Source of the DNA: Rhizophagus irregularis
Taxonomy: Eukaryota > Glomeromycota > Glomeromycetes > Glomerales > Glomeraceae
Direction: 5' to 3'
Assembly: GCF_026210795.1 (NCBI RefSeq)
Contig: NC_089440.1
Span: 682,001-746,000, forward strand
Length of the DNA: 64,000 nucleotides
A program made the translations under genes and the position numbers. Position 1 is the stretch's first letter; each line of letters starts with the position of its first letter. Shown piece after piece: positions 1-64,000 of this stretch. The notes under the pieces are model-generated. The model was not told the DNA's origin and ran no database searches. It saw only the letters and a list, made by a program, of their open reading frames with translations.

Positions 1-1800
1 TCCATCTGATGAAACGATTTGATCCATATAAATAATATTTTTAGCTTTAAGATATTTAATGTCGGCGGTAGAAAGATCTGACATATAATCTCGTATAGAG
101 GTATTTCCTCCTAAAATATTAATATTAAAAGTGAAATTGACTGAAAATCCATATTGATTAAGCAAGCCTAAAGCTTACGTTAAATAGGTAGGCTTGACTA
201 TATGGTCCAAATAGGTATTAATATTGGATGGAATAGTGGGGTACCAGATCTCTGATAGCGTATTATATATTTTCTGAATCGCTATTTCTCGAAGAACCGG
301 AGTGTTAAAAAGTGCACCTAAAATATTCAGTTGTGATTTCATTTGGATATCAAAAAAATTATTAATAGATTGGAAAGTATGGTTATAAATAATGTTATCC
401 GCCGTATTTGACGGAAGGTTCAAACGTTGTTTGAATAGTCTTTTCAATGGTCCCATTAAAGACTGACATTGTTTCAAATTAAGGATCGTGTGTTGGAAAA
501 TATATTCCAATTTTGGTATAACTATTTTGTTAATAATATATTGTATGTGGTGATGTGTCAATTTTTTGTTTTTCATAATGTTGTAGTGAGCCATCACTAT
601 TTGTTTGCCTTTTCGTATCGTTTGCGTATGTTTATCTAGTGCATTAATATATAAACCTAGTATACGCTCGCCTTTGTTACGAGGTGTGACAGGCGTCTCG
701 TATGGCCGATTGTTAATTGTAAGGGTGATATTCGGTTGTTTGATGGTACGGTCATTAGTTAGAATTTTGTATTTATCCATGTTAACTTTGATATTATTAA
801 GGTCATAAAAGGAATTGGCAATTGATAGTTTTTCTTCGATTTGTAATTGTGAAGAGCCAAACCACGTAGTGTTATCAAGATAGCCCACTATGGAAATGTC
901 AAAGGTATGAATAACATCATTCTCTATATGTTGACAATTTTTCTTCTGTGTCGCAAAGGTGGAGTAATGTAAATGTGTTAATTGGTTGATGCGATGAAAC
1001 ATCGGATCATAATATATATTCCAGAGAAGTGGTGAAACAACTTCGCCTTGGTCAATGCCTTGGAGAACTGCATAAGATGGCAGTAAACCATTCGTAGTTA
1101 TGATTTCATTATGTCGTTCTGTAAATAAATTAAGAAAAAAAGTGATAATAATAGCAGGAATCTTTAAACGTTCTAGCGCCAGCTTCAATAATCGTAAGTC
1201 GATGTGATCGTATGCTTTTGATAAATCTTGTAATATGATCCAGATGGGTTTTTTCTTAATGCGCGCGTGTTCTATTAAATGTTGTGTAATCATAAGTGGT
1301 TCTAAGGTTGATTGGCCCAGGACGCCCGCTTTATTGTTGAATTGTAAAATCAGGTGTTTAGAGAGGGCTTGATTTAATCTAGTCGAAATAATATTGACTA
1401 GTAATTTCCTAGGAGTTTCCAGGAGAGTTATGGGCCTTGTATTGGTTAGTTTACTATTCCAATCGTGTGGTTTCGGTATCGGGAAAAGTAACGCGTGTTT
1501 CCATTTATCAGGAATCACTTTAAGTGTTATGCAGGCATTGAAGATTCTAACGAGGATCATTAAAACGTCCTCGTGTAAATGTGTGATATCTTCGTATGTG
1601 ATTTTAGAAGGACCTGGCGCTTTGTTGTTATTCACTTTTTTGAAAATGGAGGAAAGGTCCAATAAAGTAATTGGCTCAATTAAATGATTCCACCATTCTT
1701 CATTGATATTTTGTAAAGTAGGATCATAATGATCTTTCCAGTCTTGTGGTATGGAGTCTAAATTCCAAATAGTCTTTTCATTTGGGGCCCCGCTTGATGT
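1..1800 (-). pseudogene. LINE ORF2, reverse transcriptase part (broken)
   Basis: The long open stretch 1662-175 carries the reverse transcriptase fingers and palm: NNKAPGPSKI near its start, motif A as LQDLSKAYDHIDL, motif B as GIDQGEVVSPLLWNIYYDP, and motif C as GYLDNTTWF. Motif C should be YxDD; the second catalytic aspartate is asparagine here (codon at 871-873), so polymerase activity is not expected. The frame also stays open upstream to about 1795 without an ATG, where a frameshift joins it to the preceding block. The TAA at 175-177 is in frame with coding-like sequence that continues to base 1 (residues such as ALGLLNQYGFSVNF), so it is a premature stop rather than the true end. Confidence 0.88.
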
Positions 1801-1884
1801 TGGAAATGTTTGATGGCTTCTTTTTCTATAATCTCTGGGTTGTTAGTAAATACATGTTCACCTTTGTTATCAATAAAAGAAAGT

Positions 1885-3512
1885 CTATCCAGCACTATTG
1901 CGATTTAAAATGGAATTGATCATTTTAGTTTGATCATGTTGTAGATTGTCATTGCGTTCTGTAACATAAGAACTAATTTTGTTGGAAAGGTATTTATCAT
2001 ACGCAGATTGATAAGCAATTTTCATCATATGAAATAATCGATAAATTTCGTCCTTTGTTGATATAAAATTATCAGGAGTGACCGTTAATGGTAAAATGAT
2101 TGGTAATTTATTAAAGTCCAATAAAATCTTTAGGCGAGGGAGGTATTTCATCCATCCTTCATAATAGGTGACCCATATATGTTGTGGAATGTTGTGTACG
2201 GTTGATGGTGTGGGTGTGAAATTTAATTTGAAACGAATTTTAATATGTTTTAAATTTAAAAATTGTTTCACTTGGTATAAAAGAATCACGTGGTTATTCA
2301 TCTGTCGTAATTCAAGAGGCAAATCTGGGTTTGATGATGTATTAAAGTTGATAGATTTTTGTGGTATAATATGTTCTTTGAGTTCAATTAAGGTTTTCTC
2401 AAAGAGATCCCATTGTCGGTTTAAAGTAGTTTTGTTATTAATTTGTTGAGGTTCTTTAGAAAATCTATTTTTGAAAGTTGAACGGCTACGATTCGTGTAA
2501 GAAGACCATAATTCAACAGTCATTTGATCGTATTTGAAGACTTTCTTAACTTCGTCATTCCGCTTATTAAAAGGAAGGACGTCCATGAACTTTTCAAATA
2601 AATGCTTATTTCTTGAATCGAAAAAAGTTTTTTCTAAAAGGGTTATAACAATATTATGATCAGTATTAAAAAAAGATTGTGGTATTGATTGTGTATATGA
2701 ATGAATCGATTGTTCTAATAAATTCGGATTTCCATAATGGTAATCAATTCTATTTGTACTATGAGTGGAGTTATTATCTAAGGATACTTGATGATATTTA
2801 ATTATATCTTTGTATCTGTTATTTTTGAGTAAACGGATGGAAGGATAATTCGGGTCTGATTTGTTCTTTGTAGTCATGTTAAAATCGCCAATAACAATGG
2901 CGTATGAATTTTTTGTCTTGTTGGATTTAATAATTAGTTTGTTCAATTTTTCGACACAAATAGCGCTGATTTTGGTTTTGGTGACGTCATTCTTAGGACT
3001 GGATGGTAAGTAGCAACAAGTTACGTTCAGTTGTTTTGATTTCTTAAAACCGAAGATAAGATTGATGATACGTCCTTCGAGAAATTCTGTATGATTAAGA
3101 TGTTTTTCCATTTTGTCGGTAATCATGATGGCAACTCCAGTGCCTTTATTAGCGCCGGAGGTGTCGTGAACTATATATATAAAATTGTTAGGTAAGGTAG
3201 GATGCTTGTGTTTATTAATAATAATATTCGATTGATCTCCAAAGAGACTAGTTTCTGCTAAACCAAGGATATCAAAATTGTGTGTAACAAAATAATTAAT
3301 AATATCATTAAGTTTGTTGTTAAAGGCTGTTTGAATATTAATACTGCCTATTTTAATGTAGTCAATAAAAAATTATTATCATTAATGTTTTCTTGATTGA
3401 TTACTTGTAGGTTTGTAATATGTTCTTCATTAATCAAGTGATCGGGATTTTGTGACAAAGAGTGTGAAATATTAGGAAAGGGATCAGATATATTTAAGTT
3501 GGTGTGTGACAT
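1885..3512 (-). pseudogene. LINE ORF2, endonuclease part (broken)
   Basis: This encodes an endonuclease/exonuclease/phosphatase-fold nuclease that in LINEs nicks target DNA. The probable ATG is at 3512 (MSHTNLNISD). After about 46 codons a run of six A (3367-3372, plus strand) has lost one base relative to the reading frame; beyond it the nuclease core runs without ATG as DYIKIGSINIQ, DILGLAETSL (metal-binding E), CCYLPSSPKND, VIGDFNM (GDFN motif), NRIDYHYGNP and FFNTDHNIV (the DH of the C-terminal motif). The open frame ends at 1885. Coding resumes in a second frame (LDRLSFIDNKGEHVF) and shifts again near 1785-1805 to reach the reverse transcriptase. Homology is clear from the motifs; function is lost. 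Confidence 0.87.
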
Positions 3513-3629
3513 TATTTAAAATATTTTTGAAATTGGGATGTATGTAAACCAGAAATTGGGATAAAAACAATAAGGGGAATCAAAACGTTATGTCTAAATT
3601 CTTTATGATTATAAAGAATGAGTCACAGA

Positions 3630-5758
3630 TTAAACCTGGGGTTTATTGCCCCAATTAAATGGGTTAAGAATGAAGCTCGATTGTCCTGAAGTATCTTGTT
3701 CAGCCGCTTCATATGTATTTTCAATGGTGCCTGTATCGGAGATATCTCCAGATTCAGTGTAATATTCGTCTGAAAGTGGGAGTGCATCACTGTCAGTCAT
3801 AACCGATTCAGCAGATGGTTGGATGAATCGTTTTTTCACATCCTTCAGAGGAGTTTTTTCATATGGAGTACTAGTACGTTTGGCTTTCCTAGCTGGTTGT
3901 TGTCGGGTGGATGGGGTTTGTGATGCTTGTAAAGTGTTGATGAGCATTTGCATCTGGGTCATCAAGGTTTTATGTTGATTTTCAAGACTATCTTGTCTAT
4001 GTGTAAGTAACGCTATATTAGTGTCAATTGTGGTTAGTTGTTGATGGTGCGAAGAGTATTGCTCCGTGAACGTTTGGTGGGAACCTTGTAATATGTTAAC
4101 GTGGTTTGTTAAGGTAGTAATTTGTTGTTCCATAAGTGCAATTTTGTCTAAGATTTCTTGGGGAGTTGTTGTTGGGACCAGGATGAATTAGGCTTCTGAT
4201 GCGTCCTATCCAGGTGATTCGTAGTGTTATTATAAGTTTGTTTTTGTTTGCCTCGTGTGTTCGGTTGAGGACGAGATTGTCCATTTGAGTTACCAGGATT
4301 GTCTTTGGAGAGTTTTATGACATGGTTGTAATTTTGTCTGGTTGTTTCATTGATGAGAATGCGATCTTTGTTACGTATGATGAAACGTTTTTTGAATATT
4401 TTACGTTCATTTTTGTCTAAGACGAAATCAGTACTAGTGCAATTTTTATATTCGTGTGTATGGTTACCACATACATTGCATGTTTTTTTGGTGTTGGTGT
4501 GTGGAAAAATAAAGATTGTGTGTTCACCAAATTTTGTACCCGTAATTGTGGTATAATCCTTTTTGATATCATTTGGGTGGACGTATATAAACGCGTTCTT
4601 GAAAAAAGATGAGCGTGAGGTTTGAGTAAAAGTACACGTACGTCCCTTCAAGTGTGTCACTAAAGGGCTTAAATCTCTTGCGTTCGTGTTTAAGGGTAAA
4701 CCAGTGATTTTATAGAAAGAAGAGGTTCGTTGTGTGTATATTGGATGTTTTGGATTGCCTGGTAAGATTCTAGCTACTGAGTCCTCAATAGCTAAGCACC
4801 AGTCTTGTTCTAGTAGATAATCTGCTGCAGCTTTGTCCTCGAAGCTAATTATAAGTTGTTTATAAATTGGCTTGATGAAAATTGGTTTGTCATTTCTATT
4901 TCAGTTTTGGATTTTTTGAGGTGGTTTTTTAATTTCTTTGTAAGTTGTGATTCTTTTTCCCGTTGCGTCAGTTATTTGTTTTATCAGTAACGTGGCATCG
5001 TAATTGATAGGGATATCTAATATTTTGATGATGGTGTCATCTTGTAATTGGAGTTTGCGTTCAATTAGGGTATCTATATTTTGTTGTGTATATTCATAAA
5101 TTTTAACATTAGGAAGGGTTGGAGGTGATGTTTTGATAAGGTGTGACAATTTCTCCTTAGTCGACACAGATATCATATAAAATTTGAACATCATTTTTTT
5201 CAAAGATCTGACTTTGATAAAGTCTTTGTCTCTGACAAAGATGGTGTTAAGTTTTTGTAGAATTTCTTTGTCTGTGAGTTTTGGTGGAAAACTATCTCGT
5301 GGGATAAACCCTTCAAAAGAAGTTTGTACTTGTGTGTTTGAGGCTGAAAATATGTTGTCGATCATGGGGATTTCCTCCATTGGTGATGGATTAGATCCTT
5401 CTGAAAGTTGTTGTGTGTCATTATTATTGGTAACTTCTATTTCCATTTCATCAATCGTTTCAACGATTGGTGCATTTGGTAAATAGGGAGTGGAGTCACG
5501 TGTTTTTGGAGAATTATTCCCAGGGACTTGCTCCACGGAGGAGGAAATTTGAGAAGGTGAAGTCAAAGCAGGCTCGGCTGTCTTTTGACTATTATTGTTG
5601 TTAGTTGTTGACATGTTCGACATTTTTCTATTTTTGTTATTTATAACGTTAGGAGCAAAAGTTCTATATATGTCTTCTTTATCGGTAGAAGAATGATATG
5701 TTTTTTCAATATTTTTTAGAATTTTTTGAGAAAACTTGGAACGAGTGTTTCTATTCAT
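3630..5758 (-). pseudogene. LINE ORF1, nucleic-acid-binding protein (broken)
   Basis: ORF1 starts at ATG 5758 (MNRNTRSKFSQK) with a long S/T/N-rich N-terminal half. A TGA at 4901-4903 interrupts the frame, but the same frame continues as NRNDKPIFIKPIYKQ and runs to a TAG at 4148. It contains a CCHC-like zinc knuckle (CNVCGNHTHEYKNC, near 4480-4440) as expected for LINE ORF1 RNA-binding proteins. A frameshift near 4160-4185 then separates a C-terminal glutamine-rich coiled coil (4133-3630, starting MEQQITTLTNHVN), probably the multimerisation region, ending at NKPQV. Unbroken it would be about 700 residues. The stop could derive from CGA or CAA by one transition. Confidence 0.82.
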
Positions 5759-5968
5759 GTAAATAATGTAAACAAGAATGTAGAGTCCGAAAAATCACAA
5801 ATTAGACCAGGTTTATATGTAGGAAAAATGGTTTCTATAGTATATTTCTTTAGCTAAAAAAATGGTCAGAGTGATCGTCCGGAAAAGAGTCTCTCTTTTC
5901 GGAAAAAATTAATCATACGGAATGTAAAACTTAATTTATTTAGTACAAAAATTCCGTATCATAACACG

Positions 5969-6060
5969 AGATCACGTGATTGTTTATTGTTTTGTTATGA
6001 TACGTTTTTTGTTTTTATATAAACCCTTACTTTGATGAATTTGATCTTCCGATCTTCCTT
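5969..6060 (+). promoter_or_regulatory. Promoter-like site: CACGTG palindrome and TATA box
   Basis: The perfect palindrome ATCACGTGAT (5971-5980) is followed about 35 bases later by TTTTATATAAACCC (about 6014-6028) and then a pyrimidine-rich leader. This is a plausible fungal core promoter reading rightwards. No coding gene of normal complexity follows; the transcript would enter the T-rich repeats described next. A similar arrangement exists near 16.95 kb. Confidence 0.4.
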
Positions 6061-6099
6061 TCAGTCTTTCCCTTCCTTCTCTTTTCTCTTGTCTTATTT

Positions 6100-6400
6100 T
6101 GTTATTTTTTCTAAATTTTTCTTCTTTTTTCGTCACTCCCCCCCTTTAAAAAAAAAATTTTTTTTTTCATCACTCTCCTTTAAAAAAAAATTTTTTTTTT
6201 GATTTTATTCTTTTATTCCCACTTTTCTTTTTTTAAAAAAAATTTTCTTCTTTCTATTTCTATTTCCTCTTTATAAAAAATTTTTTATTTTTCTAACTTT
6301 GACGTCCTCCCTTTAAAAAAAATATTTTTTTTGATTTATTCTTTATTCCCCTTTCTTTTTTATTTATATTTATCCCTTTTTTTATTTCATAGGCCAGCAG
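6100..6400. repeat. Degenerate pyrimidine/A-T block repeat
   Basis: Several degenerate units of the form CTCTCCTTT, then a run of A, then a run of T, recur at intervals of about 45-75 bases. Each A-run/T-run junction is self-complementary. Long open frames across this stretch are low-complexity artefacts. Confidence 0.7.
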
Positions 6401-6735
6401 ATTTTTTTTGTGAGAAGATTCAGTTTCTTTTTTCTTTTTTGTAGATCAGTTTGGGAGTCCTTTCCTTTTTGTAGGATTGTTCAGGATTTTTTTCTTTTTT
6501 TAGGTCAGTTCAAATTTTCTTTTTTTTTTTTTTGTAAGTTGGGTTCAGATTCTTTTCTTTTTGTAGGTTGTTTCAGTTTTGTTGCTTCAGAGTCTTCTTT
6601 TTTTGTAGGTCAGTTTTGGATTTATTTTGTTGTTTTGGTTTCTTTTTCATCAGATGTTTCATAATTCTTTTCATTTATGTAGGTCAGACATTCTGGAGTT
6701 CTCTTTCTTTTTTGTAGGAATGCTGACTTGGATGA
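6390..6735 (+). repeat. Degenerate tandem repeat ending in TTTTTGTAGGTCAG
   Basis: About eight imperfect units of roughly 30-45 bases each combine a T/C tract, GTAG, and a downstream GGTCAGTT or similar (examples near 6435, 6465, 6505, 6570, 6605 and 6680). The unit resembles a 3' splice site (polypyrimidine tract plus AG) repeated in series. Open frames here, such as 6410-6664, are low-complexity and not believed. Confidence 0.65.
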
Positions 6736-7230
6736 TTGCAGATACTATATGAAGGGGGTTTTTGTTTCCAATTAAGTTAGATGTTCTTATGTTTTTTTTT
6801 TTGTTTTTTTTAGGTTGTTTGACTCCAAATGAACCTAAACTTATAGATAATTTTGGTTGCAATAGGTAGTTTTAATAAGGAGGGAATTCATAATGTATTT
6901 GTATTTTGTTTATTTTTTATTTTTTATTTAATTTAATAAAGTAAAATTAGATTTATGTAAATATAATTATAGTAAACTGTAATACAAATAGTAAATTCAG
7001 TGACCAAATCATATAAATTTCGTGATAAAATCAGTGATCAAATCATGTAAATTCCATATGAATTCTGTGCAAATTCCATATTCAAACCATATTTTTAGTG
7101 ATACAGAATTGTGCATTTTTCCGTATCCTATTATGATATGTTATTTCTAAGGAAAAAAATCGTATAAAAACTTTATAAAAAACGTATCCAATTTTTTTAT
7201 AGGGATTATTTGTATATTTTGATTTTTTGC
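6736..7230. other. AT-rich spacer, nothing recognised
   Basis: Apart from a repeated short phrase (GTGATCAAATCATGTAAATTC and variants near 7000-7060, probably a local duplication), no gene or element is visible. Confidence 0.5.
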
Positions 7231-9740
7231 CTATTCATCATCATCATCGTTACAGAATTCTTTGATAATCCCTGTAAGTAATTGAGATATTTTCTAAAAA
7301 AAAACAAAAATGATTAATTAAACGAGATTATAAATATTGTTATAGCCAGTTCTTTAGCGTTTATAAACGTAAACAAATGGAAAAGGGTAAGCAGAAGGTA
7401 TTTAGGTAGGCGGGTATAATCAATAAATAAACTATATGTATAAACACTTAATAAACAATCCAATCAGACGTGTAGTATAGCACTGTACGTCGGCATATAC
7501 TCCCAATACGAATAAAGGATAACAAATTTATATTTCGTTAAATTCAAACAACAGTTTATTTAATATAATCATTAGAACCATTTTTATTAAGAAAACTCTT
7601 CTACTGAACTTGAACTTCATTCAACTACAGGTCTAATTACAGGTCTATATATATGTAAAAATACTAGACTAAAAATATCTAACATATTGCATTTATTGAA
7701 TATATTAAATAAATTGAACATATTTGATATGTTACATATATGCAACATATGCAACATTTCGAACATTGATCGTCACCTCGTGATTAGGCCGAATTTTGGT
7801 CACGTGATCAATTGTTCGCTACAATATCAAAATTAATAATTTAACAAAATAATTTTTTACCAGCTCAGAATTTGTTTACAAGATAAAGAACCTTCATATA
7901 ATCCAAATTCAAAATGTTAATTTTGAAAGTCCTGTATTAAAAAAATTTTATATCGAATATATCAGGTCAAATGCTGATAATAATAAAGGGTAATAAAATT
8001 TACCTTCAAGTTCTTTTACACCTTTATCTGTAACACAAGTGTATCCAACGCTAAAATATTTTAAACTCCTAAAATGGGGAAAATGCAGAATTACCAATTA
8101 TTCGTAAAGATTCATTTTTAATCCTTGTTTAACTTAATATCTAGAAATTATAAAATTTTAGTTCTTTTTTTTTTAATAATTTAAATCGGAAATTCCAGAA
8201 CTAACTTCGTAAATTATCCACTCCGATATTGATGATGTACTGTATGTTCCGATCAAGATACAACTTGGCCAAGTTTTCTAAATAATAATCAGAAAAAAAA
8301 ACTAATTAAATATTCAACAAATAAATATATCTAATATATATAAGGCTAATGGTGTATACTTCCTGAAAGAAGATTGGTGACGGAAGTAAAAAAAAATTTA
8401 TATAATAATATGATGACTTAAATTTATTAAAAAAAAACAAATTTTCATACTTTATAAGGCTATCAATTTATTCAATTAATTTAGTTCCAGATAAGTATAA
8501 TATGTTAAGCTATCATAAAAAAAAACTATTTTTTTTTTAAATAAATAAATTTGAGGAAAAAAAAATTTGTTTAGTAATAAATTAATTATACTTTTCATAG
8601 CTTCAATGTACAAAAATACTGACAGTAGCATTGTTAAGTCGAGCTTATTAAAGGCAATTCTACAAGCAAATAAGTAAAAAAAATCAATTTATTTAATAAA
8701 CCAATAAAAAAAAGCATATTCATCTTGCCAGAAAAGTTATGCAATATATCATCTAATCCATCTTGTAGTTGATGAAATTGAGAGACTTGTACTCTAAATA
8801 ATAAAATTAAGATGTGAACATTAATTAATAATTAAAATAACAATAAATATACCTATTGCTATCCATTTAAATCCATTCGACCAATTCCTGTAGTTTCGGG
8901 TCAAAGTTCATTGCATCTTGATCACAAAGTTTCATTCTGGAAATATTGAAAAACTCTAAATGTTGAAAACATGAAGGATTAGCTGAAACTTGAGGTGGTG
9001 TCAATAGAGTGCTGTCAAGATTAAGGGAACATATGTTCACCCTATTCACCAATGCCAAATTCATTAATTATTTAATTAATCTATGGTCCTGGAAAATACA
9101 TTAAGAGTTTAAAATAATATTTACGCTGTCTTCCATTACAATACCATTACAGTATGATAAGTCCATCACTTCAATGTTTTTGCGAAGAAACAATTTGCAA
9201 ATAGTTTTCTCAAACGCCAATCTTTGATAAATTTAAATTTCAAATCCTATAATTTCTTATTTAAAAAAAAAAATTATTTATATAAAACAAAATTTTATGA
9301 TTAAAAACCTTTTATTAATTAATAAAAATTAAATACCTTGTAAAGCTGGAAGAGCACGATCTTTAACCTTACAAGACGAAACTCTAAAAATAACACCAAA
9401 TTTTTAATTTAGATATCAAGGAATGAAATGCATTACATAAAATCGTTATAATTTTTTTAAATTGAATCTCGTAATCCATCAATCCCGTATTGGTTAATAC
9501 TTCGCATCATCTTACAGTAAGCTGACTCTCATAACTAAAGCAAGCTTGAGTGTTACTGATAACTTCCAATAAAGAGTCAGTTGCCCGCAGATAATTATCT
9601 AATACAATATTCTGTAAATTACTGATTATAAACAATTAAATAATTAATTTCAAGGATTCTATACCCTCCGCAAATCATCTAAAAGTAAGGGAACCAATTT
9701 TGTTTAATTTTATCAACTCTGCCATTTCCTAGCATATGTT
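7231..9740 (-). pseudogene. Leucine-rich-repeat (RNI/AMN1-like) gene, multi-exon, probably degenerate
   Basis: Several short exon-like blocks on the minus strand are bounded by good acceptors and donors. Examples: 9621-9516 (LQNIVLDNYLRATDSLLEVI), 9383-9337 (VSSCKVKDRALPALQ), about 9225-9127 (KNIEVMDLSYCNGI), about 9064-8867 (SCFQHLEFFNISRMKL), about 8786-8700 (LQDGLDDILHNFSGKM), 8655-8590 (FNKLDLTMLLSVF), about 8270-8200 (NLAKLYLDRN) and about 8070-8006 (SLKYFSVGYTCVTDKGVKEL). The LSYC and SxGxTxVTDKGVKEL patterns are those of cysteine-type LRR proteins often found with F-boxes. A possible last exon at 7293-7231 ends in an acidic NDDDDE tail. No start codon gives an uninterrupted N-terminus and some blocks are in awkward phase, so I favour a degenerate gene; a live gene with poorly modelled exons is the alternative. 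Confidence 0.5.
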
Positions 9741-9877
9741 TATGAACCTTAATGACATATATGATCACGTGGCGAAGTCCGTTTATCTATGGAAAGCCGC
9801 CATGGTCAAAAGTACATAGCAAAACATAGCGTGTATATGCTATGTTTTGTAGCGCGTATACGTTATATTTCATGACG

Positions 9878-9911
9878 GGTTACCCCTGTTCTGTCTGTTT
9901 CAGGGGTAACC
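9878..9911. repeat. Hairpin in left arm of element copy 1
   Basis: GGTTACCCCTG (9878-9888) and CAGGGGTAACC (9901-9911) form a perfect 11-bp stem with a 12-base loop. The identical stem occurs in the right arm at 11909-11919/11945-11955 with a 25-base loop containing GGTTAACC, and in both arms of copy 2 (35221-35267 and 37231-37264). Stem conservation with differing loops suggests a functional structure in the element ends. Confidence 0.85.
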
Positions 9912-9964
9912 TGTTGCGTTTAATACGCTATATTTCATAGCATTATATACGTTATATGTTATGA

Positions 9965-10127
9965 TGGGTACCCATTATAAGAAACGGCGGGTACCTGTTA
10001 TAAGGAATGGCGGATACCCGCTATAAGAAATGGCGGGTACCTGTTATAAGGAATGGCGGGTACCCGTTATAAGAAACGGTGGGTACTCACTATAAGAAAC
10101 AGCGGGTACCCATTATAAGAACTGGCA
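9965..10127 (+). repeat. 23-bp tandem repeat (GGGTACC...TTATAAG), about seven units
   Basis: Units follow GGGTACC, two or three bases, TTATAAG, A/G, AAYGGC. Each unit includes the palindromes GGTACC and TTATAA. The reverse-complement array is in copy 2 at about 37015-37165. Confidence 0.9.
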
Positions 10128-10239
10128 GTCAGCATATTAACTTTTGATAGACATCCATAATGATAATTATTTATTTAATGAAATTTTATTTGCAAATATT
10201 AAAATTTAAGTCACACATTTACGATTTTAAAGAAAAAAA

Positions 10240-10505
10240 TCACCATATTTATTTTTATTGAAGTGTACAAATAAAAGAAACAATAACAATAAATAAAAAA
10301 GATAAGTAGCTAATAAAAAAATGAAATAACAGTGGAGTAATAGAAAGTAATAGAAGATGAAAGGGAGTAAAAAGAGTAATGAGAAGTGATAGGAAACAAA
10401 AAGGAGAAATAGGACATAATGAGAGATGAAAAGGAGTGATGGGAGACAAAAAGAATGATGGGAGACAAAGAGGAGTGATGGGAGACGAAAAGGAGCGATG
10501 GTTGG
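10240..10505 (+). repeat. Purine-rich GGAGTGATGGGAGAC array
   Basis: Degenerate units such as GGAGTGATGGGAGACAAAAA run up to the left edge of the T-rich core. The opposite edge of the core (about 11610-11638) carries the reverse complement (CCCATCACTTCTTTTCATCTCC), so the core is bracketed by inverted repeats. Minus-strand open frames here (10255-10522) are low-complexity. Confidence 0.75.
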
Positions 10506-10506
10506 C

Positions 10507-11640
10507 TTTTTTTTATAAACAAATTTTGTAGAGAATTTTTATTTTTAATATAGGCAAAGGCTTTGTTTGATAGAATTTCATTGGGAATTTTTTTAATAAG
10601 AAGATTTTTTTTGATAAAAAATTTCGTTAGAAAATTTCTTTCATTGATAGGGACATTTCTGAGTTTTTTTTTGATGGATAATTTCGTTAAAAACTTTTAT
10701 TTGATAGAAATTTCATTGGAGAATTTTTTTTAATAAGATTTTTTTTTTTTTGACATATACTTAATTTGTTAGAGCAATTTTTTTTAACAGGAGTGATTTT
10801 TTTGATAGAGAATTATTTGAGATTTTTTTTTTTTTTGTAGAAGATTATTTGAAGAATTTTTTTAATAGAGAAGATTTTTTTTTGATAGATAATTTCGTTA
10901 GAAAATTTTTTAACAAGTGAAATTTTTTTGATAGAAAATTTCGTTACGAATTTTTTTTTAATTGAGGGAGGGAGTTTTCCTTGATAAAGAATTTCTTTTG
11001 GGAATTTTTTTAATAGGTGAAAGTATTTTTTGACGGAGAATTTTATTAGAGAATTTTTTTTTAATAGGGGGATTGTTTTTGATAGAGAATTTCATTAAAG
11101 AATTTTCTTAAATAGATTTCGCTGAGAATTTTTTTTTTTGATAGAAATTTCATCATAGAATTTTTTTTTGATAAATAATTTCATTAGTGTAAATTTTTTT
11201 AACAGGGAGATTTTTTTTGATAGAGAATTTCGGTAAAGATTTTTTTTTTAATAGGAGAGAAGTTTTTTTTTTGGTATAGAAATTCTTTTGAGAATTTTTT
11301 TTTAATAGGTGGTAAGAATCTTTGAATTTTTCTTTAATCGGGATATTTTTTTGATTGAGAATTCATTAGAGAATTGTTTGTTGAAAATTTTTTTTATTTT
11401 TTTGATGGAGAATTTTGTTTAGAAATCTTAATAGAAAATTTTATTGAAAATAGTTTTTTTTAATAAGTGTATCGAGAATTTTGGCTTGAAAATTTTTTTT
11501 AATAAAGAATTTCATTAGAGATCTTTTTTTTTATAAAAAATTTATTGAAAATTTATTGGAAAATTTTTTATTAAATTTACAATTTTAATAAATTTTTACT
11601 TCTCTTCATCTTCCCATCACTTCTTTTCATCTCCAATAAA
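10507..11640 (+). repeat. T-rich core of element copy 1: degenerate ~40-50 bp tandem repeat
   Basis: More than twenty degenerate units of the type TTTTTTTGATAGAGAATTTC then GTTAGAGAATTTTTTTAATAGG. It has no coding capacity. Nearly identical sequence in the same orientation lies at 35487-36620 although the surrounding arms there are inverted. Confidence 0.88.
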
Positions 11641-11682
11641 AAAAAAAAAATTTTTTTTTAAAAAAAAATTAAATGGCGGGTA

Positions 11683-11805
11683 CCTGATATGTGAAACGGC
11701 GGGTACCTGATATGTGAAGCGGCAGGTACCTGATATGTGAAGCAGCGGGTACCTGATATGTAGAATGGCGGGTACCTGATATTTGAAATGGTGGGTATTC
11801 GATCC
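11683..11805 (+). repeat. 23-bp tandem repeat (GGCGGGTACCTGATATGTGAA), five to six units
   Basis: The array has the same 23-base period and GGTACC core as the left-arm array but a different spacer (TGATATGTGAARC). Copy 2 has fewer units in the equivalent arm (about 35385-35460). Confidence 0.88.
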
Positions 11806-12246
11806 CTTAATAATTTAAAATTTGGTCCAAAATAAATTAATAAACCGTTATAATATAAAGCGCATACGCGTTAAATTATGTAGCGTATACGCATTGCTTT
11901 TTATGGCGGGTTACCCCTGAAATTGACAGGTTAACCCAACAGAACAGGGGTAACCTGCCGTGAAATATAACGTGTATACGCTATGTTTTGTAGCATGTAC
12001 ACGCTATGTTTTGCTACGCACTTTTGACCACTACCGCTTGCCATATTTATCCGCACGCGATACGTTCTACATTGATAAAAATAAATATTTATAAAATAAA
12101 TTGTGATACACTGATAAACAAGATATGATAATAAAAAATATTTTTTCGCTCCAGACTCACAACGGTTTCCGTTTTCTAGCTTATAAAATTATTAGTATGA
12201 TTTTTCGCATATCTATAAATTACCTTTAATATAACATTAGAAACTA

Positions 12247-12331
12247 CAGTAAGACCTCTATATAGTCACACCATATAGTCATATCTTACGATCTATATAA
12301 TCACATAGGTAATTATAAAGAAGTCCCACTG
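12247..12331. mobile_element. 85-bp pogo/Tigger-type MITE
   Basis: The ends CAGTAAGACCTCTATATAG and, on the other strand, CAGTGGGACTTCTTTATAA are imperfect inverted repeats of the type seen in pogo-like elements. TA dinucleotides flank both ends (12245-12246, 12332-12333), consistent with a TA target duplication. It sits about 250 bases beyond the 3' end of the channel gene. Confidence 0.6.
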
Positions 12332-12577
12332 TAACTAATTTATTTTATTTGTGTTAAGAATCAATTAAAGTTTTAAAGAATAAAAAAAAAGTAGAGTTTA
12401 CTGAACTTAATATCATTGACAATAATTATGCACTTTAATCGGAATAATAAATAGCTATGCACTATTTTACTTTATTTTTATAATGAACTTTTTTATAATT
12501 GATTATAAATTGGTTCTACCTCTAGAAAGAATAATACTTTATAATAAAACATAATATATCATTTATAATTATTCTAA

Positions 12578-15500
12578 TTATGGTAATCTCTTCTTTATTT
12601 CTTGCATTTCTGTTAACATATTTTGTGAGGAATTCTTCATTTCTCGTATTTCTTCTAATATATCCTGTAAAGAAATTTCATATTCAAGTGGAATATTGAG
12701 TTTTTCCATTAATTTTTTTTTCGATTCTGGAATTTTATTGATATTCCATTCACCCTTATCAATCATTTTTTTAACTTTTTTACGAGTCTCATCAATATTA
12801 GCACAATAATATCTTAAATTAAATTTGTGTTAAATAGGTTAAATTATTTTAAAAAAATAAACAAATAGTATATTTTACATACACCACTTCAGGAAACCAG
12901 TCATTCCAACGTCTTTGATGTGGTAATAGGTAAAATAACTCAATTTTAGCCAAATACTATAATAAATAAAATTTTAGCAATTTAAGAAAAATTTCATATT
13001 AAATAGTTATTAAATTAAATACTACCTCTGCTCTTGTTATCAAAAATGAGTCTTCGTGATCTACGGTTGCCTCACTAAATAGAGTGATAAATACATTCAG
13101 AATATAAATAGCCATAAAGAATGCGAACAAAACCACCAATATCATAAGTGTAGGATTTTCTTCATATGACCAATTAGAAAAGGAACTTGTATCGCCTACA
13201 TATTTAAACAAGTTTAATAAAGTTAATTAAATTTTAATAATAGATACTTAATTAAAAATTCATACCAGTGAGTAATAAACATGTTGCAAAAAATGAAGTA
13301 GCGAAGGTTGTAAACATGTTTGTGTTCTCATCAGGTTTTTGTAAAATAAATAAATTGGGATTAATGCTAGTATTATTTTCAAATACTTGATAATTAGGGG
13401 TCAAATTCCAAGGATTGTTAGGGTCATCATTAACTATACGTTCATCTAAGGGATAATTCATTTTTGGTGATAATAAAGTATAAAATGCATATGAAAAACT
13501 TATTAAAATAACCATTATAAAGTTTGTGAAGAAAAACATGACCCGTTTTGCAATTCTAATGACGATTGCATAATATGTTTCATAATATTTGAATACCCTA
13601 AAAAATGACATTAATTTTAAATTTAAAAGCAGACACGAAAAAGTAATATATGGAAGTATCTTCTCATGATCATTTCCTTGAAGCCACAAAATTGAAGTGC
13701 AAATAGAAAATACGTATACAAATAAATCTATATAATGATAAATATTTAGTTAGTACTTTCTCGAGTTTCTTATTAAAATTCTCTAAAATGATTATAATTT
13801 TATACCATATATTTTCCCAATATCAAGAATCCATTTAATAGGATTATAAATAAACTGACGAACTTCAAAACTTAGATAAATAAATTCAAATAAAGTTGAA
13901 ATAATAAAAAGTATTTTTTGAATATCTACATATTCTTGTTGAGAAATTCCGGCAGCTACATTAAAACATATAAGTAAAATTAAATATCCACTCCAAATAA
14001 ATATATGATAAACTATTCCATATTTCTTCCATTTAAAATTAAGTAATGCTTCTCCACTCCATGTTTTATAAATATCACTATCTATTGTTTCAATAAATGG
14101 ACTGGGCTGAGGCCAAAATAATTCTAAAAACCTATTGTAATCTTTTGGATAGTTTACAAAGTTAATATATGGACTTGCGAAAATAAATGATGGTGTTTTT
14201 TTAGTTATAACAGTATTAAAATCAAAATTGATAAATCTTATTATTCTATAAAAAGTACCTAAAATTAATAAAAGAATAATTAATGCTAAATACATTAAAA
14301 TAAATATTAAAGATATAATGAGAGTTAGTATTTGGGTCCTAATATTATTACGACGAAATGATTTCAAATATATAAACTGTTCAAAGAATGCTTTAAATTG
14401 ATAATCTTTTTGAGGAAATTGAAAAGAGGAAAGATGTAAACTGTTTACTATATTATAAGAGGGTGAATCTACGATAATTTCTGTTTCCAATGAGTATCTT
14501 AATATATATTCTGGGTAATGTTTATCCAGTAATGGCAAGTTAGAATTAATGATACTTAAAAACATTATGTTATTAAAATCCTTTTCAAAATAATTTATAC
14601 ATTTTTTATAAATTTCTTCTATTAATTCTAACTTATGTTCTTTAATTGCAAATTTTAATAATCCTACACCATATTTTAAGAGACTTGATTTATTATTTTT
14701 TACATCTAAAACCCATTCAACATTATATTTAAAACTCTCATGATTTGGTAAAGGTAAAGTAGGTTTTGAAAATATTTGTAAAAGTTTTGTATTATCTTTA
14801 CTGATTGAATTGAGAATTATATAATAATAATAATAGCTTAAAGAAATGGATTTATCATTCTCATTAAAATGGAAAATTAAAGGACCGATACTTGTTAATA
14901 TGATGATGTCATCGTCGTTAATTAATTTAAATCCAAGTAATGATGAAACCACTGTTAACTCTACAAACTTTACATCTCTCGTGCAAATTGAAACATTATT
15001 TTTAAAAACTTGCAGTTTAATTTTGTAATCATTACAAGTAATTCTCCATTCAATCGAATTTTGACTCGCTTTTAGTTCATATTTACTATTATAATTTGTT
15101 ATAGCTTCTTGAAATAATTCACGTACAGTATCCATATATGAATTAAGAAAAAGAATATGTAAGTGATCATACATCTTACTCATTTCCTCATTGATCTTAA
15201 CGTCATTATCATATTCTTCATTGGTCATCGTTTTTTTCAAATCAATTTTCCAAATATTTCCATCTATAAATACGAATATGTGTTCACTTGTAGCTCGAAT
15301 GACACTTGGAAAAAATTCTTTTGGTAATAAGTCATTCTGTTTTTTTAATTGGCATAAATACTTTTTCCAATAATCCTTCATAATCATGGAATCCGAAAAT
15401 AATAGAGAACATAAAGTAGGATATTTGTCAAGCATACTTGGTTGAATATCTAAAAAAAAGAATGTTGTTAGTAAAGTTTAATAATATAATAATGCGATGT

Positions 15501-16326
15501 ATAACCTTTAAAAAAACAAAATACCATTATTTAAATTCAAGGAAGCAACTGGAATTTTCAATTCAACTGAATAAATAATGATTTTATCCTTGATTCTCGT
15601 ACAAATAAACTTCTCATTGTCGATAATTCGGATATTTTCTCTGATATTTTCTCCAATATTTTCGTCAATCACCAATATTTTTGTACTCATAAAAGTATTA
15701 AGATCCCATTTATAAATAGATTTATTTGAAAATAAATAACATTCATTATTGCATGATATGCTAATCAACCTAAAATCTTCAAAATATGTAGATATTTGAA
15801 ACGTTCCTACGCAATACCATATATTATTTTTAGTTTGCGTGGAATAAAATAAAAATCTTTTATGTTCATCATTGTATAAAATAAGAACACGTTCTGAGTT
15901 AAAGGTACAGTAATCGTAACTTTTACGATTATTCCAATTTAATTTAATTTTTTGGTCACATTTCATATCGTATATTTCTAATGAAGGTATGATTAAATAC
16001 AATCAGTATTAGTTGCCGTAGTTATCTTATAATATTTTTAAGAATTTTAACTTACTTAAAGTTCCATTTTTACTGATATACACAAGTTCTCCATTATTAG
16101 AAACACACATATAATGTAAGTCAAAATTCGCTTCTTCACTTAATTTAACCGTATTTTCTATAAATGGGTCTTTAAATAGAATATTCCAACAAACAATCGA
16201 AAGATCTTCATGACTATAGATAACGAGATAAACTTCATTTCGCGAAACTTCTATTTTTATAATGGGTTCAATTTTATCGTCAATTTTTTCATCGATTTCT
16301 AAGGTAATTTCATTCATTTGACTCAT
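12578..16326 (-). CDS. TRP-like cation channel with beta-propeller-like N-terminus (seven exons)
   Basis: Exons: 16326-16056, 15977-15525, 15449-13806, 13727-13266, 13195-13026, 12956-12883, 12812-12578, giving about 1102 residues. Every junction is GT-AG, keeps frame, and several introns show CTAAC branch sites. Residues 1-400 hold beta-propeller-like strands (VYLVIYSHEDLSIVCWN, SIYKWDLNTF). Six or so membrane segments follow: about 613-644, 718-741, 753-772, 790-806, 851-875, a pore helix with TFATSFFATCLLLTGD (about 927-945) and S6 with TLMILVVLFAFFMAIYILNV (about 960-980). The tail is a charged coiled coil (LQDILEEIREMKNSS). This is the ion-transport domain layout of TRP/polycystin-type channels; such proteins with WD-like N-termini are expanded in Rhizophagus (family knowledge). 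Ion and gating are unknown. The pore is created only after joining exons 4 and 5. No lesion was seen. Confidence 0.85.
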
Positions 16327-16880
16327 GGAATAATAAGGAATTTTAATTTTGTAAAAAAAGAAACGTTCTTAAAGCAACCACCTGTTACAGTTTATTTAAT
16401 ATAAGCTAAAGTAATACAAAGATTTATTGTTGGGAAAGCAAACTGGGAAATTGTGCATGATAATCATTCTGACGTAATAAATTTGGCATATCACGCTAAT
16501 AATTATTATGTCGTACTAAAAAAAGCGAACCAATTACATTTAAATCTTCCTTTTGTAGAAACTAATTAATTTGGGGCACATTAGATACTATTATGTTAAA
16601 CAATTATCAAAGTGTCCCGCATAACGGCTAATCTTATTGTGTGATTATGAACATTAAGTTGTGACTCATTTTGACCAAGCTCGGTTATAATATTTTTTGG
16701 AAAATTATATCTACATTGTTTATTAGCAAATAAGGAAAGGACTAGACCGTTCTATTGTGTATAACGTGACTTTTTATGTGATACCCTACATATTAATTAT
16801 GTATTTTCTGCCAATAGCATTATCACCGTTAAAACGGTGGTAATTAAATTTTAGAATAAATTGCCAGTCTGACTGTACGA
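16327..16880. other. Intergenic; short orphan coding-like stretch
   Basis: An open stretch of about 45 codons on the plus strand (16430-16569, including ANWEIVHDNHSDVINLAY) has normal amino-acid complexity but no start or recognised relative. It may be a transposon relic. The rest holds nothing I recognise. Confidence 0.3.
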
Positions 16881-16885
16881 TCAGC

Positions 16886-16940
16886 TAAACTGTACTGTAC
16901 GAATAATCATTGTACGATTTTTTTTTCGTATAGTACAGTT
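16886..16940. repeat. GTACAGTAC palindromic element, short copy
   Basis: AACTGTACTGTACGAA and TTCGTATAGTACAGTT form an inverted repeat with one mismatch around a short AT-rich centre. It is related to the larger palindrome at 18095-18209. Confidence 0.7.
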
Positions 16941-16944
16941 CTTT

Positions 16945-17230
16945 TTTCACGTGATTTTGTCACGCGTATATTTAATCTTGATTATCGCAGATAATCTTTT
17001 TTTCATCCACTTTTCGACTTTTCGTGTATTATTTTTTTTTCTTTTGTTCTCTTATTTTTTGAAATCATCTTTTTTTTAAGACTCGGAATGACTTTCTTAG
17101 AAAAGTCTAGCGCACAGTTCAAGGTAATTTTTATTTTTTTTTATTATTTTACTGTTTTATTTATTTATTTATTTATTGCTTTTTACTTTTGCTAACTGTT
17201 TTTTTAGACAATTTCAACATAGTTGCTTCT
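16945..17230 (+). promoter_or_regulatory. Promoter-like region with a spliced-leader-like first exon
   Basis: TCACGTGAT (16947-16955), a TATATTTAA about 20 bases on, and a pyrimidine-rich leader precede an ATG at 17088 (MTFLEKSSAQFK). The codons run into a donor GTAATTTTT at 17124; the intron has GCTAACTG then TTTTTTAG ending at 17207. After splicing the frame stops within four codons, so this looks like the 5' part of a non-coding or micro-ORF transcript rather than a normal gene. Confidence 0.4.
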
Positions 17231-17379
17231 TGCTGAAATATTTTAGCTACTAAGGAACTGAAGTATGTTATTTTTCCTATTATTTTATTGTTTTCTGTTA
17301 CTTCTTTGATTTTTAAACTTATTAATCATTTCTTCTTTTTCATGGGCGGTGGTTTTCTTTTTTTATTTCTAATTTTTTT

Positions 17380-17730
17380 TTTGTTACTGTCACTTCCTAA
17401 CATCTTTCTTAGACACCTTTTTTTATTTTTTTTCGCTCTTGACGCTTTCTTTCTTTTGTTTTCTGTCCTTGACGCTTCCTTTAATTTTTTTTCATTCCTG
17501 ATACTTCTCTTTTATTGTTTTCCATATCTGATACTTCTACGTCTATTTGTTTTTCGTTTCTGACGTTTCCCATTTATCATTTTTTATTCCTAATATTTCC
17601 CTTTTGTTGTTTCTCATCCTTAACACCTTTCTTTCATTTTTTTCATTCCTGGTACTTCACTTTCATATTTTTAATTCCTAACAATTGTTTCTACTCATGA
17701 TATTTTCCTTTCGTTGCTTTTCTGTTCCTT
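17380..17730 (+). repeat. Degenerate T-rich tandem repeat with TGACRCTTC cores
   Basis: Units of about 28-35 bases carry cores such as TTGACGCTTTC, TTGACGCTTCC, CTGATACTTCT, CTGACGTTTCC and CCTGGTACTTC separated by T/C tracts. The open frames 17288-17563 and 17515-17700 are consequences of this composition. Confidence 0.65.
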
Positions 17731-18094
17731 TTCATCTTTATCCTATCTCTATTTTTTACTCTTTTTAATTTAAGAGGCAGTTTTGAAAATAAAAAAATAT
17801 TAAATTAATCGTATTTTATAAAAATATTAAATAAATACCCTTTAAAACTCATTAGAAATAAAAAAACTCCGTCAAATTGTAAAAAGAATTTTATGTAAAT
17901 CAGTAATATTAAAATAAATAAAATAATTTAAAATAATTTTTTATTAATCATTATTACGATTGAAATTTTATTAAGAAAAGTGCAGTTACAAGTGAAAAAC
18001 GTATAGGTTAAAAAGTTATTATTTGAACTAAGTTAATCAGTATGTCAAAAATTATTTACATGCCTATTATAAATATAATTACAAGTATAGTAAT

Positions 18095-18209
18095 AAACTG
18101 TACTGTACGAATTTTTTTAATTTATCATACAGTACAATATAGCGCTTTATATAGTACTGTATTGTACTGTACGATAAATTTCGAAAAAAAAATTCGTACA
18201 GTACAGTTT
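18095..18209. repeat. Nested palindrome of GTACAGTAC units (MITE-like)
   Basis: AAACTGTACTGTACGAA followed by seven T (18095-18118) is perfectly inverted at 18186-18209. Inside it TACAGTACAATA and TATTGTACTGTA form a second inverted pair, and another half unit follows at about 18215-18232. The whole can fold into a long cruciform. It resembles a miniature inverted-repeat element; no clear target duplication was found. Confidence 0.75.
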
Positions 18210-18273
18210 AGCCAATCGTACAGTACAGTTTATCTCTATACCTAAGTAAATCTGTTGTTCTTTTATTAATAAA

Positions 18274-20434
18274 CTAGCTGGATGCCCGCGTTTCACGCGG
18301 GCCTGGCTAATTAAAATTATGAAAATTAGTTGTTATAATAGTTATAATAGTTATAGTAGTTATTTTAAATAGGATGAAATATTTCATTATAGACAATGTT
18401 TTTGTTTGGCAGGTTTCACCATTACCTGCAAGAACTTTGACATGTTAATATGAAGTAAAAAATGTGATATTTATTTTTTAAAGAAAAAGAAACATCCCAT
18501 GTACCACTAAAATTTACTTTTTTTAAAAAATACGTTTTTTATTTTATTTAAAGAATTTTTTTTTAAAATACAAATTATTATGATCTTGTTGGCGTACAAA
18601 GCTACATAATGTTAAGTCACTTTAACATGTCTAACTTTCTTTTTGATCTACCTATTTCCTTTAGTAATTATACTCTTTAACAGGAAAATAATTATTTAAT
18701 GAATAAATTGGTGACAAACAACCTGTTGATTAACAATTTTGCATTTTTAATTATTTTATTTTACGTTAAATATATTATTATTCTGCTATTACTTTTTTTT
18801 TTTGTAACATAGAAAAGTTGAAAAAAATATTGTAGAATACTCAATTAATTAAATCTCATTTCAAATTTATTTACAGAAAAAAAAACAATTTTTTTTTGTA
18901 TTACAGCAGGATAAAATATGTGAAAATATTTATAATTTAATAAATTATTAAACTTTTGCATGGCCTACGCGTTTTTTTGATGGAGGTGTAGTTGCAGGTG
19001 TAGTTGCAGGTGTAATAAGTATAGATGCAGATTCTTCCTGTTCTTCCCGCTCTTGAATTTCTTCTGTCACTATGAGTGTGGATATCTGAGAATTTTGTTA
19101 ATTTAGTTAATTCAGTTGGCTGAAAATTTTTGTAGTAATTTCATGTTTTCCTAGTACAGGTGCGGATTGTTCAATTTTTTTATGGATTGCAGATCTCGTG
19201 GCTATCATATGTGGTGATGATGATGATGATGTAGAAGACCAGGGCATTTTCCTGGTAGATTGATATAAAATTTGATTGTTGAATACGAATAAAATTAAGA
19301 TTATATAGTTCTGGATAAAACTTTCCTCAGTTGATGTTAAAGCACCTGTTTTAACATTGTAGTCTGACTTTTTAAGCAGCTTTCTTTTGGATGGAATAAT
19401 GTGATTGGAATCTCAGTTGGTTTATCTTTACCAATATAGTACATTCAAATTGTATACCAAGATTCGTAGTAAGTACTAAATCTGATACCGAAGCTGTGCC
19501 TACAACATTTATAGGTAAAATAGTAGCAGTGGTTAAGATTAACTTGATACACATGCAGATAATATATGTATAATATAGTGTGAAATTTAATTTTAAAACA
19601 GAATAATAAATATATTTAAAAAAAATTAAAATAAAGTAATTTCTTACATCAATTTGATTATCGACAGGTCCAATTGCAAATTTTGAATTTGCAATAGATA
19701 AGACTTGTCCCTCTTCCAATTTTGGTACATAGCATGGTTTGTTTTTCTTTGTTAAGAGGATAAAACACTGTAATATTAAATTCTTGGGCAACTGAGTTAC
19801 CCTCAAGTCTTGTGTGTCCAGTGACCATTCCTATGAAAATTTTACCTGATGTTTTCTCCCTATATTCTGAAATATAAGGATTGTTGATAGTTGGGCAGGC
19901 ATTAAAAATTAAAGCATAAAATTTTTTAAAAAAAAGGTGTAATTTTTTATAAAGAAAAATTTTTAAAAAAAAGAAAAGGATTTTTTTTTCGTGTGGGAAA
20001 TCCAAAAAAAAACTGAAAATTAGAAAATTCGTCGTATGAGAAAATTCAAAAAACTGAAAAATAATTTTTTTAAAAAAAACAATGACGATTTCTAAAAAAG
20101 TCAATGATGATTTCTCATGTGAAGAATTTCATTGTCACGATCAAATTGCTTAATAAATTTTTTATTTTATATTACAATTACTGATTAGATTAGTTTCATT
20201 TCGTTGCTGTAAATTTGTTCTACGCCAACAGCCTAATTAAAAATTGTATTGGGATTAGGGTCTGCCCAATTAAGCTAATCAATAGCAAATGATGCGCCAC
20301 TCCGAATCTTATAAAAATCTGTAGCACAGGGCGCAGACACATGATGCTGGACGATCCAATTTAAATCCACCTTTTTATGCAGGGTAGTCTTAACGTCACG
20401 GTCGCACAATGCTTTTTTTTATAGATATAGAAGA
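18274..20434 (-). mobile_element. Probable non-autonomous Helitron
   Basis: On the minus strand the element would begin TCTTCTATATCTATAAAA (from 20434, preceded by A) and end with the hairpin GCCCGCGT-GAA-ACGCGGGC (18302-18284), six bases, then CTAG (18277-18274) followed by a host T. TC at the 5' end, a GC-rich hairpin just before CTRR at the 3' end, and insertion between A and T without duplication are the diagnostic Helitron features. The 2161-bp element encodes no Rep/helicase, only a broken ORF, so it would need help from an autonomous relative. The choice of TC at 20434 is the less certain end. Confidence 0.7.
18948..20390 (-). pseudogene. Helitron-borne ORF, possible OB-fold single-strand-binding-like protein (broken)
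   Basis: Coding-like blocks follow each other on the minus strand: DLNWIVQHHVSAPCATDFYK and LNWADPNPNTIF near 20370-20230, with two in-frame TAG stops; SGKIFIGMVTGHTRLEG and SVAQEFNITVFYPLNKE near 19850-19750; a one-base frameshift in an A-run near 19745; then CYVPKLEEGQVLSIANSKFA and VDNQID to a donor at about 19647. After an intron, ILPINVVGTASVSDLVLTTN follows up to 19372. The tail (19250-18948) is S/T-rich with ITPATTPATTPPSKKRVGHAKV-type sequence, read in more than one frame. The alternating short strands with EEGQVLSIAN suggest an OB-fold such as the RPA-like proteins some Helitrons carry. That functional reading is inference; I do not recognise a family with certainty. Confidence 0.55.
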
Positions 20435-20584
20435 TTATCTGTTACCAGAATAAAACTCAGAAATTATTTCTTTTTTACTTTCAATGTATTTTCTTGTATT
20501 CTAAAATGATAAAAATACAAATATATAACGTTAATGATCAAGTCATCATGCGTCTATTATAAAAATATAACTTGTGAGTTATGA

Positions 20585-20611
20585 TATAATAATAATAATA
20601 ATAATAATAAT
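20585..20611. repeat. (TAA)n microsatellite
   Basis: About nine TAA units in a row. The surrounding 20.44-21.0 kb is AT-rich with no gene seen. Confidence 0.9.
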
Positions 20612-21009
20612 ACAAAATGCAATATGCCAATATGCGATGCAAAGTACGTCTAGTAACATTTTGATTGTTATATTTATTGTGATTTTCAAAAAAAAGGGAA
20701 TTCTTGCACATCGAAGATTATAAATTATCAGATATTTGTATAGAGTAAAATAATGTCTATTTGACCGGAATTAAAAAAACTAGACATAAAATTTTACTTT
20801 AAATAATAAATATGTAAAATATACAAATAAACATGGTTAGATAATAAACGCACTAAAACTTTGAGAATTTAATTTTAAAAGAATGTTTTAAAGCAAATCA
20901 AAATTTTCTTACCCTTTTCTTACATCTTTTTGATTTTTAAAAACTTGTTATTAAAATAAAACAGGTTAACGGTAAACGTAAATCAAGAGAGGGAAATTTT
21001 AATATAAAG

Positions 21010-21525
21010 TTTGAAATCCTGTCAACCAATAATGTTGACAGTTTACATTCTACAATCTTGAAACCAAAATCCCGATAAACCCAAATTCCGGTTGAAACAA
21101 AATCCTGATAGTCACAAATCCTGACAGTTAAAATTCTTGACGGTCAAAATCCCAAAGTTTTCTTTTTTTTAAAAAAAAAACAATTACATAAAGCGCAGTA
21201 TTGGTCTTAACTTATCTGATACACAGTGTATAATTAAAATATGATTTGAATTATTTGATTAGTATTAACGCAAAATATTTGTAAATTTTATCAATACAAA
21301 TGCAAACTTTTTGCAAATTTTATTAATATTAATGCAAATCAACGAACATTACTATATTATTAATGAAATTAAAAGGAAAATTTTATTATTTTAACTAAAA
21401 GGACTGTGTACAGTAATATTACTAGATTACTAATCTTCTGAAATTAGAAACAATTGCATTAAAAATTAACTAATCTTAAACTCATCCCAGTCAGGATTTT
21501 GGCTGTCAAGATCGGGATTCTTTTT
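21010..21525. mobile_element. Element with inverted arrays of TCAAAATCCTGACAG
   Basis: The left side (21015-21155) has five to seven degenerate units such as CAAAATCCCGATAA, AAATCCTGACAGTTAAAATT and GACGGTCAAAATCCC. The right side (21484-21522) carries the reverse complement (CAGTCAGGATTTTGGCTGTC). The interior is AT-rich and non-coding. A related but longer arrangement is at 30390-31365. The class is unknown. Confidence 0.5.
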
Positions 21526-21587
21526 TTTTTTTTTTAAGTGGATGCAAAATCAAATTTGGATACATTGTAAAAGGATTATAATTGTAT

Positions 21588-21645
21588 GTTATTGAACGGG
21601 GCGTCAAAATATCGGCCGAAGGCCGATATAGCCCCGTTCAATAAC
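21588..21645. repeat. Strong cruciform/hairpin around GGCCGAAGGCC
   Basis: GTTATTGAACGGGGC (21588-21602) pairs perfectly with GCCCCGTTCAATAAC (21631-21645). Inside, ATATCGGCC and GGCCGATAT form a 9-bp stem around GAA. It is strikingly GC-rich for this region, so it is probably a mobile-element end or a recently acquired element. Confidence 0.85.
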
Positions 21646-22419
21646 AATATTATTATACGTGATATTAGGATTAGTGCGTGTGCTAATATAATTATATTGT
21701 CGATCATCATTAAAAATATTTCGATTAATTCGATTAGGTAGGATCGATCCTAATTTGCTAAATTATTATGAGTTGAAAAATTAATAACGAATGTAATTAT
21801 TTTTATAGCTGTTACACAAAAATATAATTTTTAATTTTATCACGATCGTCGATTATAAAAAGCCGCGTTATTTTTTTTTTTCGTAAAGGAATTAATCATA
21901 ATGGGTTCCGACAATCATGTAACTGACAGGTACATTATACAGACAAATATATTTATTTCATGGTAATTATTTTTTTTCTCAATTTTCAATACCTTCAATC
22001 TTTTTTTTTCTTTTTACGAATTTAATCAATTTTAATATTCTATTATTATCATTATTATTATTTAGGAATTAAATATAGTGTTTCATTTTTTCATTTAACA
22101 TTATTCAGTTATTTTAAATTTTAATAAATAGTTTTTAAAAAATAAATTTAAATAATTTCGCTCATAATATAATATAAGTAAATTGTAAACTTTTATGTCG
22201 ATTTCTGAAACTATAAAAATGACATATTGTTGTATATTAAAAATACTGGGTTAAGAACTTTTTTTTAAATTTAAAATCATGATTTGTTTAAATTTTACAA
22301 GATTAAATTAATATATTATATTAAAAATAACATTAAATTTATCGAAAAATAAGTTCTCGTATCATGAATTATAACCAGAGATAGTAATTTATTTTCGTTG
22401 ATACAAAATATTTAAGCAT

Positions 22420-22938
22420 TTAGGAACGCTCGGCGATTGGATAACCAGCGATAGGGTAACCAGCAATAGGGTAAACTTCTTCTCCAGGAGTTCCTCCAAC
22501 TGTAGTAGATGCACAGGCATATAATGGGGCTTTTGGATTATCAATTATATCAAAAATGTCAACTTCAATAACGTACGTTTTAGGAAGTTTAGGTGTTGGA
22601 ACATTTTTTGCAGTAATTGTAAATGGTTCTCCTGCGTTATATGACTCAGTAAAATTTTGATAATAGGGGTCACTTAAGAGTTTACCGGCCGTATCACCAT
22701 ATCCAATTGCAAATATGGTTTTTCCTGCGATTATATTATTAAATTTTAATGTACCGGAACCAGTGTAAGTCACAGGTTTTTCAGAAACAGGAGGATCAGG
22801 GACGATATTTACAGTGAGTGATTCAGCACCACATGGTCCAAATTTAGTTTCTCTTTTACGAAGTTGGTGTGGAACGGCATTGATCATGGAAAATGTAGCT
22901 ACTAATAAAATGAAAACAAAAATATAATTCCGGTTCAT
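22420..22938 (-). CDS. Secreted ML-domain (NPC2/MD-2-like) protein, copy 1
   Basis: This 172-residue single-exon gene encodes a probable secreted lipid-binding protein. Residues 1-21 (MNRNYIFVFILLVATFSMIN) form a signal peptide, followed by a dibasic LRKRE that could be a Kex2 site. The ML domain spans about 33-150: C near 36 (FGPCGAESL), NIVPDPPVSEKPVTYTGSGT, an N-glycosylation site NFTES, GEPFTITAKNVPTPKLPKTY, and the closing cysteine in YACASTT. Only one cysteine pair is present, matching the conserved outer disulfide of NPC2. The C-terminus is an unusual tandem: YPIAG twice, then YPIAERS. It is the best-preserved of four tandem paralogues; a TATAAAAAG box lies about 70 bases upstream. The ligand (sterol or other lipid) is inferred from family only. 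Confidence 0.88.
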   Translation of the reverse strand: MNRNYIFVFILLVATFSMINAVPHQLRKRETKFGPCGAESLTVNIVPDPPVSEKPVTYTGSGTLKFNNIIAGKTIFAIGYGDTAGKLLSDPYYQNFTESYNAGEPFTITAKNVPTPKLPKTYVIEVDIFDIIDNPKAPLYACASTTVGGTPGEEVYPIAGYPIAGYPIAERS

Positions 22939-22999
22939 CTTGAAAATATTTAGTTGAAATTGTGAATATTATTAAATATTTCATTATAATGTAACTTGG

Positions 23000-23012
23000 T
23001 CTTTTTATAAGG
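23000..23012 (-). promoter_or_regulatory. TATA box of ML gene copy 1
   Basis: TTATAAAAAG on the minus strand, about 70 bases before the ATG. The same box and surrounding 100 bases recur before copy 3 (about 29169-29160) and, with more change, before copy 4 (about 32896-32887). It is missing before copy 2. Confidence 0.6.
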
Positions 23013-23039
23013 AAAAAAAACCAGTCTCCTGAATTCATG

Positions 23040-24890
23040 GAATATCGTATTTCCGCCTTTTTGAAAAAATCATTTTTTTAAAAATGGACGCAAATCAACA
23101 CGTGTAAATTTTCAATTCCCATAATTAAAATTGATTTAGGATCGACTGTTATATTTTAAAATTCGATTTTTGGACTAGTCGCTGTGACACTATTAAAATT
23201 ATGGAAGAGCAATTTTGGTAATCACAAATTTAACATAGACATCTTATTAAATTAATTTTTACGTTTTGCATTAAAAATAAAGTATGAATAATCATTGATC
23301 GACGGTAGCTCTAACTTTATTCAAAAGATCCGCTGTGTAACAGTACTTTTTTTGTCATGTGATTAGATTTCGTAATTCGGGCCGGCACTATAGTATCGAT
23401 TTTTTTTATTCGATAAGTAAAATCGATTCTGATTGAGTATTAAACTTTGATCGATTCCAATCCTTATTTTCGGCAAATTTGTTAAAGTTACTGAGTTGCA
23501 AAATTAATTTTAACACTCCAATTATGTCTATAAAAATATTTGTCATATTTATAGCGTTAAATAAATTCCTTTTTCACTTAGAATTTAAGTGTGTCAACCG
23601 AAAAATATTTTTATTGTCATAAATAAAAATCATTCTATCAATGCAATCATACTTTTTTCCTACATTTGAGCTAGTAATGCGATAATTATACATAGTAATC
23701 CAAATTAATAAATTATCAGACTATTTTAATTGATGAATGAAGTCTAAATTTTCAATAAAAAAACTCTTGTTTATATTTATTCATAATATGTATAATATTC
23801 ATATTACTATGATCAATTAGCATAGGTGAAATTTATTGACCAATTTATAACAAAAAAACAAGTTCACAAGTTAAATCTTTTTTAATATAGAAAAATTATT
23901 ATTTCACTTCTAATGCAAGAAATTTTTAAAACAAATAATGGAGAATATGATACAAATATGCATTATTGCTTTTAGCTTTCAATTGAGTTATCATTATCAT
24001 AAAAAAAATAAAAAATAAAAAATCCGCTTAATTACTTTAATATGAATAATATCAAACCATAAAAAGAGTAAATAATTCTATTGATCTCGTTATTGATTGT
24101 GATACTTGAGCACAATGATATCAAATTGAAGGAGCTGCTTGAGAACGGCTGCTGATCAATCTTGCTCGATTAAGAGCCCTAAACAAAACACAAATCATTA
24201 ATAATCTCGAACAATTTCGAACGCGTTAGATTTTAATAAGAATTTTAAGAATTTTGAAAAATTTTATGTCAAATAAAGAATCAACCTTATAGTGCCATTT
24301 AATTATAAATTGTTCATAAAAAATATTTGCAAAACATAATAAAAATTAGAAAAAAAAGCACAACAAAATAAATAAACACATAATTATACTATCACCACTG
24401 TTTTATTTCATGCTCATATTTTAATATATCTAAATTTAAGTAACGTGATCATGCAAATTTTCTAGCGTTGGCTGAGTTCTGAATCTTGATACAGATCTAC
24501 ATTCAACACTATCATAAATCTTTTTTTTTTTACAAAATTTAATCAATTTTGTTACTCTTTTATTTTTTTATAGGTATTAGATTTTTCATTTAAGCATTAT
24601 TTCAAAATTTCAATAAATAATTAGTTTTCAATATATATATATATATAATATATATTTGAGAAAGTAATACAGAAAAATAAAAATTGACAATTTATTATTT
24701 TATGAGAACTGCAAAGAAGACTAGTGTGTCCCTGTATAATAAAAAAAAACTGGTTTAAAATTTATTTTTTAAAATCATGATTAAATTTTAAATTAATATA
24801 CTATATTAAATTAAAATCGAAAATAAAATAAAATAAATTCTCATATTATGGAAGATTAATACATTCTATAAAACCAGCGATAGTGATTTT
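23040..24890. other. Intergenic, part of duplicated ML-gene segment
   Basis: Blocks shared with 29200-29930 and in part 34260-34540 include GGGCCGGCACTATAGTATCG (23380 and 29511), GTTAAAGTTACTGAGTTGCA and the stretch before 23760. There is an (AT)n run near 24630. No gene was found. Confidence 0.7.
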
Positions 24891-24901
24891 TTTTTTTTCT
24901 T

Positions 24902-25372
24902 TCATTGATAAAGACATTTAGGAGGATAAACTGCAGCTATTGCACAACCATAGATTTCGTATGGTTGTCCTGGAACCCAAATTGGAACTACAACTCCAAT
25001 TTCAATACTGAATGCTTCAGGAAGTCTAGGTGTCGGAGCATCTTTTACAGTGATAGTAAATGGTTCTCCTGCTTTATACGACTCTGTAAAGCTCTGAAAA
25101 TAGAGTTCCCCTATGGTTCTTTCGAGATCACCATATCCAATTCCAACCACGGTTCTTCCCGCAGTTATATCATCACTTAATGTACCGGAAACAGTATAAG
25201 TGGCAGGTTGTTCAGAAATAGGAGGGTCAGGTGCGACTGTTACATCAATAACTCCTTTTATTCCTGGACATGGATTGAATTCAGTTTTTCTTTTACGAAA
25301 TTGGTATTGAACGGCATTGGTCATGGAAAACGTAGCTAATAAAATGAAGACAAAAATAAAATTTCGGTTCAT
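24902..25372 (-). CDS. Secreted ML-domain (NPC2/MD-2-like) protein, copy 2
   Basis: The protein has 156 residues, with signal peptide MNRNFIFVFILLATFSMTNA and a basic FRKRK stretch before the mature part. The ML domain has the first cysteine in FNPCPGIKG, DVTVAPDPPISEQPATYTVS, GEPFTITVKDAPTPRLPEAF and the closing cysteine in YGCAIAAV. The C-terminus differs from copies 1, 3 and 4: the YPIA-type tail is replaced by YPPKCLYQ, because the reading frame passes through what is 3' untranslated sequence in copy 1. The TATAAAAAG block found before copies 1, 3 and 4 is missing; a T-run lies there instead, so expression may differ. Domain intact; function inferred. Confidence 0.85.
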   Translation of the reverse strand: MNRNFIFVFILLATFSMTNAVQYQFRKRKTEFNPCPGIKGVIDVTVAPDPPISEQPATYTVSGTLSDDITAGRTVVGIGYGDLERTIGELYFQSFTESYKAGEPFTITVKDAPTPRLPEAFSIEIGVVVPIWVPGQPYEIYGCAIAAVYPPKCLYQ

Positions 25373-25399
25373 CTTGAAAATATTTTAAATATTTCGTTA

Positions 25400-26430
25400 T
25401 AATGTTTGAAAAAAAAATTTTTTTTTTTTGTTAATATTTAATATTGTACTTAAAGTCTATTCAGCCCTAACTCGTAACACAACTAAATGAGAACATTTTC
25501 GTCCCAGCCCAACTTAAAAAGGAAAAGATTGGGTCCACATCTGCATCGAAGGTTCTAAAGCAGAAAGCAAAAATTCCCAAGGTTCATTTTACAATGCGAA
25601 TCAACACGTGGATTAATTCCAAATTAGGTCCGCAAATCCACGCTGATTTTCAACAGGTTAATCGGCACTGAACAAGCAGATCAGCAAAAAAATTTCCTTA
25701 ATATTTGGAAAAAAAAAATACATTAAAGTGAAGCAATTAAAATAAATTTTACATCTTTTGAAATTGAAAACCTGTCAGCTATATTCATTTTGGTGTTTTT
25801 TCGTTTGAACGGATGAATGGTATATTAGGTAAAGGTAATTTATTTTTTAGTGTCGATTTTTTCATTTTCTTATTATAAATTCCTTATATTTTATTAGGGT
25901 CTTTGCCTAATAGCCACTGCAAAATTTAACCCGAAACACATATAAACGAAGTATTTTGAAGGGCGTCGGTGTAGTTTGTTAATTAGTGATTAAGAAAATT
26001 TAAAAATTTTCGGTGATATTAGGACAATATTTTGAATAAAATACATAAAATATTTTAAATTTTAATATAGGTAAAACTTGAGATAGAAGTAATAAATAAA
26101 TTAATAGATTATTTAACTGATCCTAATAACCCTAAATAGACGCAATTAATGCTTTGAATTTACAATATTTTATAAAATGACATTTGACTTTAATTATTAG
26201 TATCAAAACTGCGAATAAGATGATGCTAATTTGGAAAATTCGTCCTTAATTTTGTTTGTAATTCATCCTTTAATTTGTCTGATTCAATTCATAATTCATC
26301 CATTAATCATCTGTAATTCATAATTCATTCAAAAATTTCCTAGAATTTGTCTGGAATTTTGTACCCAGAATTTATCCTATTCTATTATGCAAAAAAAAAA
26401 TTATTTCCGTTGTTGAGTCCGAATCCATAA
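25400..26430. other. Intergenic with duplicated block
   Basis: The stretch 25455-25720 (GTCTATTCAGCCCTAACTCG and following) recurs at 31400-31740 with internal deletion, marking another duplicated piece. Degenerate TAATTCATCC repeats lie near 26250-26340. No gene was seen. Confidence 0.65.
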
Positions 26431-26436
26431 TTATAA

Positions 26437-27010
26437 AAAAGTGAAAGTCAAAATGTTAGTAAGACATTTCGTTAAATAAAAACAATCAAAGAAAACTCTG
26501 ATATCCACTAAAATTCACAGTCCAAAGTGCGGTCGCTTAAAAAAAAAGTGAAAAATTAAAACGTTAGTAGAATGTTCATTAAAGAAAATATAATCAAAGT
26601 AAATTCAGATACCCACTGAAAAATCTAAACGTCCAAGATCCGGTTACCTAAAAAAAGAGAAATTGAAGAAATTCCACGCGTCCAGATCTGAAGAATAAAC
26701 TAGCATTCAAAAAAGATAAAAATGAAACGTTAATATTCGTTTCATTAAAGAAATACCTATTCAAAGAAAACTCCATACTGAATTACCCAAAAGAAATAAA
26801 TTAAAAATTAACTTGCAATTCCCACCAAAATTCCACGTGCCCAGAGACTCAACCATCTAAAAAGAAAATTGAAATCTGAAACATTAGAAAACGTTATATT
26901 AAAATAAACAATTAAGAAAAAAATTTTCCTACCATATTCCCATTTCCCATAATCCGTCTAAAAAAAGTAAAACCAAACTATTAGAACTATTAGAAATTGT
27001 TTAAAGAAAA
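26437..27010 (+). repeat. Degenerate ~100-130 bp tandem repeat
   Basis: Six diverged units start with AAAAAAAGTGAAA and then have AAAACGTTAGTAG, a CATTAAAGAAAA step, ATCAAAGAAAACTC, and CACGCGTCCA or similar (starts near 26437, 26540, 26650, 26712, 26858 and 26953). A short palindrome (AAAAAGAGAAA...TTTCTCTTTTT, 27076-27106) follows. No coding potential was found. Confidence 0.6.
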
Positions 27011-27540
27011 AAAATGACTAACTTACTGAAATGTCGCGTCCAGGAAGGCTCAAGTCTAACAGTGTCTCTATAAAAAGAGAAAAAGAAATATTTCTCTTTT
27101 TACCTTGAGCCTGAGGAAAGTCGGAACTCGGTGTTTCTACAGAGATACAAAAGAAAAATTCCCCCTCCGGCTATTTTTACAACAAAAAAATAATCAAAAT
27201 ATATAGGGGTACGCATTACTGGCGTTGCATAAAATTAATTTATTAGTCATATGATGTAATCATGTAATGAAAGGAACCAATTATGAGCAGACAGGCGACA
27301 CTTTTTGTGTGACCATCGACAAAACATATATAGTCCTTCGCAGCGCTTCGGACTAATAATAACTTTTTTTTACTTATTTTTTCGGGAATAAATGTTTTCA
27401 GGAAAATAAATATTAATGTATATTATAAACAACGAGATAAATTTAATAAAAATCAGTTAATTCAAAATTTATCTAGAAATGATTTCTTTATCATGTATTT
27501 ATTATAAAAGCAAATAAAATAACCAAATAGAATAAATAAT

Positions 27541-27660
27541 TTTTCGGCGAAATGTCGGCGAAATGGAATTCGGCGAAACGTCCTTTCTGGGAAATGGTTT
27601 CGGCGAAACGTCCTTTCGGCGAAATGGTTTCGGTGAAATGGACTTCGGGATACCGTTATT
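27541..27660 (+). repeat. TTTCGGCGAAATG minisatellite
   Basis: Six to seven alternating units of TTTCGGCGAAACGTCC and TTTCGGCGAAATGGT. The core TTTCGGCGAAA is itself nearly palindromic. A weaker relative (GTCGGCAAAAT-type) occurs at 33490-33600. Confidence 0.85.
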
Positions 27661-28560
27661 CACTGTATATCAATGTTAGTTTTGAATTCGGGTTTTCTAA
27701 TTTAATTTGTTGATCGTCAGATCCCCTGTATTATAAAAGGCTCATATTTCCGGAATTAATAACGGAATTTATCGAATTATTTTCATTTTCCGTAAATGGA
27801 TCCGTGAAAGGCTCATTTTATGGAGTTTTTATAGAAATAACGGATAAAATTTTTTATAGAGATCATCACCTGATTTTTGAAAGCGATAATAAAATGTAGT
27901 AGTAACTTCATGAGTTTTATTTATTTTATTCCTTCTCATAATTAAGAAGTCAAGCTCTAAGTTTATTTAAAATATCAATCTCAAAAATTCGAAATTTATT
28001 CTTATTTCAAAAGATAAATTGTAAAAAATTATAATTATTTAAATGAGATTTACATTCCTTATATCTCGTTTTGACCAATTTATTATAGTACCGATTTTAC
28101 TGGGACAAAATCATAAAAATCGAAATTTAAATGACCATGCAAATTTTAATTTTTTTTTCTAATGGTGGCTTTTTTCGAATTCAAAAAATTTTCAATACTT
28201 TAAATCTTTTTTTTTCTTTTTTTTTTATAAATATTTTAAATTTTAATAAATAGTTTTCAATTATAAAAATAAATTTAAATAATTCTGCGCATAAGATAAT
28301 AAAAGTGAATGAATTGTAAACTTTTATGTCGATTTATGAAACTGCATAAATGACGTGGAAAGATAGTATATTACTATATATTAAAAAGAAAACTGGTTAA
28401 AATTTATTTTTTAAAATCATGATTAACAAATTAGTCAAAAATAGATCAAAATTAATATTAAATATTATCGAAAAATAGAATAAATATAATATATTAAAAT
28501 TAATATTAAATATTATCGAAAAATAAAATAAATAAGTTCTTGTATCATGGAAGATTAATT
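27660..28560. other. Intergenic, nothing recognised
   Basis: AT-rich sequence. The last 350 bases match the 3' flank of the other ML genes (ACTTTTATGTCGATT near 22192, 28321 and 32074), so the duplicated unit extends past the genes on this side. Confidence 0.6.
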
Positions 28561-28638
28561 TTGTTTCGTTGATATAAAATGTTAAAGCATTTAGGAACAC
28601 TCAGCGATATGGCATGTACGCTCAGCGATTGGATAAGC

Positions 28639-29097
28639 TTACTCTCCAGATTTCCCTCCAGATTCTGCAAATGCACAGGCAATTGTTCCAAGTTCTTCAT
28701 CCCAAATAACAACGTAAGTATCGTATACTTTAGAAAGTTTAGGTGTTGGAACATCTTTTGCTGTAATAGTAAATTTTTCTCCTGCTTTATATGACTTATC
28801 AAAAGGCAGCAAATAAATGTCACTTAAGGGAACACTGCCGTCCGCATCGAGATAACTAACTCCAAGTGAAGTTTTTTTTGCGATTATAGCATGACTTAAT
28901 TTACCGGAAACAGTATAAGTCGCGGGTTTTTTAGAAACAATAGGGTCAGGTGTGACTGTTACATCGATTTGTTCAATTGCTGGCATACTACAGAGAACAA
29001 ATTTAGTTTCTCTTTTACGAAGTTGGTGTGGAACGGCATTGATCATGGAAAATGTAGCTACTAATAAAATGAAAACAAAAATATAATTTCGGATCAT
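28639..29097 (-). CDS. Secreted ML-domain (NPC2/MD-2-like) protein, copy 3 (C-terminally truncated)
   Basis: The protein has 152 residues, with signal peptide MIRNYIFVFILLVATFSMIN followed by LRKRE as in copy 1. The domain holds the first cysteine in FVLCSMPAIEQ, DVTVTPDPIVSKKPATYTVS, GEKFTITAKDVPTPKLSKVY and the closing cysteine in IACAFAES. The frame stops at TAA (28639) just after SGE. In the same frame the following bases still encode AYPIAER then CHIAECS to a second stop, matching the YPIA tail of copy 1, so the stop is a recent truncation of the tail rather than of the ML domain. The 5' flank, including the TATA box, is closely similar to copy 1. Likely still functional as a lipid-binding protein. 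Confidence 0.83.
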   Translation of the reverse strand: MIRNYIFVFILLVATFSMINAVPHQLRKRETKFVLCSMPAIEQIDVTVTPDPIVSKKPATYTVSGKLSHAIIAKKTSLGVSYLDADGSVPLSDIYLLPFDKSYKAGEKFTITAKDVPTPKLSKVYDTYVVIWDEELGTIACAFAESGGKSGE

Positions 29098-29109
29098 CTT
29101 GAAAATATT

Positions 29110-29930
29110 TAGTTGGAATTGTGAATATTATTAAATATTTCATTATAGTGTAACTTGGTCTTTTTATAAAGAAAAAAACAGTCTCCTGAATTCATGGAAT
29201 ATCGTATTTCCGCTTTTTTGAAAAAAATTTCATTTTTTAGAACGGACATTTTATAACGCAAATCAACACGTGTAAATTTTCGGGTTGAAATCAGAATTGA
29301 TTTAGGATCGTCTGTTATATTTTAAAATTCGGAAGAGCAATTTGGTGATCATAAATTTAGCATAGACAACTTATTTATTTAATTTTTACGTTTTTGCATG
29401 CATGAATAATCTAATTCGTGCCAGCAGAATTAAAACTTTTGTGTATCAAAAGATTCGTTGTGTAACAATACTTTTATCATAAGTCATGCGATTAGATTTT
29501 CGCCATTCGGGCCGGCACTATAGTATCGATTTTTTTATTCGATAATCAAGTAAAATCGATTCTGATTTGATTTTTGAATTTTGATTAATTCGAATTTTGT
29601 AGAATCGATTCCAATTCTCATTTCGGGATAAATTCCAAATTTGTTAAAGTTACTGAGTTGCAAATTAATTTTAACACTCCGATTATGTCTATAAAAATAT
29701 TTATCATACTTATGGCGTCAAATGAATTCCTTTTTCACTTAGAATTTAAGTGTGTCAACCGAAAAATCATAAATAAAAATCATTCTATCGACGCATACTT
29801 TTTCCTACATTTAAGCTAATGCAATAATTATGCAAATTAATAAAATTATTTCAAATTATCAGACTAATTTTTAATTTAACAAGTATTTTAATCGATGTAA
29901 TGAAGTTTCGTATTAAATTTTCCAAAGTAA
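29110..29930. other. Intergenic, duplicated segment shared with 22940-23760
   Basis: The order of shared blocks is the same as upstream of ML copy 1, so this is a segmental duplication including gene and promoter. No additional gene was found. Confidence 0.75.
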
Positions 29931-30389
29931 GATATGGTAAAGTGTATTAACGACTGTAGATACTAGACCTTAATCCTATCTTTTATAGCTGTTATACAAA
30001 AATATAAATTTTGTAATAAAAAAAGGGTCGACTAATAATAATAAGCCACGTTAGTTTTTTTTCGTAAAGAATTTGTAATACTTATTTGAAGTAGATAGAA
30101 AGCTGAAATGTTTTATTTGAGATTGTTTGTACTAGTAATCAATTATTTATATATATTCAAATGTTCAAAATTAAATAAATTAAATATGAAATAAAATATA
30201 TAATATAAAAATATATGTAAGTATAAAATATTTTATCACCTTGTATTTTAATAGACCTCTTTTATAATAAAACCCGACGCTATATCCTCATGAATAACTA
30301 TCACGCAAATCACTCAAGATGATCGTCTAAAATTATTAAATATTAATAAAAATTATAATTTTTGTCTAAAAAAAAATTAAAGAAAAAGA

Positions 30390-31365
30390 TTAAGTGTCAG
30401 GATAATGAGTGTCAGGATTTTGAACTTTCGGGATTATGATTTATCAGGATTGTTATAACGACATTCCAATCGTCGGGATTTTGAACGGCTCTCATTATTA
30501 TTAACAACCAATACTCCTATTTTCATTGAATTTTTATAGATTTAGTTATTTTATTATTATATTATCTTTATGATATTGTATTATTTTATGCATATTGATT
30601 TTTAATTGTATTATTTTAGTTAGAATTTATAGATATATTTTACAATTATTATTGGCGCAGGGCAACATGTCACCTAAGACTACTGGCAAGTTGTAAATTG
30701 TCCGGTATAACGCTTAATCAAATTATCTGTTGGAATTTGCGTTATAGACATCACTCAAGATTAAGGAGGTAGAAAGATTGTCAGATTTTTAGGTTTTAAA
30801 TCCCAATATCATCAAACTCAATAATTTCTCAAAAGAAAAAACTTTTTTAAGAGTGAGGCAACAGTAAAAATTTGTATTGATTATCAACACATCTTAATAA
30901 AATTTCTCATACAATTTATTTTCGAAACCCTCATTTTAAAACGTATAAACTATTACCTTTTAATCGTAAACTATTCCTTTATTTTCTGTTATTATCTTGT
31001 ATTTAACGCGAATTCATGAATAAAAAAAATAAATGTAAAATTTTGAGAAATGATGACGAGAAAAAAAATATACATTGAATGCTAATGATTGGAGTGGTTT
31101 TGGTACGAAATCTCGAAAATCATTTGAATGACTGACACAGGACCGACAACAAAATCTCGACAATCCAAAATCTTGACAAATCAAAATCCTGACAAATCAT
31201 TATACCGACAAGTTGATTATCCTGACAATTTTAGAACAAAATTATAAAATTTACCACATTTAAACTAAATATTACATATTGCAACAAATTATTTTATTAG
31301 AACACACATCATTAGATTTACAAAATTGTCGATATAATGACTTGTCGAGATTCTGTCGTCGATCT
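30390..31365. mobile_element. Element with inverted arrays of GTCAGGATTTTGA
   Basis: The left array (30393-30486) has GTCAGGATAATGAG, GTCAGGATTTTGAA, CGGGATTATGA, ATCAGGATTGTT and CGTCGGGATTTTGAA. The right array (31134-31225, and weaker to 31365) has the complements (CAAAATCTCGACAA, CAAAATCTTGACAA, CAAAATCCTGACAA, TTATCCTGACAA). The interior of about 650 bases is AT-rich and non-coding. It is the same repeat family as 21010-21525. Confidence 0.5.
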
Positions 31366-31394
31366 TGTGTTTATTACTTAATGAATACTACTAT

Positions 31395-32320
31395 ACTAGT
31401 TAGTCTATTCAGCCCTAACTCGTGAAACAACTAAATGAGAACTATTTATACATTTGTCACCCAACCCTAACTTAAAAAGGAAAAGATCGGGTCCACATCT
31501 TCGTGTCTATGCATTGACCTTTCATTACCTTCCAAAAGGGTCTAAAGCAAAAATTCCCAAGGCCGGCCAAGAACATTGGCATAAAAAGCCAAGGGATAAG
31601 GATTATCTTCATTTTACAATGCGAATCAAAATATGTAAATTTTTTGGGTTAATTCCAAATTTGTTAATTTTTTAATACTTTATGATATATCAAACCCCTT
31701 CCTTTTGCAACATTTCTTATCGAATATTTGGGAAATAAAAAATACATTGAAGTTTAGCAATTAAAATAAATTTTAGTAATTAAGAAAAATGAAACATTTT
31801 CCAAACTTTTGGGTGATATTAGGATAATATTTTAAATTTTAATGCAATAAAGCTTGAGATAGAAGTATTAAATAGATTAATAGTAGATTATTTATTTTGA
31901 ACTGAATGCTTTAAATTTACAATATTTTATAAAATGAAATTTGACTATGATTTTTGGTAATTGGATAGAGTATTATAATATCACAAAACTGTAATATTTT
32001 TAATTTTAATAAATAGTTTTTCAATTATAAAAATAATTCTGCGCATAAGGTAATAAAAGTAAATGAATTGTAAACTTTTATGTCGATTTATGAAACTGCG
32101 TAAATGACGTGGAAGGATATAGTGCTATATTACTATATATTAAAAAAAACTGGTTTAAAATTTATTTTTAAAATCATGATAATAAATTAGTCAAATACCA
32201 TTCTTTTCAAAAGTAGATTTGAAAATAAATACATTATATTAAAATTAATATTAAATATTATCGAAAAATAAAATATATAAGTCCGCTAGCGACGGTAATT
32301 TTTTTCGTTGATATAAAATA
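31395..32320. other. Intergenic, duplicated block plus AT-rich spacer
   Basis: A block at 31400-31740 matches 25455-25720. It contains a 73-codon plus-strand open frame at 31454-31675 with a basic composition (KRKRSGPHLRV). The other copy of the block has lost the middle of this frame, so I do not treat it as a gene. Confidence 0.5.
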
Positions 32321-32360
32321 TTAAAGCATTTAGGAACGCTCGGCGATAGGGTATACACAC

Positions 32361-32801
32361 TCAGCGATTGACTTTAGTAAATACACAGGCAATTGTTCCA
32401 ATTTCTTCATCCCAAATATTAACGTAAATTTGGTATACTTTAGAAAGTAAAGGTGTTGGAACATCTTCTGCTGAAATAGTAAATTTTTTTCCTGCTTTAT
32501 ATGACTTATCAAAATACTGCTTATAAGGGTCACCTAAGCGAACAATGCCATCCGCAATAAAATATGTAACCCCAAATGTAGTTTTATCTGCGATTATAGC
32601 ATGACTTAATTTACCGGAAACAGTATAATTCGCAGGGTATTCAGAAACAATAGGGTCAGGTTTGACGGTTACATCGATAATATCAGTTTTTGACATGCAT
32701 GAATGAAATTCAATTTTTCCTTTACGAAGTTGGTGTGGAATGGCATTGACCATGGAAAATGTAGCTAATAAAATGAAGACAAAAATAAAATTTCGGTTCA
32801 T
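32361..32801 (-). CDS. Secreted ML-domain (NPC2/MD-2-like) protein, copy 4
   Basis: The protein has 146 residues, with signal peptide MNRNFIFVFILLATFSMVNA. Cysteine pair: FHSCMSKTD near residue 35 and IACVFTKV near the end. Other matches: DVTVKPDPIVSEYPANYTVS, GKKFTISAEDVPTPLLSKVY. The basic site is reduced to LRKGK. The frame ends at NR, but in another frame the next bases encode IAECVYPIAERS followed by a stop, so a frameshift has removed the YPIA tail seen in copy 1. The 5' flank keeps the TTTATAAAAAG box. The ML domain itself looks complete. Confidence 0.83.
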   Translation of the reverse strand: MNRNFIFVFILLATFSMVNAIPHQLRKGKIEFHSCMSKTDIIDVTVKPDPIVSEYPANYTVSGKLSHAIIADKTTFGVTYFIADGIVRLGDPYKQYFDKSYKAGKKFTISAEDVPTPLLSKVYQIYVNIWDEEIGTIACVFTKVNR

Positions 32802-33069
32802 CTTGAAAATATTTAGTTGGAATTGTGAATATTATTAAATATTTCGTTATAATGTAATTATCAATAACTTGATCTCAGAGTTACTGTCTTTTTATAAACT
32901 TAGAAAATACAGTCCCCTGAATTCCATAAATACCGCCTTTTAAATGGATGAATAATTATAGCGTTAGAATGAGAATTTGAATAATCAACTTTGCAAATCA
33001 ACACAGTATCAACACGTGAAAATTTTCCGCCAAATTTGAGTTGCAAAAAATTAATTTTCAATACTTTGA

Positions 33070-35124
33070 TTTGCAGAACGGCCATTCACCGAAATACCAA
33101 AAAAATTACCGACTAGTTATAGACTTATAGTAACTGAATTGATATTAATACTGACCCTCGTTTATGTTTCGTACTGCATATTGGCCCTTAAATAAATTCA
33201 GTTAGCTGCGCTATTGCGTCTTAATTTCAAATTATTTTAAGTAAAATTTACTGCTTTTAAAAAAAATTTATAGGCATATTTAAGCTTTTTTACTTTCATA
33301 TTACAATAATTATTCAGTAAACAATATCCAATTTTTTTAATAGTTTCAATATTGTAAAAAAAATAAAATAAAAATTGGTACTGGTTTCACATGATAAATG
33401 ATTATTACTTACTCGGTGAAAACCTTTTTTCGTTTTTAGTGATTAGTAAAAAATAAAAGATAATTTCAAAAAACCTTTAATGAAAGGTAAAAGTGTCGGC
33501 AAATAAACTATCGGCAAAATTGTGATTCGTTGAAATAATTTCGGGAGGATGTGATGCTGGTGAAATAGCAAGTCGGCAAAGTGAAGTCAGCAAATCTTAA
33601 GTAGGTAGATTGACAATCGAGTTTGTGAATTGATCAAAATAATTTATAGATCTTTTCTCTTTTTGAAATCATCTACTGATAGTAGATCACTTATTACCTC
33701 TCTATCAGCTATGTATTTGTTACTATCTGTCTACATCGAAGTCACGTGCTAGTAACAGAAATATGTGTTATGTTTCGTAAAATAAAGTGAAACAAAGTAT
33801 ATATGTAAATTTAAAACTTATATATATAATTTTAGTGTATATTTATTCAAAATAAACAATATCTTAAAATAAATGGAACAATACAAATAAATAAATGCTA
33901 ATACATAATAAATTTCATAAATCCTAACGAAATAAAATATTGCTGCCTCTACCGGCGATCTGCAATATTACCGATAAACTAAAGTTTAATTTAGTTACTA
34001 AACTAAACTATGACTAAAATAAACCTCTCTCTAAGTCCTTTTTTCCTCACCGTTCGCCCGTTCTATATATGTAGTTCGTAATTTCGGTATAAATTATACC
34101 ATGTATAAGTTAAACTTCGTATAAATTACACTGAGTGTAAATTAAACTAAGTATAAGTCACGAAAAGTATAAGCTACACCGTTACACTGCTGATCACTGA
34201 AATCTTATGCCAATTTCTTGAACTTTCGATGTGGCGCAAATTCGCGTAACATATTGCTAGTGAATACGGATTATATTTATCATACTTATGGTATCGAACG
34301 AATTGTTTTTGAAAACCTTCATCACTGAGAAGTTTTTTTTTTAATAAATGTGATAACCAAAAAAATAATTCTTTTATTGTCATGATTAATATCAATGTAA
34401 TTATACTTTTTTCCTTTAATTGCAATTACATTATTTGAACTAATGGCATAATTATATATCAGATATAAAGTAATTAGTAATTCAAACTAAATAAGATTAT
34501 TTGACAAATTTTAATTTTAACAAGTATTTTAATTGACATTTATTTGAATTTTTCAAAAAAAAAAAAAATATGGTAAACTGTAATTATCTTTTATGTTACA
34601 CAAAAATAAATTTTTTAATTCTAATAAAAAGAGGATCGACTTAACAAACGATCGTTAACTATAATAAGCCGCGTTAATTCTTTTTTTCCGTAAAGAATTT
34701 ATAATACTGTATTTGAAATAGATAGAAAACTAGAAAACTGAAACCTATTATTTAATTAAAATTGTTAGTAATCATTATTTATATATGTTCAATATTTAAA
34801 AACAAATATGAAATAAAGTAAATAATTTAAAAATTAAAATGTATAAGAAACCATTAAAAATATATGTAAGTATAAAATATTTTATCACCTTGTTTTTTTT
34901 TATAAATATTAATTGGGAAAATTAGGTAAAAGATTTAAATTTATATTAACTGGTAAACTGACAACATTTTATTAAGGTCGGTCGATTTCTTTGTCAATGT
35001 ACAGTACAAAAGGGATTACCCTCGCTCGGAGTTCTGTAATAATTACTAAAAGCAGGTGCAAAATATTGATATCTAGGTTCAATGTCATCATTTGAGATCA
35101 TTTGCCACTATAACTCATTTAGAT
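33070..35124. other. Intergenic with duplicated fragments and short tandem repeat
   Basis: 34260-34540 is a diverged copy of 29690-29930 and 23530-23760. At 34078-34170 degenerate 16-18 base units (GTATAAATTACACT, GTATAAGTTAAACT and variants) are repeated about six times. 33490-33600 has GTCGGCAAA-type units. The minus-strand open frame 34174-34425 overlaps the duplicated block and is not conserved there, so it is not called. Confidence 0.6.
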
Positions 35125-35486
35125 AAGTGTTATGGCAAGCGGTAGTGGTCAAAAGTGCGTAGCAAAACATAGCGTGTACACGCTACAAAACATAGCGTAT
35201 ACACGTTATCTTTTACGGCGGGTTACCCCTGTTCTGTTGGATTAACCTGTCAATTTCAGGGGTAACCCGCCATAAAAAACAGCGTGTATACGCTACATAA
35301 TTTAACGTGTATACGCTTTATATTATAACGGTTTATTAATTTATTTTGGACCAAATTTTAAAATTTTCAAGGGATTGAATACCCGCCGCTTCACATATCA
35401 GGTACCCGCCGCTTCACATAGTGGGTAAACGCTATTTCACATATCGGGTACCCGCCATTTAATTTTTTTTTAAAAAAATTTTTTTT

Positions 35487-36620
35487 TTTCTTCTTTTTTT
35501 TATAAACAAATTTTGTAGAGAATTTTTATTTTTAATATAGGCAAAGGCTTTGTTTGATAGAATTTCATTGGGAATTTTTTTAATAAGAAGATTTTTTTTG
35601 ATAAAAAATTTCGTTAGAAAATTTTTTTCATTGATAGGGACATTTCTGAGTTTTTTTTTTGATGGATAATTTCGTTAAAAACTTTTATTTGATAGAAATT
35701 TCATTGGAGAATTTTTTTTAATAAGATTTTTTTTTTTTTGACGTATACTTAATTTGTTGGAGCAATTTTTTTTAACAGGAGAGATTTTTTTGATAGAGAA
35801 TTATTTGAGATTTTTTTTTTTTTTGTAGAAAATTATTTGAAGAATTTTTTTAATAGAGAAGATTTTTTTTTTGATAGATAATTTCGTTAGAAAATTTTTT
35901 AACAAGTGAAATTTTTTTTGATAGAGAATTTTGTTACGAATTTTTTTTTAATTGAAGGAGTTTTCCTTAATAAAGAATTTCTTTTGGGAATTTTTTTAAT
36001 AGGTGTAAGTATTTTTTGACGGAGAATTTTATTAGAGAATTTTTTTTTAATAGGGGGATTGTTTTTGATAGAGAATTTCATTAAAGAATTTTCTTAAATA
36101 GATTTCGCTGAGAATATTTTTTTTTTGATAGAAATTTCATCATAGAATTTTTTTTTGATAGATAATTTCGTTAGTGTAAATTTTTTTAACAGGGAGATTT
36201 TTTTTGATAGAGAATTTCGGTAAAGATTTTTTTTTTTAATAGGAGAGGAGTTTTTTTTTTGGTATAGAAATTCTTTTGAGAATTTTTTTTAATAGGTGGT
36301 AAGAATCTTTGAATTTTTCTTTAATCGGGATATTTTTTTTGATTGAGAATTCATTAGAGAATTGTTTGTTGAAAAATTTTTTTATTTTTTTGATGGAGAA
36401 TTTTGTTTAGAAATCTTAATAGAAAATTTTATTGAAAATAGTTTTTTTTTAATAAGTGTATCGAGAATTTTGGCTTGAAAATTTTTTTTAATAAAGAATG
36501 TCATTAGAGATCTTTTTTTTTATAAAAAATTGATTGAAAATTTATTGGAAAATTTTTTATTAAATTTACAATTTTAATAAATTTTTACTTCTCTTCATCT
36601 TCCCATCACTTCCTTTCATC
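35487..36620 (+). repeat. T-rich core of element copy 2
   Basis: It begins TTTTTTTATAAACAAATTTTG then TAGAGAATTTTTATTTT, like copy 1 at 10507, and follows it nearly base for base, with small length changes in T-runs, to the CTTCTCTTCATCTTCCCATC edge. Confidence 0.9.
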
Positions 36621-37014
36621 TCCCATCGCTCCTTTTCGTCTCCCATCACTCCTCTTCGTCTACCATCACTCCTTTTCATCTCTCATTATGTCCTATTTCT
36701 CCTTTTTGTTTCCTATCACTTCTCATTACTCTTTTTTACTCCCTTTCATCTTCTATTACTTTCCATTACTCCTCTGTTATTTCATTTTTTTATTAGCATC
36801 TTTCTCCTTGATCATTGTAATTTACTTATCTTTTTTATTTATTGTTATTGTTAATTTTATTTGTACACTTCAATAAAAATAAATATGGTGATTTTTTTCT
36901 TTAAAATCGTAAATGTGTGACTTAAATTTTAATATTTGTCAAATAAAATTTCATTAAATAAATAATTATCATTATTGATGTTTATCAAAAGTTAATATGC
37001 TAACTGCCAGTTCT

Positions 37015-37165
37015 TATAACGGGTACCAGCCGTTTCTTATAACAGGTACCCGCCGTTTCTTATAGCGGATACCTGCCGTTTCTTATAACGGGTACCCGCC
37101 GTTTCTTATAGCGGGTACCCGCCGTTCCTTATAACAGGTACCCGCCGTTTCTTATAACGGGTACC
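37015..37165 (-). repeat. 23-bp GGTACC tandem repeat in copy 2, about seven units
   Basis: Reverse-complement form of the array at 9965-10127: CGGGTACCCGCCGTTTCTTA units. Units differ slightly between the two copies, so the arrays have evolved after separation. Confidence 0.88.
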
Positions 37166-37369
37166 CGTCATAACATATAACGTATATAACGCTATGAAAT
37201 ATAGCGTATTAAACGCTATTTTTTGCAACAGGTTACCCCTGAAACAGACAGAACAGGGGTAACCCGCCGTGACATATAACGTATACGCGCTACAAAACAT
37301 AGCGTATACACGCTATGTTTTGCTACGCACTTTTGACCATGGCGGCTTTCCATAAGTGTCGCCGGTATT

Positions 37370-37780
37370 TACGCCACTCTCTTGTATTCGGGTATGCAAC
37401 AGTTATCAGTTATTACGCCCTTTTTTTTTACTTCGCCAAATAAGATGCGTGTGTAACATTTATTAACCTTAAAACGTTAAAATAGTTTGGTTTAAAAATC
37501 ATGCCGATCAAGCAGCAATTCACGGAAAATAATGGTATAAACAGAAAACTTTCGAATGATTGTATATTTTAGAGAAAAATTTTATCCGCTACGTAACATT
37601 GGCGCGATCACGGATTTTTGATTGGATAAGTTTTTCGATTTGTTTTAAAATTTAAAATAATTACTTTTTTTATAAAAATAAAAATGAAAATGAATTAACT
37701 AAGTAAAATGCAAATAAATCTAACTTTTTATAGTAATCATAAAATTTTATTTAGGGGATGGAATGAATGGAATACAATGA
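37370..37780. other. AT-rich spacer, nothing recognised
   Basis: No open frame, repeat or site that I can support. Confidence 0.5.
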
Positions 37781-37784
37781 TCAT

Positions 37785-38345
37785 CAAGTATCAAAAGAAA
37801 TAAATTAAAATCAAAAATCGCAAAGTCTAGAAATAAATCAAAAAAATAAAATCAAAATGCCAAATACAAAATACGATATCATGAAATCCGAGTACAATAA
37901 ATAAAACGAAATCAAAAAAAGATCTTCGAATATAATGAAATGAGACCAAAAGAATTAAGTGCAAAAGTCATAAAGCAAAAGCATAAGAAAATTGAAAATT
38001 CCATCCAAAATATAAAATCCAAAAATACGATAAAATGAAATTCAAAAAACTAAAACGAAATCAGATGAGGACATAAATTCCAAGTATAAAAAAAATGAAA
38101 TCGAAAAAATCTAGTCCAAGTATAAATAAAGTACAATGAAAACGAAATTTACAAATTTAATAAACGTATAATAAACAAAACTGTAAAAATTCCAAACGAA
38201 ACGAAAAGGCCCAAGTGAATGAAAACAAGAAAAGAAGCTACAAAGCCCAATATAAAAAAAAAATAACACAAAGCCAAGTATAATAAATTTTCAAACAAAA
38301 ATAAAAAAGTGAAACCCGTCCAAAAGTAAAGCCTAAAAAAAGGAA
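37785..38345 (+). repeat. A-rich degenerate minisatellite (AAATCCAAGTATAATAAAACGAAATC type)
   Basis: About twenty degenerate units of 20-30 bases share AAATCMAAAA, AAGTATAA or ACAATGAAAA and CGAAATC. It is confined between the transposon copy and the first HMG gene. Purine-rich on the plus strand and non-coding. Confidence 0.65.
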
Positions 38346-38443
38346 AAAAAAGATTAGTTAGTAAAGAAAATAAATTCCTAGATAATTGAAACCATAAAAC
38401 TTACTAGAGCTTTAAACCATAATCACGTGTAGTAATGGGCATT

Positions 38444-38803
38444 TTAATGCTCATATGCGTCCTCATGTATATATTCTCGGAACATTTTATCGAACATTTT
38501 ATCCATTTTATCAACATCAATATTATTCTTAACTCGAATTCGATAACAATGCTTATCGAAAATAAAAGGAAAGTTACTAATGTCGTTATTCGAAAGGTAC
38601 GTGTTTGCAATTTCAATATTACTCTTTAAAAACATTTCTTTTTCAAAAAAACAAATAAATGAGTTTTTTAACCCATCTGGTATATAAGACCATAGCCTTG
38701 CGGCCATGGCCACTTTCTCTCTTGATGAGAGATTAGGAAATTCTGCGTCCAGAATTTTTTTGTAAAATTTATAATAGAAAAGTGTGAAACTATTGTTGCT
38801 CAT
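38444..38803 (-). CDS. HMG-box (MATA_HMG-like) protein
   Basis: This 119-residue single-exon gene encodes an HMG-box DNA-binding protein. The box covers about residues 3-70: NSFTLFYYKFYKKILDAEFP, then SSREKVAMAARLWSYIPDGL and KNSFICFFEKEM. The pattern of aromatic residues, the LSSREK helix start and the AARLW core match the fungal MATA_HMG subfamily, which is expanded in Rhizophagus (family knowledge). The remaining 50 residues (NTYLSNNDISNFPFIFDKH onwards) are not a known domain. TATAAAG lies about 70 bases upstream on the minus strand. It is head-to-head with the second HMG gene at 41125. Role, mating-related or otherwise, cannot be read from sequence. Confidence 0.8.
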   Translation of the reverse strand: MSNNSFTLFYYKFYKKILDAEFPNLSSREKVAMAARLWSYIPDGLKNSFICFFEKEMFLKSNIEIANTYLSNNDISNFPFIFDKHCYRIRVKNNIDVDKMDKMFDKMFREYIHEDAYEH

Positions 38804-38959
38804 ATTTTTTACGAGATAAAAATAAAAACGATGTAATTGAGTTTTGAGAATTGAGCTCTGACGCTTCTACTTTATACATTTTTTTCATAAAAATTTGGAG
38901 AAAATTCGCCGAGAGATGAAAGAACACCTAAAAATAAAAGTTACTGCGTTTCACAATAC

Positions 38960-40430
38960 GTAAGCAAAATTTTTAAATAAAGAAAAGATGGTATCAGTGT
39001 TTAATAATGAAAGAACACTTGATTAACAAGTTTCTTTCACGCGGGTAAATAATAACCGATTTATTAAATGATTCTATTTCCATGTTGAATAGTAGTTAAT
39101 TTTAAATTAATTGCTTAATAATGATAAAATATTAATTACTATAAATACGTTATGAAATATATATGCCAAATATATGGCGATTTAATTGGGACGATAAAAA
39201 ATTTCTGCGTAAAATTTAAAAATAAATGTTATACAGTATTTATTAATTACTAATAATATTTCATTTTTTTAAAAGAAATTTTTTTAATTAGTCACGAATA
39301 GTACAAAACACTTTCTGTAGCTCCTTCATAACCTTAAAAAGTAAATTATTCTTTTAATGTCAAATTATCCAATTATAATACTTCATTTACAATTCAAATC
39401 AAATGACTCATTTCATGACTCAGTTTTTGTGAAGTTTTATTATTATAATGATTATTTATGGAAAACAAAACCACATGGCTCCGTCAGAGAACTCTTGGAA
39501 AATTTGAATGAATGCAATTGGTTACTAGATTATTTATCAAAGTAATCGAAGACAATGAAATAAAATTAGAATTAACTTATTTGAATGAATGATATCATGA
39601 TAGTCTTTGTCCGCATTTACGATATATTCCGTATTTAAAAAATATACTATACATAATTGTTATACGTTTTTATATTTTTATATTTTTGTATAACAATATC
39701 ATTAAGTTTGATAAAATGAAGTTTAATTTTAACAATACATTCAGTTCAGTGCCTAGAAAACTATACCGTATACGATTGTTATTTTTTGTATAATTAGTAA
39801 ATTTAGAAAAAATTAAAAATATTTTCGAATCGGACTTAATGTAATGGTGATACATGGGCACGGTTTACATTTTTTCATGAGACAAAAAGGGTTTTTCATG
39901 TAATTTTAATGTTTATATAAAGAAATATTTATTTGATTCAAATTCAAAAAAAACTTCATTGTTATGTAAATCAGGGTGACACGATCAATTGACAAAGAAA
40001 TAATGGTGATCATGCATGCATCTAAAATAGGAAATAAAAGATCGTTTGCATGAAAATGAACTGCGCTGGAGCTTCTTGTATTGAAATTTTCCTTATGCAG
40101 TTCCCTAGCCACACTTTACCCGAACACCAGCCACAGATTATTTTTTTTTTCGATCTAATCTTCTTATATATATACGATGGCAAACTTTTCAATTACAGAG
40201 TCACATCGCAAACCAAATAATAATAATAATAAATAAATAAATAAATATAAAAGTACAAACTGAATAGTAAATAAATAATAATAGAGTAAAATAAGAAATA
40301 TTTGTTAATTAAATGAATGAAAATATTTCACTTGTAAAAAAAAATTCTTACATACATTACTTAAAGGAGATATAATTCCAGCGTTTCCTTATTATCTTAT
40401 CTTGTTTATCATTTACGTACGTCGGCAAAT
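38960..40430. other. Intergenic between the two HMG-box genes
   Basis: A plus-strand open frame of 62 codons (39357-39545, MSNYPIIILHLQFKSNDSFH onwards, ending CNWLLDYLSK) has gene-like complexity but no recognised relative; it could be a gene fragment. Another at 40112-39906 (minus) is unsupported. (AATA)n-type repeats lie near 40220-40250. Confidence 0.4.
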
Positions 40431-40439
40431 GATGTTATT

Positions 40440-41124
40440 TAATAATATGAAATCATTTCATGTGTAAACGTGCATAAGATGAAAGAACCAATCTTTTCTC
40501 TGTTCTTTTTAAATATAATTAAATTTCACTTTATATTTCACTTTTTTTTAAAAAAATATATAAATAGAAAAAAATTTCATAAAGGTTTTTTTTAATCACA
40601 AAGAAAATAGAGTAATTAAAATTCCGCCTCAAAAAGACAAATAAGTCCAACCATTTCATATATAAACATGCATACAAATAATCTAATCGGACTTCTGGAG
40701 TTTTTCTGAAAGAATTTATGGTAATAAATGTGTTTCAATAAAAATAACAAAAGTATATTAAAGGAAAATAATAAAAAAATTCTCGATGCGTCTCAAAGAA
40801 GAAGAAAGGATCCTTCATTTCTCAATGTGTTTCGGATGAAAGAATTATTTAGTTTCGCTCTCTGTTCTTTTGAAAGTATATAATTAAATTTCACATGATA
40901 TTTCACTTAAAAAAAAAAATTATAAAAGTGGAAAATGTCGCTTAAAGTGCTTGCAAATTCACAAGATATTGCGACGGATTTTTTAAAAGAAGTAAGATAA
41001 TTTCTACTAATTTTAGTATTATTAGCCTTTGTAATTTTCAAATTATCTATAATTTTCTTTAGGATATTTTTTTTTAAAAAAAAAAAAATAACAAAAATTA
41101 AAAGTAATTGTCTTTCTGTTTAAA
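40440..41124 (+). promoter_or_regulatory. Tandemly duplicated upstream region of the second HMG gene
   Basis: CTCTGTTCTTTT, TATAATTAAATTTCAC and TATTTCACTT occur in the same order at 40498-40545 and again at 40858-40908. Behind the first copy, 40619-40660 (AAAATTCCGCCTCAAAAAGA onwards) is a diverged copy of the HMG gene start (AAAATGCCGCGTAAAAAGTC at 41121), with the ATG changed to ATT. So a promoter plus gene start was duplicated and one copy died. A short frame at 40937 (MSLKVLANSQDIATDFLKE) runs into a donor GTAAGA and could be an untranslated first exon. Confidence 0.6.
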
Positions 41125-41541
41125 ATGCCGCGTAAAAAGTCGAATAAGCCCAAGTCCATTAGAAATGTGTCTTTTAGGAAACAAAATGCCTTTATCCTCT
41201 TTTCAGGGCATTATTATGTTATGCGGCGTAAAAAAGAAAAAATTAGGCGTTCAAAAGCTGTTAAATTAGCAGCTGCTGAATGGAAATACAAGATGTCGAA
41301 CGAGCAAAAAATGGGTTGGTTCCAGTTATACAATGAAAGAAAGTTAATGGATAAAATTGGAAATGATGGTATTTTGCTTAATTCAAAAAATTTCGAATTA
41401 ATCGCATCAACCTTTAATTCACCATTCATTATTAAACCACATTCTTTAATGGCTGGAGCGGTAGAAACGGACGATGACAAATGTTCCAAATTATTTAATG
41501 AAATTATAAATACGGAAATGCTTGCTAATTGGTATTGTTGA
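41125..41541 (+). CDS. HMG-box protein
   Basis: This 138-residue single-exon gene starts with a basic leader (MPRKKSNKPKSIRNVSFRK, a probable nuclear localisation signal) and an HMG box at about 18-75: KQNAFILFSGHYYVMRRKKE, then RRSKAVKLAAAEWKYKMSNE and QKMGWFQLYNER. N-A-F-I-L-F at the first helix and AAAEWK in the second are typical HMG-box landmarks. The remaining C-terminal 60 residues have no known domain. It differs much from the HMG gene at 38444, so they are members of one expanded family rather than a recent pair. The start is set by the ATG just after TTCTGTTTAAA. Expected to act in the nucleus; targets unknown. Confidence 0.82.
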   Translation: MPRKKSNKPKSIRNVSFRKQNAFILFSGHYYVMRRKKEKIRRSKAVKLAAAEWKYKMSNEQKMGWFQLYNERKLMDKIGNDGILLNSKNFELIASTFNSPFIIKPHSLMAGAVETDDDKCSKLFNEIINTEMLANWYC

Positions 41542-41559
41542 GATTATGGTAAATTATGA

Positions 41560-43070
41560 TTTAAACAAATATTAAGTCATAATTAAGTAAGTTATATGCA
41601 GCGTTTATGAAATATTAAGATTTTGAAACCTATGAGAAAAATAAGAAATTTAATCTTAAATTCAGACTTTATAATTGTCCGAAGACATTCTATAGTTATG
41701 TACTAGACGATTTGATAGTTACCATGTAATATTCCTTCCTTCCGTCATCCTATTAACCTCTTTTTTTTTGATTAATATATACCTCCTTCTTTCTGTAACA
41801 ATGATTTTGTAACTGCTTCTTTTATTTAGTGCTACATATTGTTAACAGTTAAGCTATTTGTTTATGTTGTAATAAAAAAAGATACTTTTATTTCATTATT
41901 AACGTATATATTATAATTATACTGATTAAGTATATTAGGATAAGGAAATATCATGAAATATTGTATTGTAATTTAATAAATAAATGAATTGTTTAAAATG
42001 ATCCGTGATTAAACAAATTTAGTAGGGTCTAACTGTTTCCAAATAAATTTTAATCACTTCGTCATTATTTATAAGTCTCGGGAAATGGCAATTTTTTTTA
42101 TATAAAGCAGTCTTGATAGACTAGTACCAAATAAAAAGAGTGGGATTAAATTACTGGTCATATATATGAATAACACGTAATTAGGCAAGATCTTTGAGTG
42201 GCATGTATAATAATAATACAGTTGTTGAATGGGAGTGTAACTCAGCCACCCCTACGAAGTAAACGATATTTTAACCCATTAATAACTGTAATTTATATTT
42301 AAAAGGTAGTTTCTCTGAACAAATTACTGTAATTAATTAAAAAATTTGTAAATGTTTACATGGCTCTACAATACCTGAAAGACACCAAATTTTATTGAAA
42401 ATTGCTGTGAAAATTTATATAAAAAGAATAATTTAATAAGAATAAAGCTGGTACGTGTTGTTATCTGAAATCAGATGTGAAATTTGCGATATCAATAATA
42501 ACAAATGCCAATACCACGTAAGCTGTAATCAAGAAGTACGCCATAAAAACTTTTTTATAAGGTGTCGGTGTATATAATTAATAAACAAGCAAAATTTGTT
42601 CTTAACTTTTGCTTTGCTTTTACTGAGATCTTTTTTTTTTTGCGTTATATTAAACAACACGCACCCTTTATTAGTATTTTCGTAATAAATTGCTTATGTC
42701 TTAGGTTTTGAATAATTCTAAATGTATATCAGTCTAAAGATGAAGCCGAACTTTTGCTCGCTTTCTCAATGTACGTCTTTGTTGCAAAAATTAAAATATC
42801 ATCAATCCACGTTTGAATCATCAAGTCTTGATTTTTTTATCAATTTCTAAATTTTGAACTTTCATCCAAACATGCAATTATAATCTATACATTACGGTTT
42901 ACAACTACGGGTCTTAACTTTACTTTTAATTAATATGATAATGCTTAAAAAATTAAACATATTGTTTGTTTATTATAATAATGTGGGATAATGTCTTGAA
43001 TTATTGTAGCAAAAAAAATAAATCAATTTACGGAAAATATTTAACAAATATTATCAAAAATTACGATTTA
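41560..43070. other. Intergenic, nothing recognised
   Basis: AT-rich, several short runs of T. No element ends, tRNA-like cloverleaf or open frame of note. Confidence 0.5.
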
Positions 43071-43079
43071 AAAATAACT

Positions 43080-44608
43080 TTAAGGGCTCTCCTCATTATT
43101 CAAATTTCGTTTTGATACAACTTGAAAGACTTCATAATCATCTACAATTATACTTCCTATCGGAATGTCAATATCAGGATATGAATTAAAACAATTATTA
43201 AAATACCAAATGGTACCATCATTATGACAAAAAAAATCGCCACCAAATATTGGTCCATGAGTTAAATAGCAACCTATAGAACATGTTCCATTACTATAAC
43301 CTACTTTTCCAGTTTTTATATTCTTCCTATCCGTAAATGAAAACATAAAGCTATCAGTTGTGGTTATATAACTATTGCTCGAACTCCAATTAAATGGATT
43401 ATATCCTCCAATAATTTGCTCTGATCCTTCAACTTTTATTATAACTATAGTGGATCCTTTATAATCACATTTTTTATGAAATGCTTTAGGTGTTTTACCA
43501 TCTCTACTAGCGCGATAAATCAAATTAAAATAATAAGGATTATCTCTTAAATTATGATAATGATAATGTGAATCAGTTCCCTTTTCTTTAATCCAATTAG
43601 AAAAAATAGTAAAATGTCGAGGTTTAATTATAAGTGTATCATATTTTGGATTTCTAGGGGGTTGTATATCCATATTTAATTTCTTACTTGTTGGTTTGTG
43701 AAATATAAGTATGTTATTAATTAAATCTTCAGGTAATAATGCTTTAAAAGGATATACCTTTGAATGAAGATCATCAGAAGATATATGATAAAACCTAATT
43801 AAAGGGATGAAATTTTGAAAAGTATTTTTTATAATTGTAATTTCTTCTTTATTCCATTTCAGAACATCTTGTTGAATAGAAGGATGTTGAGCCAAACACC
43901 ATTTTATCAAGTTATCCCATATTTCAATTTCATCCAATAATAGATCATCTCGTTTTAAAAGTAATTCCAATAAAGGAGCTCTTAATTTAAATAAATTATC
44001 AGAATTAAATATTATCTCTGGATTTTCACAAATTGTTGTAAGAAAAAAATCCCATAAACCAGAGAAAGTATCACATTGATTAATTTGATAAACAATTTCA
44101 AGAATTTCAATTGGATTTTGTTTTAAAAAGTCATATTGATAATTAATCAAATATTCTTGAATACAAGGAATTAATGTTTGGACACTAAGTTCATCTACTG
44201 CAATCAAAAGATCTAATAATTCTGGCCCTTGTAAATCCGTTAAATCAATTTTTCCACAATAAATGAATCTAATAATTTTTTTTTTTAAAAAAAAAAAGTA
44301 TAATCAAGTATTTATTTGTATACAAAAGAAAATAATTTTTTATTTATTCATTACCTTAAAATGATTTTAAATATTTGAGGAGAAATGTTGGACTTTTTAA
44401 GAATAAAATTTCCATCTTTTTTATCGGCCCATTCGTTAGAAAATGCTGCATGAAAATACTTAGACCTAATGCATAATATAAGTGAATGTGCACGAATTTC
44501 TTCTACATTTTCACCTTCACCAGTATATATAATAACATCACATCCATTATCAATTTTAAGTAATTTTTCATAATCGCTGGTAAGTTCTTGAGAATATTCA
44601 AAAGACAT
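43080..44608 (-). CDS. BTB-BACK-TLDc protein, copy A
   Basis: Two exons: 44608-44355 (254 nt) and 44268-43080, joined in phase 2 (KIILR/FIYCGK), giving 480 residues. BTB domain about 1-120 (NGCDVIIYTGE, AHSLILCIRSKYFHAAFSNE). BACK-like helices about 130-240 (LLLDEIEIWDNLIKWCLAQH, FIPLIRFYHISSDDL). TLDc domain about 275-470 (LIYRASRDGKTPKAFHKKCD, EQIIGGYNPFNW, SFMFSFTDRKNIKTGKVGYS, GPIFGGDFFCHNDG). BTB-BACK proteins are typically Cullin-3 substrate adaptors; TLDc is linked to oxidative-stress protection and V-ATPase binding. The combination is expanded in Rhizophagus. Sister to copy B by gene structure and sequence. A TTTATAGAATTTCATTG box lies about 95 bases upstream. Confidence 0.88.
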
Positions 44609-44689
44609 TTTTCTTATAAAAAAAATATTTTTTGGATTTAAACGAAAAAAAAAATGAAAAAAAAAATAGCCACATGTTACATAAAATTC

Positions 44690-44718
44690 ATTATGTCAAT
44701 GAAATTCTATAAACGGAA
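44690..44718 (-). promoter_or_regulatory. Shared TATA-type motif of the BTB-TLDc genes
   Basis: Minus-strand TTTATAGAATTTCATTG. Matching sites stand before copy B (about 47637-47658), copy C (about 52058-52080, ATAGAAATCCATTTATG) and copy D (about 59760-59782). The distance to ATG varies from about 95 to 255 bases. Confidence 0.5.
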
Positions 44719-44719
44719 A

Positions 44720-46060
44720 TCAGAATCAATAAGTTAATTTGGGCCGAAAATTTTAACTAAAGTTAGCTTTGGACAAGTTTTACGATGACGTAATGTATTA
44801 TCAAGTATGAACTAATGATGAGACAATCCTATAACTTTTTTGAGATAAACTTATCTGAAAATTAACTTTTTTTTACAAATTAAAAAAAAAAATTCATTGT
44901 TTATTTCTTAAATATTTTAAAAATTCATGAACTATTTTGTTAACAGAATTCATAAATAGAAATTATAATTGACCAACAAGTTAAATAATTTTAGCCGATA
45001 ATTAAACGTAATTATAAAAACCAATAATAATATGCGGATTTATTATTAAATATGTAATTATAGAGCGTATAGTAAAATTTTATTAATTTATTTTCCCACA
45101 ATTACTTTTCGACTTAAAAACAAAAAGTCATCAAATTTTAAGCCACGATAATCTAACATCCAAATTGTAATTTACGTTTCCATCACGTTAATTTATCAAA
45201 AAAATTTTGATAGGTAATAATTTATTAATTATTAAGAATATTCGAAATTAATCAAAATGACATTGACTCGATTTCAAATGGTTAAAGTAATTAATATCCA
45301 AATTAGTAATAATAAAAGATTGTTATGAAAGTTACTTTAATGTTCGAATATACAATCAGTAGTTTATAATTTGGCTACGACGTTAGGAAAACGTAACAGA
45401 GATTGTTTAAGAATTCACATATTAGTTATTATAAATTACATTATTTTAATAAAGAAATACGCTTAACAAATCAAATACATAAATTAATCTTTAATAAATC
45501 GATTAAAAAAATATGTCTACGAGTTTTCATCCACAACAACATGAAACCTTTACAAAATTTTTCTTTCCTTGAATTTTATAACGTAGTGGGACAAGGAATA
45601 GGATAAGAAGTTGAAAAATTTATAATATATATATATATATTATAATATTATATATTTAGTAACAAGTTGGATTTATTATCCGATTACTTCTTGTCTGATC
45701 TATGTTTGATATACCAATATACTAGGTAACGGGAACCGTTGGGCGTCCGAAGCGGTATAATCACATGATCATCAAATAATACTTATCGATTCTATGGCCA
45801 TACACGCAAGATCCGAAAATTTGATTGGTATTTACACGCGCGGACAGACGCTTCGGACAATTATTAAGAATTTTGACATAGCAATAAAAATTTTACTTTC
45901 CCATTATATAAAAGAAGTTTACATCCTCAATTAAAATAATATAATAAAAGCGAATAGTTTTCATTTATAAACTTTATAACTTTATATATAATATAAAAAT
46001 TAAATAAGTTTTTCTAATTGTTATGTGCAAATTCTAATTGTGCGATTTAAATAACAAAAT
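44720..46060. other. Intergenic with a GTCCGAAGCG inverted repeat
   Basis: GTCCGAAGCG (45745-45754) is inverted at 45849-45858 around a 94-base centre; the same CGCTTCGGAC word ends a hairpin at about 27331-27358. An (AT)n run lies near 45623. The plus-strand open frame 45403-45606 (QIHKLIFNKSIKKICLRVF) faintly resembles F-box/LRR fragments of this group but is not supported further. Confidence 0.5.
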
Positions 46061-46068
46061 TTTTAACG

Positions 46069-47539
46069 TTATTCAGGATTTGTTTTTTTTATAACCTGAA
46101 AAACTTCATAATCATCTACATCTATACTTCCTATCGGAATACCTATATTAGGATATGAACAAAAAATATTATTAAACTTCCAAGCTGTACCATCATCTCT
46201 ACAAGAAAAATCACCACCAAATATTGGTCCATAAGATGGATAACAACCTATAGAATATATACCATTACTATATCCTACTTTTGCAGTTTTTGTATCCCTT
46301 CTATCTATAAATGTGAATAAAAAACTATCTTTTGTATATTTATAAATTTTATCTGAATCCCAATCAAATGGATTATAACCTCCAATAATCTGTTCTGATC
46401 CCTTGATTTTTATCATAACTATAGTAGCTCCTTTATTATCACACTTTTTATGAAATGCTTCTGATGTTTTACCATCTCTACTAGCACGATAAATTAAATT
46501 AAAATGATAAGGAATATCTTTTAAGCTATGATATCTATAATGAGAATCATTTTTCTTTTCAATCCAACTAGAAAAAATAATGAAATGTTGAAATTTAATT
46601 CTAGGCGATTGTATATCATCGTTGAGTATCTTATTTGTTGCCATATGAAATCTAAGTATGTTATTGGTTAAATCTTCGGGTAATAACGCTTTAAAAGGAC
46701 ATATTTTCAATTGAAAGTCTTCTGAAGATATATGATAAAACCTAATTAAAGGAATAAACATATGAAAAGTATTTTTCATAATTGCAATTTCTTCTTTATT
46801 CCATTTCAGAACGTCTCGCCGAATATAAGGGTGTTGAGCCAAATTCCACTTGATCAAATTATCCCATACTTCAATTTCATCTAATAATAAATCATCCCGT
46901 TTTAAAAGTAATTCCAAGAAGGGTGCACTTAACCTAATTAATTTATTAGAATTAAACAATATATCCGGTTTATCACAAATTGCTTCAATAAAGAAATCCC
47001 ATAAACCTGCAAATGTATCACTTTGATAAACTTTATGAATAGTTTCAAGAATTTCAATTGGATTCTGTTGTAAGAATTCATATTGATGATTAATCAAATA
47101 TTCTTTAATACAAGGGATTAATGTTTGAATATTAAGTTCATCGACTGCAATCATAAGATTTAATAATTCTGGACCTTGTAAATTTGTCAAATTAATTTTT
47201 CCACAATAAATAAATCTAAATAATATTTCAAATTAAAATAATTAGATATATTTAACAGTTTGTTAGATCACTAATTTTTTATTACCTCAAAATAATTTTA
47301 AATATCTGAGGAGAAATGTTGGATTTATTAAGAATAAATTTTCCATTTTCTTTAATTGCCCATTCATTAAAAAATGCCGCACGAAAATATTGACATCTAG
47401 TACATAATATAAGTGAATGTGCGTAAATTTCTTCTACATTTTCATCTTGACCAGCGTAAATAATAACATCATGTCCTTTATCATTTTCAAGTAATTTTTC
47501 ATAATCATTTATAAGTTCTTGAGAATATTCGAAGGACAT
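46069..47539 (-). CDS. BTB-BACK-TLDc protein, copy B
   Basis: Exons 47539-47286 (254 nt) and 47215-46069, phase 2, 466 residues. BTB: KGHDVIIYAGQDENVEEIYA, AHSLILCTRCQYFRAAFFNE. BACK: LLLDEIEVWDNLIKWNLAQH, FIPLIRFYHISSEDF. TLDc: LIYRASRDGKTSEAFHKKCD, EQIIGGYNPFDW, SFLFTFIDRRDTKTAKVGYS, GPIFGGDFSCRDDG. It is very similar to copy A in both exons and in the 5' flank, so the pair arose by tandem duplication. No lesion was seen. The probable role is adaptor in ubiquitin ligase or stress response, inferred from the domains. Confidence 0.88.
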
Positions 47540-47699
47540 TTTTTTTTAAAAAAAAAAACCGATAAGATAAAGTTTTTTTTTTTGCATGCAAAAATATGCA
47601 ACATAAAATTAACCAGGAGGTTACACAATTTTTTTTTCAATGAAATTCTATAAATGGAAAACAAAATTTTACCAAAAATTTTGTTAATTGTTAATTGCA

Positions 47700-48230
47700 A
47701 CAAATCGATCAACATATTTTTAGTACACCTGCGGATTTTTATTAACCGGCTTGTTTATATAGAATGTTCATATTTTTTTATTATTTTAAAGAAATTAAGT
47801 TACATATAAATTGCTATGTATTTTTAAAGTGTTACAAAAATGTGTGGAATCCGATGAGGTACCATCCATGTGACGGTTTGTTCAAGCGATAAATAAGAAG
47901 ACCGGTCTAGAACTTTCCTAATATGGTAAAATATGTATGTAAAGCATCATGTGAATTGTTTATCTTTTTACCGTTGCAACACCAACAATTTTAAATTCTA
48001 CTACGTGACCGGTGACATTTAAAGGGTTATGAAAAAAATAATTTTGATGAATATTTAAGCCACGTGGGGTAGTTTATCTACGTTAAACTGACGTTGTTTA
48101 TTAGGCATAATAGTAAATACATTTTTATATCTCAAAATGTATAATGACTCATAAGGTCATGATGAGTACATACTCAATTTATGTAATATAAGGTTTGTGC
48201 AACCAAAAAAACATATAAAAAGTCTTCACT
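47700..48230. other. Intergenic; promoter-distal block copied elsewhere
   Basis: 47885-47960 (AATAAGAAGACCGGT then TAGAACTTTCCTA and ATGGTAAAATATG) recurs at about 56860-56935 in the same orientation. This marks a second copy of the upstream region of a BTB gene whose coding part is absent there. Confidence 0.6.
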
Positions 48231-48238
48231 TCCTTTAG

Positions 48239-49250
48239 ATACTAAGTAATAAATGATGATTCCATCATTATCCGTCATTCTATCATCATCATCCTTTAGT
48301 AGGATAAAAATTAATATCAATAATACTGAATCAATGGTCATATTATTAAACTCCAATATCTGAGAAGCTCCCATGGACCATGGTATAACTAAAGAAATTC
48401 TCACAAAAGTTGATCAGTGTCTCCCTTCTTACGGTAAATCTGGAATATCCCTTTTATGATGATCCGCAATTCAAAAAAAACGGTTTCTCTTGTGCAAAAG
48501 AAAGATTGAAGAAGAACAAAAAGACCTAATTGTGCTCGCTGGGTAGAAAAACATAAGGAATTGCACTATATGAACTATATGAGTATGAAGGAATGCAGGA
48601 TCTATGATAGGGATTAGATAGAGTGATATCCACCCAGCATCCTACACAGAATATTTCTATTCCAATAACACTAAGTAATAAATGATGATTTTATCACCCT
48701 CATTGCTAGCAGTAGGATAAAAATTAATTTTACATTACTTAATTACTGCTAATTCAAATAATGAAAAAAATTTAAAAAAATCTCTACATTCTTGTTTGTT
48801 TGTTAACAAACATTGGTGTAAAATTATGATTCAAATTTATCCTTATAAATATATATGTTTTATAAAAAAAAATTCATTATTAAATATTACCATTTCACAT
48901 TTATCAGATAATTCAATTAAATTTTTGAAAGATAAAAATATCATTGAAGCTAAATTTTCAAAAGCAAAAACTTTCATTTAAAAGACAATTTTGATAAACA
49001 CTTTGGCCCTGTTTTTTTATCATGAGCTACATTTTCCCTACTATAGTAAGATGCTTAATAAATGATGATTCTATCATCATCATCCTTGGTTAATAGAATA
49101 AAATTAATATCAATAATACTGAATCAATGGGTGTCACATCAATGTCTGGGAAGCCTCTATATATAGTAAGTATGAAGGAATGGTGCGCACTACAGGGTTT
49201 ACGATAGGGTGGTATTCGCCCAGTTGCATCCAAGGTTTAGTAACTTTATT
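48239..49250 (+). repeat. Dispersed direct repeats around TAATAAATGATGATTC
   Basis: TAAGTAATAAATGATGATT, then ATCATCATC-type sequence and GGATAAAAATTAATATCAAT, occurs at 48243, 48670 and 49050. A second repeat (GTATGAAGGAATG...ATAGGG...CCACCCAGCATCC) occurs at 48580-48640 and 49165-49225. The region is at least two diverged copies of a 400-600 base unit. Its nature is unknown. Confidence 0.55.
48757..48981 (+). pseudogene. F-box protein fragment
   Basis: The frame SLHSCLFVNKHWCKIMIQIY followed later by NITISHLSDNSIKFLKDKNI resembles the N-terminal part of the very large F-box family of Rhizophagus, where a C-LVN-WC-IP segment follows the F-box helix. There is no start codon for the F-box itself, the expected W after the proline is missing, and the frame closes after about 75 codons. 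So this is a remnant embedded in the repeated segment. Confidence 0.5.
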
Positions 49251-49259
49251 TAGAATTTT

Positions 49260-50310
49260 GTAAGGCATGCTCAAGGAGAAATGACGAATGGTAAAGCAGT
49301 CCTTCAATTTTTGGGTCCATTTGATAAAAATTTAAACAGACCTCAGCAGTACTGTGACGATGGGATCAAATAATCAAGAAATCACAAAGAATTATTGAGT
49401 AATGTGGAGAGAATGGAAACAAATAACATAATAAAATTTTAAAATTTGCAATGCCTCATTTATAATTGTCACGTACGTCACGTAAAAATTTTTATGCCGT
49501 TTTACGCGATCCTTTAATAAAAATGTTGCATAGTAACTTTTTTCACGTGCGTTCTCATTTTGTAAGTTATATTAATAGATATTAATAACACTTCCGTTTA
49601 TTTTATTGAATATTTATTATAGTACTGAACTACTGATTAATTATGAAAATTATAATTATTTTTTTTTAAAAAAAAAAAATTATTATACATACACGAATTA
49701 TAAGATTTCTTTATTAAAAATCAACAACAATTCTCACGAAATAATCCAATCAGAATTCTTCAAGTTATCATGATATCTTTAATAGAATTATACAAGGGAC
49801 GAAACAATATGTTTTAAACCTGAAACTAAATTAAGAGAATTTTTTTTTACATAATTTTTTATTATAAGGTCACGTGACACGTTTGAAACGCATAAATTTA
49901 TTAAAAAATTTTATATTATTAAAACTATTCTATCATTCCTTTTACAATAATAAAGTTGTTATTAACATTCACAATTTTTTACAATTTTTTAAAATTTTCT
50001 TACAAATGAATCAAATTCTAATGGTTCATTCATTAAATTCAACTAAATTGAAATCAGATGACGAATATGTATGTACTGTTTAAACCATAGCATACCGTAA
50101 CGATTTACTATATTATATACTCTTATTAATTGTAAGAATTTTTTCAAAATCTAATAAAATCGTTTTATACTAATTTGAATTTGTACGAACGAGATAATAA
50201 TTTACTGAGTTAACCGAAGATTTAATTGTAGTAAAACATAAGAAACCGTTTTTCAATTCAAATTTTCAAAGATACCAAATAACTTTTATTGTTGTGCAAT
50301 ACAATAACGA
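49260..50310. other. Intergenic, AT-rich
   Basis: GTCACGTGAC palindrome at 49869-49878 is followed by an open frame 49874-50083 of low complexity. Nothing else was recognised. Confidence 0.45.
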
Positions 50311-50318
50311 TATTACTA

Positions 50319-51803
50319 TTACATATTTAGTTGCTTTATAACTTGAAAAACTTCATAATCTTCTGCAATTATACTTTTGTTCGGAAAACCACTAAGATTA
50401 AAATAATTAGTACTATAAGCTGTCCAAATACTACCATCACTTCTACAATAAAAATAGCCACCAAATATTGGTCCGTTAGTTGAATAACACCCTACAGAAC
50501 TTATACCACCACTATAACCTACACTTGCAGTTTTCGTGTCTCTTCTATCTGTAAATGAGAATATAAAACTATCATACGTTAATTTATAACCACTACGCGA
50601 ATCCCAATTGAACGGATTATAACCACCAATAATTTGTTCCGATCCACCAATTTTTATTATAATGATAGTGGCCCCTTTATTATCACATTTTCTATGAAAT
50701 GCTTCAGCCGTGTTACCATCTCTGCTAAGTCTATATAAAAGATTAAATTTATAAGGCATAGTTTTAGTAGTATATTTGTTATGGTCACCCATTTTATCTA
50801 TCCAATTTGCAAAAACTGCAAAATGGCCTAGAGCTTGATCAATTATAACAGAATGACGTGCAGAAATTCTCGGTATAATTTTAATAGTTGATCTATATTC
50901 TGAATTCGAGTAAAAGTTTAAAAGATGATCAATTAATTCTTTAGGAAATATATCTTCGTAAGGTTTGACTTTGTTGATGTAATCATCAGATGATATTAAA
51001 TAAAATCTAATTAAAGGAATAAATTTGTAAAGAATTCCTTGAAAATGATCAAAATCGTCCTGATCCCATTCAGAAACATCTTTATTAAATTGTCCTTGTG
51101 CCAACCCCCATTTGATTAAATTATCCCAAATTTCAATTTCTGATAAATTTAAATCATCTCGTCTTAAAACACTTTCTAATAAAAGAGCGGGTAATTTGAT
51201 AAATATATCTTTATTAAATAAAATTTCAGGTTCGGAGCTTATAATTTGCAGACAATATTCTTGTAAATTATAAAATGATTTATTATAATAAATAACTCGA
51301 ATAACTCCAACTGGTTCACTTTGTAAAAATTGTTGGTAGTTTCCCATGATAAATTCTTCAGTGAGTTTAGTTAATTGTTCCAACTTTAATTCTTCGGAGG
51401 CTACCATAATGTCCAAAAGCTCATATCCGGTTTTCGCATTAATATTAAAATGACCAGTATAAAGATACCTTATAAATTTAAATCGTATTAAAAAAAAATA
51501 TACTTTTTTTTTTAATGATTTTAGTACAAGCAATATTGAAGTAACTTACTTAAGAATTACATCAAAAGCTTGAGGAGTTAAATTTTGTTTTGTAATTATA
51601 TATTTCCCATCCTTTTTTCTGATATATTCAGTAAAAAGTATTTCATTAAAATATTTAGATCTACAGCCTAAGATAATAGAGTGCCCATGAAATTCTTTAA
51701 AATTAGGTTTCTGTCCGATACGAACAATAACATCACAATTGACTTTGTTTTCAAGTAGTTCACCAAGCGTTTTTATAACATCAGATTCAAATTTATAAGA
51801 CAT
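50319..51803 (-). CDS. BTB-BACK-TLDc protein, copy C
   Basis: Exons 51803-51550 (254 nt) and 51468-50319, joined as VILK/YLYTGH in phase 2, 467 residues. BTB: CDVIVRIGQKPNFKEFHG, HSIILGCRSKYFNEILFTEY. BACK: LNLSEIEIWDNLIKWGLAQG, FIPLIRFYLISSDDY. TLDc: NLLYRLSRDGNTAEAFHRKC, EQIIGGYNPFNW, SFIFSFTDRRDTKTASVGYS, GPIFGGYFYCRSDG. It belongs with copy D (shared KLEQLTKLTEEFI and the YLYTGH exon start) rather than with A/B, but has the same 254-nt first exon. The large open frame extends through the intron, which is why an ATG at 51533 appears; the spliced model is preferred because of domain continuity. Confidence 0.87.
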
Positions 51804-51829
51804 AATTTAAAAATAATGTTTTTTATTTA

Positions 51830-53260
51830 TTATTGTAAAAAAAAACAAAAAAAAAAAATTATTGAGCGTTGGAGAAAAAATGTTCTTTTTTTTCTTATTT
51901 ATGTTGTACGTCATTTTCCCCTGCGTCAGATTGCAGTTGCACGTGATTGATCGACATATAAATATTACTTTTCATGGTACCCTGTCGACACCCGATGCAC
52001 AACGACAATTGACGTACTGTACGACATTTGTTTACATGTGAATTAATGATCTAGCATAAATGGATTTCTATAATAGAAAAAATCGGGATTATCCCGATTC
52101 GATTGTCAAACGTTTGTGAACAAGTTTCAGACAAACTTAGTTTAATTTCGGGCCAAAATTTTTCGTAATACCAAGATCTTCACCCGTTTAATAAAGATTC
52201 ACATCGTAATATTTTAAGTTTTTTAAATTGAATTATTGTAATTAGTTATATGTATTGTAATTATGTGCAAAGGTTTTCCTAATTTCCTTAGAAATAACCT
52301 TCTTTAACGAAGTAATTTCTGATTTCCTCAATTAATTCTCTATACTTTTGAAAAATTCTTATGCTAGATTATTAAATATTATGCTAATATCTTGTATAAC
52401 GAAATTAAATGTTGGATTTTCATGATTACTTGGCATGTTTAAATAATTCCCAAACCATCTAAAATTAACATTAATTTTATGCTTTGATAAACAGAAATTT
52501 TACGATTTAAAAATCAATTAAAGATTATCGTGTATTACAAGTAATGGTTGTATCCATGAAATGTTTCAAAAGTGTAAAATACCAGAATCTGTTCACTAAT
52601 AAAAGTTGATCATATTTGAAGGTGTTTTAATATCGTAAATACAATCATCTGATAAATAGGGTCGTAAAGTTCCCAGTAAAGCAATGATTTTATTTTTTTT
52701 AACGATAAAAAAAAAATTATATCGATAAAAAAGAATTTCCATTTATATATAAATTGTTAAAACAATATTGTATTTAAATTGATTGTCTGAATGATGATCG
52801 GATTTGATTCTCCGATTGTCTGGGGTACTCGACAAACTTTAAAATGTAGATGAAGGACTTATAAGATTATAAGATCACAGGTTTTAAATTTTAATGGGGA
52901 TCCTCCTGTCGATTAATAAATTTTACTTATTTTGACATAGGGAGCGATGGTAAATTAACACATACATTTGATACGTTCAAATAACCTTCCTTAATTTGTG
53001 GTCACAAGTATAAATTGTACTTGTATGTGGGTTGAAATCATCTTATATTCATTCGTCCTTGATAAAAGGGTGATTTGATCACATATTTTCAGTCGTCTAT
53101 GAAGATATATAATGGCACAACCACTGGCTCGTTTATTTCATTATCAGTTATACGAAAATCTAGATGAATTTAGATAAGTTTAAGAAGAGCAGAAGGTGTG
53201 TTACAATCAGTGACGCTCGCTCAATAATCAACATTACTTATTTCTCTGGGTTACCGTAAT
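51830..53260. other. Intergenic upstream of copy C
   Basis: Contains the promoter-like box near 52060 and AAAATCGGGATTATCCCGATTC, a short palindrome at about 52078-52100. No gene was seen. Confidence 0.5.
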
Positions 53261-53265
53261 CAACG

Positions 53266-53324
53266 CCCTATAAAAAAAAATTCTGGAAAAAACGATCATT
53301 TTTTCCGAAAAAATTTTTATAGGG
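53266..53324. mobile_element. 59-bp CCCTATAAAA palindromic MITE
   Basis: CCCTATAAAAAAAAATTCTGG and its imperfect complement ending TTTTTATAGGG flank a GATCATT centre. A related element lies at 54628-54726. Confidence 0.6.
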
Positions 53325-53329
53325 ACGAC

Positions 53330-54620
53330 TGAACAAAATATGAGGGTTATTAAAAATTCATATTAAACGCATTATTTAAAGATTAATATGAAAATGATGA
53401 ATTTAGTGATATTTCGTAATTTTGAAATAGATTGTTATTATTTACTATGTATTACGGATTATATAAACGATAAATTTGTAGCTAAAAAATCGTTATTAAT
53501 ATATTTTATTTATAAAATGCAATAATATAATAATACTTAAAATACATATGTAGGAAAGGTTTATAAATTAGTAAAATTTGTTACTATTTTTATTTCTTTC
53601 AATTATGATTCCATACTATAATTATTACATCTCATCACCCAATACTCTTTGATATAACGAATTTTAAACCATTGTTAATAAATTTAAAATTTAAAATATT
53701 TGAATTTTTTATACCAAAGTATTACTAATGAATTAATATTTTTGAAATCTAATGTAATGAGACTTGTATTATAAAATTTCAGTTTTTTGAGTTTAAATAA
53801 AACAAATTTTATATCTCATATCGACCTAATACATTCAAACCTTTATATAAAGATATGTCGGGACATATTTGAAATTTTTAGGAAATATCGTTGTATCAAA
53901 GTTACGATATTTATATGTCCTCACATATAGTGGGAAAATAAAATTTTATCGATATATCAAATTTTTAATAGTATAAATATCGGTATATCAAATATCGGTA
54001 TATCGAGGTTAAACTTTAGTTTTCAATATTTTTAATTCCTTCAAATCCAAACAATGAATTGCTGCTATATTGCTTAAGAATTCTTTCCAATCTTTGATCA
54101 AGGAGTCTAAATTGATTTTGAATTTAAGATGGGATTATTAAATTAGATGAATAGATGCCAACATTAAATTATTCAATAATAATAAAGTAATAATTTAGAA
54201 ATTTATTGATGAAATGATGAACCTTCAATCCATCCAATAATTGTATAATTTACACTAAAAAAATTAAGTATTTTGGATATTCAATTAATATACTCGAAGA
54301 AGGATTGTCGAAAGAAATACACAAGTAAACGCTTCAACGCGTATTACAACTTACAAGTCAATTGGGAAGGCCATTAATGGAAAACCACTAAGGGTAGGGA
54401 ATTTTATATAAAAATCGGGATAGAAAATATTTAGAAAAAGATATAAGCAATATTATGTGGACATACGGCTAAATCACGAGGAAATAGAAAATAAAAGATG
54501 ACGAAAAGGTATAAAAAAAAGTAAATGTGCGCAAATTGTTCTAAAAAATAATAATGAATTAAATAAAGTTGTAAAAAAATTATGGAGATAACAAATTTAA
54601 GATTCAGATAAATATATCAG
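53330..54620. other. Intergenic; possible Tigger-like relic
   Basis: 53940-54015 contains repeated ATATCGGTATATCAAA and ends GTATATCGAGGTTAAAC, reminiscent of pogo/Tigger ends (TTTAACCTCGATATA on the other strand). The opposite end was not located. No gene was seen. Confidence 0.35.
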
Positions 54621-54627
54621 AATCCTA

Positions 54628-54726
54628 CCTTATAAAAAAAATTCTGGAAAAAACTCTCATTTTTCTAGTTTTTATTCCAAAGAAACTCGGACACGTGATC
54701 ATTTTTCTGAAAAATTTTTTATAGGG
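54628..54726. mobile_element. 99-bp CCYTATAAAA palindromic MITE, longer form
   Basis: CCTTATAAAAAAAATTCTGG on the left is inverted as CTGAAAAATTTTTTATAGGG on the right. The centre carries GGACACGTGATCATTT. Same family as 53266-53324. Confidence 0.65.
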
Positions 54727-54790
54727 CGACAAATGGATTCGCATAATAGTAAAGGAATTGTTGTTATTGTTGTTCTACACCAAAATCGAT

Positions 54791-55188
54791 TAGGGATGGG
54801 GCGGTTCGTTCGGTTCCATTTCGGTTTGCCGTCGGTTCCGCTTCGGTTCCCATTAAGAAAAATATGAGCTACATGTGTCAAATTAAAGACACAAGTAGAG
54901 CATGTGTTGATGATGAATTAAAAAAAATTTTGATTGGTTAACAATCAATAGTTGGTTCAATGGTTCATGGTAATCATAATTTTGATGTTGGTCATATATT
55001 GAACCGGTTCGGTTCAATTTTTAAAAGCTATTAAAATAGTTTGTCTTATAAGTTTTCTTTTTTTTTTTATTTATTGTAAAAGAATAAGTGTTTCTCTATT
55101 CCAAATAGGATTTTTGGTTCATATAAGTTCGAAATTCACGAGATCTGAATTGGTTCCAAAAACCGCTCAAAATTACGACCCATCCCTA
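54791..55188. mobile_element. 398-bp hAT-type MITE
   Basis: TAGGGATGGG at the left end is perfectly inverted as CCCATCCCTA at the right end. The 8 bases AAATCGAT flank both ends exactly (54783-54790 and 55189-55196). An 8-bp duplication with TAGGGATGGG-like ends is characteristic of hAT elements. The interior has CGGTTCGTTCGGTTCC-type repeats and no transposase. Confidence 0.85.
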
Positions 55189-55359
55189 AAATCGATTGAC
55201 TAATATACGGTTAATAGAGATGAATTATAGGTTTGAATTATAATAAATACAATTTTAAGGAAAAAAAGTTCACAGAATAGAAGGAGGTGATAAAAGCAGT
55301 ATTTATAAATACAAAGAAAACTGTAAAAAAATGTGGCAATGCAACTGCTCAATAACATC

Positions 55360-56320
55360 TGAAAAAATTCCGCAATTTGGTATTGCAGAATTATTACTGG
55401 TGTTATCGGGTCGCTCTATACCAACGCACGTTTATTGCGCCATACTGCTTCTGATGAAATCTGATTTAAAAATTTAAACTGATAATTAATATATACTGAA
55501 TTACTGACTACAAAAAAAAAAGAAAAGGAAAAAAAAGGAAAAAAGAAACATTAAACGTTAGGATGTTTAATAGAAGACATAAATTCCCGAGTAAAATTTA
55601 AATGTGGCATAAAAAAAATCAATGATGCGGCTTTTCAATCTTTAAAAGTGAAAAAAAGTGAAGCGGGCCGGGCGGCTGAGCCTTATAACTAATATGAAAT
55701 AACAGGCGGGCGGTTCACCGTTGGGGCTTTACGTTAATAATAGTTTGGGTTATCTTATCATTTATGTAGTGATTTTAAATCTGTTTTAAGGTAAGAATCC
55801 TATCTATACAATAAAATAAAAATAAAAATAAAACTTGTATCTTTATGTAACCGTAATTAATTTTCCAAATCCGCAATAATGCGGACTTTGGAGTCGAATT
55901 GCGGTTAGTGATCCACAATTCCGCAAATATAAAAATAAGAAAAATTTACTTTTTTTTGTATTAAAAAAACGATTTTATTAATAAAATTAAGGTTTTCGTT
56001 TTTTTTATTAAAGAACTGGATCGGCCGGTTAATTTGACGGTTATTGACAATCCGTCATATAATCGGACGATCCGACTTTTTTTTTATAAAGATATCGATA
56101 ACCGTCAAAGTAACCGGCCGATCTGATTTTTGAATAAAAATATCTTTTTTTTTACAAAATATTTTTTTTAAAAAAAGTTTATTTTATTATTATTTGTTAA
56201 TATAATTTAACCGATTAATTTTTAAATTGTGGCATTGCGAATATTTGGACTTCATAATCCGCAATGTTCCCGCAATACCGCAAATCCGCAATTAGGGTAT
56301 TGCGGACCCAGCCTTAAATT
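55360..56320. repeat. CCGCAAT-rich inverted structure with a central GGCCGG palindrome
   Basis: Words such as TCCGCAATAATGCGGAC and ATTGCGGTTAGTG (55870-55930) reappear inverted at 56225-56305 (ATCCGCAATGTTCCCGCAATA, ending TATTGCGGACCC). In the centre, a 26-base arm starting GATCGGCCGGTTAATTTGAC (56019-56044) is inverted at 56098-56123 with one mismatch. The structure looks like a miniature element inserted into, or grown from, another palindrome. A GC-rich patch (GCGGGCCGGGCGGCTGAG) lies at about 55663. Confidence 0.7.
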
Positions 56321-56639
56321 CATATGTCAATTACTTGCTAATTTCTTACATAATTGATCATTTTAAGATGTTTGATGATCATTTTAAGGTGTAGCAAGTA
56401 TTTGACTTAAATCTAGCCAAATTACTTTATACTTTATTTAGTTAAGGCTATGATACATTCATTCTTTACCAATTAAATAAATCAATGCCCAAAATTCTAT
56501 ATACGCTATATATTCGGTTTACTATTTGATAATAACAAAAGGTTTTAGTAATGAAACTTTGCAGTTAAATTTATTGGTCAATAAATCTGATCATTTGAAA
56601 TTCGGATTTATGGGCTATACCTTAACATTTATTTTTTCT

Positions 56640-56960
56640 TTATAATATGATAATTCTTAGTATGCAAACTTAAAAATATACTATTAATTAACCGAGTACA
56701 AAAGTATACAGATTTTCTGTCAATGAAATTCTAAAGTTATTAATCATTTTAGTGTTTTTTGCCAAATTTAATTGCAATAAAATCGATCAAACATATTGGC
56801 TTAATTTATTACTATAATTGAATATTGCGGAGGAATATCACCATGTGGTGGTTTGCAATAAGAAGACCGGTTAGAACTTTCCTACCATGGTAAAATATGG
56901 ATGTCGAATATCCGTTTATATCATGTGTTTTATCATTTAATATTTGACGCTTCACATCGT
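56640..56960 (-). other. Orphan copy of BTB-gene upstream region
   Basis: The stretch around 56715-56735 (GTCAATGAAATTCTAAAG) and 56860-56935 matches the 5' flank of copy B (47630-47960). The TATA-like word is damaged (TCTAAAG for TCTATAAA) and the coding sequence that should follow to the left is absent. Confidence 0.55.
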
Positions 56961-57469
56961 TTGCGCTAAACAATCACCGTACTCCATCATGTCGTTCGAT
57001 AATTAATCAAGTATAAGTTGTAAAAGTTTTCAATTTGATAATAAATAAATATTCAAGTAAAAATTTCATCTCATTTTAGTATTGCAATGGGTATAATTTT
57101 CTTGTATAATATTATACTTCTTTATACCGTATGCTTCATGTAAACATGATGTTATTATGCTGTTTCTATCATATGACCAGCCTTATATGAAACTTAAAAG
57201 TAAAAATTTAAGAATATAAATAATCGTCTTTGTTAGTAAAAAAAAAAGAGATCCCATAAATGTAAATTAATAACGAATTTGTAGAAACATTTCTTTGAAC
57301 GTGACGTAATTGACGTTAATCATTTGTTTATAAACCTCATAAACATACTTCTTATCGAAAAATCGTAACATCTTCTGACAAGAAAGTACAAAACCATTAC
57401 TAAGTCCACTTTCGTAGTTTTTCATAATAAATATTTCGTTCAAGTAAATCAAAAATAAGTTTTAATTTT

Positions 57470-57685
57470 CTGGGATGCAAATATCATTAACTAAATCTTT
57501 TGGCAGTAATTCTTTTAAACTTGTGGTACCCTGTGAAGTAATATAATACCTCGTTCAATTTCGCTTAAATCTGAATCTTAATTAATAAACTTATCAGAAT
57601 CAAATGAAATTATAAATCCTTCAAAATTTTATCAAGACAATAATTCCGTAAATTTGAAATGATTAATCTTTTCACAATAAATAAT
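57470..57685 (-). pseudogene. BTB-BACK-TLDc gene remnant
   Basis: From the acceptor at 57687-57686 the minus strand reads IIYCEKINHFKFTELLS, the start of exon 2 (compare FIYCGKINLTNLQGPELL in copy B), then soon stops. Further on, ELLPKDLVNDICI matches the ALLPEDLTNNILRFH segment. The sequence between is largely deleted, one base is missing next to the acceptor, and the TLDc domain is gone. This is a fifth, dead paralogue. The open frame at 57267-57452 just beyond is unrelated to BTB-TLDc as far as I can see. Confidence 0.65.
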
Positions 57686-58093
57686 CTAGAATTATTACAC
57701 TCATTTAATTATTTATCCTTATTTTGCAGAACACCGAAAAAAGATGTTATGAATACGCATGCAATTCTCTTACATTTCGTTTAATCAGCATGGAACCTAT
57801 TTGATTAGCTAGCTGTAAAAATTTTTAATAGCTTCGTAAAACAAAATTTTCACAAAAAAAGAATAACGAATAAAAAAATTTGGAATTTAAAAAATCTTTA
57901 GATTTGTAATTACGGATAGTATATGAGTTAACCGAAATTTTAATTGTAGTAAATTATGAGAAACGTTTTACAACTCTAAATTTTCAAAAGGTACCAAATA
58001 AAGGTTTGCATTGACACGCAATATCAATCATTACTCAAATTAGTTTGTAATATTTTGTAAGTATTTTATTTGATTTATTAAAATATTTCATGA

Positions 58094-59578
58094 TTATTTT
58101 ACAACTTGAAAAACTTCATAATCATCTACTTTTATACTTCCATTCGGAAGACCATCAATATTAGAATGATAGACATTGTTAATATTCCAAGTATTACCAT
58201 CATTTCTACAATATAAATTGTCACCAAATATTGGTCCAAAATTTGTAGAGCCACATATAGACAGTTTACCATTACTATAACCTACTTTTGCAGTTTTCGT
58301 GTTCCTTCTATCTGTAAATGAAAATATAAAACTATCAGTTGTTGACTTATAACCACCATCTTTATTCCAGTCAATTGGATTATAGCCACCAATAATTTGT
58401 TCCGATCCCTCAATTTTTATTATAACTATAGTGGCCCCTTTATTATCACAATTTTCATGAAATGCTTCAGCTGTGTTACCATCTCTGCTAACTCTATACA
58501 AAAGATTAAATTTATAGGGAATATCTTTAGTATATTTGTTATTTTCGCCCCTTTTATCAATCCAATTTGCAAAAATTGCGAAGTGGTTTTGAATTTGATT
58601 AATTGTAACAGAATCAATATTGAAGTTACATTTTACAGAAGACCTAGGTAAAATTTTGACGGTTGATCTATATTCGGAAACCATGTGAAATTTTAAAATA
58701 TCATTTTTTAATTCTTTAGATAATATGTCTTCGTAAGGTTTAACTTTGTTGAAGTAATCATCAGATGATATTAAATAAAATCTAATTAAAGGAATAAATT
58801 TGTAAAGAATTCTTTGTAATTGATTAAAATCATCTTGATTCCATTTAGAAATATCTTTATTAAGTGTTTGTCCTTGTGTCAACCCCCATTTGATTAAATT
58901 ATCCCAAATTTCAATTTCTGTTAAATTTAAATCATCTCGTTTTAGAATAATTTCTAATAAAGGAGCGGGTAAATTGATAAATTTATTATTGTTGAATAAA
59001 ATTTTAGGTTCGTAGCAGATCGTTTCTAAGCAAAATTCTTGTAAATTAAAAAATGATTTATTATAATAAACAATTTGAATAATTCCAACTGGATCATTTT
59101 GTAAAAATTGTTGATAGTTTTTAACGATGAATTCTTCAGTAAGTTTAGTTAATTGTTCCAATTTTAATTCGTCAGAGGCGATCATAATATCCAAAAGTTC
59201 AGTTCCAGTTTTATTATTAATATTAATATGTCCGGTATAAAGATACCTTATTAAAATTAAATCGGATTAAAAAAAAAAATTTTATAATAAGTAACATAAT
59301 ACAAATAATTTTGAAATAACTTACTTAAGAATTACGTCAAAAGCTTGAGGAGTAATATTTTGCTTTGTAATTATATATTTTCCATCTTTTTTCTTGATAT
59401 CTTCTGTAGAAAGTATTTCATTAAAATATTTAGATCTACAGCTTAAGATATTAGAGTGCGCATGGTATTCTTTAAAATTAGGTTTCTCTCCGACGTGAAT
59501 AATAACATCACAATTGAATTTGTTTTCAAGTAGTTCACCAAGCGCTTTAATAACATCAGATTCAAGTTTATAAGACAT
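58094..59578 (-). CDS. BTB-BACK-TLDc protein, copy D
   Basis: Exons 59578-59325 (254 nt) and 59246-58094, phase 2, 468 residues. BTB: CDVIIHVGEKPNFKEYHAH, SNILSCRSKYFNEILSTEDI. BACK: LNLTEIEIWDNLIKWGLTQG, FIPLIRFYLISSDDY. TLDc: NLLYRVSRDGNTAEAFHENC, EQIIGGYNPIDW, SFIFSFTDRRNTKTAKVGYS, GPIFGDNLYCRNDG. Close to copy C throughout, including 5' flank, so C and D are a duplication pair now separated by 6 kb of repeats. In the TLDc domain GPIFGG is GPIFGD and the following segment is altered, which may reduce function. The ATG, 254-nt first exon and acceptor all agree with the other copies. Confidence 0.87.
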
Positions 59579-59599
59579 GATTTAAAATAATGTTTTATT

Positions 59600-60560
59600 T
59601 TTTATTAATAAAAAAAAAAAGAAATATTGAACGTAAGAGAAAGTAATTTTATTGAGATATGTAATCTTAATAATTTTCAATAAAGAAGAAAAAAAATAAA
59701 TATATTAAAAAGAATTTTTCTTTTTTTCCTTATTTAAAACATTTTTCACATGGTGAGCATAAATGGATTTCTATAAATAGAAATCAAAATGATCATTTGA
59801 TATAGTCAACCCGAATTTGCCGAATCTGATGAATTTGATTAATTTCAGCCAAATTTAATTTTAATTCTGGCCAAAATTTTGCTCCGGCTATACGTGATAA
59901 AATTTTTCACTTAATTCATTTCCATGGCATTGATGACAATATCTGAAATTTTGAACATTGCCATTGTTATTTATATATTTGGTGTATATTTATAAAAAGT
60001 TTTAGTAATTAGACTTTGCGTTAACTTTCATCAGTTGATAAATCTGACACACTTTTTACTTATTTCATTTACTAAAATACGGATTTATTTATACCTTGAC
60101 ACATTTTTTTTTGTAGAATATGAAAATTCATCTGGTCATAGAATATTGAAGATATAATTAATATTAAAATATAAACTTAAAATATACTATTAATTAACTA
60201 CCTACTTTTGTTACGATCAATGATAACGAGTATTTTTGTGGGTTAAATTAAAGGAAAACTTTCATTTATAGAAGATCAAAAACTAAATAATTAGTAACTC
60301 TTTCTCTATAATTCGAAACTAATAATTTTTTAATCACAAAAAGACAGATTTAAATTTTCCAGGATCACATCATGAATTTATTCTTGTGAGTTGTGAAGTA
60401 CCAATTGAAATTTTATATTAAATCACAACTCCTAAGCTTTATTTGGAAGGAGGACGTGCTTTTACTGCATGTTATCATTTGGTCTAATAAAATGCTTAAA
60501 TTAAATGATATTTTTTATTTGATGCTTGTTAATGAAGAAAATTTTGGTATATTTTTATTG
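59600..60560. other. Intergenic upstream of copy D
   Basis: Promoter-like box near 59765. At 60388-60476 a plus-strand stretch reads VPIEILY, stop, then TTPKLYLEGGRAFTACYHL, which looks like a coding fragment of unknown origin. Nothing else was seen. Confidence 0.4.
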
Positions 60561-60568
60561 ATCAATTA

Positions 60569-61042
60569 TTGCCGTTTTCAGAAATGTTGACATTAGAATG
60601 TCGATCATTTCTATAAATCGAACACACCGAACACACACCGAACACAGCAATTAAAATTAAAAAAAAACAAATTTTCCTTTAAAAAAAGCAAAATTAAAAC
60701 TTTAGTAATATATTTTTAGGTAGTGTGCATAAAAAAATGTATAAAAATTATATTATTTACATATATGTATTCACTTGTATTTGCTTGTATTTGCCAATGT
60801 TCGGTGTGTTCGGTGTGTTCGTTTGTGTTCGGTGTGTGTTCGGTACAAATTTTCATATTTTCAATTTTATTCATATCTAAAAAGTGACAAAAATAGTTTT
60901 TATATAAAGTTATGCATGAATACTTCAAGTTTGCATAATTTTTTGTATGTGTTCACGGTGTGTTCGGTGTGTTCGGTGTGTTCGGTGTGTTCGGTATAAA
61001 ATGGTCAAAATTTCAGATTGTCAACATTTCTGAAAACGGCAA
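60569..61042. mobile_element. 474-bp Tc1/mariner-type MITE filled with GTGTTCGGT repeats
   Basis: The left end TTGCCGTTTTCAGAAATGTT (extending to TGACA) is perfectly inverted at the right end, 25 bases on each side, and TA stands directly outside both (60567-60568, 61043-61044). Inside, CGAACACACCGAACACACAC on the left faces several (TTCGGTGTG)n arrays at 60799-60843 and 60953-61001. TA flanks fit Tc1/mariner transposition. The open frames 60716-60928 and 60775-60999 arise from the repeats. Confidence 0.8.
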
Positions 61043-61422
61043 TAAATGGGCCGTCATGTGATAAATATTAACCCAATTTTGGGGTAATGATTGAAAATAA
61101 TTAAGGCCTAATTTCCGATATGAAAAATTGCAAATGAAAGTATTTTTCTCATAAAGATAATTTAATGATTAATCGTTAAGTTAATTGTGTAATTATGCTT
61201 AACATAAACTTTACTACTTTTAGCTACGCGTAATAATAAATGGCGTGTTTTTTACGGTAATACTGTAATTTGGTCAACACATTTTTTTTTATTGCAATAA
61301 TTAACATTTTGAAAAAACATAATGTAATAACATTTTCTTATCAATAGAATTTGAAATTATATATATTTAAAATTTAAAAATATAAGCCATATATAATTTG
61401 CAAACTTAAGTCAGCAATAATG

Positions 61423-62547
61423 TTAAAGCCTTTCAAACAAGTCCCAAAATACAAATATTATAATATTGACGCCTAAAGGGATAGTAATTATTGCTAACAT
61501 TAACATATAAGTATGTATATCCGTATTGGATGCGTATATAGCGATTATAGAAAACATTATGAAAGGTAAAATCCATGTAATAGTAGTTACTGTAAACGCA
61601 GAAATAAAGCTCCAATCACGCGTTCTCATACAAGTAACAGTATGTACAGGTGCCCACCCTATTGCTACACCTATTACAGCCAATGTCCAAAGAACTTTTC
61701 CATTTGTGAATGGTATTAAATCTATTAAGATGAGCAAAAGTGGAATAATTGTTCCACACCATAGTGCAATTTCCATTATTAATACTCTATATTCATAACC
61801 CTGGAATATAGTGGTGTTTTCACTAAATAAATCCCATGTTCCATACATAAGTACAATTATAGGAAACGAAGCAGTTATGCCTACTGCAACCCAAGTATTT
61901 ACCGTAAAATTTATATCTAATAATACTTGAAAAGGATCTTTGGGATTATAGAAACACTGAACCGTAGATGAAATAGGGTATTTTTCAAGAATTTGTTCTA
62001 CAGCATTTATGTTTTCAAGGTACTCTGTAGTAATATTTGTTGTTATTGATGTATAAAACAAGTTATCACTTTTTTGATATATCACCGTGAGCACAGCTGA
62101 GTAACAAGTAGGACATATTATCTCACAAGAATGCCAAAATGTAAACTTACAACAGTAACGATTATAACAACTTGAGCAACGGGCATCACAACGTGCTGAA
62201 CAACAATAATATCCGTCATTACATTCCCCCCTTATATTATTTATAGGACAAACATTTGCTAGCGAACTATTTGTTGCTACTGCTTTGGCACATGTTTGAG
62301 GTGGTATTGAATTCCATTCGTACATTAGAACTGAACATATAGGATCTATTAGCGCATTTGCTGTTCCGCAATAACTACATTCCTTATAGCAACAATACTT
62401 TGATAATATTGTTTTATCATCGATCGTACAATTTGTTGAAATATATCCAGCTCTTTTTATTTCAGGGTATCCTAGACCGAAAAATATACCAAAGAACAAA
62501 CATAAAGCTTGAAGCAATATGATGTAAAAATTTTGAGATTTAAACAT
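61423..62547 (-). CDS. Cysteine-rich multi-pass membrane protein, family not recognised
   Basis: This 374-residue, single-exon gene begins with a hydrophobic N-terminus (about 8-26) that could be a signal peptide or anchor. Residues 40-148 hold about 19 cysteines, several as CC pairs (YCCYKECSYC, YYCCSARCDARCSSCY, YCCKFTF), implying a disulfide-rich extracellular or lumenal domain. N-glycosylation sites include NCT, NSS, NIT and NFT. Five further membrane segments lie at about 217-237, 254-279, 285-304, 314-338 and 345-368. The segment CFYNPKDPFQVLLDINFT just before the second membrane segment looks like a conserved juxtamembrane motif. TATATAAAG lies about 45 bases upstream. I cannot name a family; receptor, channel subunit or transporter are all possible. 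Confidence 0.75.
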   Translation of the reverse strand: MFKSQNFYIILLQALCLFFGIFFGLGYPEIKRAGYISTNCTIDDKTILSKYCCYKECSYCGTANALIDPICSVLMYEWNSIPPQTCAKAVATNSSLANVCPINNIRGECNDGYYCCSARCDARCSSCYNRYCCKFTFWHSCEIICPTCYSAVLTVIYQKSDNLFYTSITTNITTEYLENINAVEQILEKYPISSTVQCFYNPKDPFQVLLDINFTVNTWVAVGITASFPIIVLMYGTWDLFSENTTIFQGYEYRVLIMEIALWCGTIIPLLLILIDLIPFTNGKVLWTLAVIGVAIGWAPVHTVTCMRTRDWSFISAFTVTTITWILPFIMFSIIAIYASNTDIHTYMLMLAIITIPLGVNIIIFVFWDLFERL

Positions 62548-62588
62548 GATTTAACTAAAAAATATTGAATATTAGAGTAACTGGTTTC

Positions 62589-62598
62589 TTTATATACT
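62589..62598 (-). promoter_or_regulatory. TATA box at a MITE boundary
   Basis: Minus-strand TATATAAAG about 45 bases before the ATG at 62547. Its first TA is the presumed TA target site of the adjacent MITE (62597-62768), so sequence upstream of the TATA box was replaced by the insertion. Confidence 0.5.
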
Positions 62599-62768
62599 GT
62601 AAAGTCCCGAATATGAGTAACCTTTTTTTATTATAGGGGTGCTTATATTTGGGAAAATTATATATTTGGTATATTGTAGTATTGGCCAAAATTATCATAG
62701 TGTTGGTCAAGAGTGCTTACTTACGGGTAATATAAATTCTGGGGATGCTTATATTCGGGACTTTACGG
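62597..62768. mobile_element. 172-bp MITE with TAAAGTCCCGAATAT ends
   Basis: CTGTAAAGTCCCGAATATGAG on one side and CTTATATTCGGGACTTTACGG on the other form a 21-base inverted repeat with few mismatches. TA flanks both ends (62595-62596, 62769-62770). An inner GGGGTGCTTATATTTGGG repeats the right end. Non-coding; pogo-like by its ends. Confidence 0.75.
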
Positions 62769-62774
62769 TATTAA

Positions 62775-64000
62775 AAATGAGTTATAAATGATAGGAATGA
62801 TCAGCAATGCATCATAAATATTCAAACGCTATATACAGTACGCATATTCTTTAATAATAGTGTTTAATAACGATCGATAGTTTATATATTTCCATCAGCT
62901 TCGATGCCTAACATGACTAACTAACCACATTCGCACTTACGTATACTAGTTCCCAAATTAAAAGTATACTTTTCATTTTTAAATGATTTTCTCATAATTC
63001 CATAATGAAAATTGATATTATTGTGTTTCACTATTCCTTTTTTCTGCACTCTAATGTTTTTACTTTATTAACCAATATTCTTTTTAATCAAAGCAGTAAT
63101 AGTAGTAATCCATGATCAATCTATTCGAATTTAAAAGATCTTTATGCGTTAAATTTATGGTTCCATAATTCTTGAGTCATACAGTATATTGATAAAATTT
63201 AATAAGAGTTCAATAAAAAATTTGTTGTTTACGCGTTAACTCCTTATAATTTATTATTATATTCTAATATTAATAATAAAACTTTTTTTTTCCAAGACAT
63301 TCATAATTTGTGAGGGATATTTCTTAATTACATGATCATCAACTACTGTTGGACGTTTCTTTTACATATATAAATACGCTCTTCTACACCCGTTTCCTTT
63401 AATTTCTCTCAAAAGGCCATGAGGTCCGCCAATAATGTATATCAATTGTATGAAAGGTTCTGATGAATGACACGCTCGTGACACCTTTCTTAATCGTATT
63501 CTTTCCATCTTGATTTCTTTTCTTGACTGCCGTTCTAAGGGATCTAGATTCTTCTTTTTTGTTAGCTTTAGGGGGTACTACAAAATTATTAGAATTCATG
63601 TTTCATGATTGTGAATGGATCTCTAAGCATAGTTAATTTCAATATTAAACTTATTACGTTGGAAAAGCACGTCCAATATGGACGTTTTAACATTCTTAAT
63701 GCTACAGAATCCAACCCATGACATCTAATCTATTTTTCAGGGTCGGAAAGTGTATAAGCTATATGGTACCATTCGTTTAATAAAAGGTCCATCACAAATC
63801 TTCCTATAGTTTCCTGTGATCAAGAGCCTAGGAGTACAGACTGAACGTATGGTATCTAAATCGTAAGTTTGTTTGTATTTGTTGACCAAAAGAGCATTAG
63901 TTCTAAGAATAAATCCCAGCAATTATATCTGTAATTAAACCAATAAATAGGGTTATTCCTACCTTTGTAAAGCATAGTGACCCAATCATTAACATGACAC
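62775..64000. other. Intergenic to the right edge; small unsupported open frames
   Basis: A 66-codon minus-strand frame at 63599-63399 starts well (MNSNNFVVPPKANKKEESRS, basic) and could be the first exon of a gene. Overlapping it in another frame is IQLIYIIGGPHGLLREIKG. Near the edge, 63997-63907 (minus) could encode a short hydrophobic peptide (MLMIGSLCFTKVGITLFIG onwards). None matches a family I recognise. Confidence 0.35.

Follow-up and report, generated by a model that had tools for sequence, protein, structure and literature searches.

IS3EU elements have TA..TA ends and usually a 6-bp target duplication (PMC10045372), and the members found in rust fungi show 6-bp target duplications and TAYGG..CCRTA ends (PMC12730594), according to the parts of the two papers available to us. 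For Galileo, long ends have been proposed as attractors of recombination (PMC3573991), and Drosophila inversions that arose through staggered breaks and end joining carry inverted duplications of single-copy DNA at their breakpoints (PMC3355041), again in the accessible parts of these reports. In Rhizophagus irregularis, many repeats are described as unclassified in the excerpt of the source at hand (PMC11075540), and our literature search found no paper on IS3EU in Rhizophagus. Here, we analyzed a 64,000-nt stretch of the R. irregularis genome (the window; positions 682,001 to 746,000 of contig NC_089440.1) that holds two copies of a short element with TATGG..CCATA ends, and searched the genome (146.7 Mb, 32 contigs) for their relatives.

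The short element and its IS3EU-like ends

Copy 1 (2,258 bp; 9788-12045, plus strand; C12:691788-694045 in the genome) is the sole flipped copy among those found. Its arm A consists of an outer part, A1 (9788-10164, plus strand), with the terminal inverted repeat, hairpins and GGGTACCCGCC-type repeats, and an inner part, A2 (10165-10501, plus strand), bearing an array of ~23-bp GGAGNGATG units. A1 has no match in the large relatives described below, and A2 is common to these and the short element. The inverted segment follows (10502-11634, minus strand, ending at 11633 or 11634), made of the T-rich core and 37 bp of the array and running in the direction opposite to that of the other copies, after which come an A/T tract and arm B, including the terminal repeat (11635-12045, plus strand). 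Copy 2 (35131-37354, minus strand) has the normal order of arm B', core and arm A', with the core at 35493-36623 on the plus strand. The preliminary description of this locus had ended copy 2 at 37353, one base short if the ends are written TATGG..CCATA. It had also given the two copies the 6-bp flanks TTTATC and AAGTGT. For copy 1 this holds on both sides (9782-9787 and 12046-12051); copy 2 has AAGTGT upstream and AGTGT after its ...CCATA end, so that its duplication is 6 bp only when the element's final A is counted twice, and 5 bp otherwise.

The TATGG..CCATA ends are found in short and large elements alike, and the end motif occurs 156 times in the genome against 0 in the backward control. 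Of the 28 elements compared, 20 have a target duplication of exactly 6 bp, a count that leaves out L004, the inner L003 and the second short element in L023. By our reading, the remaining eight have 7 bp (L011, inner L002, L027 and inner L033), 8 bp (outer L002), 5 bp (copy 2), 6 bp with a mismatch (L013) or no match (L007). Over ~107 bp, the outermost stretch of arm A is ~78-89% identical to the outer end of arm B, inverted, in other copies. The marks of IS3EU, a 6-bp target duplication and TAYGG..CCRTA ends with inverted repeats longer than 30 bp, are present, and the likeness lies in the TATGG..CCATA ends and the mostly 6-bp duplications of the elements here. The difference is that no element with these ends was found here with an IS3-type transposase, and L021, L023 and L046 have no long frame. 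The ends and the duplication are the whole basis of the name IS3EU, which we use in a provisional sense.

A transposase partner with these ends was not found among the end motifs listed of the 156, five rve loci, L046 and L047. Matches to rve are numerous, with 150 of 458 candidates scored, and the five rve loci examined as a possible autonomous partner showed no TATGG..CCATA ends under our filter. L046, which is 6.35 kb long and has the ends, contains no stop-free frame longer than 98 aa. L047 is a 3.8-kb locus with a ZSWIM/MULE-like frame (PF21056, 1.4e-10; PF10551, 0.0012, below its cut-off), and we read it as a separate nested element with its own GGGTCGTC ends and 10-bp duplication (pair I11) rather than as the partner. 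The stretches fetched for three copies related to this MULE lacked a convincing TATGG end pair.

Core orientation and the junctions of copy 1

In strand-resolved blastn alignments, the arms of the two window copies pair on opposite strands and the ~1.13-kb core on the same strand, which bears out what the preliminary description had claimed. The core (10506-11634 in copy 1, 35493-36623 in copy 2) aligned PLUS at 97.5%, arm A (9788-10501 and 37354-36603) MINUS at 89%, and arm B (11721-12045 and 35456-35131) MINUS at 90.5%, with an additional 112-bp MINUS block on the arm B side of copy 1 (11640-11751). An alignment with the core of copy 2 inverted together with its arms was not obtained, the core pairing PLUS/PLUS. 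Counting both core orientations across the genomic copies gave at least 29 against 1: among 30 cores that adjoin arms, 29 share the copy 2 arrangement, running against the arms, and only that of copy 1 runs with them. The sample comprised 27 fetched loci with short-element parts (20 plus 7) and both window copies, and each core was classed against its neighbouring arm blocks; the stretches of L042 and L044 have no core, and L016, counted among the 29, has an outer flank that resembles a large element and may belong to one. The counts are lower bounds, drawn in the first genome search from the best 40 of 486 candidates, among the matches listed of 298, and in two further searches from the best 40 of 67 and the best 40 of 65 candidates; some places known from one genome search, such as C23:3051828, are outside the census. 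No second flipped copy was present among the loci examined in these searches, which were the best-scoring candidates. The odd arrangement is that of copy 1 rather than copy 2.

In L011, an unflipped copy (C22:920103-922344) with its own 7-bp target duplication, the sequence taken in the arm A to arm B direction passes through the array as GACGAAAAGGAGCGATGG-GAGATGAAAAGAAGTGATGGG... and then into the core, and in the aligned unflipped copies the far core end reads AAAAAAAAGCC-AATAAAA, followed by arm B. In copy 1, the left join (GCGATGG^TTGGC, 10501-10502) is GACGAAAAGGAGCGATGG-TTGGCTTTTTTTT, the right join (CATCTC(C)^AATAAAA, 11633-11635) is CTTTTCATCTC-C-AATAAAA, and CAA/TTG is present at both. 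By our reading, both joins would result if GAGATG...GCCAA of an L011-like copy had been inverted and CAA kept on the arm B side, with zero loss and a 3-bp inverted duplication; the cut can be moved by 1-2 bases, and these versions would be equivalent. The left junction is unique in the genome (one match in 146.7 Mb at up to three mismatches; none in the control). The right junction pattern, which is low in information, had 13 matches at up to three mismatches against 10 in the control, and is exact in copy 1 only.

The route of inversion had first been sought in the short inverted repeats that bracket the core, GGAGNGATG on one side and CATCACTTCTTTTCATCTCC on the other. In the aligned unflipped copies, these two pieces are adjacent units of one array on one side. 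They are separated and opposed in copy 1 because one break fell within the array, and the inversion moved an A-side array piece to the B side (11598-11634, minus strand). The bracketing repeats were left behind by the flip and did not bring it about. Within 60 bp of the two breakpoints in L011, inverted matches reach 8 bp at most; for 300 random place pairs in L011 the median was 8 and the 95% point 11. This degree of inverted homology is no higher than chance, and no inverted pair above that level predates the inversion.

Origin of the flipped copy

We consider it very probable that a single past two-break inversion, closed by end joining, took place in an L011-like copy that was copy 1 or its ancestor. 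Both window copies are non-autonomous DNA transposons that resemble IS3EU in their ends and target duplications, and a transposase presumably mobilises them in trans. In copy 1 or its ancestor, an internal segment of ~1.13 kb would have been inverted once, by a first break within the ~23-bp array (GCGATGG^GAGATG) and a second break at the outer core edge, within GCCAATAAA. The ends would then have been rejoined in reverse, adding 3 bp net, which is what the filling-in of a staggered break during end joining would give. This explanation draws on the flipped state, observed once, on both junctions, on the chance-level inverted homology at the breakpoints and on the unflipped close relative L011, and we infer end joining as the repair route; the 2-bp match (CC) at the right junction is also compatible with microhomology or template-switch repair. 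Like the Drosophila inversions, copy 1 has an inverted duplication at the breakpoint, and its clean joins and three extra bases fit end joining. It differs from them in that the duplications there are ~1-7 kb, in the part of that report available to us, whereas copy 1 has 3 bp and a 1.1-kb segment inside a transposon.

By substitutions, L011 is nearest to copy 1 in the core (12/1,045, followed by copy 2 with 17/1,124) and in the non-array part of A2 (0/176). L011 is without ~73 bp of the core, and by alignment score copy 2 comes first in the core, with others also above L011. In arm B, L011 is close, and fourth by score (13/376 substitutions; the best, L039, has 10/374), and in the outer arm A it is not the nearest (33/375; L039, 19/362). 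By these comparisons the arms of copy 1, which are repetitive, have mixed ancestry, and sequence exchange between copies is likely. Such mixed ancestry would also suit a replacement rather than an inversion in place, in which the core was copied in reverse from another element through gap repair after excision or through template switching, and the CC microhomology suits the latter. The core of copy 1 has the type 1 base at 9 of 11 diagnostic sites beside a type-2-like arm B, the two types being groups of our own choosing. However, the unflipped L011, the nearest core by substitutions, has an equal mixture (type 1 at 9 of 11 sites, type 2 at one, and one gap), and therefore no foreign core is required for inversion in place; in addition, the flipped piece brings 37 bp of the A-side array with it, and the joins are without visible loss. 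We regard the replacement as unlikely. An origin of copy 1 from the second core of the large elements was rejected, since the array-to-core-start junction of copy 1 occurs nowhere else.

An assembly error within copy 1 is much less probable again: the core is repetitive and A/T-rich and a single assembly was the source, but both junctions are base-precise, with a 3-bp inverted duplication and part of the array carried across, the window has no N letters, and the 6-bp target duplications of copy 1 are intact. The preliminary description had left the choice between a switch and a single past event, and of these the single event stands; an ongoing switch, with the core inverting again and again via the short inverted repeats at its edges, is scarcely credible, for although the 37-bp array piece of copy 1, now inverted relative to the array, offers a substrate, one orientation accounts for 29 of 30 cores, the flipped junctions are unique, the breakpoint inverted homology of L011 is at chance level, and the edge repeats result from the inversion, their two pieces sharing a side in the unflipped copies read. 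A programmed or site-specific invertible segment is not supported for the short element, given orientations of 29 to 1 and no pre-existing inverted pair above chance, and the apparent invertible core is most likely a single accident. The flip of copy 1 is a real but ordinary structural mutation, and nothing points to a function.

Large relatives with a centre in both orientations

The large elements (3.5-4.9 kb for L027 to L030, by their ends) have two opposed cores, which form the inner part of inverted ends, and a single-copy Arr-A2-U region between them. Across the 11 large elements measured, the longest inverted pair spans 0.76-1.66 kb with 89-98% identity; in eight it reaches at least 1.3 kb, with tandem repeats within. 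Long, internally repetitive inverted ends are a likeness to Foldback and Galileo elements; the ends and target duplications of those are unlike the ones here, and the accessible part of the source does not mention a centre in both orientations for the Galileo type.

The two ends, a and b, are distinguishable by a ~8-9% difference over 214 bp, and the centre was compared with them in 20 large elements, L028 and L029 being halves of one interrupted element and L033 two nested elements. Eleven are in one state (L021-L027, L028/L029, L035, L036 and L058, with only one readable end in L026 and an a-end match of just 92% in L035) and six in the other (L030, L031, outer and inner L033, L056 and L057, the last with only one readable end), two have end a on both sides (L032 and L059), and L037 is unclassified. 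These come from 20 of the 22 fetched large-element loci, with L034 and L038 left out and large elements known by position alone outside the count. The centres (A2 and U) of L023, L025 and the inner L033 are identical in sequence and differ in state, and direct alignment of the inner L033 with L023 shows clearly that its centre is turned relative to both ends. For L056, L031 and L030, direct alignment was mixed, with overlapping repeat matches, and their states follow from the end-marker labels. In a tree of 18 centres (L027, L028 and L037 not included; partial centres for L029, L031 and L059), the best-supported branches force at least three changes of either state label versus the rest, among which the a/a elements were counted.

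Recombination between the long inverted ends is, we infer, the natural cause of a centre that lies both ways, and end conversion, suggested by the a/a elements, may have blurred some state labels. It is a tentative and rather doubtful proposal that the large foldback-type relatives are flip-flop elements, their ~1.1-kb centre being repeatedly turned by inverted-end recombination. A four-term literature search containing the phrase 'recombination between terminal inverted' gave no match, and we do not present centre flipping as new to the literature. A segment inverting between inverted repeats suits the large relatives, where the centre between two cores turns and not the core. The single flip of the short element needs another route, because it has one core and no long inverted core pair.

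Copy 1 exposes a trap, in that, when an inversion cuts a tandem array, its edges end up with inverted repeats that mimic its cause. The two kinds of element also form a natural comparison: the two-core relatives show the centre both ways, and the one-core short form shows one flip in thirty, and therefore the driving of internal flipping by long inverted ends is testable within one genome. What merits following up is the centre of the large relatives, which lies both ways. If the flip-flop reading is true, the turning perhaps continues in the numerous nuclei that a single fungal individual contains, each insertion would be a mixture of two isomers, and copy 1 would be a rare flip in a shortened one-core derivative without that substrate.

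Centre orientation in the large elements

In the large elements, which carry two cores in opposite directions within long inverted ends, the single-copy centre Arr-A2-U occurs both ways round relative to the distinguishable ends, types a and b (loci among L021-L037 and L056-L059). The centre lies in one orientation in 11 of 20 large elements and in the opposite orientation in six; two have type a at both ends, and one is unclassified. A tree of 18 of these centres requires at least three orientation changes.

Nested insertions and related loci

TATGG-ended elements at L002, L003, L033 and L043 are nested within the arms or arrays of elements of the same or a related kind. The inner of the two nested large elements at L033 lies in a GATGGGAG array and is flanked on both sides by TGATGGG; the left breakpoint of copy 1 falls within a motif of this kind. 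We read the composite of nested elements at L047 (101-3915) as a short TATGGAAAGCCGTCCTTGACAAAAG element within a second of the same kind, itself interrupted by a MULE-like element. In the 6.35 kb element with TATGGCAAGCCGTACTTGACAAAAG ends (L046, 101-6450), stop-free frames do not exceed 98 aa.

The two window copies

The right target duplication of copy 2 (35131-37354), which has the normal arrangement, departs from that of most copies, being 5 bp unless the element shares one A. Counted by substitutions, the core of copy 2 is 98.5% identical to that of copy 1 (9788-12045; core flipped), whereas arm A (93.8%) and arm B (90.5%) are less similar. Because the cores are closer than either arm, the comparison suggests sequence exchange between subfamilies.
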